From Nymphaea colorata (lineage: Eukaryota; Streptophyta; Magnoliopsida; Nymphaeales; Nymphaeaceae): DNA of 64,000 nt. Positions 1 to 64,000 of this stretch are shown piece by piece. Made by a program: the position numbers and the translations under genes. The stretch lies in contig NC_045145.1 of NCBI RefSeq assembly GCF_008831285.2, positions 18,784,802 to 18,848,801 of the forward strand, given 5' to 3'. Within the stretch, counting starts at the first letter, position 1; each line of letters begins with the position of its first letter. A model generated the notes under the pieces. The model did not search any database and had not been told where the DNA came from. It saw only the letters and a program-made list of their open reading frames with translations.

Positions 1-844
1 TAGTCCGGCGTGCATCTGTTACTAATCGACAAAGGGAAACAGAAAACAAAGGGATCGAGAGTTTTATATTGAGCAGAACAGACTCTGCTACTGTCGCTGG
101 AGGCGCAGGTCAGTTTCAGTTTGTTTTAGCAATGGTGCATCAGTGGACAGACCCTCTATGAGGGTTTGGGTATAAGATTATTCCCTACATTAGGTTCGGA
201 ACCCTCTGACAAAGCCTTTAACATAGATATGTCTTCTCTTCTCGGTTTTAGGCTGAGCTCTGGTCTCAATCTCTTGCAGAAACCGAGAGAAAAGAAAGGG
301 AATAACATCATATAGAAACCAGAGAGTAAGCAAAACCTCACCTCACGCTGCAAAAGAGATGACCAGAGCGTGTATCTGGTTTTTCGTGCGAACCAGGGAG
401 AGGCGTTCGGATGTGACCGAGGAGACGAAGAGGGAAAAGCGTCTGCAAAAGGAGAAAGGTTGAACCAAGAAACGAAGGGAAAGCTGATGAAAAACCACCA
501 TGGAGGACCTTATTCAGGAGAAAGTGCAAGTTTCTTTTGGGGAGCGACCATGGGTACCTCACCTTGAGCTGAAGGCGGAGCAGTCGGCTGACCATGAACT
601 TGAAGGCTGAAGGCTGAAGTTCCCCACGGCCGCGGACGACTGGTTCCTCCTGCAGACGTCGGAGACTCCCAGACGGGAGAACTAGAGAAGGGAAGAGAAG
701 GAGAAGACGGAGAGACCGAGAGGCGAGAGAGGGAGAGTCGGAGTCGGAGAGAGCTCAGAGAGGACAAGTGAGAACAAAAACGAAAAAAGGAAAGTAGGAA
801 ACCTTAAAATTCTTCCCGCTTTCTCATTTGGACCGGTTTTAAAA
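1..844. other. no recognisable gene
   Basis: I see no exon structure or protein family here. The stretch from about 650 to 770 is strongly purine-rich (GAGA-type), which produces spurious open frames on the other strand. It may be leader or spacer DNA of something to the left of the window. Confidence 0.4.
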
Positions 845-849
845 AACCG

Positions 850-1026
850 GTTCATTACAAACGAGCCGAGTAGAGCTTTAACGAGTTCACTTAAATGAAC
901 TCGAACTCAACTCGATTAATTAAACGAGTCGGCTCGTCAACTCGACCTCGACTCGTTTAACTAAATAAACAACTCGTTTAAACTTACAGTCGAGTTAAAC
1001 GAGTTGAGTTGTTGTGCACATCTACA
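850..1026. repeat. ACTCGA-rich repeat element, probably a hAT-like MITE remnant
   Basis: The stretch is built from alternating AACTCG / CGAGTT words on both strands, so it can fold on itself, and it ends in GTTGTGCACATCTAC. The nested MITE at 30,889-31,450 has the same word composition and a similar GTTGTGCA end. A third stretch of this kind is at 54,866-55,292. No clean target duplication is visible here, so family membership is inferred. Confidence 0.4.
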
Positions 1027-1189
1027 TACAGGAGAGGGGCGGACGCATGTGTGGGGAGTCTGGGGACCAAAAAAAAAACCTCTTACTTTTGTATTAATAT
1101 TTTGTATTAGTTTTTTCCATTTATATATTGTTGCCGTGTAAAAATTTTAAATTTCATATTTAATTGCCCTTAAACAGTTGGCCAGAATT

Positions 1190-2045
1190 TCTGACCCGGC
1201 TAATTCCTGCTCCGCTCTTGGCTGGAATGAAGTATTGAACTTAGTAGTCAAAAGGTGTCGACCGAGTTTTTCTTGGGCCCAACTACTCACCTTTTCAACT
1301 AGGCGCCTAAGAATTTTTCTCTTGCTATTTTCTCCTTCTTCTAGTTTTACTCTTTTTACGTTTTACTGTTGTCATTTTACCTTTTTTCTTCCTTTTCTTT
1401 TCATTCTTCGTCTTCTTCTTCCTCCTTACAATTTTCCCCTTCATAAACTGGTTCCTACCTGCCTTGGGAGGGCCATTGCAAAGTGCCACAGTGCTTTTGA
1501 CTACCAAAGTAATGAACTACAAAGGCTTTGTGATACTAGACAAACTATTGGACAACAATGACGAGTATTTGCTATGAATGTTTACATTAGAAACATCAAG
1601 TCTTTAAGGTGAAATTCATATTCAGTTAAGTTGATGACAAAAAATCATAAGTGAGTGCAGGCTAAGCAGTGAAGGCTGAAAACAAATAGAAAAAGTTAAT
1701 CATATTGTTGACTGTCTACTCTGCAAGCGTCCCAATCATTTCATATCATCTGTGTGGATAAGCATGCTAAGATGAATGCCTCTCTTTTTGTAATAGCTTA
1801 AGCATAATGCTAATTATTATGCAAGTATGGTTGCATGCTAAGGAGTAAGGACTGCCCTGGCTAATTTGTAGAGAAAAAAGTTTATTTCTGTAACTTGGCT
1901 TTTGACGAATATCATGGACGAAATTTTTTCGCTCTCCAAGTGTTTGTTTTATTTATAACGATGATCAACAAAAGAAACATAGGCTTCTGCAACATCTGGT
2001 TGCGGCACTGTAAGTAAAGATACATCGATTTGTTGTTTCTTCAAA
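1190..2045 (+). repeat. partial third copy of the DPB2-linked flank (intron and 3' flank only)
   Basis: Sequence here matches about 8,900-9,240 and 29,160-29,700, which lie just upstream of the DPB2 exon remnants. It includes the T-rich tract, the CTACCAAAGTAATGAA motif and the segment ending GTGGTTGCATGC-like. It then passes straight into the 3' flank motif (TGTTTGTTTTATTTATAACGA) also seen at 12,483. The DPB2 exons between those two points are missing, so this is a deleted copy. It sits just downstream of FAR-A, as the fuller copies sit downstream of FAR-B and FAR-C. Confidence 0.6.
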
Positions 2046-2227
2046 AGTAACCACGTTGGACACTATTTATATAATATATCAATATATGCATGCATAAACA
2101 TATGTTACGACACTCAAGAGGCATCCACAGACATACAGAAACATGCTGACACAGAGAACAGATGAGGCATTCCTTTAGGCATCTATGCCCATCCTACCAT
2201 GGCCATAAAAGGTGTCGTGTATTTTGC

Positions 2228-2896
2228 TCAAGAAGAGCGCTTGATAACATGCTTCCGGAGCCCATGAATGTGCACGTTTACAATGTAGTCCTTCCATTCA
2301 ATTGCCGCTACATTCAACATGAAGTCTCTTCTCTCCTCTATCGACATTTTCTTCATCAATTTTTTTGCATTTGTAATGTCAAACCTGCAATTCTTCATAT
2401 GATCAGGTTTACCTTTACTTTGCTTTTCAATTATTCCAAAAACGAAGCATGTAGTCTTCCGTATATGTGTGTGTTTGTTAACATAATAGACCTTACCATC
2501 CTTTGTAATTGGTATATGGTTCATATACCACCGATAACTTCCTTAAAAGGTGGATGCCCTTTACCGCTGTTGAGCAGGCGTTGTTTGCCCCAGCAGACAA
2601 ATATGAAGTTACGGCCGCCAGCGAGTCGAAGAGCTTCATTCTCTCCATATGGGCAGCTTTTCCTTGTGAATCAATCAACGGAAAGGAAAGATAGTGCTCA
2701 TAACAGTAATTGAAAAACTCATCCCATCGCAGGGGATTTGTGGAACTTGTTCCAATGTGATAAATAGTCAGCCCAGCAACACCTGATGATCCATGCCTTA
2801 CCATTGCAGCCAAGATTGCATTCACAATCATATCTGCTGGCACCTAAAATGACAATACAGACTTAACATTTACATGTGTTCAATGAATGGCAAGTG

Positions 2897-2936
<40 letters not shown>

Positions 2937-5925
2937 TGTGGCTATACCATGTCCAGGGTCGATTTTCCTTCTGCTGTGAACATGTTTAGTTGGCCTTTCC
3001 CATAATAGACAACCATCGGGTCTGCCATCCTGAGGGCCGAGATGATGTTTTACTTAGTTTTGTATATATAGGTGTGGAAGTATTCATTCTACTTTCTCAG
3101 CATATTAAGAAGACGGACTAATCTATTGATTAAGATAGGCAAACCTGAGTCCTTGAATCCACCCCGGAAATGGGTCAAGGAGGGTGCTACCTATAGCTGT
3201 AGGCCGAACAATGACTGTTGGGATGTCTTTTGACATGGTTCCTATCACCATCTCACCCATTGCTTTTGTGAAAGAATAAACATTTTGCCAACCATGGATA
3301 CTTGCCCTGCACCATAGACGACCACCACCGTTAATATAAACCTTGCTGCCAACAAACTCTTTGCGGCAAGAAACACACACAGGGGCGGAGGCATGGCCCC
3401 ACCCCAACCAAATAATATATATATATATATATACATAATGTAAAAATTGAATTTTTTTTGCTTTCATGTAATTTTTTAATATGAGTTAAATTTGGCCCTA
3501 TCCAAATATAACCCACAAAACTCAGTTCCCATTTGGCCCGCCCCTAAAAGAAATCTTGGTTTTGCCCCTGCACTCCGTCCCTGCACAACACACACAAGCA
3601 AAATAGGAGAGAAGGCACATCTCTCAAGATTTGGTTGTTGTATTTATCGCAGACCAACTGGCAGTAACTGATAAGCAAAGACTGTCAAGTGAAAAAGCCA
3701 AGCCTTAAACGCATAAGGGAGAAGAAGAGCAGCTTGCTAGGGGTAGATAGATGCGCAAGAGTAGAGAAAAAGGCAGGCCAAACAGCAGCTGACCGGCCAC
3801 GGAGGAATTAGAAATCATAGGCATGGAAGGTGAACCGGAAAAAATGAAATTTACTGGTTGTCTGGCTCTCTGCAACTTAATTATTCCAAGTGCTGGTTAG
3901 AAAGCAAACTGGAAACCGGAAACATGACAGTTTTCCCTACCTTTTGAGACCCAACTCTTTCATTCTTGAAGTTGCCTTGTTTTCCTCCAGCCCTTTCAGA
4001 GTGTCGTTTATTATGTCGACTTCTGCTCCAATATCCAAGATGGGTGGAATTTCCTCAGATCTTGTTGCCATGGCTTCCTCCCTTGCTAAGCTATCTCCCA
4101 AGACGAACGGTATTTCCTTTATCAGCCCAGTTCTCGTTCCATTCACATAAGCTACAATTCGAAAAAAGAGAAAAAAAAACGCAAGAGATTATGTCAGCGG
4201 CATATGTATGGCTCACCTCTACGCACATACACACTGTTGAAGCTAAAATTAATTTGGATTTAATGCATGCATTGCGTAATGATTCTGCAAATATTGCTAG
4301 AAAATAAATTGGGGTCACCAAAGATTGTATGGATCTCTTGGAGCTTCATGCAAGGCCGGAAATCAGAGCTTCGTTTCTCGCCGAACCAAATTCTCCTCCG
4401 CCATAGTCGCCTGATGATGAGCACATGCCTCCAATTGAGATTGACGTGCCCATTTTCTCATCAAAGATGTACACGTATACGGAGACCACAAAATGGGTAT
4501 TATGATCATGGTTATGAATATCATAATCAGCTGCTTAAAGATGGATTTTCTTTATATATCATTATGGCCAAGAAGGTCGGATTAACGAAATAGATCAACC
4601 CACGTGCATCCATAGCTGAGAGAGTAATTAAAAGACAGAAGAGTGCTGAGACTAATTACCTGTGGAGACATGCAAGAAGACCTGAAGTTTCCTGCATGTT
4701 CTTGCGAGCTTCACGAGCTCTGATGCTCCTTTAGTGTTAGTATTCATAGAAACATCGTACCTATACGTGTAAAAGTTTTAGATGGAACTACTAAGATGCA
4801 AAAGTTTTAGATGGAACTATTGAGGATGGATGAAATAGAGATGAACACCGCAATATTATGCAAACTAACCTTTCATCGAACCTTGTGCTCGCACCGCAGC
4901 TTACAATTACGTCAACTTGTTCCGCGATATCTTTCTCCAATTTTTCATCAATTCCCAGTGAGTCCTCCTCAAGATGTCCAACTATCGGGACCAGCTTGCT
5001 TAGCACAAAAGCTTCGTAGGAACCCCCGTAGATTCCCTTCAAACGCTTGAAGAGATCAGAGTTGATTATCTAATTAGAGAACAAAAAAACCAAATATCAA
5101 TGTCTGCGAATGCAAATGCAAGGTTGTAACAATTTTCTCCTGATTTATTGTTGGCAAATATGAACACAGAGAGCTTTAGCTGGAAATTTTATATATCTAA
5201 AGAGCACATGAGCAACTTAGTGCCATAAGCCAACAAACCATATAAAAGTATAGTATATATATAACTTTTTCCTTTCCCTTGTGTAGATGTACCTTCCTAT
5301 GTTTATTTTTTCTTAACAAACACGAAAAGACTATAGAATTAACCATGCATGTCAATGCTTTCTGAAAAGTTCTATAGATATTTTCATTATTAAGTCATTA
5401 AGTCACTTACTTAATGCAAAACCAAAAAAAAAATACAATTTCTAAATAATGTCATAAACTTTAAGCAGATATTATACAAAGTAGTTACAACGAATTTTTA
5501 TTGTTGTTCATATTAAAATTTATATTGTTAGCAAATGGACGAAAAAAAAAGAACAAGGAGCAATTTTTGTTAAAAGATATGACAAAAACTAAAATTCATA
5601 GAAGGTACTGCAAATGAAATATTTGTTGATATATATATGAAAACTAAATGAATGACGACTCTTGAAAGGCTGAAGGGGCTGCTCATCAGGACTGAACGGC
5701 TGCTCATCAGGACTGTTCAGTGTTTTTTGGTCAGACAGTTCGGGAGTCTTTTTTTTTTTTTTTTGCTGCCAAGTTTGTGCAGAACTGCTGCTGCCCGACG
5801 GATGACCATCCGTCGGCACCGGTGGGGGGACAGGGGGGGAAACCCCTCTCCCTCGTCTTCAAAAATCGAATAGCTCTGGTGGACAGTTCCTTGATATCTA
5901 GTCCTTTTAAAATCTCCATTCAAGG

Positions 5926-6000
<75 letters not shown>

Positions 6001-6712
6001 TAAATTGAAGTACTTAAGAAATTTAAGGGCTAAAAGGAGAAATAGGAAATCAAAAGTGTGACGGCGGGCGTTCCAAACATTAGGGGCTCTCTTACAAAAT
6101 TGCACAGCAAACGAAAAGGACATACTTCGTTCTTTAATCTTTCATTAACAGCCTCTTGGTTTGGTCCTTGAATGAGAAGGAAAATCTTGCCAACGTCAGG
6201 CTGACTCCGGAGTATCTTCTCCACAATCACTGCATCAAACAAATTAATTCTTAATGGCAAGATCTATAGCAACCTGAGAAAGCCAAAGATCAACTGCAAG
6301 AAAGTAATTCATTTATCTGATAGGTCAAACATTTTCCAAGAAAGCCGGTTGACCCTGTGATAAGCATGTTCCTATATTTGAGGAATTCCACGATCCCAAG
6401 ACCAGGGCCATCCTCCTCTTCAGCCACCACTCTCTCCTTCTGCATTGACGTTGCTGCCCTTGTCGCCACCAAAGCTCGTTTCGGTTCAGATGGCCACTTT
6501 CCCTTGACCATGCTCACCAAGGAAGCTGGTCGCGTGCTTTTGACAGGGAAGGAATTGATGGTGCATGAAGCCGGTGGCGGAGTAGTGGATGACCGGAGAT
6601 GGGGAGGGGAGGTGAAGCTGACGGAATAATCTACAGGCACTTGGTTAGCTGCTAGACGTGTAAAGTTAAATGTGGGAGCAGACGTGGAAGAAGGGTGACC
6701 TAAGCAAAACAT
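2228..6712 (-). CDS. MS2: FAR-A: MS2/FAR2-type fatty acyl-CoA reductase, nine exons, intact
   Basis: Predicted NADPH-dependent reduction of plastid fatty acyl-ACP/CoA to fatty alcohol, as known for MS2 in tapetal sporopollenin synthesis. Exons on the minus strand: 6331-6712, 6126-6229, 4870-5069, 4660-4760, 3941-4151, 3145-3306, 2948-3029, 2497-2843, 2228-2384. All junctions are GT-AG with matching phases, giving 581 aa. The N-terminus is Ser/Thr/Pro-rich, as in a plastid transit peptide. The NAD(P)-binding glycine motif ITGSTGFLGK is at residues 118-127. The catalytic YxxxK is Y343/K347 (VYSFTKAMGE). The C-terminal FAR_C domain ends with NVHIHGLRKHV. Arabidopsis MS2 is about 616 aa, so the length fits. 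The start is the first ATG about 100 nt below a TATA box. The first donor (GTTTGA) is weaker than the GTATAA in its paralogs. It is the only array member outside the tandem duplication. Confidence 0.88.
2897..2938. repeat. GA microsatellite in FAR-A intron 7
   Basis: A GAGAGA/GAAAGA tract of about 40 bp lies inside intron 7. Shorter GA tracts occupy the same intron in FAR-B (about 14,385), psi-FAR-E (26,665) and FAR-D (42,990), so it is an old shared intron feature. Confidence 0.7.
3380..3583. mobile_element. MITE-like insertion in FAR-A intron 5
   Basis: Imperfect terminal inverted repeats CAGGGGCGGAG (3380-3390) and CTCCGTCCCTG (3573-3583) bound about 204 bp with an internal (TA)n. The ends resemble those of the MITE at 23,939-24,146. 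Both flanks are CA-rich (ACACAC / CACAACAC), so an 8-bp target duplication is plausible but cannot be read cleanly. Confidence 0.5.
5677..5816. repeat. small repeats in FAR-A intron 2
   Basis: The 18-mer GGCTGCTCATCAGGACTG occurs at 5677-5694 and again at 5698-5715. A near-perfect palindrome with 10-nt arms (CCGACGGATG) spans 5795-5816. Neither is found in the introns of the paralogs, so this looks like DNA inserted only into FAR-A. Confidence 0.6.
5930..5999. repeat. (TA)n microsatellite in FAR-A intron 2
   Basis: About 70 bp of uninterrupted TA. It accounts for the Tyr-Ile repeat open frames on both strands here; those are not genes. Confidence 0.95.
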
Positions 6713-6813
6713 GATTTGATGATGAGGAAGGAAGACGCAGAAGAAAGAATGGTGCGATGCTGATGTACGAGGGAGGCTTGATCAGATGATCAGTTTCGTT
6801 GCTCTTGCACTTG

Positions 6814-6822
6814 TTTTTTATA
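6814..6822 (-). promoter_or_regulatory. TATA box of FAR-A
   Basis: TATAAAAAA on the minus strand, about 100 nt above the FAR-A ATG. FAR-B, FAR-C and FAR-D have a TATA-like element at the matching distance from their MF/MS start, which supports both promoter and start. Confidence 0.65.
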
Positions 6823-6829
6823 GCACTTT

Positions 6830-8600
6830 CAATGCCTGGGAGCGGCGTGCTTGCATGTATGTTTATTTCATAGTTACTTGTTCAGTCATCACTTACTAAT
6901 AATATTATTATTTTGTTGTCCGCTAGAAATGATAAGGTCCTTATTCTTCCAACTTGGCACTGAAACCTTCGTCTGTGTTCGGCGAAAGTTCCCTGTTTTT
7001 TAAAGAATAGAAGAGCGATGACTATGTCGAGAAAAACACACGACCAAGACAAAGAATGAAATGGAAAGTTTCCCGTGATAGTCCTGCAGGTCTCACGCGT
7101 CCAAATTCTTCTATAGGTTTCCACCATTTATTAATTAAAAAATCACAAACAGAAGCAAAAAAAAAAAACTAAGTCACCCATATGGCAGGCAACCAAGAAG
7201 GTTATCGAAATATGAGAGAGCAACGATTTTCAACGAGCAACTCCTTCCCCAAAAGAAAGCCCCTCTTTAGATCCAAAAAGTTCATATTACTAAAAAATTT
7301 TCAAAATCTCAATGATTTCTCTCAATAATATTATTATTGATAGGACAATAATGCCTCCCCACCCTATGTAAACTCAATTACGAAAAAATTACATCAATAT
7401 TAGAGGTAAACCAAGGGAGCCTCAACTTTACGTATGACTTGAAATTTAAGCACTGATTTGTAATTCTTTCAATTACTTTTTATATATGTGCCTGTGGGAG
7501 GCATTTACGGACCCGCATCATTGAACGTATATAGCGGTGTTTCTCAAACTTTAAAAGAATGCAGAATTTTAAAGTCGTATTTTACTGCCTTCCCTGAAAT
7601 TCATGACTCGCATGCATGTGCTCCGAGGGATTTCTTGAGTTATTTTTTTTTTTGATCAGTTATGCAGGAGATCCTGGTAGCTGGAGACTCCCATCAACAT
7701 AAATATAGATCCAACAAGTATGATTGGTGCTTTTGTTTAGGTTTGATGGCCCCCAGATTTGAAGTCCATGGCTAGCACGGATCTTGAAACCGCGAATATC
7801 TAGTCCCACCTTCCCCCATCAGACCAAGTGTTCATGGCTTTTATAATGTAATATGGGTTCGAATGTGATCTGGAATGCATGGTTGTGACATCATCCACTG
7901 TGAAAAAAATTGCGTTGCTATTGGTTTCTTCTCGAATTTTGACAAATAAAATTAGTAATCAGAAAGATCTCCCGTCGTCCAGCATCTGTTGTTCGTTGAA
8001 CGCACTCGGCCACACCGTAATGTACTCATTTTCTTCTGAAAAATCCTTCGGCTACGTATATATCTAGCTTTTTGTAATTAACAACCTAAACGTAATTACT
8101 CAAATGGTGAGTGATCTATCGAAATCAATTTATTGCTCCCGGCCCTACTGGGGTTTCTTTTCTTAAAAGGTTCATTGTCAGTAAAAAAGAAAAAAAAAAG
8201 AAAAAAAGGGCAATATTTCATTTGTATTAAAACAGTAAAATTTTTTTCCTTAATTTTTGTGGCATTGAATGGTATTTTAATTTTTTTATATTAATCAAAT
8301 ATTTGTCAAAAAGAATTCAAAGTTTCAAGCATAATCGTTCTTTAAAATTAAGTCAAATTAAAATAAGTTTTGTAGCATCAACGAACGTCAAACAGTAGCA
8401 AACAGAATACCCAAAAGTTAACCTTTTGAGACATACGGCAGAAGTAATTTTTCCCAAGTAAACATTCAGAAAATACGTATTATAAAAGAAAAAAAAGGGT
8501 ACTTTTGTTAGAGTAATATGTATTATAAAAGAAAAGGAATGATACTTATTAAGAGACGACAATGTTTGGACACTGAAACTTTTGTTTTCAGAGCTCCAAG
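6830..8600. other. intergenic DNA, first copy of duplicated spacer
   Basis: No gene seen. From about 7,100 it matches 27,340-28,560 closely, including the AATATTATTATTGATAGGAC stretch. It is the left part of the tandem unit. The short open frames do not resemble known proteins and are not conserved as frames between the copies. Confidence 0.7.
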
Positions 8601-9724
8601 GCGTGCATGGCCTGTGATAGGGCTGGGCTAGGGAAGGGTCTGTCCTTTTTCACTAACCTGCCGGTGTAGACACCTAAGTAAAGAGAAAAGAGGTCATCTT
8701 TTTTTTTTCATTTATTTCCTTTTCTTTCTTCTACTATCATACCAACACTGTTCTCCTACTATTATATTAATATTTTTTTCTTTTGTTTCTTTCCCAATTT
8801 TTTCTTCTTTTGCTTTTCTTTCTCGTCGTACTTTCCCTTCATATACTGTTTTTTATATGCCTATATATACAGGTGCTCTCTGGGCAGCTCTAGGCCCCAA
8901 GAATTTTTTTTCCCTTTTTTCTCCATCTAATTTTACTTTTTTCGTTCTTTTTCCTTTTTTTTTTCTTTTCTTTTCATTCTTCATCTTCTTCCTTGTTATA
9001 TTTTTCCCTTTCATATACTGTTGTCTCCCTGCCTGGTGGGCCACTGCCGAGTCCCACCTAGTACTTTTGACTACTAAAGTAATGAAGTAAAAAAAGCCTT
9101 GTGATAGTACACAAACTATTGGATGAAAATGACGCGTATTTGCTACGGATATTATGCAGCTTGTGGATGTGGTTGCATGCTCAGGACCGTCCTCGAGAAC
9201 TTGTAATAAAAATTTCACCTCCACAACTTGGCTTTTGATGCGGACCATGAAATTGTAAACTTTAGCCATCATAATATGGCCACTGCAAAGAGGTGACAGG
9301 AGTAGCTGGTTAAAATAGAGCTGTAAAGTTTCTTACCCAGAAAGATGTTAATATCTTACTGAAAAAGGCAAGACTGAATTTAGTGCACAACCATCAATTG
9401 ACTTCTTTCTGTATCTCTTCCACTTGGGTTCTCATTTGATGTTCTTTTCCATATAAGCTTGTTTCTTATGTTAGATTTAGATTATATTATGAAGCCTCTA
9501 ACAAGGCCTGCATGTTCTCTTGGAATGATGCTCCAATTATAATGAGCGGTGATTGGATAATTTGTATTAAAAATGACTTTTTCCTTCAATTGCCTTTGTG
9601 GTTTTTTCCCTTTCTTGTTTTTGGGTTGACATCTTCAGCTTTTTACTGCAAGATAAAGTTTTACACGCAGGAAATTGTGTTTTTTCGGCATGATCTACTT
9701 TACAGAATGTGTCGATCTTGCCTT

Positions 9725-9952
9725 GATAGTGGCCCTGAGCCCCCATCTCTACATCTTAACTGCAAGAGGTCCCACTTGCAGTTAAGAGATTAAATTAGAA
9801 AATTGATTTTCAAATAAATGATTTTCATTAAAACAAAATCAAAGATTATCTTTGAACGATTCCTCGAGTTCGTGCACAGACCCTAACAGTGAATTGCTGA
9901 GATGACAATCAAACATTGAAGAGTCTTCCACTGCTTCTTTTCTAACAGCCTT
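9725..9952. mobile_element. 223-bp insertion with GCCTT target duplication in DPB2-A exon a
   Basis: DPB2-B reads straight through (CTTGCCTTATTCCTCC). DPB2-A has 223 extra bases between two GCCTT copies (9720-9724 and 9948-9952). The insert holds a perfect hairpin, CTTAACTGCAAG with CTTGCAGTTAAG. It codes for nothing visible. The 5-bp duplication and hairpin suggest a small non-autonomous element. I do not recognise the family, and no terminal inverted repeats are clear. Confidence 0.5.
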
Positions 9953-10162
9953 ATTCCTCCTACAAAGGATGAGACAGATGATCCTTTGGGCATGTAAAGT
10001 TTCCTTCTGCTATAGTTGAAATATTCTTTCCTAGACAGAACCTCTAATGAAAGCATCTCTGTGTGATGCAGCTTGTTGCTACCATTGCTCATCAAAGTCA
10101 TCTCTGCACTTTGCCATTGACTGTACAACCAATAATCTGGAACTATGACCACTGTCTCCGAT

Positions 10163-10526
10163 TAAAGAAATCAAAATTGCATATAGAAATACTCGAGACA
10201 ACAATATACGTGGTTTGGCATTTAAGTGCCTACATCCACAAGAAGGAGGAGCCCTATTTGAATATTGATTTTCTGCTACACTCGTTACATGATCAGCCAC
10301 CATTTTAATAGTGATTGTAAACAATGGTAACAAATGATGAATTTTGGCAAGCAACAGAGAGGAAAATATCAAGTTGGCAACCACTAGAATGGGCAACCAC
10401 CAAAGTCAGCAAGAATTGCCAAAACTTCTTCAAGAAGGTAATAACAGCTGCTATCAAAGGTAATGGCAATTGTCACCATGATTCATATTCCCAAACATAG
10501 AGTCTCCTAACGTTAAGCACTCAACA
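10163..10526 (-). repeat. 3' LTR of copia A
   Basis: Matches 11659-11975, but keeps about 50 bp (around 10,230-10,290) that the 5' LTR lacks. It begins TGTTGAG on the minus strand and ends in TTTCTTTA. Confidence 0.8.
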
Positions 10527-10527
10527 C

Positions 10528-11100
10528 TCCCCCTCAAGTTGTGAAGATTAATGATTCCCAAACCTATCATGGTGTCAGTTAACTTGTCTTTGGTAACAGA
10601 CTTGGTGAAGATGTCTACATGTTGATCCTCGCTTCTAACAAATGGTGTAACAATGTTTCCATTTAGAACTTTGTTATGAATAAAGTGACAATCAATTTCA
10701 CTGTGTTTTGTCAACTCATGAAAAACATACTTTGCAACTATATGAATTGTAGCTTGATTATCATCACCTTGAGCCAAGTAAGTTCATAAGTTGTAGTGGC
10801 CATAGCTCTATACTTTGCTTCTCGCTAGATCTAGAGACAACTTTTTGCTTTTTACTTTTTCATGAGACTAGATTTCCTCCAATGGTTACACAATAACCAG
10901 TGGTAGATCTTTTATCCAAATTACTGTCAGCCCAATCGTCATTTGAAAATGCTTTAATTGAAATATCCTTAATTCTTTTCATTCAAATGATAGCTCCCTT
11001 TAAGTATCTTAGAATGCGATTGATGGAGCGAAAATGAGTACTTTGAGGAGCATGCATATATTTACTCACTTCACTTACGGCATATGTTATATCTGGCTTG
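10528..11100 (-). pseudogene. copia A RNase H remnant
   Basis: The minus strand reads YVFHELTKHSEIDCHFIHNK, the C-terminal signature of copia RNase H. Broken sequence up to about 11,060 corresponds to the upstream part of that domain and the start of the post-RT region. Stops and frameshifts interrupt it. Confidence 0.65.
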
Positions 11101-11183
11101 GTGACTGTCAAATTTGAAATATTTTATCATTTTCTATGTTCTTTGCAAGAGTAGCCACATCAATAGCTGCAGGTGTATAAGAT

Positions 11184-11553
11184 CCTCATTCATCCCAAAG
11201 CGCACGTAACTGCTCAAGATATTCAGTATAAGACATGTCTTTTTGCTTTAAATTATTAATTTCCTGGGCAATCTGGTATCGTCTGGCAACATTATATTGC
11301 TGACTAAAAAGGACGCTAACAGCTTCCCATATCTCCTTTGCGGTTTCTAGAAAATAAAAGCTTTGGGCAATTTTATTGCCCATCCTTCTAGCCTCATATC
11401 TCCTTCTGGTGGCTTTGGTTTACTACATATTACATGACCAAGTTTTGCCTTTCCATTGAGGAATAATTTTGCAGACTTGGCCCATGTGAGGTAGTTGAAC
11501 CCATTCAGAGATTCAGTGGTAATTTTTAGTGCTAGATTAACACAGTCAAGCAT
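11184..11553 (-). pseudogene. copia A gag remnant
   Basis: The minus strand reads FNYLTWAKSAKLFLNGKAKL and, after a frame change near 11,370, KIAQSFYFLETAKEIWEAV. These are the UBN2-type gag motifs of copia elements. The same motifs occur in copia B (NYLAWSKSAMFYLSGKSKL, KIAQGFYFAETASQVW), but the two elements are clearly different families. Confidence 0.7.
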
Positions 11554-11658
11554 GTTGGTCTGCTATGATGGTTTGCAATATTGCTTCCCGAAGTTCCTCA
11601 TTCGGCCATGGAGAAAGAACAACAAAAGCTCAGGTATGAGAACCTATCTCTAATACCA

Positions 11659-11975
11659 TAAAGAAATCAAAACTGCATATAGAAATACTCTCGACAATAA
11701 TATACGTGGTTCGGCATTTAAGTGCTCAGCCACCATTTTTATAGTGAGTGTAAACAAGGGTAACAAATGATGAATTTTGGCAATCAACAAAAGAAGGAAA
11801 ATATCAAGTTGGCAACCACTAGAATGGGCAACCACCAAAGTCAAAGTCGGCAGGAATAGAGCCAGCACCAAAACTTCTTCAAGAAGGTAACGACTATTGC
11901 TATCAAAGGTAATGACAATTGTCACCACGAATCATATTGCCAAACATAGAGTCTCCATACGTTAACCGCTCAACA
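11659..11975 (-). repeat. 5' LTR of copia A
   Basis: Partner of 10163-10526. It abuts the primer-binding site and ends CTCAACA on the plus strand, followed by target duplication CCCAT. Confidence 0.8.
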
Positions 11976-12236
11976 CCCATTGTACCCTACACCGCATACT
12001 GTAATATTGTAGCATTGTGCTTTCACTGTTTAAGGTGATTTTTTTGTGTTTTATTTTATCTTATTGCCTCATTATCTTGTGTGTTGCCAATGCAGATAGT
12101 ATTAGGTGATCGGAGTGACCCGAAGATGTTCAAGTATATGGGCGCTACTTGCTTCAACCCAGGATCGTTTTCTAATGACAGTACATTTGTTGCCTATCGG
12201 CCTTGCACTCAGGAAGTTGAGCTCTCGTCCATATAG

Positions 12237-13620
12237 TGTCACTTCTTGGTTTCTACGATCATGACGGCAAGATGTGTAAGTGTTGGATCCAGCAGACCGA
12301 TGCCCGATGCCTGCATTATGGTTGTCTGAAGAGCACTCAAGAGGGGGTGGTGACCACGCCTTGTGGGTGGTCGAATCAGACGTGAAGAAAGACTACAGGC
12401 AATTGGTTCCACTAGTTTCAGTTCATCTGTCAAAGGTTGTGTATCACTAAGCGTATGAAAGAAATTTTCTTGTGCTCTGAGTGTTTGTCTTATTTATAAC
12501 GATGATCAATAACACAAAAATGTGGAACAGAGGTGGTAAAAATCCAGTCTCCTATCATTTTCTCCGTAGAATCCGATTTGATCGATGATAACAAGGCTGG
12601 CATTTACCTTTTTCATTCCCTTGAGGCTTGTTTTCGGAAAGTGTCGGCATTTAAGAGGTCTATTGGCATTTTATAGTTGCTGGCTTTTCTTGAGATCTCA
12701 AGGAAAAAGTTCACATATGTTACCATTATCCATGTCCCTTCATTTCCGCACCTTAATCATTATTGACAGGTTAACCCATCGACATCCTTAATCCCAGGTT
12801 TAAGCTTTGCGCTAGTCGCCTACTTGACAATGAAAATCAATTGTGAATTTGTTTGCAGCAATAACATCGCTTCAGAACTAAATTCATTTTGTTATGAGAT
12901 AACGGAAAAAAAGGCAACGTGAAAGTTAGCAGAAACCAAATGGGGTAGTGGATCTAAAAGCTTCATCACTTATTATTTTCTCAGTTTTTTCATTAATTTT
13001 CCCATATATTATTTTTATTTTAAAAAAATTTTGCAGTCAATCCAATTCAGGAAGGATTTCAATTTGATTCCATTCAGCTGTTTTAGTGAATCTTTTACTT
13101 GTAAATTCAATTGGAATAGCGAAAGAAACAACTTTTAAAGTGAGAGACCTAATCCGAGGGGAGGCCAATGTCAATTTCAGGAGCCGTCGGTGGTAGCAAG
13201 TCAAACGGCTGGAGTGGAGAGGTAATGGCGGACCATATCTAATTACTGGTCTTATATGTGTTCTCTCAAATTCAACCTTTGCAAACGCATGACACAACAT
13301 ACGCCTGAGTGACATTTTTAATTTGCACAAACGATGTCCCTGCTGGTGTGCAGTAGAAAGATTCATTTTTATGGTGTTATTCGACGTCGTCAAAATGGCC
13401 CTATGGAATCAGCGATTCAAAATTTGAGATTGAACAAAACCCTTTTTATTTCATAACTAGAAGCAGCAAAACTGTTGATCCCATGAAGCACAACATTTAG
13501 CAAGCATTACAATGGTATACGACCGACGCGTGAAAGAGTAAAGATGCAATTTAGTTGCACTGGTAACATAGGCTTCTAAATCGCATGGTTTCTTAACGAA
13601 ACCAGACATGGTAAATAAAG

Positions 13621-13661
<41 letters not shown>

Positions 13662-13678
13662 GTTGTGAAATATTTTGC
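12237..13678. other. DPB2-A 3' flank and spacer, no gene
   Basis: 12,237-12,490 is the DPB2 3' flank and matches 34,719-34,970. About 12,495-13,448 has no counterpart in the second unit, where the flanks meet near 34,978, so it is either an insertion here or a deletion there. From about 13,449 the match to 34,981 resumes (AGAAGCAGCAAA...). A (TA)n tract lies at 13,622-13,659, and another occupies the same place at 35,113-35,160. Confidence 0.65.
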
Positions 13679-16600
13679 TCATGAAGCATCGCCACTGATG
13701 ATATGCTTCCGTAGACCAGGAATGTGCACGTTGACAATGTAATCCCTCCAGTCTATTGCTGCCACATCAAATGTGAAGTTGCTTCTCTCCACTCGCGACA
13801 TTCTCTTCATCAATTTTTTTGCATTTGCGATATCAAACCTGAAATTCCTCATATCAGGGCTACCCATTCCTTTTTTCTTTATTATAAAAGAGAAGCAAGT
13901 GGTACATTGTATATACGTGTGTTTGTGTGGATTTGTTAACTTAAGCACCTTAACTTCTAATGTCAACTTAAAGCACCTTACCTTCCTTTATAACTAGTGT
14001 ATGGCTCATATGTCACCGATAGCTTCCTTAAGATGTGCATGTCTTTTGCCTTTTTCAATCTGCCGTTTTCCCCGATGGAAAAATATGAAGATATATCTGC
14101 CAGTGTGTCAAAGAGCTTCATCTTTTCTATATGAACAAATTTTCCTTCTGAATCAATCAAAGGAAAGGAAAGATAGTGCTCATAACAGTGATTAAACAGC
14201 TCATCAAATCGCAGGGGGTTTATGGAACTTGTCCCAATTTGATAAATATTCAGGCCAGCAACGCCTGATGATCCGTGCCTTACCAGTGCGGCCAAGATTG
14301 CGTTTATAACCATGTCTGCGGGCACCTAAAGTGATCAAACATCCTCAACATGAGTTTACTGGCGAGTGGCAAGAGCGATGGAGGGAGAGAGAGATAAAGG
14401 GAGAGATGGCTACCAAGTCAACAATAGTCTTTCCTTCCGCTGTGAAGAGGTTAAGTTGGCCTTTCCCGTAGTAGACAATGAGTGGGTCTGCCATTCTAGA
14501 GAGCGAGCGAATAGGATGTTTTACTCAGTTTCCTTTCAATTCTGAACATCAGGAAATTAAGTTAAGAGGGGCTGACCTGAGTCCTTGAATCCACCCCGGG
14601 AATGGGTCTTGGATTGTGCTTCCAATGATGGTAGGCCGAACAATGACTGTTGGGAGGTCGTTTGACATGCTTCCGATCACCATCTCGCCCATCGCTTTTG
14701 TGAAAGAATAAACATTTGGCCAACCGTGGATCTTTGCCCTGGTCCACAGGCAACAACCACCATTAGCACAAACCCTGCCCTCCATCGAACCCTCAGCATT
14801 CAGAAACATATAATAGCAAAACGGGAACACCATACGTCAGTAGGTTGAAAAAATGTAATCGTCATCACGTGCACAAAAAGCTGCAAAAAGCGTAAAACTA
14901 GTAAGAGAATTAAGAGAAAAAGGGAAATATACATCTTTGAGGGTTGGTTTGGTAACAAGTCAAAAAATAAGATAGATTCATGAAACACTTGCCATAAGGT
15001 TGAATGAATCTATTTCATTTTTTTTTTGACGTGGATTTATGAGTGTTAGTGTTGCCAAACAACCCTAAAAACCTGGTTGTGGCAGCACCTACTACCAGTA
15101 CTACGAGTCTTTGGTAAGAGAAAACACCAAGTGAAAGGTCAAATTAACTCTAAAGGTAGTAGGAAGAGGGAGAGAACATCAGGGAGCAGAAGATAAAGGG
15201 TAGATAATTCAGCAAGATCAGGTAGGTAGAAAGACGAAGCGATCAAGCAACAGCAAGAGCGGAAGAACAAGGAATAGGTGGCAAAAGGTGAAGCTGGTTC
15301 AAAGTCCATAAAATACCCACGCAAACTCAACTCACTCTCCATCCAAAATAGGCAACGATGGGCAAAGGGCACATGGATCTAAAGCGCAATTCATGGGGCC
15401 CAAGGTTGCGCATGAGGCCCACGTGCGTAGAGAAGAGAGGTTGAGCAACAACAATAGCTGATTAATAGAAGCTGGTTATTAATAGAAGCTGGTTATATGC
15501 ACTCTTAAGAGCAATAACAATTAATCCAAGCTGGTTATATGCATGCACAATCTTCTTTCTATTTTTTGATGTGTATATTTTCAGAGTTATTCTCACCTTT
15601 CATCAAAGCTACCAAGTTATAAGGGCTGCCAGTGGAATTTTGTGAATTGAGAAGCAAAAAAAATAAAAAAAAAAAGGTGGTAATGATCCTTCTTCTACAT
15701 TAATCTTCACCGCTACGTGACATTTTTTTCGCTTTAAGCAACAAAATTTTTGTTTCACAACTTAAGAGAAATTTACATGGGCCGCCTCTTATTCAAAAAT
15801 TTTCTGAAAAGTATGACATTCCCCAATAAATTAGAAATCACAGGCATGCATGCAAGGTAAACCGGATAAAAAAAAGGAGTTTTGTCTGTTGACTGGCTCA
15901 ATGCAACTTAGTTATTATTCCGAGTGCTTGTAGAAAAGCAAGCTACGACCGAAAACATGGCGGTTTTGGATACCTTTCGAGACCCAACTCTTTCATCCTT
16001 GGAGTTGCCGTGTTTTCTGCCCATCCTTCCAGAGCGTCGTTTATTCTCTTGGCTTCGGCTCCGATATCCAAGATGGGTGGGATTTCCTGAGAATGTGTTG
16101 CCATGGCTTCCTCTCGTGCAATGCTGTCTCCGAATGAGAATGCCCTTTCCTTTATCAGCCCAGTCCTCGGTCCATTCACATAAGCTACAATTTGAAAAGA
16201 AAGAAAGAAAAAGACAAAAGAATTATGCCCATTGACAACTCTGTCTAGAGAGAGGGTTCAACAACCGATCAGAGTACTGCCAGTATTACCTGTGGAGACA
16301 TGCAAGAAGACCTGAAGTTTCCTGCATCTTCTTGCAAGCTTTACCAGCCTCAACGCCCCATTGGTGTTTGTATTCAGAGCAACGTCATACCTGCTCAATT
16401 TAAAGTTTTAGAATGAATGCAGAAAATTTAAGGAGGAGATAGGTAAGGAATCCACATGCATCTGCGAAGTACTTACCTTTCATCGAACCTCGTGTTCGCA
16501 GCACAACTTACAATTACGTCGACGTTGTCTGCAATATCCTTATGCACTTTTTCCTCCATTCCCAAAAAGTCCTCCTCAAGATGTCCAACTATTGGAACCA

Positions 16601-17975
16601 GCTTGCTTAGCATAAAAGCTTCATAAGAACTCCCGTGGACTTCCTTCAAACGCTTGAAGATCTCGGCATTGATTATCTTGTTAAAGAACGAAAGTTCTCA
16701 TCAATTTTCGTGAACGGAGATGCAAGGATCATGGCAATTTTTTCAATCGTTACATGCTGCTGGCCGCAAGTATAAAGATCGAAATGGTGGTGGGAGAAAT
16801 TTTAGTTCGTGCCATATGTAAGGCAATAAGTATTAAAAATTTTTTACATATTTTTTTTCTTGTATAGCTGCGTCTTTCTACCACGTGAACCCGTTCTTAG
16901 AAGTCCCGTAAACAATTTCTTTAAATTAAAGTGACAAGCTCACGACTTTATGCATTCAATAGAAAAGTACCTTTTTTAACATTTTAAAAGTAAAGCAGTT
17001 CATATTATATAAAGTAACTACGAACTTTTTATGATGATTATATTAAAATTCTATTCTTGGCAAAGGTAAAATAGTAAGGTAACTAAGTATTTTTTGATAA
17101 AAATTGTGCACATGGTGAAAATTAAATTAAAAAAAAAAAATGTGAAGAAGAGCCGCGAAGGGCCAAAACATGAAAATGGCTGACGATGGAAAGGAATAAA
17201 CAAAACAAAAGTACCGAAAGAAAGTTGAATAAGGATAAAGATGGAAAGAAAAGAACAGAAACATGAAAACATGAAGGAGAGGTTCCAAACATTAGGGGGG
17301 CTGTCTGTCTCTTACTAAATGGAGTGTTTCGTGTTAAGCTGTAAATCTGAGGGAGGGTAAGTGCCCACATGTAAACAAACAAAAAATAAACATACTTCGT
17401 GTCTTAATCTTTTGTTCACAGCCTCTTGGTTTGGCCCTTGAATGAGAAGGAAAAGCTTGCCCACGTCAGGCTGACTCCGGAGGATCTTCTCTATGAGCAC
17501 TGCATCATATCAAGCAAATATTAATTCTTAATCACAAGAGTTAAAACAACCGTAGGAACAAGTTAATGATTGTGAAAGTTATACGTTTTCCAACAAAGCC
17601 GGTTGTTCCTGTGATAAGCATGTTCTTATCTCGGAGGAACTCCTCGATCCCTAGACCACATTCGTCCTCTTCGTCTTCTTCAGCCACCTCCCTATCCTTC
17701 GGCGTCGTCAATATTCCTGCCCTTGTGACGACCAAATCTCTTTTCGATTGAGATGTGCACTTTCGGTCCGCCATTCTCACGAGCGGAGCTGGTTGCGTGA
17801 TTTTGAGCGGGAAAGAATTGAAGATGCAAGAGGCCGGCTGTGGTGTGGACGACCGGAGATGATGGGCAGGGATGATGAAGCTAACGGAATAATTCGCAGG
17901 CACTTGATTAGCTGCTAGACGTGTAGCATTCATTGTGGGAGGAGACATGAAAGAAAGGTGCCCTAAGCTAAACAT
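13679..17975 (-). CDS. MS2: FAR-B: MS2/FAR2-type fatty acyl-CoA reductase, nine exons, intact
   Basis: Exons: 17585-17975, 17396-17499, 16477-16676, 16290-16390, 15974-16184, 14577-14738, 14414-14495, 13982-14325, 13679-13838. All junctions are GT-AG and the frame is open, giving 584 aa. The NAD(P) motif ITGTTGFVGK ends at K130 and the catalytic pair is Y346/K350 (VYSFTKAMGE). The C-terminus has NVHIPGLRKH, the MS2-clade form. An in-frame ATG at 18053 would give 610 aa, but a TATA box at 18062-18069 lies 9 nt above it. Transcription would start below that ATG, so I chose the ATG at 17975, which gives MFSLGH, like FAR-A and FAR-D. The Ser/Thr-rich N-terminus suggests plastid import. With FAR-A it is one of two copies that could make a full enzyme. 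Confidence 0.87.
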
Positions 17976-18061
17976 GATATGGTGATGAGGAAGGAAGAAT
18001 ATCTCGAGATTGATCTTTGCGGGAGGCTTGATAAGCTGAAGAGTTTCGAGCATTGCACATG

Positions 18062-18069
18062 TTCTTATA
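18062..18069 (-). promoter_or_regulatory. TATA box of FAR-B
   Basis: TATAAGAA on the minus strand, 87 nt above the chosen ATG (17975) and 9 nt above the rejected in-frame ATG (18053). The identical element occurs above FAR-C at 39255-39262. Confidence 0.6.
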
Positions 18070-19870
18070 GCAGTTTCAACGCCAGCGGCATGCTATAGGA
18101 TGGATGATTTTCTATTTTTCTTTTGGGTGTACGGTAGGTAGATCCATTCATTCTTGCCACCATTATTATATTTTTCTGCAGCTCTCATGAGAGGACCTTG
18201 TTCTTTCCATCTTTTAAGCACAAATAGGAGCGACGATGATAATGGGAACGTAGATTGAAATCAAAAGGGCAACTGTGCGCGGGTCAAATCAGAGCGCTTA
18301 AAAAATTAACGGCGAGTGACAAGATTTAATTAACGAAGCTGGTTATGTACGTTCTACTGGTGCACACCGCTGCTAAAATTTCATGCGCCATTTTGATTAA
18401 TGACGAAAATATCTTCATTTAATAGGAAAAAAAAACCTTCTTTGGAGGACAAAACCAAATCATAAAAGGACTTAAAAGACATTTTCTTTAATAATTTTCA
18501 AAATGCCATGGACAGTTTTTCTTTTGGCGCATGTTTGTTTTAATAATTGTTGTAAAAAAATCGTTTAAATTATTTCCTTTTTCATTATTTTTTTAATACT
18601 TACAGAACAAAAAATGAAATTTTATGATCATTAAAAAGGGAGGGTGGGGGACAATTTTTCAAATCCCCAACCACCCCCACCCGCAGTGAAAACCACCACT
18701 TCAAGCGGCAGTCCACCAGTTCAAGGAATCGGGTTTCTTGGTAACTATGGGCAAACTTAGCGGGGTCAAGAACCAGTTTGGCTTTGGGCCCTTTCCCGTG
18801 GTTGTCCCAATAGCGGCCCCACTTGCCGGTTAGTCCATACCAACTTATCAAAAGTTAAATTTAGATCAATCTATACTTATATCTGTTAAAATGCTTTTTA
18901 ATAAAAAATTTTAGCTCTGCACACTCTACAACTCGGCCGCTTAAGACTAAACCAGCCAAACTCCAGCTCATCAAATTTTAATTTCACATGACTTCTAAGC
19001 CCAAGACCTTGTATTTATTTGGGCACCTAAAACAGTGTGCTGAGTCTGGAAAATGGTTTTCCTGTTTGCCTTGAGATATTTTTGCTACCCTAGTTTTGGG
19101 TCCCTTGAGATATTTCTATAGGTCTCCTCCATTTATTAATTAAACAATTAAAAAATGTCAGAATTTGTCAATAAAACAATAAAAAAAGTCACAAACAGAG
19201 GCTTCGCTTACACAGGCAGACAACCACTTACTACCCCATTCAATGTGCCGAGTTCATTGAAAATTAGGGATGGTAATGGATCGGACACGAATTAGATATA
19301 TTCTTAAACGTGAAATATTTATATTTGGATTCGAATTCAAATATAGATAAACAAAAGTTTTATCCGAATCCAAAACCCTATTTCACAAACTAAATCTATT
19401 CATATCTAAATTCAAATCTAAATATGAAGCAATTGTATGTCATTAGTGCTGACCATACAAAAAGTTGTGTCATTAATATTTCATTAAAGATCATAAAGAA
19501 AGTTAATTTCAATGACCATTCATTACCTTCTTTCAGAAAGCACTAGAAACTTCAAATTGGTGAAACTTCTAGCTCATTTTTAAAATGTAAGAGCATTAGA
19601 TATAGGATGTTTGTTTAAAAATACATTCGATCCGAATCCGAACTAATGTGATTTCTCTCAACAATGTAATGGCTCCCATTAATGCAAACTCAATTATGAA
19701 AAAATTGCATATGGGTAGCAGTAACAACGCTGCACTCGACTTTTGAAGGCAAACAAAGGTGTCCTCAACATGAAGGACAACCCAGTCCACCAATTGGGCA
19801 CCACCAGTTTGTGGACTAAACATGCTAACAACGTGACCGCATTAATGGTTGAGAGGAACGCAAATAATTA
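18070..19870. other. FAR-B upstream region and spacer, no gene
   Basis: The first 250 bp is promoter sequence shared with FAR-C (to about 39,400). About 19,265-19,640 is an A/T-rich repeat built on GGATTCGAATTC / ATCCGAATCC words, probably an old DNA element; a diverged partner starts at about 39,908. No coding exon is recognised. Confidence 0.55.
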
Positions 19871-19873
19871 ACT

Positions 19874-21110
19874 GACCTTTCGTCAAACGACAGCTCACAA
19901 TCACGTCAACTTCGTCCACGATATCTGCATAAAGAGTTGGGCGCTGATTATCTAGCTACAGACAGAAACGTCTCGTCAATTTCTCTGAATGGAAATGCAA
20001 GAAAGTTGTCACAATTTGCGTCATCATTTGCCAAATTGATTCCATAAGCCAACAAATACTACATTGTTTTTCTTTTTTTTTTTTTCCTTTTTTCTTTGTA
20101 TATATCCAACATTTTCTTAATAAAACATAAAAAGATAAAAGGGGATTTAAGATGCCGGCGCTTTCAGAAAATTAGTTTGGCAGGTACTTTGTTTAAACTA
20201 AAATGACGAGATAATGACTGCACCAAAATAAAAGGTATGATGAAAATCAAAATTCAAAAAATGTGCATAAAAAACAATTGAGGGGTGTGTATATATATAT
20301 ATATATATAGATATAGGGAGAGAGAGTGAATGAGTGAGCGAGTGAGAGAGAGAGGAAAATAACCTTAACATAAGTCCAACAAAAAATTGAACCTGAAAAG
20401 AATGTTGCATCTAAAAGTCCACTCTTAATTCTTGTAAGAAGTTGAAGATACAACCATTCCCCCACAAGTTAAGAGAAATTAACGAGACATCATACAAAAT
20501 GATGGATGTCATGCACACAAGAAAGAGAAAGAGAGAAATTAGTGAATTTGAAACCATTTTGGTCACTGACAAGAAACCATATCTAAAGTTTTTGTTACAA
20601 ATGTTTCTAAACAATTATGAGAATTTAATATAATTTAATTAAAGCAGTTGTGATGAACTATATGTTTATAGAAACTAATTTAATATAAAGCATGTTTTAA
20701 TTCAAATAGTTATGAGTGGCGCAGTTCCAAACATTTTGGGGCTGTCTTACTAAATAGAGCGTTTCGAAAGAATTGGCAAACAAAAATAAACATACTTCTT
20801 TAACACTTCAATGAGAGTCTCTACAAACTCAACCCACTTCCAGTTCCGGCTCCTGGTTTGGCAGATTCCAACCCACCCCCTTAGCAGTTTCGATTCAAAT
20901 CCTGAAAAGGCGAGGAACTAGGACAACAATGTCATTAATAGCCTCCCTTTATAAGCCCTTGAAGATCATTCACAATTTTCATACATGACTAAACACTTGA
21001 AGATCCTTCACAATTTTCATACATGACTAAATTTCTAGGATGTTACAGTCTCTTCCTTTGTTCCTTGAACGAGAATGAAAAGCTGGGTGACTCGGGAGTA
21101 TCTTCTGCTA
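19874..21110 (-). pseudogene. relic G: degraded FAR exons 2 and 3
   Basis: 19,874-19,955 keeps both ends of FAR exon 3 (ATAATC after the acceptor, and a VDVIVSC-like stretch) with the middle deleted. About 21,046-21,110 keeps an exon 2 remnant reading TQLFILVQGTKEE where intact copies read GKLFLLIQGPNQEA. Intron 2 sequence next to exon 2 (CCAAACATT...GGGGCTGTCTTACTAAAT) is at about 20,728. The exons are in the right order on the minus strand, with later insertions between them. No counterpart is seen in the second unit. Confidence 0.6.
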
Positions 21111-21229
21111 ATTAAGAGGGAACTATATAAAAAGTGACAAGCTATATCGAAACAAGTCCACTCGCACTTGAAACCCCTTGAACCTTTTTGAGACGACATG
21201 GGCGATCGATCACACAAGCCCACTTCGGA

Positions 21230-23709
21230 TGCGAGTTATACTGAAAGCAGGATCCTCAACGTTAGTTTTGAATACTATCGACACACAGGGATTGTTCGGC
21301 AAACTATAGAAAAAATGTTACATTCTGCGATTAACCTACCAAAAAGTTAGGATAGATTCATACGCCGATATAATATAATATTTGATGAATCTACCATAAT
21401 TATTTGATTGGGAGCAAAAGCAAAAGCAGATATTTGGGAAAGACAGTAAATGGTGGGACATCGAAGCACGCTAGATCAGTTGAAGCCAAAGCAAGGGCAA
21501 GCGAACCTGGATTTTTTGTAAAGATAAAAATGAAAATAGAAAAAATAAAAAAATAAAAAGACAAAAAGAACATTTCTTTTTTTAAAATTACGTAAATGTC
21601 CCTGCACTCTTATTGCATATGTTAGTTGCGTGCAGCTATATTTTTTTAACATAAATTTTTTTTTTTTTAATATAATGTACATTTTTTATAATAAAATATA
21701 CATTATTATTAAATAAAAATAATATGACAAAATAAATCGAATTGAATCTGCCCCCATCAGGTACATTATTGGGTCCGATGCCCAAGCTTACAGCCATGCC
21801 GTGGGTGCTTCAGGTCCGTAGTTCCACAACCCATTGCCGCTGTGCTGCAATCTTAGGAAACCCACCTTTAGACGACGGAGACCAGCGAAGCTCGGGTTTA
21901 TCAAATTTTAATCGAACTCGAGTTCGATACATGAGAGTTTCGAGTTCAAGACCTTGAATTTGGGTTCCCTATACTACTGCGCCGGTTAAAGAATAAAAAA
22001 AAAAGTGATCACGAGCGAGCATTAAACTTGTATATTGGCACCAAACAGGACAAATTATTGCCGTCCAATGTTCAGCCATGGATAAATATTTTCCTTTCCG
22101 GCCAAGCAATCTCCATGCCATTTTGTCCACCGATGGATGTGAATCCGAATATTTTTAAGTATTTTTGGAGACCCAATTATGTCACTGACAAATGAGTAAG
22201 GGGCACAGCTTAAGTGGTTGGGTAGATCATAGGTATTGAGAGGTACTATTGTTATCGCTGACACTCATGGAGCTAATTGAATGCATAAAAATCACTGATT
22301 GGCCAGGCAGCTCGAGTGGGTGCGACTCAGCCTGATGATTCATTTATAATATTATTTTATTTAAAAATATACATACGTCTTATTGTAATATATATATATA
22401 TATATATATATATAATCAAAATTGCAGGCAGTTTGGGCTGGGCCTCGGTTTCTTTCATGGGCCGGCTGCACCCCAGCCCTATGGCCAGTCGTAGGTCCCA
22501 TGGATGAGATAAGAAAATTTTGAAAGATCAGATTACACTAGAATTAGAGGTGTCCATGAATGTTACTTAGACATAAAAAAGATATGGGTATTTTTGCTAG
22601 CTTTTAATCACGTATACTACATCCATAATTTTAGAGTGTAACTGAAGCATTATTTTAGTGTTACTATCAGGTTACATCGACCGCATCCTCACAATTTCCC
22701 CACCCCAGACCTACTTGCTTCTATACACACCACTTGGCTTTGTATTTAACGTTGAAGCTCATCTGAACACTTTAATGTATCTTGTTGCGTTCATATGTTC
22801 TTCGAATCCTACTGCAGTTATTTTGGTTCTTGTACTAAGAAAACTCGTCATTGTTGGTTATTTATCTATTTGGTGTGGTTATTTATTTAATTTCTGTAAA
22901 TTTGGAAAATCTGGAAATATATTTTTTTATCATCAAACATAGAAATATATTTCTGAAAATATATTTCTCAATCATCACACACATATCAAAATAGAAATCA
23001 AAAAGATTTTTCTCATTCCATTTTTCCAAGAAATATATTTTCAGAAATATATTTTCAAGCCATCAAACGGCCCTATAATGAAAATCTCTCCTTAAAGTTA
23101 CTCAATAGTTAATTTGTAAAGTCCAATTCGTTGTGGCCAAAATGGGAATCTTGGAGCAGGTGATTGAAATCGCATCAATGCCCATTTTATTTCGTCGTGG
23201 TATAATTCGCTAGTGAGACGTTCCATATTTTGTTGATTTCCCTGTTTCATTTAACTGTAATGAAGTTATTTGTGGCTCTGTAGTTTCTTACAGAGATACA
23301 TCGTTGGAGGCCATCTTTTAACGGCAATGTATTATATGAGCCAGAGACTCCACTTAGCCTGCAAAGGCTTCCCTAATGTACCACTTTGCTAAAACAATTA
23401 AAAAAGCATGAGATAACTTTATTTTTAAAAGGAGCGTTTGAGATGATAAAAATAAAAATAGTTTTGCATCGTAAACACCATTTCAAGTAAGCTGGGCTAT
23501 ATGAAAACTGAGTATGAGTTTGCCAAAACTTAATCAGGGGATGTTTGGATGACACGACAAATCTAATTTTTAGAGGTGCAATTGAATGATGTCCAAAATA
23601 AGTTTTGCCAAAAAAAGGTGCTTTAGTCCTAATACTCAGACAAGCGTTTGTTTGTTGCAAAGCTTGTCTTTTAAAAAGAAACGAGTAACCGGACACCCCT
23701 AGAATGTTC

Positions 23710-23762
<53 letters not shown>

Positions 23763-23938
23763 GTTCTATTGCCCAACCATACTAATAACCGGTTTTTCAA
23801 AACTGTTGCGAAACTAGTTTCCAAATAAGTAATTTTTTTTTTAGTGTCATCCAAAGCTACCATAATGTTCTTTAAGAGAGGGAGAGAAAAGGTACGAAAT
23901 GCACTTTCTTAGGTTTTTTCATGAACTTTGACATGTAA
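21230..23938. other. spacer, no gene recognised
   Basis: AT-rich DNA with (TA)n at 22,389-22,413 and 23,712-23,758. Open frames here, for example at 22,658-22,942, match no family I know and lack an obvious gene context. This stretch, with relic G, is missing from the second tandem unit. Confidence 0.5.
23712..23758. repeat. (TA)n microsatellite
   Basis: About 46 bp of uninterrupted TA. Confidence 0.95.
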
Positions 23939-24146
23939 GGGGGTGGAGCCAAGGTGTTGACTGTAGGGGCCTTGGCCGCCCACCCTCGGTCTTCAAAGTT
24001 TAAAAAAAAACAAATACGTGCAGTTTTTAAAAGTTTTCATTTATCATGATATAAAAATTTTAAAAATTATATTTCAACTCCTGTCCTGCTAAAATTTTAA
24101 AACTATAGTTCGACCCTTCTAATAAAAAAATCTTAACTCCATCCCT
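23939..24146. mobile_element. hAT-like MITE, 208 bp, with 8-bp target duplication
   Basis: The ends are GGGGGTGGAG and CTCCATCCCT, a 10-bp terminal inverted repeat with one mismatch. It is flanked on both sides by ACATGTAA (23931-23938 and 24147-24154), an exact 8-bp direct repeat as hAT-superfamily elements leave. There is no coding capacity. The similar ends at 3,380-3,583 suggest the same family. Confidence 0.75.
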
Positions 24147-24261
24147 ACATGTAAGCAAAGGTACATGGATTTGTTAGTTTTTTGAATAGTAATCACATTG
24201 GGACAATTCGATCAGTCCTTAGAGTGTAATTGACCCATTATTTTAGTGTTACCAAGTCAAA

Positions 24262-25512
24262 GGATTGATTTTCCGTCAGCTGTGAAGAAGTTATAGACAT
24301 GGTCGGGGATGTTTCTGCTTTGCATTCATATAGGTGTTGTAACCAGTCGACCACTGATTTGAGTGGTTAGAAATCCTAATAAAAAATATAGGGCCTTTGT
24401 GTCTGAGTCTGGACAGTGCCATATAAAGGGGAATATATAAACAGTGAAAGAGAAAAAAGCAGACTTGACATATATGATACTATTGTCCTGATCTAGTTAT
24501 CAAGATATTGGAGCTTGCTAGATCAGGCTATATTTGCTGGTTGTCACTTTGTGAACTTCCATCTTCCCCACTTCAAGCCAGATGAATATTTGAAGCATCT
24601 GGTAAATAAAATCCTTCCGGTTGCTGCCAAACAGGGGTAAGCTAATCAGCTAAATAATGGAAAAAATGTGTGCCCTCATGGCTTTGAAGAAGTCAGTGAA
24701 TTTACATCTCATGCACAAGATCATGACTTTGTGAGATTGGTTCTTCAAGGTGCATAGGTATAATCAAACATCTGTGAGATTGGTTCTTCAAGGTGCATAG
24801 GTATAATCAAACATCTGTTGCAGAAAAGATTGGAGAGGTATTATATTCCCTACGTCACATGCACCTTTCAATGATTAATGAAACTTGACCTTTTACCAAC
24901 CAACAAGGACAACTCAATCAAAATAGCTTCCTTCTATTCTCCCCCTAGCCAAAGCCAGGGTTGGAAGAAACTTTTACTTATGCATACGCACCATATTAGT
25001 GCAGGAATTTTCATGCACCAGTATGGTTAATAACTAAAACACCCTTAGTTCAGACTTGAAAAAAAAAATGAAAATGAAATAAAGAGAGACAGAGAGAGAG
25101 AGGAAGGGAAGGAGAATAGAGAGGTTAAAAACTTAAACATCAAACGCTGGATCCTCGGCGTTAACTGTAGGTACTGTTGGCAAATTTCTATCTTGCGATT
25201 TCAATTTCCTTGTCACCAAACTTTTACTTGTAAGTATTTTTTTTTTTTTAAAAGGCTTTTCTATGGTTTCCCGATGGAAGTTGAGGCCGATGGAGACGAA
25301 CGCCACATTCTCCGAATAATTAACGGACCTTCCATCAAACCTTGTGTTTGCAGCGCGGCTTGCAATCACCATGATCACGTCAACTTTTTAATCCTCTAAC
25401 AATGAGCCGTCAACGGCATGTCCAACTACTTGACCAGCTTGCTTAGCATAAAAGCATTTTTGGAACTCCCATCCATTCCTATCAGACCCTTGAAGAGTTC
25501 TGCGTCGATTAT
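24262..25512 (-). pseudogene. relic F': degraded FAR exons 7 and 3 (first-unit copy)
   Basis: About 24,262-24,320 keeps a piece of exon 7 (TTCCGTCAGCTGTGAAGAAG, the FTA-type stretch). 25,329-25,512 is exon 3 with both splice ends, reading IIDAELFKGL and NAFMLSKLV, then in-frame stops. The equivalent relic F is at 40,150-41,582. At 25,492-25,510 it keeps the uninterrupted site into which the SINE inserted in relic F. Confidence 0.65.
24730..24815. repeat. 43-bp perfect tandem duplication
   Basis: The 43-bp unit starting TGTGAGATTGGTTCTTCAAG occupies 24730-24772 and repeats exactly at 24773-24815. Surrounding sequence (24,530-24,730) has short open stretches but no family I can name. Confidence 0.85.
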
Positions 25513-25983
25513 CTAGTTAAAGAACAAAAGGTTCCATCAATTTCTCTCCATGGAAATGCAAGAAAGTTGTCACAATTTGGGTTATCATGAGTTGCTGGCA
25601 AATATTTTGGTTTTCTCTGCCCTTCCTGTTGCTCATCTTCTCTTGATCTCCTGTCTCATTTTGTCTTTTGCCCTTGGATTACGCAACGGTTTCTTATTTA
25701 TATATTTAAGTGATCTGGTACTTTCTCAACGAATACAAGGGATGGAGCCCGACCTCCAGTACTAGCGTTGCAGTAGAACCGTGTTGGGACACTATTTGCC
25801 GCACATTTTGCATAAATTGTCAATATAAGCATGCGTAGAAATACACAAAGGCACTCTACATATAAGCATACAGAGACACACGAAAACACATAGACATAAG
25901 TTTTATATATATATATATAAGGCATTTTTTTTATCCCTCTATGCGCATCTTATCATGACTTTAAGATCAGCTATATATTTCGC

Positions 25984-26770
25984 TCAAGCATAGCCACGAA
26001 TGACATGCTTCCGAAGGCCATGAAGGTGCTCGTTGACAATGTAATCCCTCCATTCGATCGCTGCCACATCAAATGTGAAGTTCATTATCTCCTCTCGAGA
26101 CATTTCCTTCATCAATTTTTTGTCATTGGCGATATCAAACCTGCAATTCATCAATCATATGAAAATCCACTTTTTCCATTTTAATTATTGCAGTGAAAGA
26201 AGCATGTAGTGGTTCATACATATGTGTGAGTGAGTGGATTGATTTACTTGAACACCTTACCTTCCTTTGTAACTTGTCTATGGCGCGTATGCCATCGATA
26301 ACTTTTTTAACATCATGTTCGTGCCCTTCACTTCTTTTGAGCTACCATTCCTCTCAGCTGACAAATGTGAAGATATGGCTGCCAGTGTGTCGAAGAGCTT
26401 CACCCTCTCCACTCGAACCGCTTTTCCTTGTGAATCAATGAAAGGAAAGGAGTGATAGTGCTCATAACAGTGTTCAAACAGCTCATCCCATCGTAAGGGG
26501 TTTATGGAACTTGTTCCGGTGTGATAAATGTTCAGCCCTGCAACACCTGACGATCCATGCCTTGCTATTGCAGCCAAGATTGCGTTTACGACCATGTCTG
26601 CAGGCACCTAAAATGATTACATATACAACCTGAACATTAGTTTTGTGCCAAGTTGAAAGAGAGAGAGATCAGAGAGAGAGATGGGTACCAAGTCAGCAAT
26701 CGTTTCTCCTCCTGCCGTGAAGAAGTTCAGTCGGCCTTTCCCGTAGTAGACCATAATCGGGTCTAGCATC
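25984..26770 (-). pseudogene. psi-FAR-E: truncated FAR with exons 7-9 only
   Basis: Exon 9 (25984-26140), exon 8 (26261-26607) and exon 7 (26689-26770) match FAR-D exons at a constant offset of 16,330 bp, apparently without a difference. It shares the FAR-D in-frame TAG (26278-26280). At about 26,817 homology to FAR-D intron 6 stops, and the next bases resemble the FAR-A 5' leader. Exons 1-6 are absent, so no reductase (glycine motif and YxxxK both missing) can be made. Confidence 0.85.
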
Positions 26771-26817
26771 CTAGAAGGCCGAGAGAATGCTTTATTTTAC
26801 ATACATAGCTATGGAAA

Positions 26818-26935
26818 ACTTATGACGAGGGAGGCTTGATAAGATGATGAGTTTCGAGCATCGCAGTTGGCAGTTTCAAGTTTCAACGCCAGCGGCATGC
26901 TATAGATGATTTTTTATTTTTTTTCTTTTTTTTTG
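26818..26935 (-). other. tandem-duplication junction: FAR-A-like leader joined to psi-FAR-E
   Basis: The bases after 26,817 read GACGAGGGAGGCTTGATAAG, then ATGATGAGTTTCG. FAR-A has GTACGAGGGAGGCTTGATCA, then GATGATCAGTTTCG, at about 6,766. So FAR-A-like leader and promoter DNA abuts intron 6 of a FAR-D type gene. This is where the second copy of the tandem unit begins. Confidence 0.75.
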
Positions 26936-28800
26936 GGTGTATGGTAGGTAGATCCATTCATTATTGACGTGGGTAGAGTCAGAACACTTAAAAAGTTAAC
27001 GGGGGGCGACAAGTTTCTAATTAATGATGGTGAAAATTTCATGGGCCATTTTGATTAATGATGAAAATGTCTTTATTTAACAGAAAAAGCCTTTTTCTAA
27101 AAACAAAACAAAATCATAAGAAGACTTAGAAACATTCTTTAAATAATTTTGAAAATGTCTTATTTTTTTTCTTTTGGCGTATGTATGTTGCCTCGTACAC
27201 GTGCATTTTTTTTTTGTCTGCTTTTCCCGGCAGAGCTGAAGCAGCAGTCCACCACTTCAAGGATGCAGTTTTTTTTTCTATGCTTTTGGTGTATTTTCCT
27301 GATGGCTTCGGTTGAGATATTTTCACACCCTTAGTTTTGGTCCCTTTGAGTTATATCTATAGGTTGCCCCCATTTATTAATTAAAATCACAAACAGAGGC
27401 AAAAAAAAAAAAAAACTAAGTTCCCATATTGCAAAAAAGAAGCTCACCGAAATATGAGAGAGCAAGAATTTTCAACAAGCAACTCCCTCCCCAAAAGAAA
27501 GCCCCATCTTGAGATCCAAAAAGTTCATATTACTAAAAATTTTTCAAAATCTCAATGATTTCTCTCAATAATATTATTATTGATAGGACAATAATGCCTC
27601 CCCACCCTATGTAAACTCAATTACGAAAAAATTACATCAATATTAGAGGTAAACCAAGGGAGCCTCAACTTTACGTATGACTTGAAATTTAAGCACTGAT
27701 TTGTAATTCTTTTAATTACTTTTTATATATGTGCCTGTGGGAGGCATTTACGGACCCGCATCATTGAACGTATATAGCGGTGTTTGTCAAACTTTAAAAG
27801 AATGCAGAATTTTAAAGTCGTATTTTACTGCCTTCCCTGAAATTCATGACTCGCATGCATGTGCTCCGAGGGATTTCTTGAGTTTTTTTTTTTTTTGATC
27901 AGTTATGCAGGAGATCCTGGTAGCTGGAGACTCCCATCAACATAAATATAGATCCAACAAATATGATTGGTGCTTTTGTTTAGGTTTGATGGCCCCCAGA
28001 TTTGAAGTCCATGGATACCACAGATCTTGAAACCGCGAATCACCCAAGTGTTCATGACTTTTATAATGTAATGTGGATTCGAATGTGATATGGAATGCAT
28101 GGTTGTGACATCATCCACTGTTTAACTTAGTAGAACATATTGACATACCGTCTTCGTTTGAAAAAAAATGCGTCGTTATTGGTTTCTTCTCGAATTTTGA
28201 CCAATAAATTAGTAATCAGAAAGATCTCCCGTCGTCCCGCGTCTGTTATTCGTTGAACGCACTCGCCACACCGTAATGTACTCATTTTCTTCTGAAAAAT
28301 CCTTCGGCTCTAGCTTTTTGTAATTAACAACCTAAACGTCATTACTCAAACGGCGAGTGATCTAACGAAATCAATTTGTTGCTCCCGGCCCTACTGGGGT
28401 TTCCGTTCTTAAAAGGTTCATTGTCATTAAAAAAGAAAAGAAAAAAGGGCAATATTTCATTTGTATTAAATGAGTAAAATTTTTTCCTTAATTTTTGTGG
28501 TATTGAATGGTATTTTAATTTTTTTATGTTAATCAAATATTTGTCAAAAATAATTCAAAGTTTCAAGCATAATCGTTCTTTAAAATTAAGTCAAATTGAA
28601 ATAAGTTCTACAGCGTCAAGGAGCATCAAACAATAGCAAACACAATACCTATGTACCATATGTTCATATAGGCCTCAAAGGAAGACATGACCTTCGAGAC
28701 ATAAACATTGTGGTGGTACGGCGGAAGTAATTTTTCCCAAATAAACATTCAAAAAATATGTATTATAAAAGAAAAGGAAGGATACTTTTGTTAGAGTAAT
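26936..28800. other. intergenic DNA, second copy of duplicated spacer
   Basis: From about 27,340 to 28,560 it matches 7,100-8,360 with scattered substitutions and small indels. No gene seen. Confidence 0.7.
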
Positions 28801-30154
28801 AGATGATAATGTTTGGCCGCTGAAACTTTGGTTTTCAGAAATCCAAGGTGTGCATGGCCGGTGATAGGGCTGGGCTAGGGAAGGGTCCCTCCTTTTTCAC
28901 TAAGCTGCCGGTGTAGGCACCTAAGTAAAGAGAAAAGAGGTCATCTTTTCTTCTTTCATTTATTTCCTTTTCCTTCTTCTACTATCACACCAACACTGTT
29001 CTTCTACTATTATATTAATAATTTTTTATTTTGTTTCATTTTTTTTGTTTTGCTTTTTTTTCTTCCCCTTCTTTCTCGTGGTAGTTTCCCTTCATATACT
29101 GTTTTTTATATGCCTATATATACAGGTGCTCCCTGGGCAGTTCTAGGGCCTAAGAATTTTTTTTCCCTTCTCTCTCCGTCTAATTTTACTTTCTTCGTTC
29201 TTTTTCTTTTGTTTTTTTCCTTAGTTTTCTTTTTTTTTTTTTCTTTTCATTCTTCATCTTCTTCCTTGTTATATTTTCCCATTTCATATACTGTTGTCTC
29301 CCTGCCTTGGCTTGCCTGGTGGGCCACCGCCGAGTCCCACCTCGTACTTCTGACTACTAAAGTAATGAGTACAAAGGCCTTGTGATGGTACACAAACTAT
29401 TGGATGAAAATGTCGGCGTATTTGCTACGGATGTTTACATAAGAAACATCTAGTCTTAAAGGTGAAATGAATATTCAGCTCAGTTGACGACAAAAATCGC
29501 AAGTGAATTTAGGTTAAGCAGTGAAGGCTGAAAAGAAATATAAAAAAGTTAAATCACATTGTTGACTGTATCTGCTGTCCAAGTATCCCAATTTTTTTAG
29601 CATATCATCTGTGTGGATAAGCATGGATAAGCTTGCAAAGAAAAATGTCTGTTGTTATAGCTGAAGCATAATGCAGATTATTATGCAGCTTGTGGGTGTG
29701 GTTGCATGCTCCTCCACTTGGGTTCTCATTTGATATTCTTTTCCATATAAGCTTGTTTCTTATGTTAGATTTTGATTATATTATGAAGCCTCTAATAAGG
29801 CCTGCATGTTCGCTTGGAATGATGCTCCGATCATAATGAGCGGTGATTGGATAATTTGGATTGAAAATGACTTTTTCCTCCAATTGCCTTTGTGGTTTTT
29901 TCCCTTTCTTGTTTCCAGGTTGACATTTTCGGCTTTTTACTACAGCATAAAGTTCTACATGCAGGAAATTGTGTTTTTTCGGCATGATCTACTCTACAGA
30001 ATGTGTTGATCTTGCCTTATTCCTCCTACAAAGGATGAGACAGATGATCCTTTGAGCATGTAAAGTTTCCTTCTGTTGTAGTTGCAATATTCTTTCCTAA
30101 ACAGAACCTCTAATGAAAGCATCTTTGTTTGATGCAGCTTGTTGTTACCATTGC

Positions 30155-30462
30155 TGTTGTAAGGAAAGGATATTTCACCAACGTCTACCAAAATTATAGC
30201 AAGTTGTTGAAGGCGATCTTGCCTTATCTAGATTTTCCTTATCTAACTTTCCTTCCTCGTTTTTCTTGCCCTGTTATGGATGAGTCATCCAATCTGGAAA
30301 ATAGCTGTTAACATGACGTTGGGACCTTACCTTGTATCATTATAAGGCCTGTGTATTTGGTAAAAGGAATATAGTGAGTGAGAGTTTTCTTCTCTCGTGG
30401 ATGTAGGCCAATGGTTGAACCACGTTAAATTTCCATCTTCTTTTCTTCTTAACATTCCAACA
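30155..30462 (+). repeat. 5' LTR of copia B
   Basis: 308 bp, starting TGTTGTAAGG and ending CATTCCAACA. Confidence 0.9.
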
Positions 30463-30474
30463 TGGTATCAGAGC
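30463..30474 (+). other. copia B primer-binding site
   Basis: TGGTATCAGAGC, the complement of the plant initiator-Met tRNA 3' region used by most copia elements, directly after the LTR. Confidence 0.9.
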
Positions 30475-30520
30475 ATTAGGTGTGTTCCTTCTTCTTCCTG
30501 GCTGTTACAGGCACTTCTCC

Positions 30521-32602
30521 ATGGCCCAGATGATGGAGAAAATTGTGGTTCAAGAACACTCAAATCCGGGCAACAAAATCACCTTCGCTTTGCTAAATGG
30601 CTCAAATTACTTGGCTTGGTCCAAGTCGGCTATGTTCTACCTCAGTGGCAAATCGAAGCTGGACTATGTCAACGATGATCTTCCCAAGCCCAATGAGAAC
30701 GACTCATCCTACAAGGAATGGAGATCCAATAATCATCTTGTCATGTCTTGGCTCCTCAATTCCATGGAGCCCAAGATTGCGCAGGGATTCTATTTTGCTG
30801 AAACTGCGTCTCAAGTGTGGAAGAAGGCCAAGGATCTATATGGCGAAAAAAATCAACTTGCTCACATGTTTCACCTGTCCCAAAGCATTAGGGCTGCACA
30901 CGAGCCGAGTCGAGCTCGAGCTTGCCCAGCTCGAGCTCGACTCGACTCAACGAGCTCGAACTCGACTCGAACTCGAGTCGAGCTACCTAACACAAGCTCG
31001 AGCTCGACTTGATTAAATAAAGTCGAGCTCGAGCTCGACTCGATTAACTCGATTAGCTCATCTAAATAAAATATGATCATTCTTTTTAAAATATCTAGTA
31101 AATTTCATGACGTGGGATGAAATTTGTGAATCACTCAACCGAGTCAACCCTGCCAACAGTTTAGAGCTGCAAATAGACACCATTTGGTATTAGACTGTTC
31201 TCATTATTAACTATTATAGAATCATAAGCTGATGACTGAACAAAATGGAAATAGGACATAATGTATATAAACGAGTCGAGTCGAGTATAAACGAGTAGAG
31301 TTCTTAAAACTCGAACTCGACTCGTTTACTCATTCGAGTTTCATTGTAAGCTCGAACTCGACTCGTTTATAAACGAGTCGAGCTCGAGCCGAGTTTAACC
31401 GGGCGAGTTCGAGTCGAGCCCGAGCTGGCTCGACTCGTTGTGCAGCCCTACAAAGCATCCACAACACAAGAAAGGATAGTCAATCTCTTAGCAAGTGTTT
31501 CGGGGAACTACAGGGAAAATGGGACGAGCTGGACTATCTTATGGCCATGTCCCAAAGATTGAGCTCAAAAGAAAAGATTCGTGAATAGCAAAAAATATTT
31601 GAACTTCTAGCCAGTCTCGGACCCGAGTATGAATCTACAAGGAAGCATATTCTTATGTCTCCTATTCCTTTGCCCCTATCTACGATATGTTCTCTTCTCT
31701 TAAGTGGTGAATCTAGAAAACTTGTGATGAATTCTTCGTCTGGAACTAGTGAAATAGAACAAACCGAAAGGACTGCCTTCATTGCAAACAACTTCAGTAC
31801 TCAAGATGTTAAGGGTAGAACCAGACCCAAACGATTCTGCACTTACTGCAAAAAGGATGGTCACACTCGTGACCGTTGCTGGGATATTTATGGGAGACCT
31901 AATGACAGAAAGAGGGTTGACAAACCTAAGGATGCTACACCAAGTGCCAAAGTCGCCACAACAAATGAAAAATCAGACACTCTGGATCTTCCTATAATTC
32001 TAGGAAAAATCAATGAACTGCTTCAAAGTGTCAAAGGAACTCAATTTGTTGTTGCTGCCTCAGCCCAGTTAAACTCTGCAGCAGAAAACAAAGGTATGCT
32101 CATCCCTAACCGGTGGATTGTCGATTCAGGGGCCAGCGAACATATGATCATGAATAGCTCTATTTTACGTGATATTACTCCTCCACGAAAATACACTACT
32201 GTTACTATAGCCAATGGGTCGCACATAAATGTTGAAAGTATTAGAAATTTACGGTTCTTTGATTCCTCTGACACTTCCAAGGTCCTATACATGCCTGATC
32301 TGTCCTCTAATCTACTAACTGTCTCCAAAATCACTAGAGACCTGAATTGTGAGGTTATTTTTTCACCTTCTAATGTGATACTTCAGGACATAGTGACAAA
32401 GAAGAAGATTGGTGAAGGTCACATGGACCGTGGCCTCTACATTTTAGAAGACAAAATGCAAGCTCTCTCGGCAATGGTGCAAGACGATGGCTCAATGTGG
32501 CACCAATGCCTCGGACATATTTCGAGTAGACCTTTAAAAATTTTATTTCCTAGTATGCAATTTGATTCCGACCTTTGTGAGAATGCAAAGAGGCAAAAAT
32601 GA
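30521..32602 (+). pseudogene. copia B gag-protease frame, interrupted
   Basis: Starts at ATG 30521. Gag motifs NYLAWSKSAMFYLSGKSKL and KIAQGFYFAETASQVW are followed by the MITE insertion (30889-31450). MITE plus target duplication is 570 bp, a multiple of three, so the frame resumes. A TAG at 31586-31588 breaks gag. A CCHC zinc knuckle (CTYCKKDGHTRDRC) is near 31,840 and the protease site DSGASEHM near 32,125. A pre-integrase motif (MWHQCLGH) precedes the TGA at 32600-32602, where integrase continues in another frame. Confidence 0.85.
30889..31450. mobile_element. hAT-like MITE nested in copia B gag
   Basis: 562 bp with perfect 12-bp terminal inverted repeats TAGGGCTGCACA / TGTGCAGCCCTA. It is flanked by exact 8-bp duplications CAAAGCAT (30881-30888 and 31451-31458). 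The TAGGG start and 8-bp duplication are hAT hallmarks. The interior has no coding capacity. Both arms are packed with CGAGTCGAGCTCG words, so the element can form a long imperfect hairpin. Confidence 0.88.
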
Positions 32603-32638
32603 CAAGATGACCTTTTTCTCACTCTGAAAGCAAGTCTA

Positions 32639-33396
32639 GTGTTCCTTTTGAGTTAATTCACTCTGATGTGTCGGGCCCTGTGCCTATGGATTCTTATTCC
32701 AATTTCAAACATTATGTGTTATTCATTGATGACTTTTCCCTTTTCACTTGGATTTATTTATTAAAGTCCAAAGATGATGTGTTTTCCAAGTTCAAGGAAT
32801 TATACAAGTTGATTGAAGTCCAGTATGGAGCACATGTTAAAATTTTTCGGTCTGACAATGAGACAGAATTTAAAAATCACCAGTTTGATATCTTTGAGAA
32901 GGAACATGGTATTATTCATCAGTATTCATGTGTTAGAACGCTCCAGCAAAATGGTGTCTCCGAACGAAAAAATAGACGAATTCAAGAGGTAACAAGATCT
33001 CTCTTGTTTCAAATGAATATGCCCAAGTGTTTTTGGAGTGATGTTGTACTTACGGCGTGTTATATTATAAATCGCTCTCCCTCAAAGGGGCTACATGGTA
33101 AGGCACCTCTTGAAGTGTTAGTGCAAAGAAAATTAAACATCTCTCACATGCGTGTTTTTGGGTGCACAATATACGTAAAAAATTCAGAGGGCGACAAATT
33201 AAGTCCTAGAGCTACTAAATGTGTTTTCCTAGGTTACTCATCCTCAAAAAAGGTGTACAAGTGCTATGATGTTAAGAATAGTCGTCTGTTCATTTCTCGT
33301 GATGTGGTGTTTCATGAAAAAACTCCCTTCTTTCACCCTATTGATTATGTTGGGCGGGGGAGGAAGCTTCACACAACCTTGTTCAACCTTGTATAG
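32639..33396 (+). pseudogene. copia B integrase
   Basis: In a different frame from gag-protease, indicating indels near 32,595-32,620. The DDE catalytic triad positions are visible: D in LIHSDVSGP, D in FRSDNETEF (usually SDNGTEF, so G is changed to E) and E in QQNGVSERKNR. The downstream stretch VFGCTIYVKN...KCVFLGYSS is the copia integrase C-terminal region. The frame stops at 33394-33396, where reverse transcriptase would normally begin. Confidence 0.85.
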
Positions 33397-33456
33397 ACGA
33401 CTACAAGGAATTTGATGTTGTGATTTCTACTCATCATTCAGCTGATCAGTCAACAT

Positions 33457-34053
33457 ATGCATGCTCCAAAACCGGGACACGTTAAAATGGTGGATCAAAT
33501 TTTGAGATATCTAAAGAAAACTGCCGGTCAGGAACTGTGGTATAAAATAAATGGAAACATTGACATCAAGGGCTATTTTGACGCAGATTGGGCAGGAGGA
33601 GTGGATAGAAAATCTATAACAGGCTATTGTGTATTTCTTAGAGGCAATTTAGTTTCATGGAAAAGTAAGAAACAAAACATTGTTTCAAGGTCAAGCGTAG
33701 AAGCTGAATACATATCTATGGCTACTGCTGCTAGCAAACTCATTTGGGTAAAGAATTTCATTCAAGAACTTGGCTTCAAGGTTGATTATCCTATTCCTAT
33801 GTTTTGTGACAATCTGGCTGCCATTCACATTGCTGCAAATTCGGTATTTCATGAACGAACAAAGCATTTGGAAATTGACTGCCATTATGTAAGGGAAAAA
33901 GTGCAAAAGAAAGATATATGTACCCCCTATAGCAAGAGTTGCAATCAATTGGCTGATGGTCTTACCAAGGGACTCACGATCAAGCATTTTAATGAAATCA
34001 AAGTCAAGTGGGGCTGCTGGAATCTTTATGCCACACTTGAGGGGGAGTGTTGA
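33457..34053 (+). pseudogene. copia B RNase H
   Basis: Starts MHAPKPGHVKMVDQILRYLK, the segment that follows reverse transcriptase in copia polyproteins. It contains GYFDADWAG, DRKSITGYCVF, SRSSVEAEYISMA, CDNLAAIHIAANSVFHERTK and LADGLTK. The open frame ends at the TGA formed at the 3' LTR boundary. Reverse transcriptase (YVDD-type motif) is missing between 33,396 and 33,457. Confidence 0.88.
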
Positions 34054-34383
34054 AAGGAAATGATATTTCACCAACGTCTACCAAAATTATAGGAAGTTGT
34101 TGAAGGCGATCTTGCCTTATCAAGATTTTCCTTATCTAACTTTCCTTCCTCGTTTTTCTTGCTCTGTTGTTTTTCTTGCTCTGTTATGGATGAGTCATCC
34201 AATCTGGAAAATAGCTGTTAACGTGTTTATCTTTACACGTTGGGACCTTACCTTGTATCATTATAAGGCCTATGTATTTGGTAAAAGGAATATAGTGAGT
34301 GAGAGTTTTCTTCTCTCCTGGATGTAGGCCAGTGGCCGGACCACGTTAAATTTCCATCTTCTTTTCTTCTTAACATTCCAACA
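34048..34383 (+). repeat. 3' LTR of copia B
   Basis: 336 bp; 28 bp longer than the 5' LTR because of a 17-bp and an 11-bp indel. It follows the polypurine tract CTTGAGGGGGAG. Confidence 0.9.
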
Positions 34384-34718
34384 ATTGCTCATCAAAGTCA
34401 TCTCTGCCCTTTGCCACTGACTGTACAACCAATAATTTGGAACTATGACCACTGTATCCGATTGTACCCTACACCGCATACGGCAATATTGTAACATTGT
34501 GCTTTCACAGTTTAACTTGATTCTTTTGTGTTTTTCTTTATCTTATTGCCTCTTTATCTTGTTTGTCGCCAATGCAGATAGTATTAGGTGATCGGAGTGA
34601 CCAGAAGATGTTCAAGTATATGGGCACTACTTGCCTCAACCCAGGATCGTTTTCTAATGACAGTACATTTGTTCCCTATCGGCCTTGCACTTAGGAAGTT
34701 GAGCTCTCGTCCTTATAG

Positions 34719-35179
34719 CGTCACTCCTTAGTTTCTATGATCATGACGGCAAGATGTGTAAGTGTTGGATCCAGCCGACCTGATACCCAGTGCCTGCATT
34801 ATGGGCGTCTGCAGAGAACTCAAGAGGGGCGGTGCCCACGCCTTGTGGGTGGTCGAATCAGACGTGAAGAAAGAAAAAAGCCAATTGCTTCCACACTAGT
34901 TCCAGTTCATCTGTCAAAGGTTGTTTATCATTATGCGCTTGAAGGAAATTTTCTTGTGCTCAGAGTGTTTGTTCTTTTCATTTCATAACAAGAAGCAGCA
35001 AAGCTGTTGATCCCATGAAGCCCAACATTTAGCAAGCATTACAATCGTATACGACCGACACATGTAAGAGTAAAGATGCAATTTATTTGCACGCACAACA
35101 TAGGCTTCTAAGATATATATATATATATATATATCTATATATATATATATATATATATATGGACTGTGAAATATTTTGC
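34719..35179. other. DPB2-B 3' flank and spacer
   Basis: Matches 12,237-12,490 and then 13,449-13,678, skipping the roughly 950 bp present only in the first unit. (TA)n occupies 35,113-35,160. No gene. Confidence 0.65.
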
Positions 35180-38100
35180 TCATGAAGCATCGGCATTGAT
35201 GACATGCTTCCGTAGACCAGGAATGTGCACGTTGACAATGTAATCCCTCCAGTCTGTTGCTGTCACATCAAATGTGAAGTTGCTTCTCTCCACTCGCGAC
35301 ATTCTATTCATCAATTTTTTTTGCATTTGCGGTATCAAACATGAAATTCATCATGTCAGGGCTACCCATTCCTTTTTTAATTATTATAAAAGACAAGAAT
35401 GTGGTGCATTATATGTACGTGTGTTTGTGTGGACTTGTTAACTTAAGCACCTTCACTTCTAATGTCAACTTGAAAGACCTTACCTTCCTTTATAACTAGT
35501 GTATGGCGCATATGTTACCGATAGCTTCCTTAAGATGTGCATGTTTTTTGCCTTTTTCAATCTGCCGTTTTCCCCAGTCGACAAATATGAAGATATATCT
35601 GCCAGCGTGTCAAAGAGCTTCATCCTTTCTATATGAACAAATTTTCCTTGTGAATCAATCAAAGGAAAGGAAAGATAGTGCTCATAACAGTGATTAAAGA
35701 GCTCATCAAATCGCAGGGGGTTTATGGAACTTGTCCCAATGTGATAAATATCCAGGCCGGCAACGCGTGACGATCCATGCCTTACCATTGCGGCCAAGAT
35801 TGCGTTTACAACCATGTCCGCGGGCACCTAAAATGATCAAACATCCTCAACATGAGCTTATTGGGGAGGGAGGGATGGAGTGAGAGAAAAAGGGAGAGAT
35901 GGCTACCAAGTCAACAGTAGCCTTTCCTTCCGCTGTGAAGAGGTTAAGTTGGCCTTTCCCGTAGTAGACAATGAGTGGGACTGCCAGTCTAGAGAGCGAG
36001 CGGATACGATGTTTTACTCAGTTTCCTTTCAAGTCAGAACATCAGGAAATTAAGTTAAGAGGGGCTGACCTGAGTCCTTGAATCCACCCCGGGAATGGGT
36101 CTTGGATTGTGCTTCCAATGATGGTAGGCCGAACAATGACTGTTGGGAGGTCGCTTGAGATGGTACCGATCACCATCTCACCCATCGCTTTTGTGAAAGA
36201 ATAAACATTTGGCCAACCGTGGATCTTTGCCCTGGTCCACAGCCAACAACCACCATTAGCACAAACCCTGCCCTCCATTGAGCCCTCAGCATTAAGAAAC
36301 ACATAATAGTAAAATGGGAAGACAATATGTTAATAGGTTAAAAAAATATAATCGTCATCACGTGCTCAGAAAGCTGCAAAAAGTGTGAAGTAGTCTCATA
36401 GGCTAAGTAAAGAGAGGGTATGGGAGAGAAGGGAATTAGTCAGCAAGAAAGATAAACGCTTGTTATAATGTTGAATATATTACATTCTTGAGGTAGATTC
36501 ATGAGACAATAATATTGTGTTATTGTTGCCAAACAGTCCCTTAAAACCTGGTTGTTGCCTTGTTGTTGCTCCCACTACTAGCCTTCCTTCGAAGATAGTA
36601 GGAAGAGGGAGTGAAAATTAAGGATCAGCTGGCAAGGGGTAGATAATTCAGCAAGATTGTTACAAACTATTTGGAAGTTTCTATTTTGAGATAGACTTTT
36701 GCTTATGATTTCAGGGGAGAACACCTTCAGTAATGTTTAGTGATTCTCACCTTTGATCAAAGCTGCCTAGTTATAAGAGATACCAGTGGAATTTTGTGAA
36801 TTGAGAAGCAAAAAAAAAAAAAAAAAAGAAGAAATGGGGGTAACAACTTTAGAGAAATTTACATAGGCGGCCTCTTATTCAAAAATTTTCTAAACAGTAT
36901 GAAATTCCCCAATAAATTAGAAATCATAGGCATGCATGCAAGGTAAACCGGAGAAAAGCGTTTTGCCGGTTGACTGGCTCTACTGCAACTTAGTTAATAT
37001 TCCGAGTGTTTGTAGAAAAACAAACTATGACAAAAAACATGACGGTTTTGGATACCTTTCGAGACCCAACTCTTTCATTCTTGGAGTTAGAGATGCCGTG
37101 TTTTCCACCCGTCCTTCCAGAGTGTCGTTTATTATCTTGGTTTCGCCACCAATATCCAAGATGGGTGGGATTTCCTGAGAATGTGTTGCCATGGCTTCCT
37201 CTCACGCAATGCTATCTCCGGATAAAAATGGCTTTTCCTTTATCAGCTCAGTTCTCAGTCCATTCACAAAAGCTACAATTCGGAAAAGAAAGAAACAAGA
37301 AGACAAAGAATTATGTCCATTGACACCCTTGGCTAAAGAAAGGGTACAACAACCCATCAGTACTACCTGTGGAGACGTGCAAGAAGACCTGAAGTTTCCT
37401 GCATCCTCTTGCAAGCTTTACCAGCCTCGACCCCCCATTGGTGTTTGTATTCAGAGCAACATCGTACCTGTCTTGTGCTCAATTTAAAGTTTGATAGAAT
37501 GGAGAAAATTTGAAGAGGAGATAGGCAAGAAATCCACATGCAGATTCTACGAAGTACTAACCTTTCGTCGAACTTGGTGTTCGCAGCGCAACTTACAATT
37601 ACGTCGACATTGTCTGCAAGATACTTCTGCACTTTTTCCTCCATTCCCAAAGAGTCCTCTTGAAGATGTCCAATTACTGGGACCAGCTTGCTTAGCATAA
37701 AAGGTGCGTAAGAACTCCCGTGTACACCCTTCAAACGCTTGAAGAGTTCGGAGTTGATTATCTTGTTAAAGAACAAAAGTTCTCATCAATTTTTTTGAGA
37801 ATGGAAATGCAAGGATCATGGTGATTTTTTCTGTCATTATATGCTGCCGGTCGCAAGTATGAAGATCGAAATGGCGGTGGCAGAAATTTTAGTTCGTGCC
37901 ATATGTATGGCAATAAGTATTAAAAATATTTTACATATTATTGTTTTCTTGTATAGATGCGTCATTCTAACATGTGAACCCGATCTTAGAAGTCCGTAAA
38001 TAGTTTCTTTTAAATTTTAAAGCGACAAGCTAAGGACTTTATGCATGCTACAGAAAGTATTTTTTTAACATTTTAAAAGTAAAGCAGATCATATTGTATA

Positions 38101-39168
38101 AAGTAAGTACGAATTTTTTATTATGATTATATTAAAATTATACTCTTGGCAAAGGTAAAATAGTAAGGTAACTAAGTGATTTTTTGATAAAAATTGTGCA
38201 TATGGCCAAAATTAAATTTTAAAAAAAATGTGGAGAGAGCCACGAAGGACATGAAAATGCCTGACCAAGAAAAGGAAAAGGAGCCCAACCAAAGTGAATG
38301 AATAGAATAAATCAAAAGTACCTTTTAGCAATAGAAAAAGGGAGCCCTTGGCATATTAAACTATCCAGGACAAATTATAACAATACACAAAACATTTTTC
38401 CGAAACAATGTTGAAGCTTTCTAAGGAATCAGGATAAAGAGAAAAGAACAGAAACATGAAAACATGAAGGGGTGGTTCCAAACATTACGGGGGCTGTCTG
38501 TCTCTTACTAAATGGAGTGTTTCGTGTTAAGCTGTAAATCTGAGGGAGGGTAAGTGCCCACATGTAAACAAACAAAAAATAAACATACTTCGTGTCTTAA
38601 TCTTTTGTTCACAGCCTCTTGGTTTGGCCCTTGAATGAGAAGGAAAAGCTTGCCCACGTCAGGCTGACTCCGGAGGATCTTCTCTATGAGCACTGCATGA
38701 TATCAAGCAAATATTAATTCTTAATCACAAGAGCTAAAACAACCGTAGGAACAAGTTAATGATTGTGAAAGTTATACGTTTTCCAACAAAGCCGGTTGTT
38801 CCTGTGATAAGCATGTTCTTATCTCGGAGGAACTCCTCGATCCCTAGACCACATTCGTCCTCTTCGTCTTCTTCAGCCACCTCCCTATCCTTCGGCGTCG
38901 TCAATATTCCTGCCCTTGTGACGACCAAATCTCTTTTCGATTGAGATGTGCACTTTCGGTCCACCATTCTCACGAGCGGAGCTGGTTGCGTGATTTTGAG
39001 CGGCAAAGAATTGAAGGTGCATGAAGCCGGCTGTGGTGTGGATGAACGGAGATGATGGGAAGGGCTGATAAAGCTGACGGACTAATTCACGGGCACTTGC
39101 ATAGCTGCTAGACGTGTATCATTCAATGTGGGAGAAGAGATGAAAGAAAGGTGGCTTAAGCTAGACAT
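35180..39168 (-). pseudogene. FAR-C: MS2-type fatty acyl-CoA reductase pseudogene
   Basis: Paralog of FAR-B in the second unit, nine exon positions: 38778-39168, 38589-38692, 37562-37761, 37367-37467, 37056-37272, 36070-36231, 35907-35988, 35484-35827, and a remnant at 35180-35340. Lesions: TAG at codon 29 (39082-39084) where FAR-B has Tyr; TGA in exon 5 (37202-37204) where FAR-B has CGA; exon 9 acceptor AG changed to AT (35341-35342); and an extra T in the exon 9 T-run (eight Ts at 35315-35322 against seven in FAR-A and FAR-B). Exon 7 starts LAVP instead of MADP. The TATA box is kept. The catalytic VYSFTKAMGE in exon 6 survives. It cannot make a full enzyme. Confidence 0.9.
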
Positions 39169-39254
39169 GATATGGTGATGAGGAAGGAAGAATATCTCGA
39201 GATTGATCTTTGCGGGAGGCTTGATAAGCTGAAGAGTTTCGAGCATTGCACTTG

Positions 39255-39262
39255 TTCTTATA
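39255..39262 (-). promoter_or_regulatory. TATA box above FAR-C
   Basis: TATAAGAA on the minus strand, same sequence and position as above FAR-B. It may still drive a non-coding transcript. Confidence 0.5.
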
Positions 39263-40140
39263 GCAGTTCCAACGCCAGCGGCATGCTATAGGATGGATGA
39301 TTTTCTATTTTTCTTTTGGGTGTATGGTAGGTAGATTCATTCATTATTGCCACCAATAGTATATTTTTCTGCAGCTCTCATAAGAGGATCATGTTCTTTT
39401 ATCTTTTTAAGTACAAAAAAAAGCGAGGATGATAATGAGAAGAGCATAACGCACAAATTGAAATCAAAAGGGGAACTTTGCGATGGTGAAGTCAGAACGC
39501 CTAAAAAATTAACGGCGAATTAAAGATGCTGGTTATGTACCTCCTAGTGGTGCACCCCACTACTAAAATTTCATGCGCCATTTTGGTTACTAAGGAAGCA
39601 AGAAAATGATAAATGCAACCCGATTACCAAACAGGACATATGATCTCACTCCTAATTTGGCCACCTTAAACCGTGTGCTCACTGTAGGAGTCGGGAAAAT
39701 GGTCTTCCTGTTTACCTTGAGACGTATTCGTTACCCTAGTTTTCGGCCCCTTGAGATATTTCTATAGGTCTCTTCCATTTATTAATTAAACAATAAAAAA
39801 AAAAAGTCATAAACAGAGGCTTAGCTCGCACAGGAAAAAAAAATCCACATGATGAAAACCCTAGCAACCACGTAGTACCCTATTCAACGTGCCGAGTTTA
39901 TTGTAAATTAGGAATGGTAATGTATCGGATACGAATGGGATATATTCTTAAATATATCCATTTTTTTGAAATATTTACATTTGGATTTGAATTCGGATTC
40001 ATATATGAATAAAGAAAAGTTATAATCCAAAACCCTATTTCCCAAGCCGATCTATTCATAGCCAAATTCAAAACTGAATCAGAATTTTGAACTAAATTTA
40101 GCTAGTTACACTAAACGAGTTTTGTCAGAACTGTCATACT
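39263..40140. other. FAR-C upstream region and spacer, no gene
   Basis: Corresponds to 18,070-19,400 with several deletions. From about 39,908 it holds the diverged partner of the GGATTCGAATTC-type repeat at 19,265. No coding exon seen. Confidence 0.6.
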
Positions 40141-40149
40141 AAACGAGTT

Positions 40150-41582
40150 TCCGTCAGATGTGAAGAAGTTCGTTGGCCTTTCTTGTAGTAGACAATGATC
40201 GGGCTTGCCATCCTAGATGTTTCTGCTTTACATTCAAATAAGTGTTGGGTCTTATGAAAAGCGGCAAACTTGAGTCCTTTAATCCACTCTAGAAAGGGGT
40301 CTTGGATTGTGCTCTCAATACAATTACTTTCCATTGGGCTCTCACCACTGGTTTTGTGAAAGAACACAACATTTTGTCAAGATGAAGGTGATAGGGGTCT
40401 CTGAAATGGATTCTCCAATCACTGAAAGTGGTCAAATGGGTAAACATGAAAAGATGAAAACAAGAAGTGAAAGTTGCCAATCTCCCTTGCTAGGTTTTAG
40501 GATTGCTTTGGTTCGTGGGTATGCACTTCAACTCCAGTGTTTTGCGTGCTACCATTTATAGTTCAAACGAGCATATATAATATTCAACTTGAGTGTTATA
40601 CATGTCACCGACATCTATAGGGATCAAATTGATGAGACATTAAAGAAAGCGACACAACAGGCGAATCTGGTTATATGCATCACATTGGTGCATGAATTTT
40701 AGTGCACCAACATGATTAATGACTAAAATACCCTTAGTTCACCCTTGAAAAAAACTTTTTATTAAAATGAAAATGAAAGAAAGTAAAATGACTATAGAGG
40801 ATATTTCTTTTTTAACAAATTACCAAAATATCTTTTCCTTTTACTTTGTACAAAGCGCACGGCGCATGCAACTTTCTCTCCTCAACAGGTAGCGGGACAG
40901 GAGAGAAAAGGGAGGGAAGGAGAATAAAGGGGTTAAATATCAACCAAGCTGATCCTCGGCATTGGCAAATTTTTATCTTGCGGTTACCATTTCCTTGTCA
41001 CCAAATTTTCACTTTCAAGATTAGCTTTGGCTTATAAATTTTTTTAAGAAAAAAAAACGCCTTTCTATGATTTTCTGATCGAATTGAGGCCGATGGAGAC
41101 GAACGCCACATTCTCCGAATAATTAACGGACCTTCCATCAAACCTTGTGTTTGCAGCGCGGCTTACAATCACCGTGATCACGTCAACTTTTTAATCCACT
41201 AACAATGAGCCGTCAACGACAAGTCCAACTACTTGACAACCTTGCTTAGCATAAAAGCATTTTTGGAACTCCCGTCCATTCGTATCAGACCCTTGATTCT
41301 TGAATAGTTCTCCGTCGATTTTTTGGGTGAGCGGGAGGTGAACCCCCACCGCCCAAGCAAGACCCGAAGGTCCCCCCATTTTCCATGTCTTCGGGGTTCT
41401 AGGCTGCGTCGGTGTTAGCAATAGCAGCGGTGCACCCTTCAGCTTGGATGTCGCGCCCTACCGCCTTAAGACACAGGAACATAGTGCCCACGAAAATCGA
41501 ATTAGGAACTTGCCTTAATACATGCCCCTAGCTCGACCAGCTACGCTATGCCCCTTGAGGCGAAGAGTTCTGCGTCGATTAT
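40150..41582 (-). pseudogene. relic F: degraded FAR exons 7, 6 and 3 with a SINE in exon 3
   Basis: About 40,150-40,215 is exon 7 (MASPIIVYYKKGQ), 40,262-40,380 is exon 6 (FHKTSGE...STIQDPFLEWIKGLK), and 41,132-41,582 is exon 3 split by the SINE. They are in correct order on the minus strand with exons 4, 5, 8 and 9 missing and frames broken. It is the second-unit partner of relic F' at 24,262-25,512. Confidence 0.7.
41321..41561 (-). mobile_element. tRNA-derived SINE with 19-bp target duplication
   Basis: 241 bp on the minus strand. Near its 5' end is TAGCGTAGCTGG (41537-41548), an exact match to the pol III box A consensus. A weaker box B (ATTCGATTTTC, 41492-41502) follows. The 3' end is CCCAAAAAA. 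Target duplications GAATAGTTCTCCGTCGATT (41302-41320) and GAAGAGTTCTGCGTCGATT (41562-41580) match at 17 of 19 positions. The first-unit copy has the site once, uninterrupted, at 25492-25510. I do not recognise the SINE family. Confidence 0.82.
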
Positions 41583-42313
41583 CTAGTTAAAGAACAAAAG
41601 GTTCCATCAATTTCTCTCAATGGAAATGCAAGAAAGTTGTCACAATTTGGGTTATCCTGTGCTGCTGGCAAATATTTTGGTTTTCTCTGCCCTTCCTGCT
41701 GCTCATCTTGTCTCGATCTCATGTCTCATTTTGTCTTTGCCCTTGGATTGCGCAGCGGTCTCCTGGTACTCTCTCAACGAATGCAAGGGATGGAGCCCGA
41801 CCTCCAGTACTAGGGTTGCTGTGGAACCGTGTTGGGTCTCTATTTACCGCACAATTTTGCATAAAATGTCAATCATTGTTTACAGAAAACACATTTGAAA
41901 AAAAAAAAGAACACATATAATACTCAAAAATAAGTCAACTGTATAAAATGGTAATTAGATGCATCTTTTTTAAAAAAAAGTTAAAAAATTAAAAAAATGT
42001 GAAAATAACGCGTATAATACGTGTTTTGGCGCTTTTTGTATTTTCTTATTAATTTTTTTTATAGTTTTAGGATTTATTAAATTTTTTAAAATTTTGTTAG
42101 ATTTTCACGAAATATATAAATTTCTCACTGTACAATACTCAAACACAATATATATAACAAAGATGCATAAAATTACACAAAGGCACTCTACATATAAGCA
42201 ATCAGAGACATATGAAAACAAATAGACATAATGTATATATATATATATAAGGCATTTTTTTTATCCCTCTATGCCCATCTTTTGATGACTTTAAGATCAG
42301 CTATATATTTCGC
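41583..42313. other. spacer downstream of FAR-D, no gene
   Basis: Matches 25,513-25,983, with an extra A/T-rich stretch at about 41,900-42,150 that the first unit lacks. No gene. Confidence 0.6.
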
Positions 42314-42607
42314 TCAAGCATAGCCACGAATGACATGCTTCCGAAGGCCATGAAGGTGCTCGTTGACAATGTAATCCCTCCATTCGATCGCTGCCACATC
42401 AAATGTGAAGTTCATTATCTCCTCTCGAGACATTTCCTTCATCAATTTTTTGTCATTGGCGATATCAAACCTGCAATTCATCAATCATATGAAAATCCAC
42501 TTTTTCCATTTTAATTATTGCAGTGAAAGAAGCATGTAGTGGTTCATACATATGTGTGAGTGAGTGGATTGATTTACTTGAACACCTTACCTTCCTTTGT
42601 AACTTGT

Positions 42608-45121
42608 CTATGGCGCGTATGCCATCGATAACTTTTTTAACATCATGTTCGTGCCCTTCACTTCTTTTGAGCTACCATTCCTCTCAGCTGACAAATGTGA
42701 AGATATGGCTGCCAGTGTGTCGAAGAGCTTCACCCTCTCCACTCGAACCGCTTTTCCTTGTGAATCAATGAAAGGAAAGGAGTGATAGTGCTCATAACAG
42801 TGTTCAAACAGCTCATCCCATCGTAAGGGGTTTATGGAACTTGTTCCGGTGTGATAAATGTTCAGCCCTGCAACACCTGACGATCCATGCCTTGCTATTG
42901 CAGCCAAGATTGCGTTTACGACCATGTCTGCAGGCACCTAAAATGATTACATATACAACCTGAACATTAGTTTTGTGCCAAGTTGAAAGAGAGAGAGATC
43001 AGAGAGAGAGATGGGTACCAAGTCAGCAATCGTTTCTCCTCCTGCCGTGAAGAAGTTCAGTCGGCCTTTCCCGTAGTAGACCATAATCGGGTCTAGCATC
43101 CTAGAAGGCCGAGAGAATGCTTTATTTTACATACATAGCTATGGAAATATTTCCATAAGTGGAGGAGACATCTTATCTTACCTGAGTCCTTGAATCCACC
43201 CTGGGAATGGGTCTTGGATTGTGCTTCCAACAATGCTGGGCCGAACAATTATTGTTGGGATGTCGTTGGACATGGTTCCGATCACCATCTCTCCCATTGC
43301 TTTTGTGAAGGAATAAACATTATCCCAACCATGGACATTTGCCCTGCTCCATCCACCAAACCCTTGATGCTTAGAAACCGAGTGGGAGAGGGGAGAGAAA
43401 GAGAGGGACAGGCATGCATGACCGTTTTCGTTACCTTTTGAGGCCCAAATCTTTCATTCTTGGAGTTGCCATGCTTTCTTCTAACCCTTTCAGAGTGTCG
43501 TCTATCATCTTGACTTCTTCTCGAATATCCAAGATGGGTGGAGTTTCTTCAGATTGTGTTGCCATGGCTTCCTCCCGTGCTAAGCTATCCCCAAATATGA
43601 ACGGCCTTTCCTTTATCAGTCCAATTCTCGCTCCATGTACATAAGCTGGAATGTGAATAAGAATTAGAATTAAGTCTGAGAGGAAAATATTTGGTTCCCC
43701 AATATGCACACACCCTGTTGCTGCCGAAGTTGGAGGGCATGTATTCTGTGAAAATAATTGAAATGGTATTGCTGTAGATTGTGTTCAACCCATTTACACC
43801 CTCGCTATATAGCTACGCAGAATGTTCAATAACAGATCAGAGTTGTAGTACAACCTGTGGAGACATGCAGGAAGACCTGAAGTTTCCTGCATCTTCTTGC
43901 GAGCTTTACAAGCCTGGACATGCCATTTGTGTTTGTACTCATAGCAACATCATACCTGTGTGTTCAGTTAAAGTTTTAGATGAAACAGAGAAAAAATTGA
44001 GGAGCAGATAGATATTCATGAACGCCACACGTATTCTGCAAAGTACTGACCTTTCATCAAACCTTGTGTTTGCAGCGCAACTTATAATTAGGTGAACTTG
44101 GTCTTCAATAACCTTTTCGATCTTTTCCTCCATTCCCAATGAGTCCTCTTCGAGATGTCCAGCTACCGGGATCAGCTTGCTCAGCATAAAAGCTTCGTAA
44201 GAACTCCCGTGGATTCGCTTCAAACACTTGAAGAGTTTAGCATTGATTATCTAGTTAAAGAACGAAAGGTTCCATCAGTTTCCGTGAATGCATATGCCAG
44301 ATCCTCACGATGTGGTCAACTAATGCTGCTGGCAAAGAGAATGAAGACAGAGATGACGGTGGCAGAAATTTTATATATAGATCTAACGGGCACAAGCGAC
44401 TAGTTCAGTTGGAGCAAATTAATACCATCATCAAGCCAACAAATATAATGGCTGTGTCTCTCTAAACTGAGTAATATTCGGCATTAAGCTGTAAATGCGA
44501 AGGTGGGAACGTGAGCATGCAGACAAAAAAGAACATACTTCCTTTTTTAGTCTTTCAATCACAGCCTCGTGGTTTGGACCTTGAATTAGAAGAAAAAGCT
44601 TGCCAACGTCAGGCTGACTCCGGAGTATCTTCTCTATAAGCACTGCATCACATCCAGTTGCTAATTATTTCTTAATGGCAAGGTGCACGTAGAGCAAGTT
44701 CTGTAGAAAAGCTAATGATAACCAAGTTCTTGAATGCGAGAGTTATACGTTTTCCAAGAAATCCGGTCGTCCCTGTGATAAGCATGTTCTTATTTCTGAG
44801 GAAGGACACAATTCCAAGACCACAGCCATCCGCTTCTTCAGCCAAAGCGCTCTCGTTCTGCGTCAAAGGTGCAGCCCTCGTCGCCACCGAAGCTCTTTTC
44901 GATCCCGACGGCCACTTTCCGGCATCAACCATGCTCACCGTGGAAGTCGGTTCTGAGCTTTTGACTGGGAAGAAAGATTTGGACATGGCGCATGAAGGCA
45001 GCTGGTGTGGTGTAGTGGACGATGGGAGAGGGAGAATGACGACGGAAGGCCTTTGCTTAGTTGTTAGGCAAGCATTCGTTGGGAGAGAAGACATGAAAGG
45101 AAGATGGCCTAAGCTGAACAT
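42608..45121 (-). CDS. FAR-D: MS2-type fatty acyl-CoA reductase truncated by an in-frame TAG
   Basis: Exons: 44749-45121, 44539-44642, 44051-44250, 43855-43955, 43435-43645, 43182-43343, 43019-43100, 42591-42937, 42314-42470. Splice sites and phases are all good, and the full length would be 578 aa. In exon 8 the codon that is TAT or TAC in FAR-A and FAR-B (YEPYT) is TAG (42608-42610), codon 521, so the product is 520 aa. It keeps the NAD(P) motif ITGTTGFLGK and Y340/K344 but loses most of the C-terminal end of FAR_C. The frame after the stop stays open to the natural TGA at 42314-42316, ending EHLHGLRKHVIRGYA, so the mutation looks young. A TATA box is present. It may be a recent pseudogene or a truncated enzyme. 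The upstream alternative start is GTG and was rejected. Confidence 0.8.
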
Positions 45122-45221
45122 GATGATGAGGAAGATCACGAAGCAAATTGCAGAAGAAAGATTTACAGCGAGAATCTGTGAGGGAGCCTTGATTGGATGA
45201 AGGGTTTTGAGGTCTTTGTTG

Positions 45222-45230
45222 TTTTATATA
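45222..45230 (-). promoter_or_regulatory. TATA box of FAR-D
   Basis: TATATAAAA on the minus strand, about 100 nt above the ATG at 45121, the same spacing as in FAR-A. Confidence 0.65.
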
Positions 45231-45249
45231 ACTTTCTGAGTTTTTTTTT

Positions 45250-48200
45250 TTTTCTTTTTTGTTCTTCAGCAACTTTAATTTTTGGTCTCCCTTCAAACTC
45301 CACGAAGGCTTTCTAATATCAACGGTTGACAACTCACCACGTGTCCTTTCTTGGAATCTTTGCAGCGGAAGGACGTCTGCCGTAGGCTCTATGCTTCACG
45401 TGCCCTTTGGTGTTAAATTTGCTCCACGTCATTTTACCGTGGTAACTTATTAAATTTTAATTTTGTTCAATGAAATCTTTTCATTTAGAAATCAGTTTCT
45501 TTACAATTTATTCTCGTAATCGGTTTTCAGGTTTCTGTTGTGTTATATAACATTCAGAGTTAAAGAAAAAAGTATGTATCGTATCCCCACGTCCAATCAG
45601 GCACATCTAGCTCAAGGATGATGTATCAAAACTTGGATTGAAAATCAATCCATTGTCATAAAAAACGAGTCGACCCTAAACCGAATCAGATCATCTCTGG
45701 CCCTTCTTAATTCCAACTACTGATTAACAAGTTTCTTTATTGCGGAAATTAACGCACGATGGATGAACGGCACTCAAGATTGAAAACGGCACACGTTCAT
45801 TCAATGCAGAAATTCAAATTCTACTTATTTTTGACTGGTCGGTGTATGTTTTATCAGATACCAGTTATTTTCTCGAGTCGGTGGTTTAAGTGGGATCGAT
45901 TCAATCAGAAAGTCCACATGTCAATTACTTATGTTATTTAATGTCAACAATAATTGTAACGAATATTGTTTTTTTTTTTTTTTTGGGAAAAATAATTAAT
46001 TTTCGTGACGTGTTGAGTTGCTAGTAAATATTTTAATAAAACAATCTAAAGCTAAATCTTCGTTCCGTTTGTATTCACTTGAATCTTAAACAGAAGAAGT
46101 GAAAAGAAAACTTAAGGAGACGGAAAGTTAAAGAGTCTCCCACTGGTTTATTAGGCGCTTTTATGAAGCGTCCTTGTTCCCCAAAACTATGTGCTTGAGA
46201 GACAAACCTCCACATGTAATGTTAGCAGAAGAGGAAGAAGCTGATGTATTATTAAATGATGAGATAATACATTTGAAGCGGGAAGCGGGAAGCGGATTCT
46301 GCAGAGGGGAAGCGGGTTTTGTTGGTAACTGTGGGCTGAGCGAAGGGGGGCTGCGAGAGCGAGCTGCCGAAGGATCCGGGTCGGGCCCCACCCCCAGCGC
46401 ATTGAGATCTGGATATGGTTGTCTGGACTGACCAAGTTCCATCGAGAGACCCGCCAGAAAGGGTCCCAATTTCCGGTGGGCTTCCAAACCCTCGGTCCCG
46501 TACGCCTCAGTTGACCTGAGGAGTCGGATCTCGGATCAGATCATAATCCAAAACATGTATCTTTTCAAAAAGAAAAGAAGGTTAACGATTTATCGTTTTT
46601 TAAAAACTTGAAAGCCTTTCATTTTGTTTTTTAACAAAAAAATGCACTTTTTAATTTAGATAATCTGCTTAGACAGTGCCTACAAAAATCAAAACTGGAC
46701 ATTCAGATGGATTTGGATCCAAGCTCCGCCTGACTTCCGGAAAGCAAAATCCAGATCCAACAGTAGTAGGATCCATCGCTCTCACTGAACGACGCTTGTC
46801 AGCTTCCAGACTCGCGGCCACCTAAAACGCTGGATTCGGTGGAAACGCCCAATCATGTTTCTCTTTTGGAAAATTCTCCACCTAAAACCGCGGAAAATTC
46901 CTATATATTTTGTTCAAAATCTCCTTTGATATTTTTAAACAAAAAGTGGATCTCAGATCCACCTTTTTATAAAATCATAATTGCCTCTAAAATACTTATA
47001 AATTTAAGAACCATGGATTTCAGATCAGGCCCATCGCTCCCCATCCATTTTTAAACCAAATCTTTTATCAATGTAAAACGATAAAAATAAAAACTCCAAG
47101 TGTTAGATCATTGATGAACCATGGATGTCAGAGCTCGTTGGATGTCGTCTCAGATCTTTCTAAAGAAAAACATTTACCGTCAGTTTTGGCTCCCTTCAAA
47201 CTTCGAAAAGACAAAGTTCATGTTACTAAAATAATATTAAAAGATCTCGAGAAAATTCCAATATAATGATAATACCGGACCCACATCGTCGAATCAGGGG
47301 GTGCAATAACAATTAAATGGCGAATGAAAGGAAAAGTGAGAAACTACAAAATCATATCCTACGCCCGTCTTTGTGGCCGTATGAGTCTATGTGCCCTGAA
47401 TCGGGATGCGCGGGAGATGTATCCGGTAAGCGGGCAGTCCACTGGCTGATTTGGATAGACTTTTATCTGCACATAACATAATGTCTCCTGCCAAACATTG
47501 TAATTTTTAAATTTTACAACAGTTATTGATCAAATAGCAAAAAGTGCAGAATACATCCAAAAACCTGATTTTGTAGGAAGAAGTTCAGTTTTCCATGTGC
47601 CATTCAAATTTTTTTTAAAAATATAACTTATTAAAAAACTTAGGTTTTATAAAATCTAGTTTTTACAAAACTAGATAAAAAGAAGGAGGTGTTTGGATCC
47701 TCCAAACGCCGGCTTAACTATTCAAGGATGAGTTGCCTCCGGCATTCGAGGCGCGTTCGAGTGACTCGGGATACCAAGATTTTGACAAAGTGCGGCTTTT
47801 GTGCGCATCGTTCACACGCTAACTCAGAAATATCCTTTGCTTTTCAAATGGTTTAGCTGTTACGTGACGAAGAAAAGTTTGCAAGTTGTTCAGTCAAATC
47901 GAGGAGGATTGCTCTTGACCAGACTTACTTGAAATGGGAATCGCATTTCCAGCGAAGATGGAAAACCAGTCCCCATCTCTCGGAGGGCGTTCTCTAATTT
48001 CCTGGCGAAAAGGAGTTCGACGTCTTCGATTTTTCCATCTCTTCGAGCTCCTCCAAATTCTAACGCAGGAATTCATCTTCTGTTCTCCTAAAACCCAGAT
48101 ATGAAATATTCGGTTATAACATTTCGAGATAAAAGGATTTCATTTCACCTCTGGTTATCGGCCGCTGATCGTCGGCGACATCCACGGCGCGATGAAAATG

Positions 48201-48680
48201 AACCATCGTTCACCGGAAGGAAGGAAATAACATAAAAAAAAAAAAAAACCGCCGGTATTCCAGTAAAACCTCCTCCCATGCTTTCCCACGAGCCCGCCCG
48301 TCTCGAGAAATCTAGGGGCCGAAGTATCTGACCGCGCTTTCGAACCGAGTCGTACTGTCTGCTTTCTTTTCTTCGTTCATGAATCATGGTAGCTTCCTTT
48401 TCTCTGCCCCCTTTTACTTTTCTTCCAGTGAGGGAAACTAATAACACCAGGTCAAGCAAAGAATATCCTTCGGAACCAAGAAAATGGCGGTTCACCGCGT
48501 CCTTAATCCCCGCTTGACCCTACACAGTCACCGAAACGACCTGACCGTCGCATTGATGGCATCACGTCAAAAGAATAGAAGAAGAGAGAGGCTTCATAGT
48601 CATAGAGGGGAAGTGGAAGGTGGGGTTTGTGCTCCGGCTCCGCCACTCCCTGGTCCGAAGTCCAGGGATCCGAACCTTCT
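45250..48680. other. intergenic DNA between FAR-D and GAD, no gene recognised
   Basis: No family is recognised. About 46,140-46,540 is GC-rich with a GAAGCGG word repeated four times. Open frames at 47,894-48,495 are on the opposite strand to GAD and resemble nothing I know; they may simply reflect high GC near the GAD promoter. Homology to the FAR array ends at about 45,250. Confidence 0.5.
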
Positions 48681-48682
48681 GG

Positions 48683-48689
48683 TATAAAA
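48683..48689 (+). promoter_or_regulatory. TATA box of GAD
   Basis: TATAAAA in a GC-rich context, 111 nt above the GAD ATG, implying a 5' leader of roughly 80 nt. Confidence 0.7.
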
Positions 48690-48799
48690 CCGCCCCCACC
48701 TCCGATTCCTCTGCACATCCCAAATTCGCCATTGCCCTTTTAGCGATCGAGTTCTCTCCCTTTCTCATTCCCTCACCGGAAAACCGCTAAGTGAGGACA

Positions 48800-51700
48800 A
48801 TGGTTTTATCCAAAACCTTTTCGGAGTCGGACGTCTCCATCCATTCTACCTTCGCCTCACGATATGTCCGAACATCGCTGCCGAGGTCTGTATGTCTTCT
48901 TGTGTCTGTAATCTACATGTCTTCGCGTGATTGAGAGATGGGGAAAGTTTCTGAATCTCGAAAACGTTTGCAGGTTCAGGATGCCGGAGAACTCGATACC
49001 CAAGGAGGCGGCGTACCAGATAATCAACGACGAGCTGATGTTGGACGGGAACCCGAGGCTGAACCTGGCGTCCTTCGTCACCACCTGGATGGAGCCGGAG
49101 TGCGACCGCCTCATCATGTCCTCCATCAACAAGAACTACGTCGACATGGACGAGTATCCCGTCACCACTGAGCTTCAGGTACTCATATCGTCACGTCGCC
49201 GGCTGAATTCACGATCCCCATTTTCTCTGCTGTTCGTTCTTTCGCTTTCCCTTTTGCTCCTCTGCACTTTCTGTTATCAAGCCAACGGGAAGATTAAAAA
49301 GAGTTTCGTTCTGGAAGAATGCAGGATGTGCCGGCAAATGCCAACACCTCTCTCTCACTCCCGGAAAATGTGAAAGCTAGCCCATCGGCTGATGCTAAAG
49401 AAGGTTGCTGACTTCTCTGAAGCAGTTACCGGTTCCATGGCTTCCGCTAATGAACCGGTTCTGTTCTTTTCTGATGGTTCCACGTTGTGGTCGGGCCCCG
49501 GCCTCGGCTCGGTCGCTTCGTAATCGCAACCGAGCTTGGGGTCCGGCTCGTGGCTTACGCCGCTTGCCTCGAGCCCGACCCAGCAAGTTTCTCACAGAAA
49601 AATGGAGCCTCACTATTCGTTTTTTTAATAAGATTAATACAACTATTTTGTTTATCATTTTTTAGACGTATATGGTGAGGAAAAAAGAGAAACTTTTTCT
49701 GAAAATCAATCTCCATCTTTTATATAAAAGAGAATTCTTTTTCTTTTCCTAGTCGGGAAAAAAAAAAAAACTTCTTCTACAGTTCGGGAATCTGTTTCTT
49801 GCGAAAGCAAATTGTTTTATGTTGCTTTTTTTTATTTTGTTTGGAAGAACAACATGGTTATATGTTGGGACAACGTGATTCCAAATATCTTTGAGGCTGT
49901 CCTACACGGACGACAAACTATTTTTCTGAAAATTTTATTGAAAAGCGCTTCAAAGGGTTGACAGGATAGCAAAACTTGTTTGAGTTTTAATTTTCTTTCC
50001 GTTAATCGCTTAAATAACTGAAAAAAGTAGTTAAATAAAAACGAAGATTAAGTTTAAGCATGTTTTTTTAATCAAAAGTATAATTCCGATTTAAATAATA
50101 ATAGATGGAAATCATGTGAAAAATGGTGGGGAAAAAGGTCGAGTTTATTTTCTTTCTAAAGACTTTACCAGGCAAATCAAACACGACTGAAATCATGAGG
50201 TAAGTCACCGGTGGATGACTTTTTCGTGTTCAGCGTGCCACTGGTCCGACTTTGCCAGGTCTCTTGGGAGGAGGCTCTCAACCATTTGACTGAAAATTTG
50301 CTAAAAAAAAAACTTTCTTGACCTTTTCAAACACGTTTAGAAAAATTTTACGAACTAACGGCCTTTAGGATAAAGATTTTTCATTCAACATAGAAATATT
50401 ATTCTCTGCTCACATGGCTGTGGGGGAAAGGATTCCCTTCTGACAATGAAGAAGAAAGTAAGAAAGTCGAAGCACTTTTGAAGCCTGACAACACTATCCT
50501 AGCACCTGCCTTTGAGTCTTTTTCTTGAAAATTGATCTCCCTGTGGGTTGGAGGTAGTTTAACATAAAGGAATCTCGAAATGAAGGAAGGTAGATGTAGA
50601 ACTATTCTTTTATAGATCTATGTATAGAGTGTCCTTCGTGCCCATTGCAAACGACCCCATAGGAGATTCTGATGTATGGGACACTTTGCCAACTGCGTCT
50701 GGATATCGATGTTATGGGACACTCATAAAATGTGTCTACTGTCGAACGATGATCCTGCAAGATCTCTTGTGTGGTCTTCTTTTAGAATACCAAGCAAGAT
50801 CTTCTTGTCCAAATTAACGAACTCAAGTCATAGCCTTGGTGGCTTCTGGACTTGAGCTCGTGCTTGACCATAGATCTATGTTAGGTACTTAGTATTGTGC
50901 TTATTTGAGCAGTTGCAGGAATTGAGTCTAGCTAGCTGCTGCAGGGAAGGAATGAGGGTAGCTGATCTGAACTCCACACTTTGTATGACCCATTGTTTAA
51001 ACAAGGATAGATTTGGGCGCTGCAGAATTTCAAATTCAGGTTGATTAGCAAAAACTTTAGTTCTGAGGTCCGACATGAGATTCTCAATGATCTCAGATAG
51101 AGCCAGTTTCACAAAGAAAGCCTTTGAGTGTGAGTGATGAATGCGCGTGATGAGAGGGAGGAGGGCTGTTTACTGACGGATGTTGTTGCAGAACCGGTGC
51201 GTGAACATGATCGCGCATCTCTTCCACGCGCCGCTGGGGGAGTCGGAGGCAGCGGTGGGAGTGGGGACGGTGGGCTCGTCGGAGGCCATCATGTTGGCCG
51301 GCTTGGCGTTCAAGAGGAAGTGGCAGAACAAGAGGAAGGCGGAGGGGAAGCCCACCGACCGTCCCAACATCGTCACCGGCGCCAACGTACAGGTGTGCTG
51401 GGAGAAATTCGCCCGCTACTTCGAGGTGGAGCTGAAGGAGGTGAAGCTGAGTGAAGACTGCTATGTCATGGACCCCCACAAAGCGGTGGAGATGGTGGAC
51501 GAGAACACCATATGCGTCGCCGCCATCCTCGGCTCCACACTCAACGGCGAGTTCGAAGACGTCAAGCTCCTGAACGACCTGCTCGCCGAGAAGAACAAGC
51601 TCACTGGGTAAGATCTTGGCGCTACCAACTTAAATTCTCCCTGTTTTAGAGCAGAGATGGAAATGATGATGGGTAGAACAGAAATTAGTTGAAAATGGTT

Positions 51701-52953
51701 TTTATCTCCTTTCTTATTTCACTTTTACAATTCAAATCTATGCTTTTGATAGATATTGTGTGTGAAAAGGAAAAAAAATCAAGTACTTAACCGAAATCAT
51801 CTTGAATTGGTTTCCTGTTCTCTCGATCAATCGTTTCCAATTACCAAACTGAACCTGTAAATGAGATTGAATTGGACAATCTAGTGACTTAACTTGGGGG
51901 TCGTTTGGTTTCTCTAGGTGGGATACGCCCATCCATGTGGACGCAGCCAGCGGTGGCTTCATTGCACCGTTCATCTACCCGGAGCTGGAGTGGGACTTCC
52001 GGCTGCCCTTGGTGAAGAGCATCAATGTTAGCGGCCACAAGTATGGTCTCGTCTATGCCGGCATCGGCTGGGTCATCTGGAGGGGGAAGGAGGACCTGCC
52101 CGAGGAACTCGTCTTCCACATCAACTACCTGGGTGCCGACCAACCCACCTTCACTCTCAATTTCTCTAAGGGTATTGAATCAAGGAACTTGCTTCTCTGC
52201 TCCCTACTAATACCACCAATGTAACTTGAATGAGAAATTAATGGCTCTCAAACTTTTGCAGGATCGAGTCAGGTGATTGCTCAGTATTACCAGCTTATTC
52301 GTCTTGGTTTTGAGGTGAGGCTCCCCAAGTGCTTCTGTTTTCCGTCCTCATGAACTGAGATTCTCTGTCATTTCAAAGGTTGTATTTCTTCTTATTAACT
52401 GATGAATAATCTGGTTAACTGAATGGGGAATCAGGGGTACCAGAACGTGATGGAGAACTGCCGGGAGAACGCGGTGGTGCTGAAGGAAGGTCTGGAGAGG
52501 ACGGGGCGCTTCAAGATGGTGTCCAAGGACATGGGTGTGCCGCTGGTGGCCTTCTCCCTCAAGGACAGCAGCAGGCACGACGAGTTCGAGGTGTCCGAGT
52601 ACCTCCGCCGCTTCGGCTGGATCGTGCCGGCCTACACCATGCCGGCCGACGCGCAGCACGTCACGGTGCTGCGCGTCGTCGTCAGGGAGGACTTCAGCCG
52701 CACCCTGGCGGAGCGCCTCGTCATGGACATCGAGAAGGTGCTCCACGAGCTGGACGCTCTGCCGCCCTCTAAGCCCATCGCTACTGCCGTCACCGGGGTC
52801 GACTTCCAAGAGAAGAAGAAGAAGCTCGACGGCAGTAACTGTAATGGCAAGGTCCTGGTCAGGAAGAAGTCGGACTTGGAGACTCAGAGGGAGATTACTG
52901 ACGTCTGGAAGAAGTTCGTCATGCAGAGGAAGATAGCCAACGGCGTTTGCTAG
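48800..52953 (+). CDS. GAD: glutamate decarboxylase, six exons
   Basis: PLP-dependent, cytosolic; converts L-glutamate to GABA and CO2. Exons: 48800-48885, 48974-49178, 51192-51607, 51918-52171, 52262-52314, 52435-52953, all GT-AG with matching phases, giving 510 aa (plant GADs are about 490-510). The N-terminus [11 protein letters not shown] and [12 protein letters not shown] is typical of plant GADs. [15 protein letters not shown] holds the PLP-binding lysine, K277. The C-terminus [16 protein letters not shown] (residues 495-510) has the Trp and Lys cluster of the calmodulin-binding domain that relieves autoinhibition in Ca2+/calmodulin-activated GADs. Exons are much richer in GC than the spacers. 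Intron 2 is long (2,013 bp). The ATG is the first below the TATA box. Confidence 0.95.
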
Positions 52954-55900
52954 CCGATCTGTCCATGCCCCTTCCCTTGCCTTCACCCATCGGATTCATC
53001 TTTACTTTTTTTCGCCTTTTTGTTTTCTGTTTTCGCCAACTCCCGGTGTCAAAATTTTGCCGTCAGTCTCGGTTCTGGTTCTTCCTCTTTTTCTCTTATT
53101 TGATTTACCGTCAATATCTATGTGAAAAAAAAAAATATGTATTCTTGGGGGAACGGGTCAACATACCAGTATTTAATCATTGGAACTTGTTGGCAATCAG
53201 AATGTCATATGTAATTGATCAATTGAATACGATTCATATTCTCTGTCTCAAAGCAGTTGTATTTTTCCTTGTTTCAGGCGTTGTTTTTCCTTTTACTTTT
53301 TTCGAACGCACCACAGATTAGAATTCTTTCTGCATTCATTCAGTTCAACGTCTATAACTTACAACTACGTGGATCAGATTTGAATTGAATATAGTTTTTT
53401 GCCATATTTGTTTTCCTTCGGATATTCGATTCAATGCAGATTTGAAAGAATAAAAGAAAAATCTATACTATATCTGAATGTGAATCCAAGTTTTACAATC
53501 CGAATTCAATTTCTTAGATTTGTATCCGACTTTTTAGACCAAATCGAAACCGTGTATTAAGATGTATATAGAGATTGGTAAAAGAATATTTATTTAAACC
53601 TGTTCTGATCGGATTACAAATACGATCAGACATCTATTTAAATATGAATCCTGAATACAAATATGATCAGAAATTTACCTAAATATGAATTCAAATTCAA
53701 TTGGATGTAAAACTGTCTCTGGTCTGTACTATATTTCTATTGTAGATTCTCCAAATTTTGACTATGTAGATACACTAAGACAAATACCTGGTGCCATTGG
53801 ACAATACCACCTCCTCCTCATTGTCAATATCTCCCCAAAAAAAAAAAAAAAAAAAAAAAACTAAAATGAAAAGGCTTTCAGAAACATTGCCAAATGTTTT
53901 TCGAGAAAAGTATAATAGAAAAACTTTATGACAAATTTATCTGTTAACAGTTATAAATCATGAACCAAAGTCCAGCTATGATGACAAAGTGTTAACAACG
54001 TGGTTTTTTACTGCTCTTGATATGCCCTTGCTCATGCTAGAGAGAGAAAAAATTGCACCAATGCAGCTGAAACTTCAGGATAAAAGTTGAAATTTCTTCA
54101 TCAAACTAATATTTTGATAAAAATGATGAACACATTACATATGTACAGTAAGCACAAAACCTACAACTATAACTTTGTGGGGATACATATATATAGATAA
54201 TTTTACATGTTATTTACTTGGCTCAGAACTTGATTTACCATGGTAAATGCTAACTAGTAAGAATGCACACTCTTGACCAAGAACTCTAGTTGAAGTGTTC
54301 TTAAGCATTATTAATTTTTTCATGAACCAGTAGTCAAGTTCTACAGCATGACTTTCAAGAGGCATTTTGCTGGACTGTGCATAAGCATGTGAAGCAAACC
54401 ATACTATTGAAAATGTCAAAAAAAATGTACCTGAATCCATTAACTTAGTTCCAACCAGCGATGGAGCAAGATATTTTGAGTGAGGGCGTGTTTGTTTAAT
54501 TAAACGAGGATCTTACAATGCACTCCTTTTAATGCAGCTTCGTATTTGAGATCCGAAGCTATCAAATTCTTCCTACAAGAAACCTTAGGCTTGAGAGACG
54601 AACACCAATATGATCAATCAACCCGATATCTTCAACGGATATCAAATGTTTCTTCGATATCTTTTTTTTTTTTTTTTTCTGAAAAGGTTTTGTTGGATAT
54701 CAAATCTAAATCAAACTTATTGTCATCCTATTTACAATTAAATATCGTAGGTGACATTTCTCTCTCTCTTTTTTTTTTTTTTTACATCGGATTAGTGCGC
54801 CCTAAAAGTTCATGAAAAGCCCTAATGGCTTAGACGGAAGTGAAAAACTCTTAGCACTGCTGGTGGGGGTGAACAACGTTGGAGCTTGACTCGTTAAAGC
54901 TAAGCTCATGAACGAGTTCGAGCAGAGTCGTTTGCTTAACAAGTCGAGCTCGAGTTCATGAATCGACTCATTCAAATAATCGAGTTGAGTTCGAGTTCAT
55001 TAAATTCACGCTCGACTTGGCTCAAAAATAATGTCTAGCGATTTTTTAAAAATCTGACTTTTTTTTATTTAAAAACCGGTGTATTGATGTTAATTAATTA
55101 TGTAAATTTTTACAAAAGCTCATTCAAGTTTGTTGAGCCTCGATTTATGGCAAAGTAATAATCTATATATTCAAACAAGTTTTTCGATCCTTAATCGAGT
55201 CGAGCTCCACATGTAACTGTTTCTGTCAAGCAATTTTCGACGAGCTCACTGAACTCGGGTTCGACTCAACTCGTGTTCACCTCCATCCTCCGGCTGGCAA
55301 ATAATGAATTAAGAAAATATCCAACCATCTATCAGAATTTGCGGTCATAAAGTTTGTCCTCAATTGATGCCTACTGTTGAAAGAGAACTCCGCCACAAAC
55401 GGTGAAGTTTTGAATTGACCTTGACTACTTCTCTTTTTGATGTTTTGAATTGATCTTTGACTTCTTCTCCTTTTGAATAACTCTTTTGTATAATTTCCGC
55501 TTGGTGGTGATGTGTGCTTTCTTAAACCACTCGTTTCACTGTTGGATTCTGCGATGCTTTAAACCATACGTGCACATCAAGCAAGCACGTTCACACTTGT
55601 ATAGATAGTATGCACCGATGATAATATGTTTCCCTTCCTATTATTTGATTATATATATATATATGTCCACTCAGGAGTCACGAGCACTCGCGGGTGTATT
55701 ATATTAAGGTTGGTACAATCATAAAATGGCTGGTGTGATTAAACATGAATGGCTGGTAGGCCGGAGGGATTTACCCTTCCAAACTCAGGATTTATCCTTT
55801 CTTATTTTCTTAGTCCCTCAACTAATTTCCAACTATTTTCTAGTTTCTCTAATAATAGGCGAGTAGAGAATTAACTTTAAACAAATATGTAAGAGAATTG

Positions 55901-56357
55901 TATACAAATCAATATTTTTAAAAAATTGCAGCTACTAGGAGATCATGACTAGCACAATGATGTCATCCAAAAGGAAAGAGGTCCTAACTACAAAAATTGA
56001 AGTGTTACAGGATCTAGTTACTCTTACTCCAGTTAGATAAATTTAAATTAAAGTAAACAAGCCTGAAGAGTGGAGCCAGTGAATTGAGTAACAAAATAGA
56101 AGTCCGTTTGAAAAGGGAAAAACCAAACTGGGGACTGAACATATTACAGATTAGATTAATCCCAATCTGGTTTAGTAAAAAAGTAACAGAAATTCCAAAA
56201 CCATATCTTAACGATCTACATGTCCAGAAGACGGGAACAAACATGATCATCCCAGAAGCAGATACAAGAGATACAAAGTTCAACAGATTACATCAATTGC
56301 ACACTTATCTTACAACACACCGAGAAGTAGCATCAGAGGGTAGTGAAAGAGGCAAAA
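52954..56357. other. GAD 3' flank and spacer, no gene recognised
   Basis: The GAD 3'UTR probably occupies the first few hundred bases. There is an A-run of about 25 at 53,836-53,862, and (TA)n near 54,188 and 55,652. A 76-codon minus-strand frame at 54,210-54,440 is discussed under findings. About 56,020-56,357 is probably the 3'UTR of the universal stress protein gene. Confidence 0.5.
54866..55292. repeat. ACTCGA-rich element with inverted ends
   Basis: The ends GGGGGTGAACAACG and CGTGTTCACCTCC are imperfect inverted repeats. Both arms are rich in CGAGTT / AACTCG words, as in 850-1,026 and 30,889-31,450. No target duplication is readable, so assignment as a DNA element is inferred. Confidence 0.45.
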
Positions 56358-57499
56358 CTAGTCCTTATCTGCTACTCCTTCCTTCACAACAGTTACAGCG
56401 CATGCTGCATTTGTCACGACGTAGTTGCTTACACTGCCGAGTAGAACCCTGTAGAAAAGAACATGTTGGTACCTTTCTTTTTTCTACCATGTTCCAGAAT
56501 TGTTTACATCCATTGAATTGCAGAAAGAAATCTCTTGGCTTTATGAAACAATTTGATGAAGAAATTCTTTCTAACCAAACTGCTACACAAAAAAAGTTGT
56601 AGCAAGATTTGACGCTTTACATGGCGTTTGACAAAAGAGGAATTCGACAAATCGAAGGCTCCATGATCAATAGCAGAGGGGAAATGGTGGTCATGGAGAT
56701 GAACACAAGGGGCAGAACATCTCTTGAAAATTCTCAATTTCAGAGAGGAAAATAAAAGGATCGAGAGAGATTGATTACCCTTTGAGTGGCCCCAGTCCCC
56801 TGCTTCCTACGACTATCGAGTCCAGCTCCAACTCGTCTACTGCATCGCACAACTTATCCCTTGGATCTCCCCAGTAAATTTTCGCAACCACTTGTGCCTG
56901 TTTGTGCAACCTATCAATATGCTTCTTATACAACGACAGTAATGAACATTCTAATTAACAACTGAATTCAGTGCCGCGCTAACCAACACCAATAACTCAA
57001 TTTTGGGACATTTTCTCCAGGGGAACGAAATTCAACAAGAAGAAAGAGATGATAGATCCTGGGGTTTACCTTGTTGGAGTTGGAAACTGTCTCTAAGATG
57101 TCAAGAACCTCAGGATCAGGGTCCCCAAGTCCATACTGCTTCAATGAATTAGATTCCTTCAACTCATGCAGAGGAATGAGCGCTGCCAAATTTCGTTCAA
57201 ACCATCAAGAACAAGAGCCGGACAATCAGAAAAAGAAGAAAAACAAAGCAAACAGGAGAATTCGTAAGATCAAAGGAAAGAAGAGGAGAAAAGACAGAAA
57301 GAGGGGAGCAGGGGTACGTGAGCCGGTGGATTCCCAGAGCTTCTTTTGAGGGAAGTCCGATTTGGTGGACTGCACGTCGATGATAACGAGCAGGTCTCCT
57401 TCTCCAACTATGTTATGGAATATGGACTGCCCATCTCAAAGCAGCCTTGCTGCTCCCGGAGTAATCCATGCCGATACCAATCTTTCGACGCCCAGACAT
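56358..57499 (-). CDS. universal stress protein (UspA) gene, exon 1 frameshifted
   Basis: Exons: 57318-57499, 57070-57182, 56779-56897, 56358-56448, all GT-AG. The start reads MSGRRKIGIGMDYSGSSKAA and LRWAV; later exons read LIPLHELKESNSLKQYGLGD, VLDILETVSNSNK, AQVVAKIYWGDPRDKL, LDSIVVGSRGLG and VLLGSVSNYVVTNAACAVTV. This is the plant single-domain USP fold with its nucleotide-binding G-2x-G-9x-G(S/T)-type stretch (GSRGLG...GSVSNYV). Exon 1 holds a 7-bp tandem duplication (TATGGAA, 57414-57420 and 57421-57427 region) that shifts the frame and gives TAA soon after LRWAV. Without those 7 bases all phases fit and the protein would be 165 aa, the usual length. It is either a young pseudogene or a sequence error. 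Confidence 0.82.
57414..57426. repeat. 7-bp tandem duplication in USP exon 1
   Basis: TATGGAATATGGA: the 7-mer TATGGAA followed by a second, nearly complete copy. Exon length modulo 3 and the downstream reading frame both require one copy. Confidence 0.8.
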
Positions 57500-58907
57500 C
57501 TCTCTCTCTTTCCCTCTCTCTGTGGGGGAAGCAGCTAAATAAAGACTTCTATGGCGAAGAAGAGAATACGTTGACGACGAAGAGACAGATCAGAAGAGGG
57601 AAGAGACCATGGGCCCCTTTCGCTTCTCTTTACAGACTACAGTACAGTGGAGGAAGCTCCGCGATCAGAATGAAGAGAAGAGGGAGCATCTTGTTTTATG
57701 GAGAGAAATTTGCTTTTTCCCGGCTAACTTTCGAACATATTCTTACCAGTGGTCTCACCTTTAGTTGACAATTGTTGAAAAGAGAAAACTGCAAGTGAAC
57801 ACGTGAAGGTTTATAACTTTATACCTTCCAACTTTAAAATTAGTTATTTATTTTTATAGAAAAATGAAGAATAGGTGCGTGTAATTTATTCAATTATAGC
57901 TAGTCAAAATGATAAGAAAAAAAACATTTTGTGAATATGTCATGAATATAATTAAGAGATTAAGGTAAATTTATTAAACATTAAAACTAATGTTTGATGA
58001 ATTTACTTTAATCCATAAAATATTTTGAGAGTGTCCCTAGTAAAAGACTATCCGTAAGAACATAAATCTCTTTTTGCATCTAACTAATTTTCTTTTTTTT
58101 TCTTCTGTAATTACAAAGGGCGCCACGTAGAATAAAATTTCCGTTTTAAGTTTTAAAAGCTAATAAATAGGCATTTAACTTTTCATAGTAATTTCCAAAT
58201 ACTAAAGTTTGGTATAGAATGACAAAGTACCCTTTAAATATCCTTTATCAGCCAAGGAAAGGGTAGTTCTTCGAGAGTATAATTTTGTCATTTTAAAACA
58301 AAAATTAATGTTCTCTTCCGACAAATGCATTTTTTTAAATCTCTTTAAAAAATTAAGCATGTATTTGTTAATTTTTTAAAATCGAATGACGGGTAGTTAT
58401 TTATTAAAAGATTAGGTGTTTTTCTATAATATTTTTTTAGATGCTTATCTTTTCATCTTAACGATGATGTGCAACGTTTATTTTAACAATGATTTCTCTT
58501 GACCAGCGACTTATTGGCCTGAAGTCGACTTTGTCTTCCCCCAACAGGCGTTGATGCACGCTCGTTTTGCCTTCTGGTGTTCACAAGAGCTGACTACAGA
58601 CATAGGCGGTTTATATTCAGTTTATATTAAAATAAAATTACTTAGATTACATTTATATCTGCAGCTAAATTTATTTATAAAGAACAATTTAGAGGGCTGT
58701 GATCTTGATATGATTTAAAAAAAAAAAAAAAGTTGTATTAAAAATTTCAAAAATATGTTAAACCAGGCGTACACCTTACGGTTTTCACTCTTTGAAACGT
58801 TAATTTAATATTAAAACTTAGGTAAACTTGAGTGGAGTAGCCCCACGAGATCGGGATCACTGTTTCATGTTTAATTGAAAATTTATTAATCATATATCTA
58901 GCTAGCG

Positions 58908-59137
<230 letters not shown>

Positions 59138-61720
59138 TCCCAGATGGCATTGCTTGGTTGGATAGTCAAGGGCAGTTGGGATAATAGATGTATGTCCAAT
59201 AATTTGAAGAAGGTAGAAAGGCAGTGGAAAGTAAAGTGGGAGACAGTTGCAGAGCAAGCAGTGTTATCAAATCGTAATATCGAGTATCAAATTCTCTGCC
59301 ACTGTTGGTGAAATGATGTTGAACAATATATAAGTTTGTTTAGACTTTTGTCAAGCACAGCTCTTTTGGGATGGCTAAGTTGGATGTTCTGTCTTTTTTC
59401 TGGTTGATTCTTGCATCTCAGTTATATATATATATATATATAGTTCTTTTACAATAAAGGATGAGATCCTACCTGCCAGACATCTTTCTTTGGAAAATAT
59501 GCTTTGTCAAAGTTTTGAAAGTAGGAAAGAAATTTGAAATGTGTGCGTTAACCCAAATACACGAACCAAGTTTCAAAACTCACTAAAAGAAAGTTGATCT
59601 TTTAAAGATTAAAGTTTCACAAAACTTGGTTAAATCCAAATGCCCTCTTAAAGATCACGATAACGCCATTTTTTAAAACCTATTATCCCATGTAATGATG
59701 TGACCAGCCGATAATCAGTATACTTGCTTGAAGAAGGTTCTACCAAAGGAGGAATTGAAATCAACATCGCCATCGCCATCACCATCGCGGTCGGGGCAGG
59801 CAGGGTGGAGGGAGGGGGGGCCACCTAGGTCACGCTCGTTAATGAAAAAAAAAAATACATTGAAAACAAATAAATAAAAAAATTAATTGTGTCATGTATT
59901 TTTTGGATTTGAATTCAGTTGGTCCTACCCAAATTCAAAAGAAAATCTTGGCTCCGCCTCTGAAGAAAATCTTGGCTCCGTCCTTAAGGGCAAGAACAAT
60001 GAGAGAAAGGATTTTGCCTGTTGAGCGTGAGTACCGGCGACGACTTCCACTAATAAAAATTGGGATAACAACTAGAAGGGGAATCAGATTCTGCCTGGCC
60101 AAATGGGTGGCGAGTTTGGTTTCTGGGATGCGTACTAAATAAACTTCTGTAGTTATCGGATCTGATGTAAGAAGCGTATTTGATTAAATGTTTATTTTTT
60201 AAAATGTTTATTTAAGGGAAACCGTTTTCATTGTAAAACCCTTTAAGTCATTTCATTATATAAGATTTTTCGTTCTTTCTGGGATTTGGTGAACCTATGG
60301 TTTCAACACATATTGTATCACACCATGATCTGCAACCATGAGATTTGAACCTCGAATCTCTTGAGTGTGAGACATCTTGAAGCTAGAGTCCTATCGTGGA
60401 GTGCTCTTTTTAGATGTTAGTAATGCCTTCTTAATTCGGTTCGGCATTATAAAAACGTCTCTTAAAATCTTTGAACCACAAAACCTTCAACCTATATCCT
60501 CCAAGTCTCTAAGTTTTCGTTTCTCTCTCTCTCTCTCTTCAACAAAAGACCGGCATATTGTTACCTTTTCTTTTGTTTTTAAATCTCTACTAATATGTTA
60601 TTTGAAAGTAATATTCCGTTGATGATATATTGTCTCGAGAAATTAATAATTGTTCACATTGTTGCAGCTGGTTATTGAATTTTCTCACAAACTTTCTTTT
60701 TCACTTTTCTAACAACTTACTGATTTTAATTTTTTATCTCAACAATTTTTTCTCCGCCACAGCTGTCAAAAATGGGCTTCCTTTGCTTCTGAGGAGGAAA
60801 AAATGAATCCAAAGAGTGGAAAATTTTAAAGCTAGAAATAGGAGGGTGTTAAATGTTTTCTTTAGTTAAAGCTAGAAACATGTTTTTTTCTTAACAAATA
60901 TGTAGTTAACTCTTGCTTAGGCACTTGAAAAGCAAGTGATGAAGAGCTGCAAAGAACGTTTATATGAGGATATTGGATTAAGTTTCAAGCATATTCTTTT
61001 AATATTATTCTTCTTTTCTGAATGCAACAAAGTCTACCCATAATTTAATCTTTCAAAGAGACGACGATTGAGTGGATAGGCTCTTGAAAGATTTCTATCA
61101 ATCAACAGAAGAAGAAAAATAAAAACTTAACTGAGTTTGACGATGATAGATCAGTCGTGGATAAATCCAACCAATGAAAAACAACTCCCACCATCTGTAT
61201 TAAATTTACAATATAAGTTCTATACGATTAGGAAATAGGAAACGGTAGGCAACATGAAGTATCCTGTGAGATATGATAAATATTGTATTCTACCGAAATG
61301 GTGTTTGCACAAGACATCAAAAGCATGCTTTGAAATTATCGGTAAAGAATATATTAAATTAAATAAAGTTCGGCGTTAATCTGGATTTCTCATATTACTG
61401 ATGCTGGAAACACGTTGGCAGCGGGACCCTTGCTAATTTTCCTCATCAAGATCCTATCTCTCGAGCAACCATCTCCACATCAGAGCTTTGGTCAATCAAC
61501 CACTGATACATATAACTTCAATAAAATTGATCTTTCATCTTATTAAATGGTCAATAATATAGTATTAAATGAGAATTTGATTTGTAGTGTCTTCCTCTTG
61601 CTTTCTTATCCACCAAGAACAGTTGGTGAAGCTCCTTATCCACATGGGGTTTAAATACGATTGTTATTTTACAAATTAAAAGTTATATATATATATATAT
61701 ATATATATATGGTCTGTCTG

Positions 61721-62044
61721 CTCTCATATTTTGGTGGTCAACGTAGAAAACTAATCATTTGGAGTACGTTTGGCAATTCTGGATCTCAAATGTGAGGCTG
61801 ATCTGAAATCCACGGTTTGTGCGACATTTTGTCAAATTAAAAGCGCAGTTCTGCTTGCTACCTGTCAAATGGCATTTACAATCCAAACATAGTCCGGAAA
61901 CGGTTAACACTGGTTTTTATATGCTCTCATATTTGGTAGTTACACAGAGAAAAAAATCATTTAGGTTCGGTTTGATAGTCTTGATCTCATATATGAGGCT
62001 GACACAAAATCCAACTTTGTGGGACATTTTATCAAATTAAATGC
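61721..62044. repeat. diverged tandem repeat, period about 203 bp
   Basis: 61,721-61,843 and 61,924-62,044 share CTCTCATATTTGG, ATCATTT, GATCTCA, GAGGCTGA, AATCCA, and TTTGTG with GACATTTT and TCAAATTAAA in the same order. Part of the unit (GCTGATCTGAA followed by TCCACACTTTGT) also appears in GAD intron 2 at about 50,958, so it is probably a dispersed element. Confidence 0.6.
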
Positions 62045-62621
62045 TTAGTACTGTTTGCCGTCAAAACTCTAATCTGAATGCAAATCCAGAACTTATGTTC
62101 CTTTGGCGTCGAGAGGAGATCAGGTCACAGAGTTGGTATCATGCAACACCACCGCAGTTCAAACAGTTTGTTAATGGTGCAGTCCAACTGATGGGAGACT
62201 GCGGAGAAAGTATGTGGTTCTAATCGCGTTTCACCTTCACAAGGTCACCCAACGTAGACCTCATCCGCTGCATGGCAAGGCGGCCCCCCAGTCAGCCCCG
62301 CAGATTGCCAACTTCTCATATATTTCAAGCAATAAAGTTTTCCTTCAGATGAATTAGTTAAGGAGTTTGGCATTTTTAGCATCTCAACATGTTTGTAGAG
62401 CAACTGAATCCGTGCTTATATGCACTGAAACAATCGGAAAAAAAAAATAAAAAAATCTCATGGCACATTCAGTTGTATATTTGAACCTGAAAATTTTGCA
62501 GAATCTGCAAATTGTGCTCAACAAAAGGGTGTGCAGAATTTCACATAGTTAAATGGGAAATAGAGAAAAACACTGTAAGCCACTGATCCCGTTACTTCTG
62601 GAAGATGCATGGCCAACTGGT

Positions 62622-63239
62622 CTACAATCTTCTCCCCCCAATCTTACTGAATCTTCTCGCAACTCCAAAGATCGTTGCCTTTGTCAAGAGCCTTTGGTCG
62701 AGACTGCAGGCAAGAACCACGGCGCTGCCAACAATAAAATATTTAGGTATATTTATCCGCCATGCCTTTTTTGGGGTTTCTACTTCTAATTGTGATGACT
62801 CCACCAGTTCCATCGGCCTCGAATAATTTGGATCAACTTTAGTGTTGATCTGCGCCATCGCCGCACATCGGGAAAGTGGTTCTCCTCTCGTCCTTGCAGC
62901 CTGATAGGCCCTGAGACCTGGTTCAATCTTCCTGACAGCTCCCCACATTCCTTGACGAACACCAAGCTTGGCAATTTCCCATGGGATCCCCATATCTTCG
63001 TGATGAAAGAGAAGCACTTCGCACGCGGTTAATTGCCCATCCCCTCTCCTGGATTCCACTGTTGGAAGGCAGATGAGCATTAGACCACGGGCCACAAAAA
63101 CATTAACTGGTGGTTAGGCAAAATCAAATAAGAAATTAATGCAAGTAATTAGCTTACCAGCTCGAATACACCAACTTGAATAGTACAAATCCACCCGCCT
63201 TGGCTTGTTACGCCTTGGTAAGGAGGGGTATGCTACTCC
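62622..63239 (-). CDS. START-domain lipid-transfer protein, 3' end (partial)
   Basis: Two exons are visible: 63158-63239 and 62622-63058, in phase with GT-AG borders, ending in TAG. Exon 1 here reads GVAYPSLPRRNKPRRVDLYY and SSWCIRA; the last exon reads VESRRGDGQLTACEVLLFHH, EDMGIPWEIAKLGVRQGMWG and VRKIEPGLRAYQ. These match the end of the START domain in the plant phosphatidylcholine-transfer-like proteins. A hydrophobic stretch (YFIVGSAVVLACSLD, continuing) near the C-terminus suggests membrane anchoring. About 173 residues are present; the family is about 400-430 aa, so the N-terminal half lies beyond 64,000. Lipid binding is known for the family, but this member's ligand is not. Confidence 0.8.
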
Positions 63240-64000
63240 CTGCAACATCAGTAGGAAGCCTCATAAGTCATAAATAAGCAAATATTATGCAGGGTGAACT
63301 GGAGACAACTGTACATGATATATGAGACGGGTTAGGACATGGTCTCAGTGTTCAGCTCTTCAAGCAACAAACATCAGTATTCGTTACAGGAACTCCTAGG
63401 AAAACAATTAAGGAAAAAAATTCATCTTGATAACTGTGACTTGATTGGTTGCCCAGAACAACTAAAGCCACAGCAATTTTTCCCTTTTTTGCCTCTCCTT
63501 TTTCCTTTTCATGCTTCTCCCAAACTTGGCAGTTCTGGGGATGGAGTTGGAACTCCAATTGCAGTTCAAAGTTCAAACTAATGTGCAAATACAGGTACAT
63601 GTTTTGCAAAAACCAATAGAACAAATACAATCCAGGCACAGAAAATGCATTGCATGTTCAATCTTATGGCACCATAAGAGAATAAGAAAACAGTTACACT
63701 AACAGCAAATATAGTTTCTTGCAGTCAACTCATAGCAACTGACATTGCAAGAAAATCTCAAAGCATAGAGAAGAATATGGTCCATCAAATGCAGCTGCCG
63801 AGAGGCAATCGGTGTCAATATGAGATCTTACTGCAATATCTCACAAGTCAAAACAATCTTAGGATTGCAAAAATGCTTTTCAAAACTCTCCTAGTGACCC
63901 GGCCAACTCCAAAATCTAGATCACAGTCACACACAAGTTCATAGTGTAGTTGCCAATTAATACGCAAAGACACACTTCTTCCTCCCATAACTGGTAAGGC
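63240..64000 (-). other. probable intron of the START-domain gene
   Basis: Sequence directly upstream of the acceptor at 63240-63241. I find no further START exon before the window ends, so most of this is likely one intron. Confidence 0.5.

Follow-up and report, generated by a model that had tools for sequence, protein, structure and literature searches.

The window, the whole stretch of 64,000 nucleotides of Nymphaea colorata DNA analysed here, looks like part of a plant chromosome, and among its genes are some for fatty-alcohol enzymes (FARs). On balance we favour a history of two events of different age, an old tandem duplication and then, much later, a repair from the gene FAR-D. The seam inside the truncated copy psi-FAR-E had been taken, in a sequence-only reading, as the preserved junction of the duplication; the divergence of its two flanks argues that it is younger.

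The FAR cluster and its tandem duplication

2228..6712, minus strand: FAR-A, 9 exons, frame intact, 581 aa
7110..9153: unit 1 spacer, where unit-level homology (to 27356-29435) starts
10164..11975, minus strand: degenerate copia-like element of unit 1; near 34458, unit 2 has sequence resembling an empty site
12096..12236, plus strand: DPB2 last-exon fragment of unit 1
13679..17975, minus strand: FAR-B, 9 exons, frame intact, 584 aa
about 19423..24267: about 4.8 kb present in unit 1 only
24984..25824, minus strand: relic F of unit 1, a FAR exon 3 remnant (tblastn)
27356..29435: unit 2 spacer, counterpart of the unit 1 spacer
30155..34383, plus strand: copia-like element of unit 2, LTRs 30155-30462 and 34048-34383
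34578..34718, plus strand: DPB2 last-exon fragment of unit 2, with an in-frame stop
35180..39168, minus strand: FAR-C, pseudogene with stops in exons 1 and 5
40173..40319: FAR exon 6-7 remnants of unit 2
40673..41873, minus strand: relic F of unit 2
42314..45121, minus strand: FAR-D, 9 exons, premature TAG in exon 8 at 42608-42610

Only FAR-A and FAR-B, two of the five FARs, have intact reading frames. Both are predicted fatty acyl-CoA reductases, given their NAD_binding_4 and Sterile domains above the curated cut-offs (PF07993, E 6.8e-72, and PF03015, E 4e-13, in FAR-A; E 2e-72 and 2.5e-14, respectively, in FAR-B); the Pfam domain scan of the FARs covered these two copies. In FAR-C, a search up to 8 bp from where intron 8 should begin and end found no GT-AG pair. 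The premature TAG of FAR-D, at codon 521 of 579, is the sole lesion found in that gene.

The window contains two adjacent series, alike in order and orientation, of spacer, DPB2 last exon, FAR-B or FAR-C, relic F and a FAR 3' end. The sequence-only reading had deduced a tandem segmental duplication from such a repeated order of parts, and the duplication of the block is well supported: the two units are collinear and 91.2% identical, with 740 differences in 8,388 aligned columns when the main tract described below is excluded, a value slightly overstated by the use of BLAST-picked blocks. These columns come from 14 BLAST-chained blocks, the last of which contains the tract; both retroelements, the 4.8 kb of DNA found only in unit 1, some 285 bp next to FAR-D and small matches at 9150-9182, 15043-15218 and 24267-24339 lie outside them. 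An alternative tally, of 17 of 18 blocks with the tract block omitted, gives 758 differences in 8,441 columns. Self-comparison of the window, suggested earlier as a search for a continuous diagonal, yields a collinear repeat on a single strand at offsets of 20.2 kb on the left, 20.1-24.3 kb in the middle and 15.7-16.3 kb on the right.

The units begin further to the right than 6,763 and 26,822, where their homology had been placed. Rightwards of 7,110 and 27,356 the A-side and E-side spacers are 92.5% identical over 1,959 aligned columns, and no A/E homology at unit level was found to the left of these positions. Sequence 6,869-7,109 on the A side has no match on either strand in 7,110-64,000 at E 0.1. 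One 23-bp opposite-strand match to it is seen at 1,392-1,414 (E 0.012).

DNA restricted to unit 1 had been noted as about 4 kb; it is present, and its size is about 4.8 kb. It contains a weak FAR relic (19932-21112) comprising exon 2 (E 0.047) and the border of intron 2 and exon 3, with collinear DNA matches to FAR-C. This collinear relic disfavours a simple insertion into unit 1, and loss from unit 2 appears more likely. The two copies of relic F are 85-94% identical, block by block. The DPB2 fragment of unit 1 has a weak PDB match to residues 479-522 of 527 of Pol epsilon subunit 2 (E 0.98) and no match in Pfam; we use the DPB2 label, backed by this match, as a putative one. Across the window, Rfam gave no match at the gathering threshold.

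The unit 2 element is an LTR retrotransposon by its LTR pair, its 5-bp target duplication (ATTGC) and its integrase domain, with Pol_BBD, SH3_retrovirus and rve above the Pfam cut-off; its copia label, primer site and purine tract are our assumptions from the sequence and the Pfam names. A single ATTGC marks the clean empty site in unit 1. Its LTRs differ by 12 substitutions in 308 positions, and we used substitutions only, dropping as a measure of age the BLAST LTR identity of 88%, which is lowered by indels. The unit 1 element, presumably on the minus strand to judge by reading-frame resemblance, is truncated at its left end, so that its target duplication is approximate only, and a partial comparison of its LTRs gives 9 differences in 121 columns. 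Given that each element faces an empty site in the opposite unit, clean in unit 1 and apparent in unit 2, both insertions postdate the duplication.

The identical tract and the seam of psi-FAR-E

25955..26817, minus strand: psi-FAR-E exons 9-7, identical to FAR-D 42285-43147
26817..26819: seam at which FAR-D intron 6 sequence meets a FAR 5' leader
26819..27355, minus strand: FAR leader and upstream sequence of E, resembling B/C and placed outside the split of B and C
43140..43157: 18-bp perfect palindrome TATGGAAATATTTCCATA in FAR-D intron 6

As had been described, psi-FAR-E retains exons 7-9 only of a nine-exon gene. We find that it is identical to FAR-D at 863 of 863 bp, where about 76 differences would be expected; position 25954 differs between the two sides and the identical run begins at 25955. 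Every other 863-column stretch of the units carries at least 27 differences, and the next longest identical runs are of 228, 210 and 172. Permuting the columns 5,000 times gave runs of up to 195, under an assumption of equal rates at all sites, whereas exons and introns differ. Immediately to the left of the tract divergence is 6-9% (11/121 and 20/311 differences), and the matching gene span has 58 differences in 837 positions between FAR-B and FAR-C. The tract includes the premature stop of FAR-D, present in psi-FAR-E as TAG at 26278-26280.

On the other side FAR-D sequence continues exactly to 26,817 and leader-type sequence starts at about 26,819, with 0-1 bp between the two as judged by comparison with A. 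An identity step on the homologous side is accompanied by a non-homologous join on the other. The position equivalent to the seam in FAR-D, 43147, is 1 bp off the centre of the palindrome, which was spotted post hoc. An assembly artefact, with FAR-D sequence misplaced or polished into the E locus, could through a mis-join yield perfect identity with a sharp seam, but the tract passes leftwards into an E-specific flank (86-94% identical to the FAR-D side) and rightwards into an E-specific leader, and the error would have to respect homology on one side; we regard this as improbable.

In a preserved duplication junction, each flank should be about 9% diverged. Instead there are 0/863 differences to FAR-D on the left and about 29% divergence to FAR-A on the right, so both flanks have the wrong age, and the reading in which 26,817 preserves breakpoints in a FAR-A leader and FAR-D intron 6 is rejected as first choice. 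Identity throughout the tract, against 740 differences in the rest of the units, suggests that the seam is younger than the duplication. In accordance, the unit 2 element, itself younger than the duplication, has already accumulated its 12 LTR differences, which we count in favour of a recent tract, and identity to FAR-A on the right lies below that of the units, which we count in favour of a secondary event.

The dN/dS ratios over exons 7-9 are 0.30 for FAR-D against A, 0.29 against B, 0.275 for A-B and 0.80 for B-C, on about 450 nonsynonymous sites and, for B-C, on 11 synonymous differences. The tract, being near the A-B value and unlike B-C, bears no sign of long unconstrained evolution, which favours FAR-D as its putative donor. 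In the reverse conversion an already truncated psi-FAR-E would have overwritten exons 7-9 of FAR-D, passing on the premature stop and disabling it. The only lesion found in FAR-D does sit within the tract and is common to both copies; a single lesion is too few to weigh, however, and the tract lineage has a dN/dS similar to that of the intact copies compared with each other, making this direction highly improbable.

The leader at the E locus

That homology to FAR-D intron 6 ends at 26,817 and a leader begins there was correctly seen; that the leader is specifically FAR-A-like was not confirmed. It is 82% identical to B/C (76.4% in a five-way alignment) and 71% to the FAR-A leader. Over 6,760-6,868, A and E share 71% identity (110 columns); the five-way alignment, with 104 columns, puts the figure at 63.5%. 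In trees the E leader groups with B/C at UFBoot 75 (core) and 99 (longer stretch), the B+C clade itself having support of 86 and 74. It is no duplicate of the leader of FAR-D, with 61% identity over 85 columns, and the region upstream of D (45,101-48,800) has three weak matches only within 1-45,100. Neither A nor D today carries an E-type leader; its nearest kin in the window are B and C. A 32-bp piece adjoining the seam (6,767-6,798) is 93.75% identical to A.

Two further tracts resemble products of conversion:

7298..7641, against unit 2 spacer 27541-27884: candidate older conversion tract, 2/344 differences (flanks: left 28/184, right 41/716)
17296..17769, against 38489-38962: candidate FAR-B/FAR-C conversion tract, exon 1 to intron 2, 2/474 differences (flanks: 18/100 and 23/206)

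Divergence is thus uneven along the units, three nearly or fully identical tracts standing against 91.2% identity outside the main one, as expected if conversion came after duplication. With two tracts besides that of psi-FAR-E and FAR-D, conversion seems recurrent in this cluster. These observations bear on a rival account, in which the duplication joined FAR-D intron 6 directly to a FAR leader, a recent conversion between psi-FAR-E and FAR-D reached this old seam, and the FAR-A leader was later replaced. The tract would then end where homology ends, as expected if heterology stops conversion, and the order of parts, the recurrence of conversion and the A-like 32-bp piece all fit. Against it, two further events are needed on top of the duplication, the A and E leaders are 71% identical compared with 92.5% in the spacer from 7,110, and the E leader groups with B/C. 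We consider this account rather unlikely.

Proposed history of the locus

In the two-event history that we favour, a block from the spacer upstream of FAR-A (7,110) to a FAR-D-type gene would have been duplicated to give units 1 and 2; the join made by that duplication would fall within 25,955-27,356, where it can no longer be read with certainty. Much later, FAR-D would have served as template in the repair of a break at the E locus. The left end, in the homologous 3' flank, would have invaded FAR-D and copied exon 9 to intron 6 (863 bp), copying would have halted near the palindrome centre, and the copied end would then have been end-joined to the older FAR leader remaining at E. Probably once a fuller gene, E would have been left without exons 1-6, whether by losing them or by never regaining them, and would have received the premature stop of FAR-D. 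According to PMC4617055, SDSA in plants can be initiated from one end and then completed by end joining.

Some points speak against the repair. A conversion tract can end exactly at an older seam, homology ending there; the account leaves the E leader without a source, B/C being nearest in the window, with E outside their split and its type absent from A and D; and the 32 bp next to the seam resemble A more closely. It is plausible, and we propose it tentatively, that psi-FAR-E is a natural half-homologous, half-illegitimate repair product, in which copying of FAR-D broke off at a palindrome's centre, the copy was joined to the leader of a now missing FAR lineage, and a nonsense mutation spread to a second copy.

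Seams between paralogs are easily mistaken for duplication breakpoints. Here the ages of the flanks can be measured in one window against the units, the retroelement LTRs and the paralogs, which tells an old duplication apart from a recent repair scar, and repeated exchange is suggested in a FAR cluster with frames intact in two of its five copies.

Comparison with known systems

No published description of this locus was among the matches listed in literature searches, a weak negative. Puchta is said to have described in 1998, for plant cells, one-sided invasion, or SDSA, that is completed by end joining. As in the accounts available in PMC4617055 and PMC5895730, psi-FAR-E combines homologous entry on one side, a non-homologous join on the other and a copied template; there, one-sided invasion is a repair model and a gene-targeting outcome, whereas here it is deduced from a natural locus. 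The FAR2-like expansion of Chardonnay grapevine likewise has tandem plant FAR copies with a pseudogene in the array, described as tandem duplication, with 93-94% (extra ORFs) and 98% (ortholog) identity to the Pinot gene (PMC6279053); unlike psi-FAR-E, no mosaic seam is described in the available part of that report. Interlocus gene conversion between duplicated genes likewise leaves a long identity tract between diverged paralogs (PMC3924818). The same source, in its accessible portion, gives a typical mean tract of the order of 10-100 bp, with another estimate above 1 kb; the 863-bp tract exceeds the typical mean, and one of its ends is a structural seam.

The FAR gene cluster and its neighbours

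Fatty acyl-CoA reductase (FAR) genes lie clustered on the minus strand of the window, which has a G+C content of 38.9% and, judging by its genes and retroelements, seems to be of plant origin. Both FAR-A and FAR-B keep an intact frame, spread over nine exons with GT-AG introns, and match NAD_binding_4 and Sterile with scores over the curated cut-offs; from the long N-terminal stretch ahead of the domain, the FARs of the window are presumably FAR2/MS2-like. FAR-C has an in-frame stop in each of exons 1 and 5, and its intron 8 shows no GT-AG pair up to 8 bp from where the borders should be. In FAR-D, a single codon of exon 8 (521 of 579; 42608-42610) is a premature TAG, and this stop recurs at 26278-26280 in psi-FAR-E (psi-E), a copy reduced to exons 7-9. 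Remnants of other FAR copies are as follows:

19.9-21.1 kb, weak FAR remnant
24.3-25.8 kb, FAR remnant
40.2-41.9 kb, FAR remnant

The weak relic (19932-21112; exon 2 and the intron 2/exon 3 border) lies within a stretch absent from unit 2, the second of two tandem copies. A pyridoxal-dependent decarboxylase gene occupies the plus strand at about 48912-52950, with PF00282 matched in two tested reading frames (51177-51605 and 52423-52950); its name, glutamate decarboxylase, and its first part are our assumption. An (AT)n run of 223 bp lies at 58912-59134.

A tandem duplication with later insertions

The tandem duplication proposed from sequence alone is borne out, as self-comparison yields a collinear series from 7,110/27,356 to 26,817/43,147. 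Outside a tract shared by psi-E (25,955-26,817) and FAR-D (42,285-43,147), unit 1 and unit 2 differ at 740 of 8,388 columns in 14 aligned blocks, a divergence of about 9%. In unit 2, a copia-like element (30,155-34,383) is flanked by ATTGC as a 5-bp target duplication; unit 1 has this motif once at the corresponding site. For a degenerate element in unit 1 (10,164-11,975), truncated at its left end, the counterpart in unit 2, near 34,458, is sequence resembling an empty site. Both insertions thus postdate the duplication. Left of FAR-A, 1,299-1,839 and 1,879-1,980 are 71-76% like the spacer and the post-DPB2 stretch; 1,299-1,980 thus holds remains of an earlier copy of this unit.

A seam at 26,817 that is probably not the duplication junction

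At 26,817, FAR-D intron 6 sequence is joined to a FAR 5' leader, and the sequence-only reading placed the duplication junction here, with breakpoints in a FAR-A leader and FAR-D intron 6. In that case both flanks should match the unit divergence, and neither does; in that form, the junction reading lacks support. To the left, psi-E and FAR-D show no difference in 863 bp (some 277 of them non-exon), where about 76 are expected. Other 863-column stretches between the units have at least 27 differences; the longest identical run outside the tract is 228, and in 5,000 column shuffles none exceeded 195. Directly past the tract the two copies differ at 11/121 and 20/311 positions, and FAR-B and FAR-C differ at 58/837 in the corresponding gene part. 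AT-rich sequence of about 285 bp (41874-42162) adjoins FAR-D and is without counterpart on the psi-E side.

The LTRs of the unit 2 element differ at 12 of 308 positions (3.9%), less than the units and more than the tract, so the tract is younger than the insertion and the insertion younger than the duplication. This ordering argues strongly that exons 7-9 of psi-E do not simply date from the duplication, to which they had been attributed.

To the right, the leader from 26,819 (the E leader) had been called FAR-A-like, yet its identity is 71% to FAR-A (110 columns) and 82% to FAR-B and FAR-C (139 columns). Further FAR-B upstream blocks are collinear as far as 27,415, and fewer for FAR-C. In a five-way alignment its identity is 63.5% to A, 76.4% to B, 76.4% to C and 61.2% to D, and FAR-A 6,869-7,109 has no match at E 0.1 in 7,110-64,000 on either strand. 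Counter-evidence comes from the 32 bp adjoining the seam (6,767-6,798), which are 93.75% identical to FAR-A. Trees place the E leader beside B and C (UFBoot 75 with the core and 99 with a longer stretch) and outside the B/C split (support 86 and 74, respectively). By these trees it predates the split, and hence probably the duplication; neither FAR-A nor FAR-D now carries it. On one reading, the spacer may once have had another FAR gene to its left, whose unequal crossover with a FAR-D-type gene would have made the duplication.

A probable repair scar and possible recurrent exchange

Seam and tract are best explained as a scar of recent repair; one event would account for both. They may instead reflect an assembly error, a less likely reading. 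A break would have arisen at the E locus, repair would have entered FAR-D via the homologous left side and copied it as far as intron 6, and the copied end would then have been end-joined to the E leader. The reverse direction, with psi-E as donor and FAR-D thereby disabled, is less likely: dN/dS over exons 7-9 (A-D 0.30, B-D 0.29, A-B 0.275, B-C 0.80) suggests, on few sites, a constrained tract lineage, which makes FAR-D the likelier donor. Within FAR-D, the seam equivalent is 43,147, 1 bp off the midpoint of TATGGAAATATTTCCATA (43,140-43,157), a perfect palindrome. The window has 360 perfect palindromes of at least 16 bp, seven of which remain once plain TA repeats are filtered out, one of these still being mostly TA. 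That copying halted at a hairpin is plausible, a reading made after the fact.

Two further tracts, whose flanks diverge by 6-18%, are candidates for a second and third conversion. FAR-B and FAR-C differ at 2 of 474 positions over 17296-17769/38489-38962 (flanks 18/100 and 23/206), and the spacers at 2 of 344 over 7298-7641/27541-27884 (left flank 28/184, right flank 41/716). These sequence comparisons suggest that exchange is recurrent at the FAR cluster. The parts and processes involved are known ones. For plants, a review and a gene-targeting paper (PMC4617055, PMC5895730) describe such one-sided repair completed by end joining.
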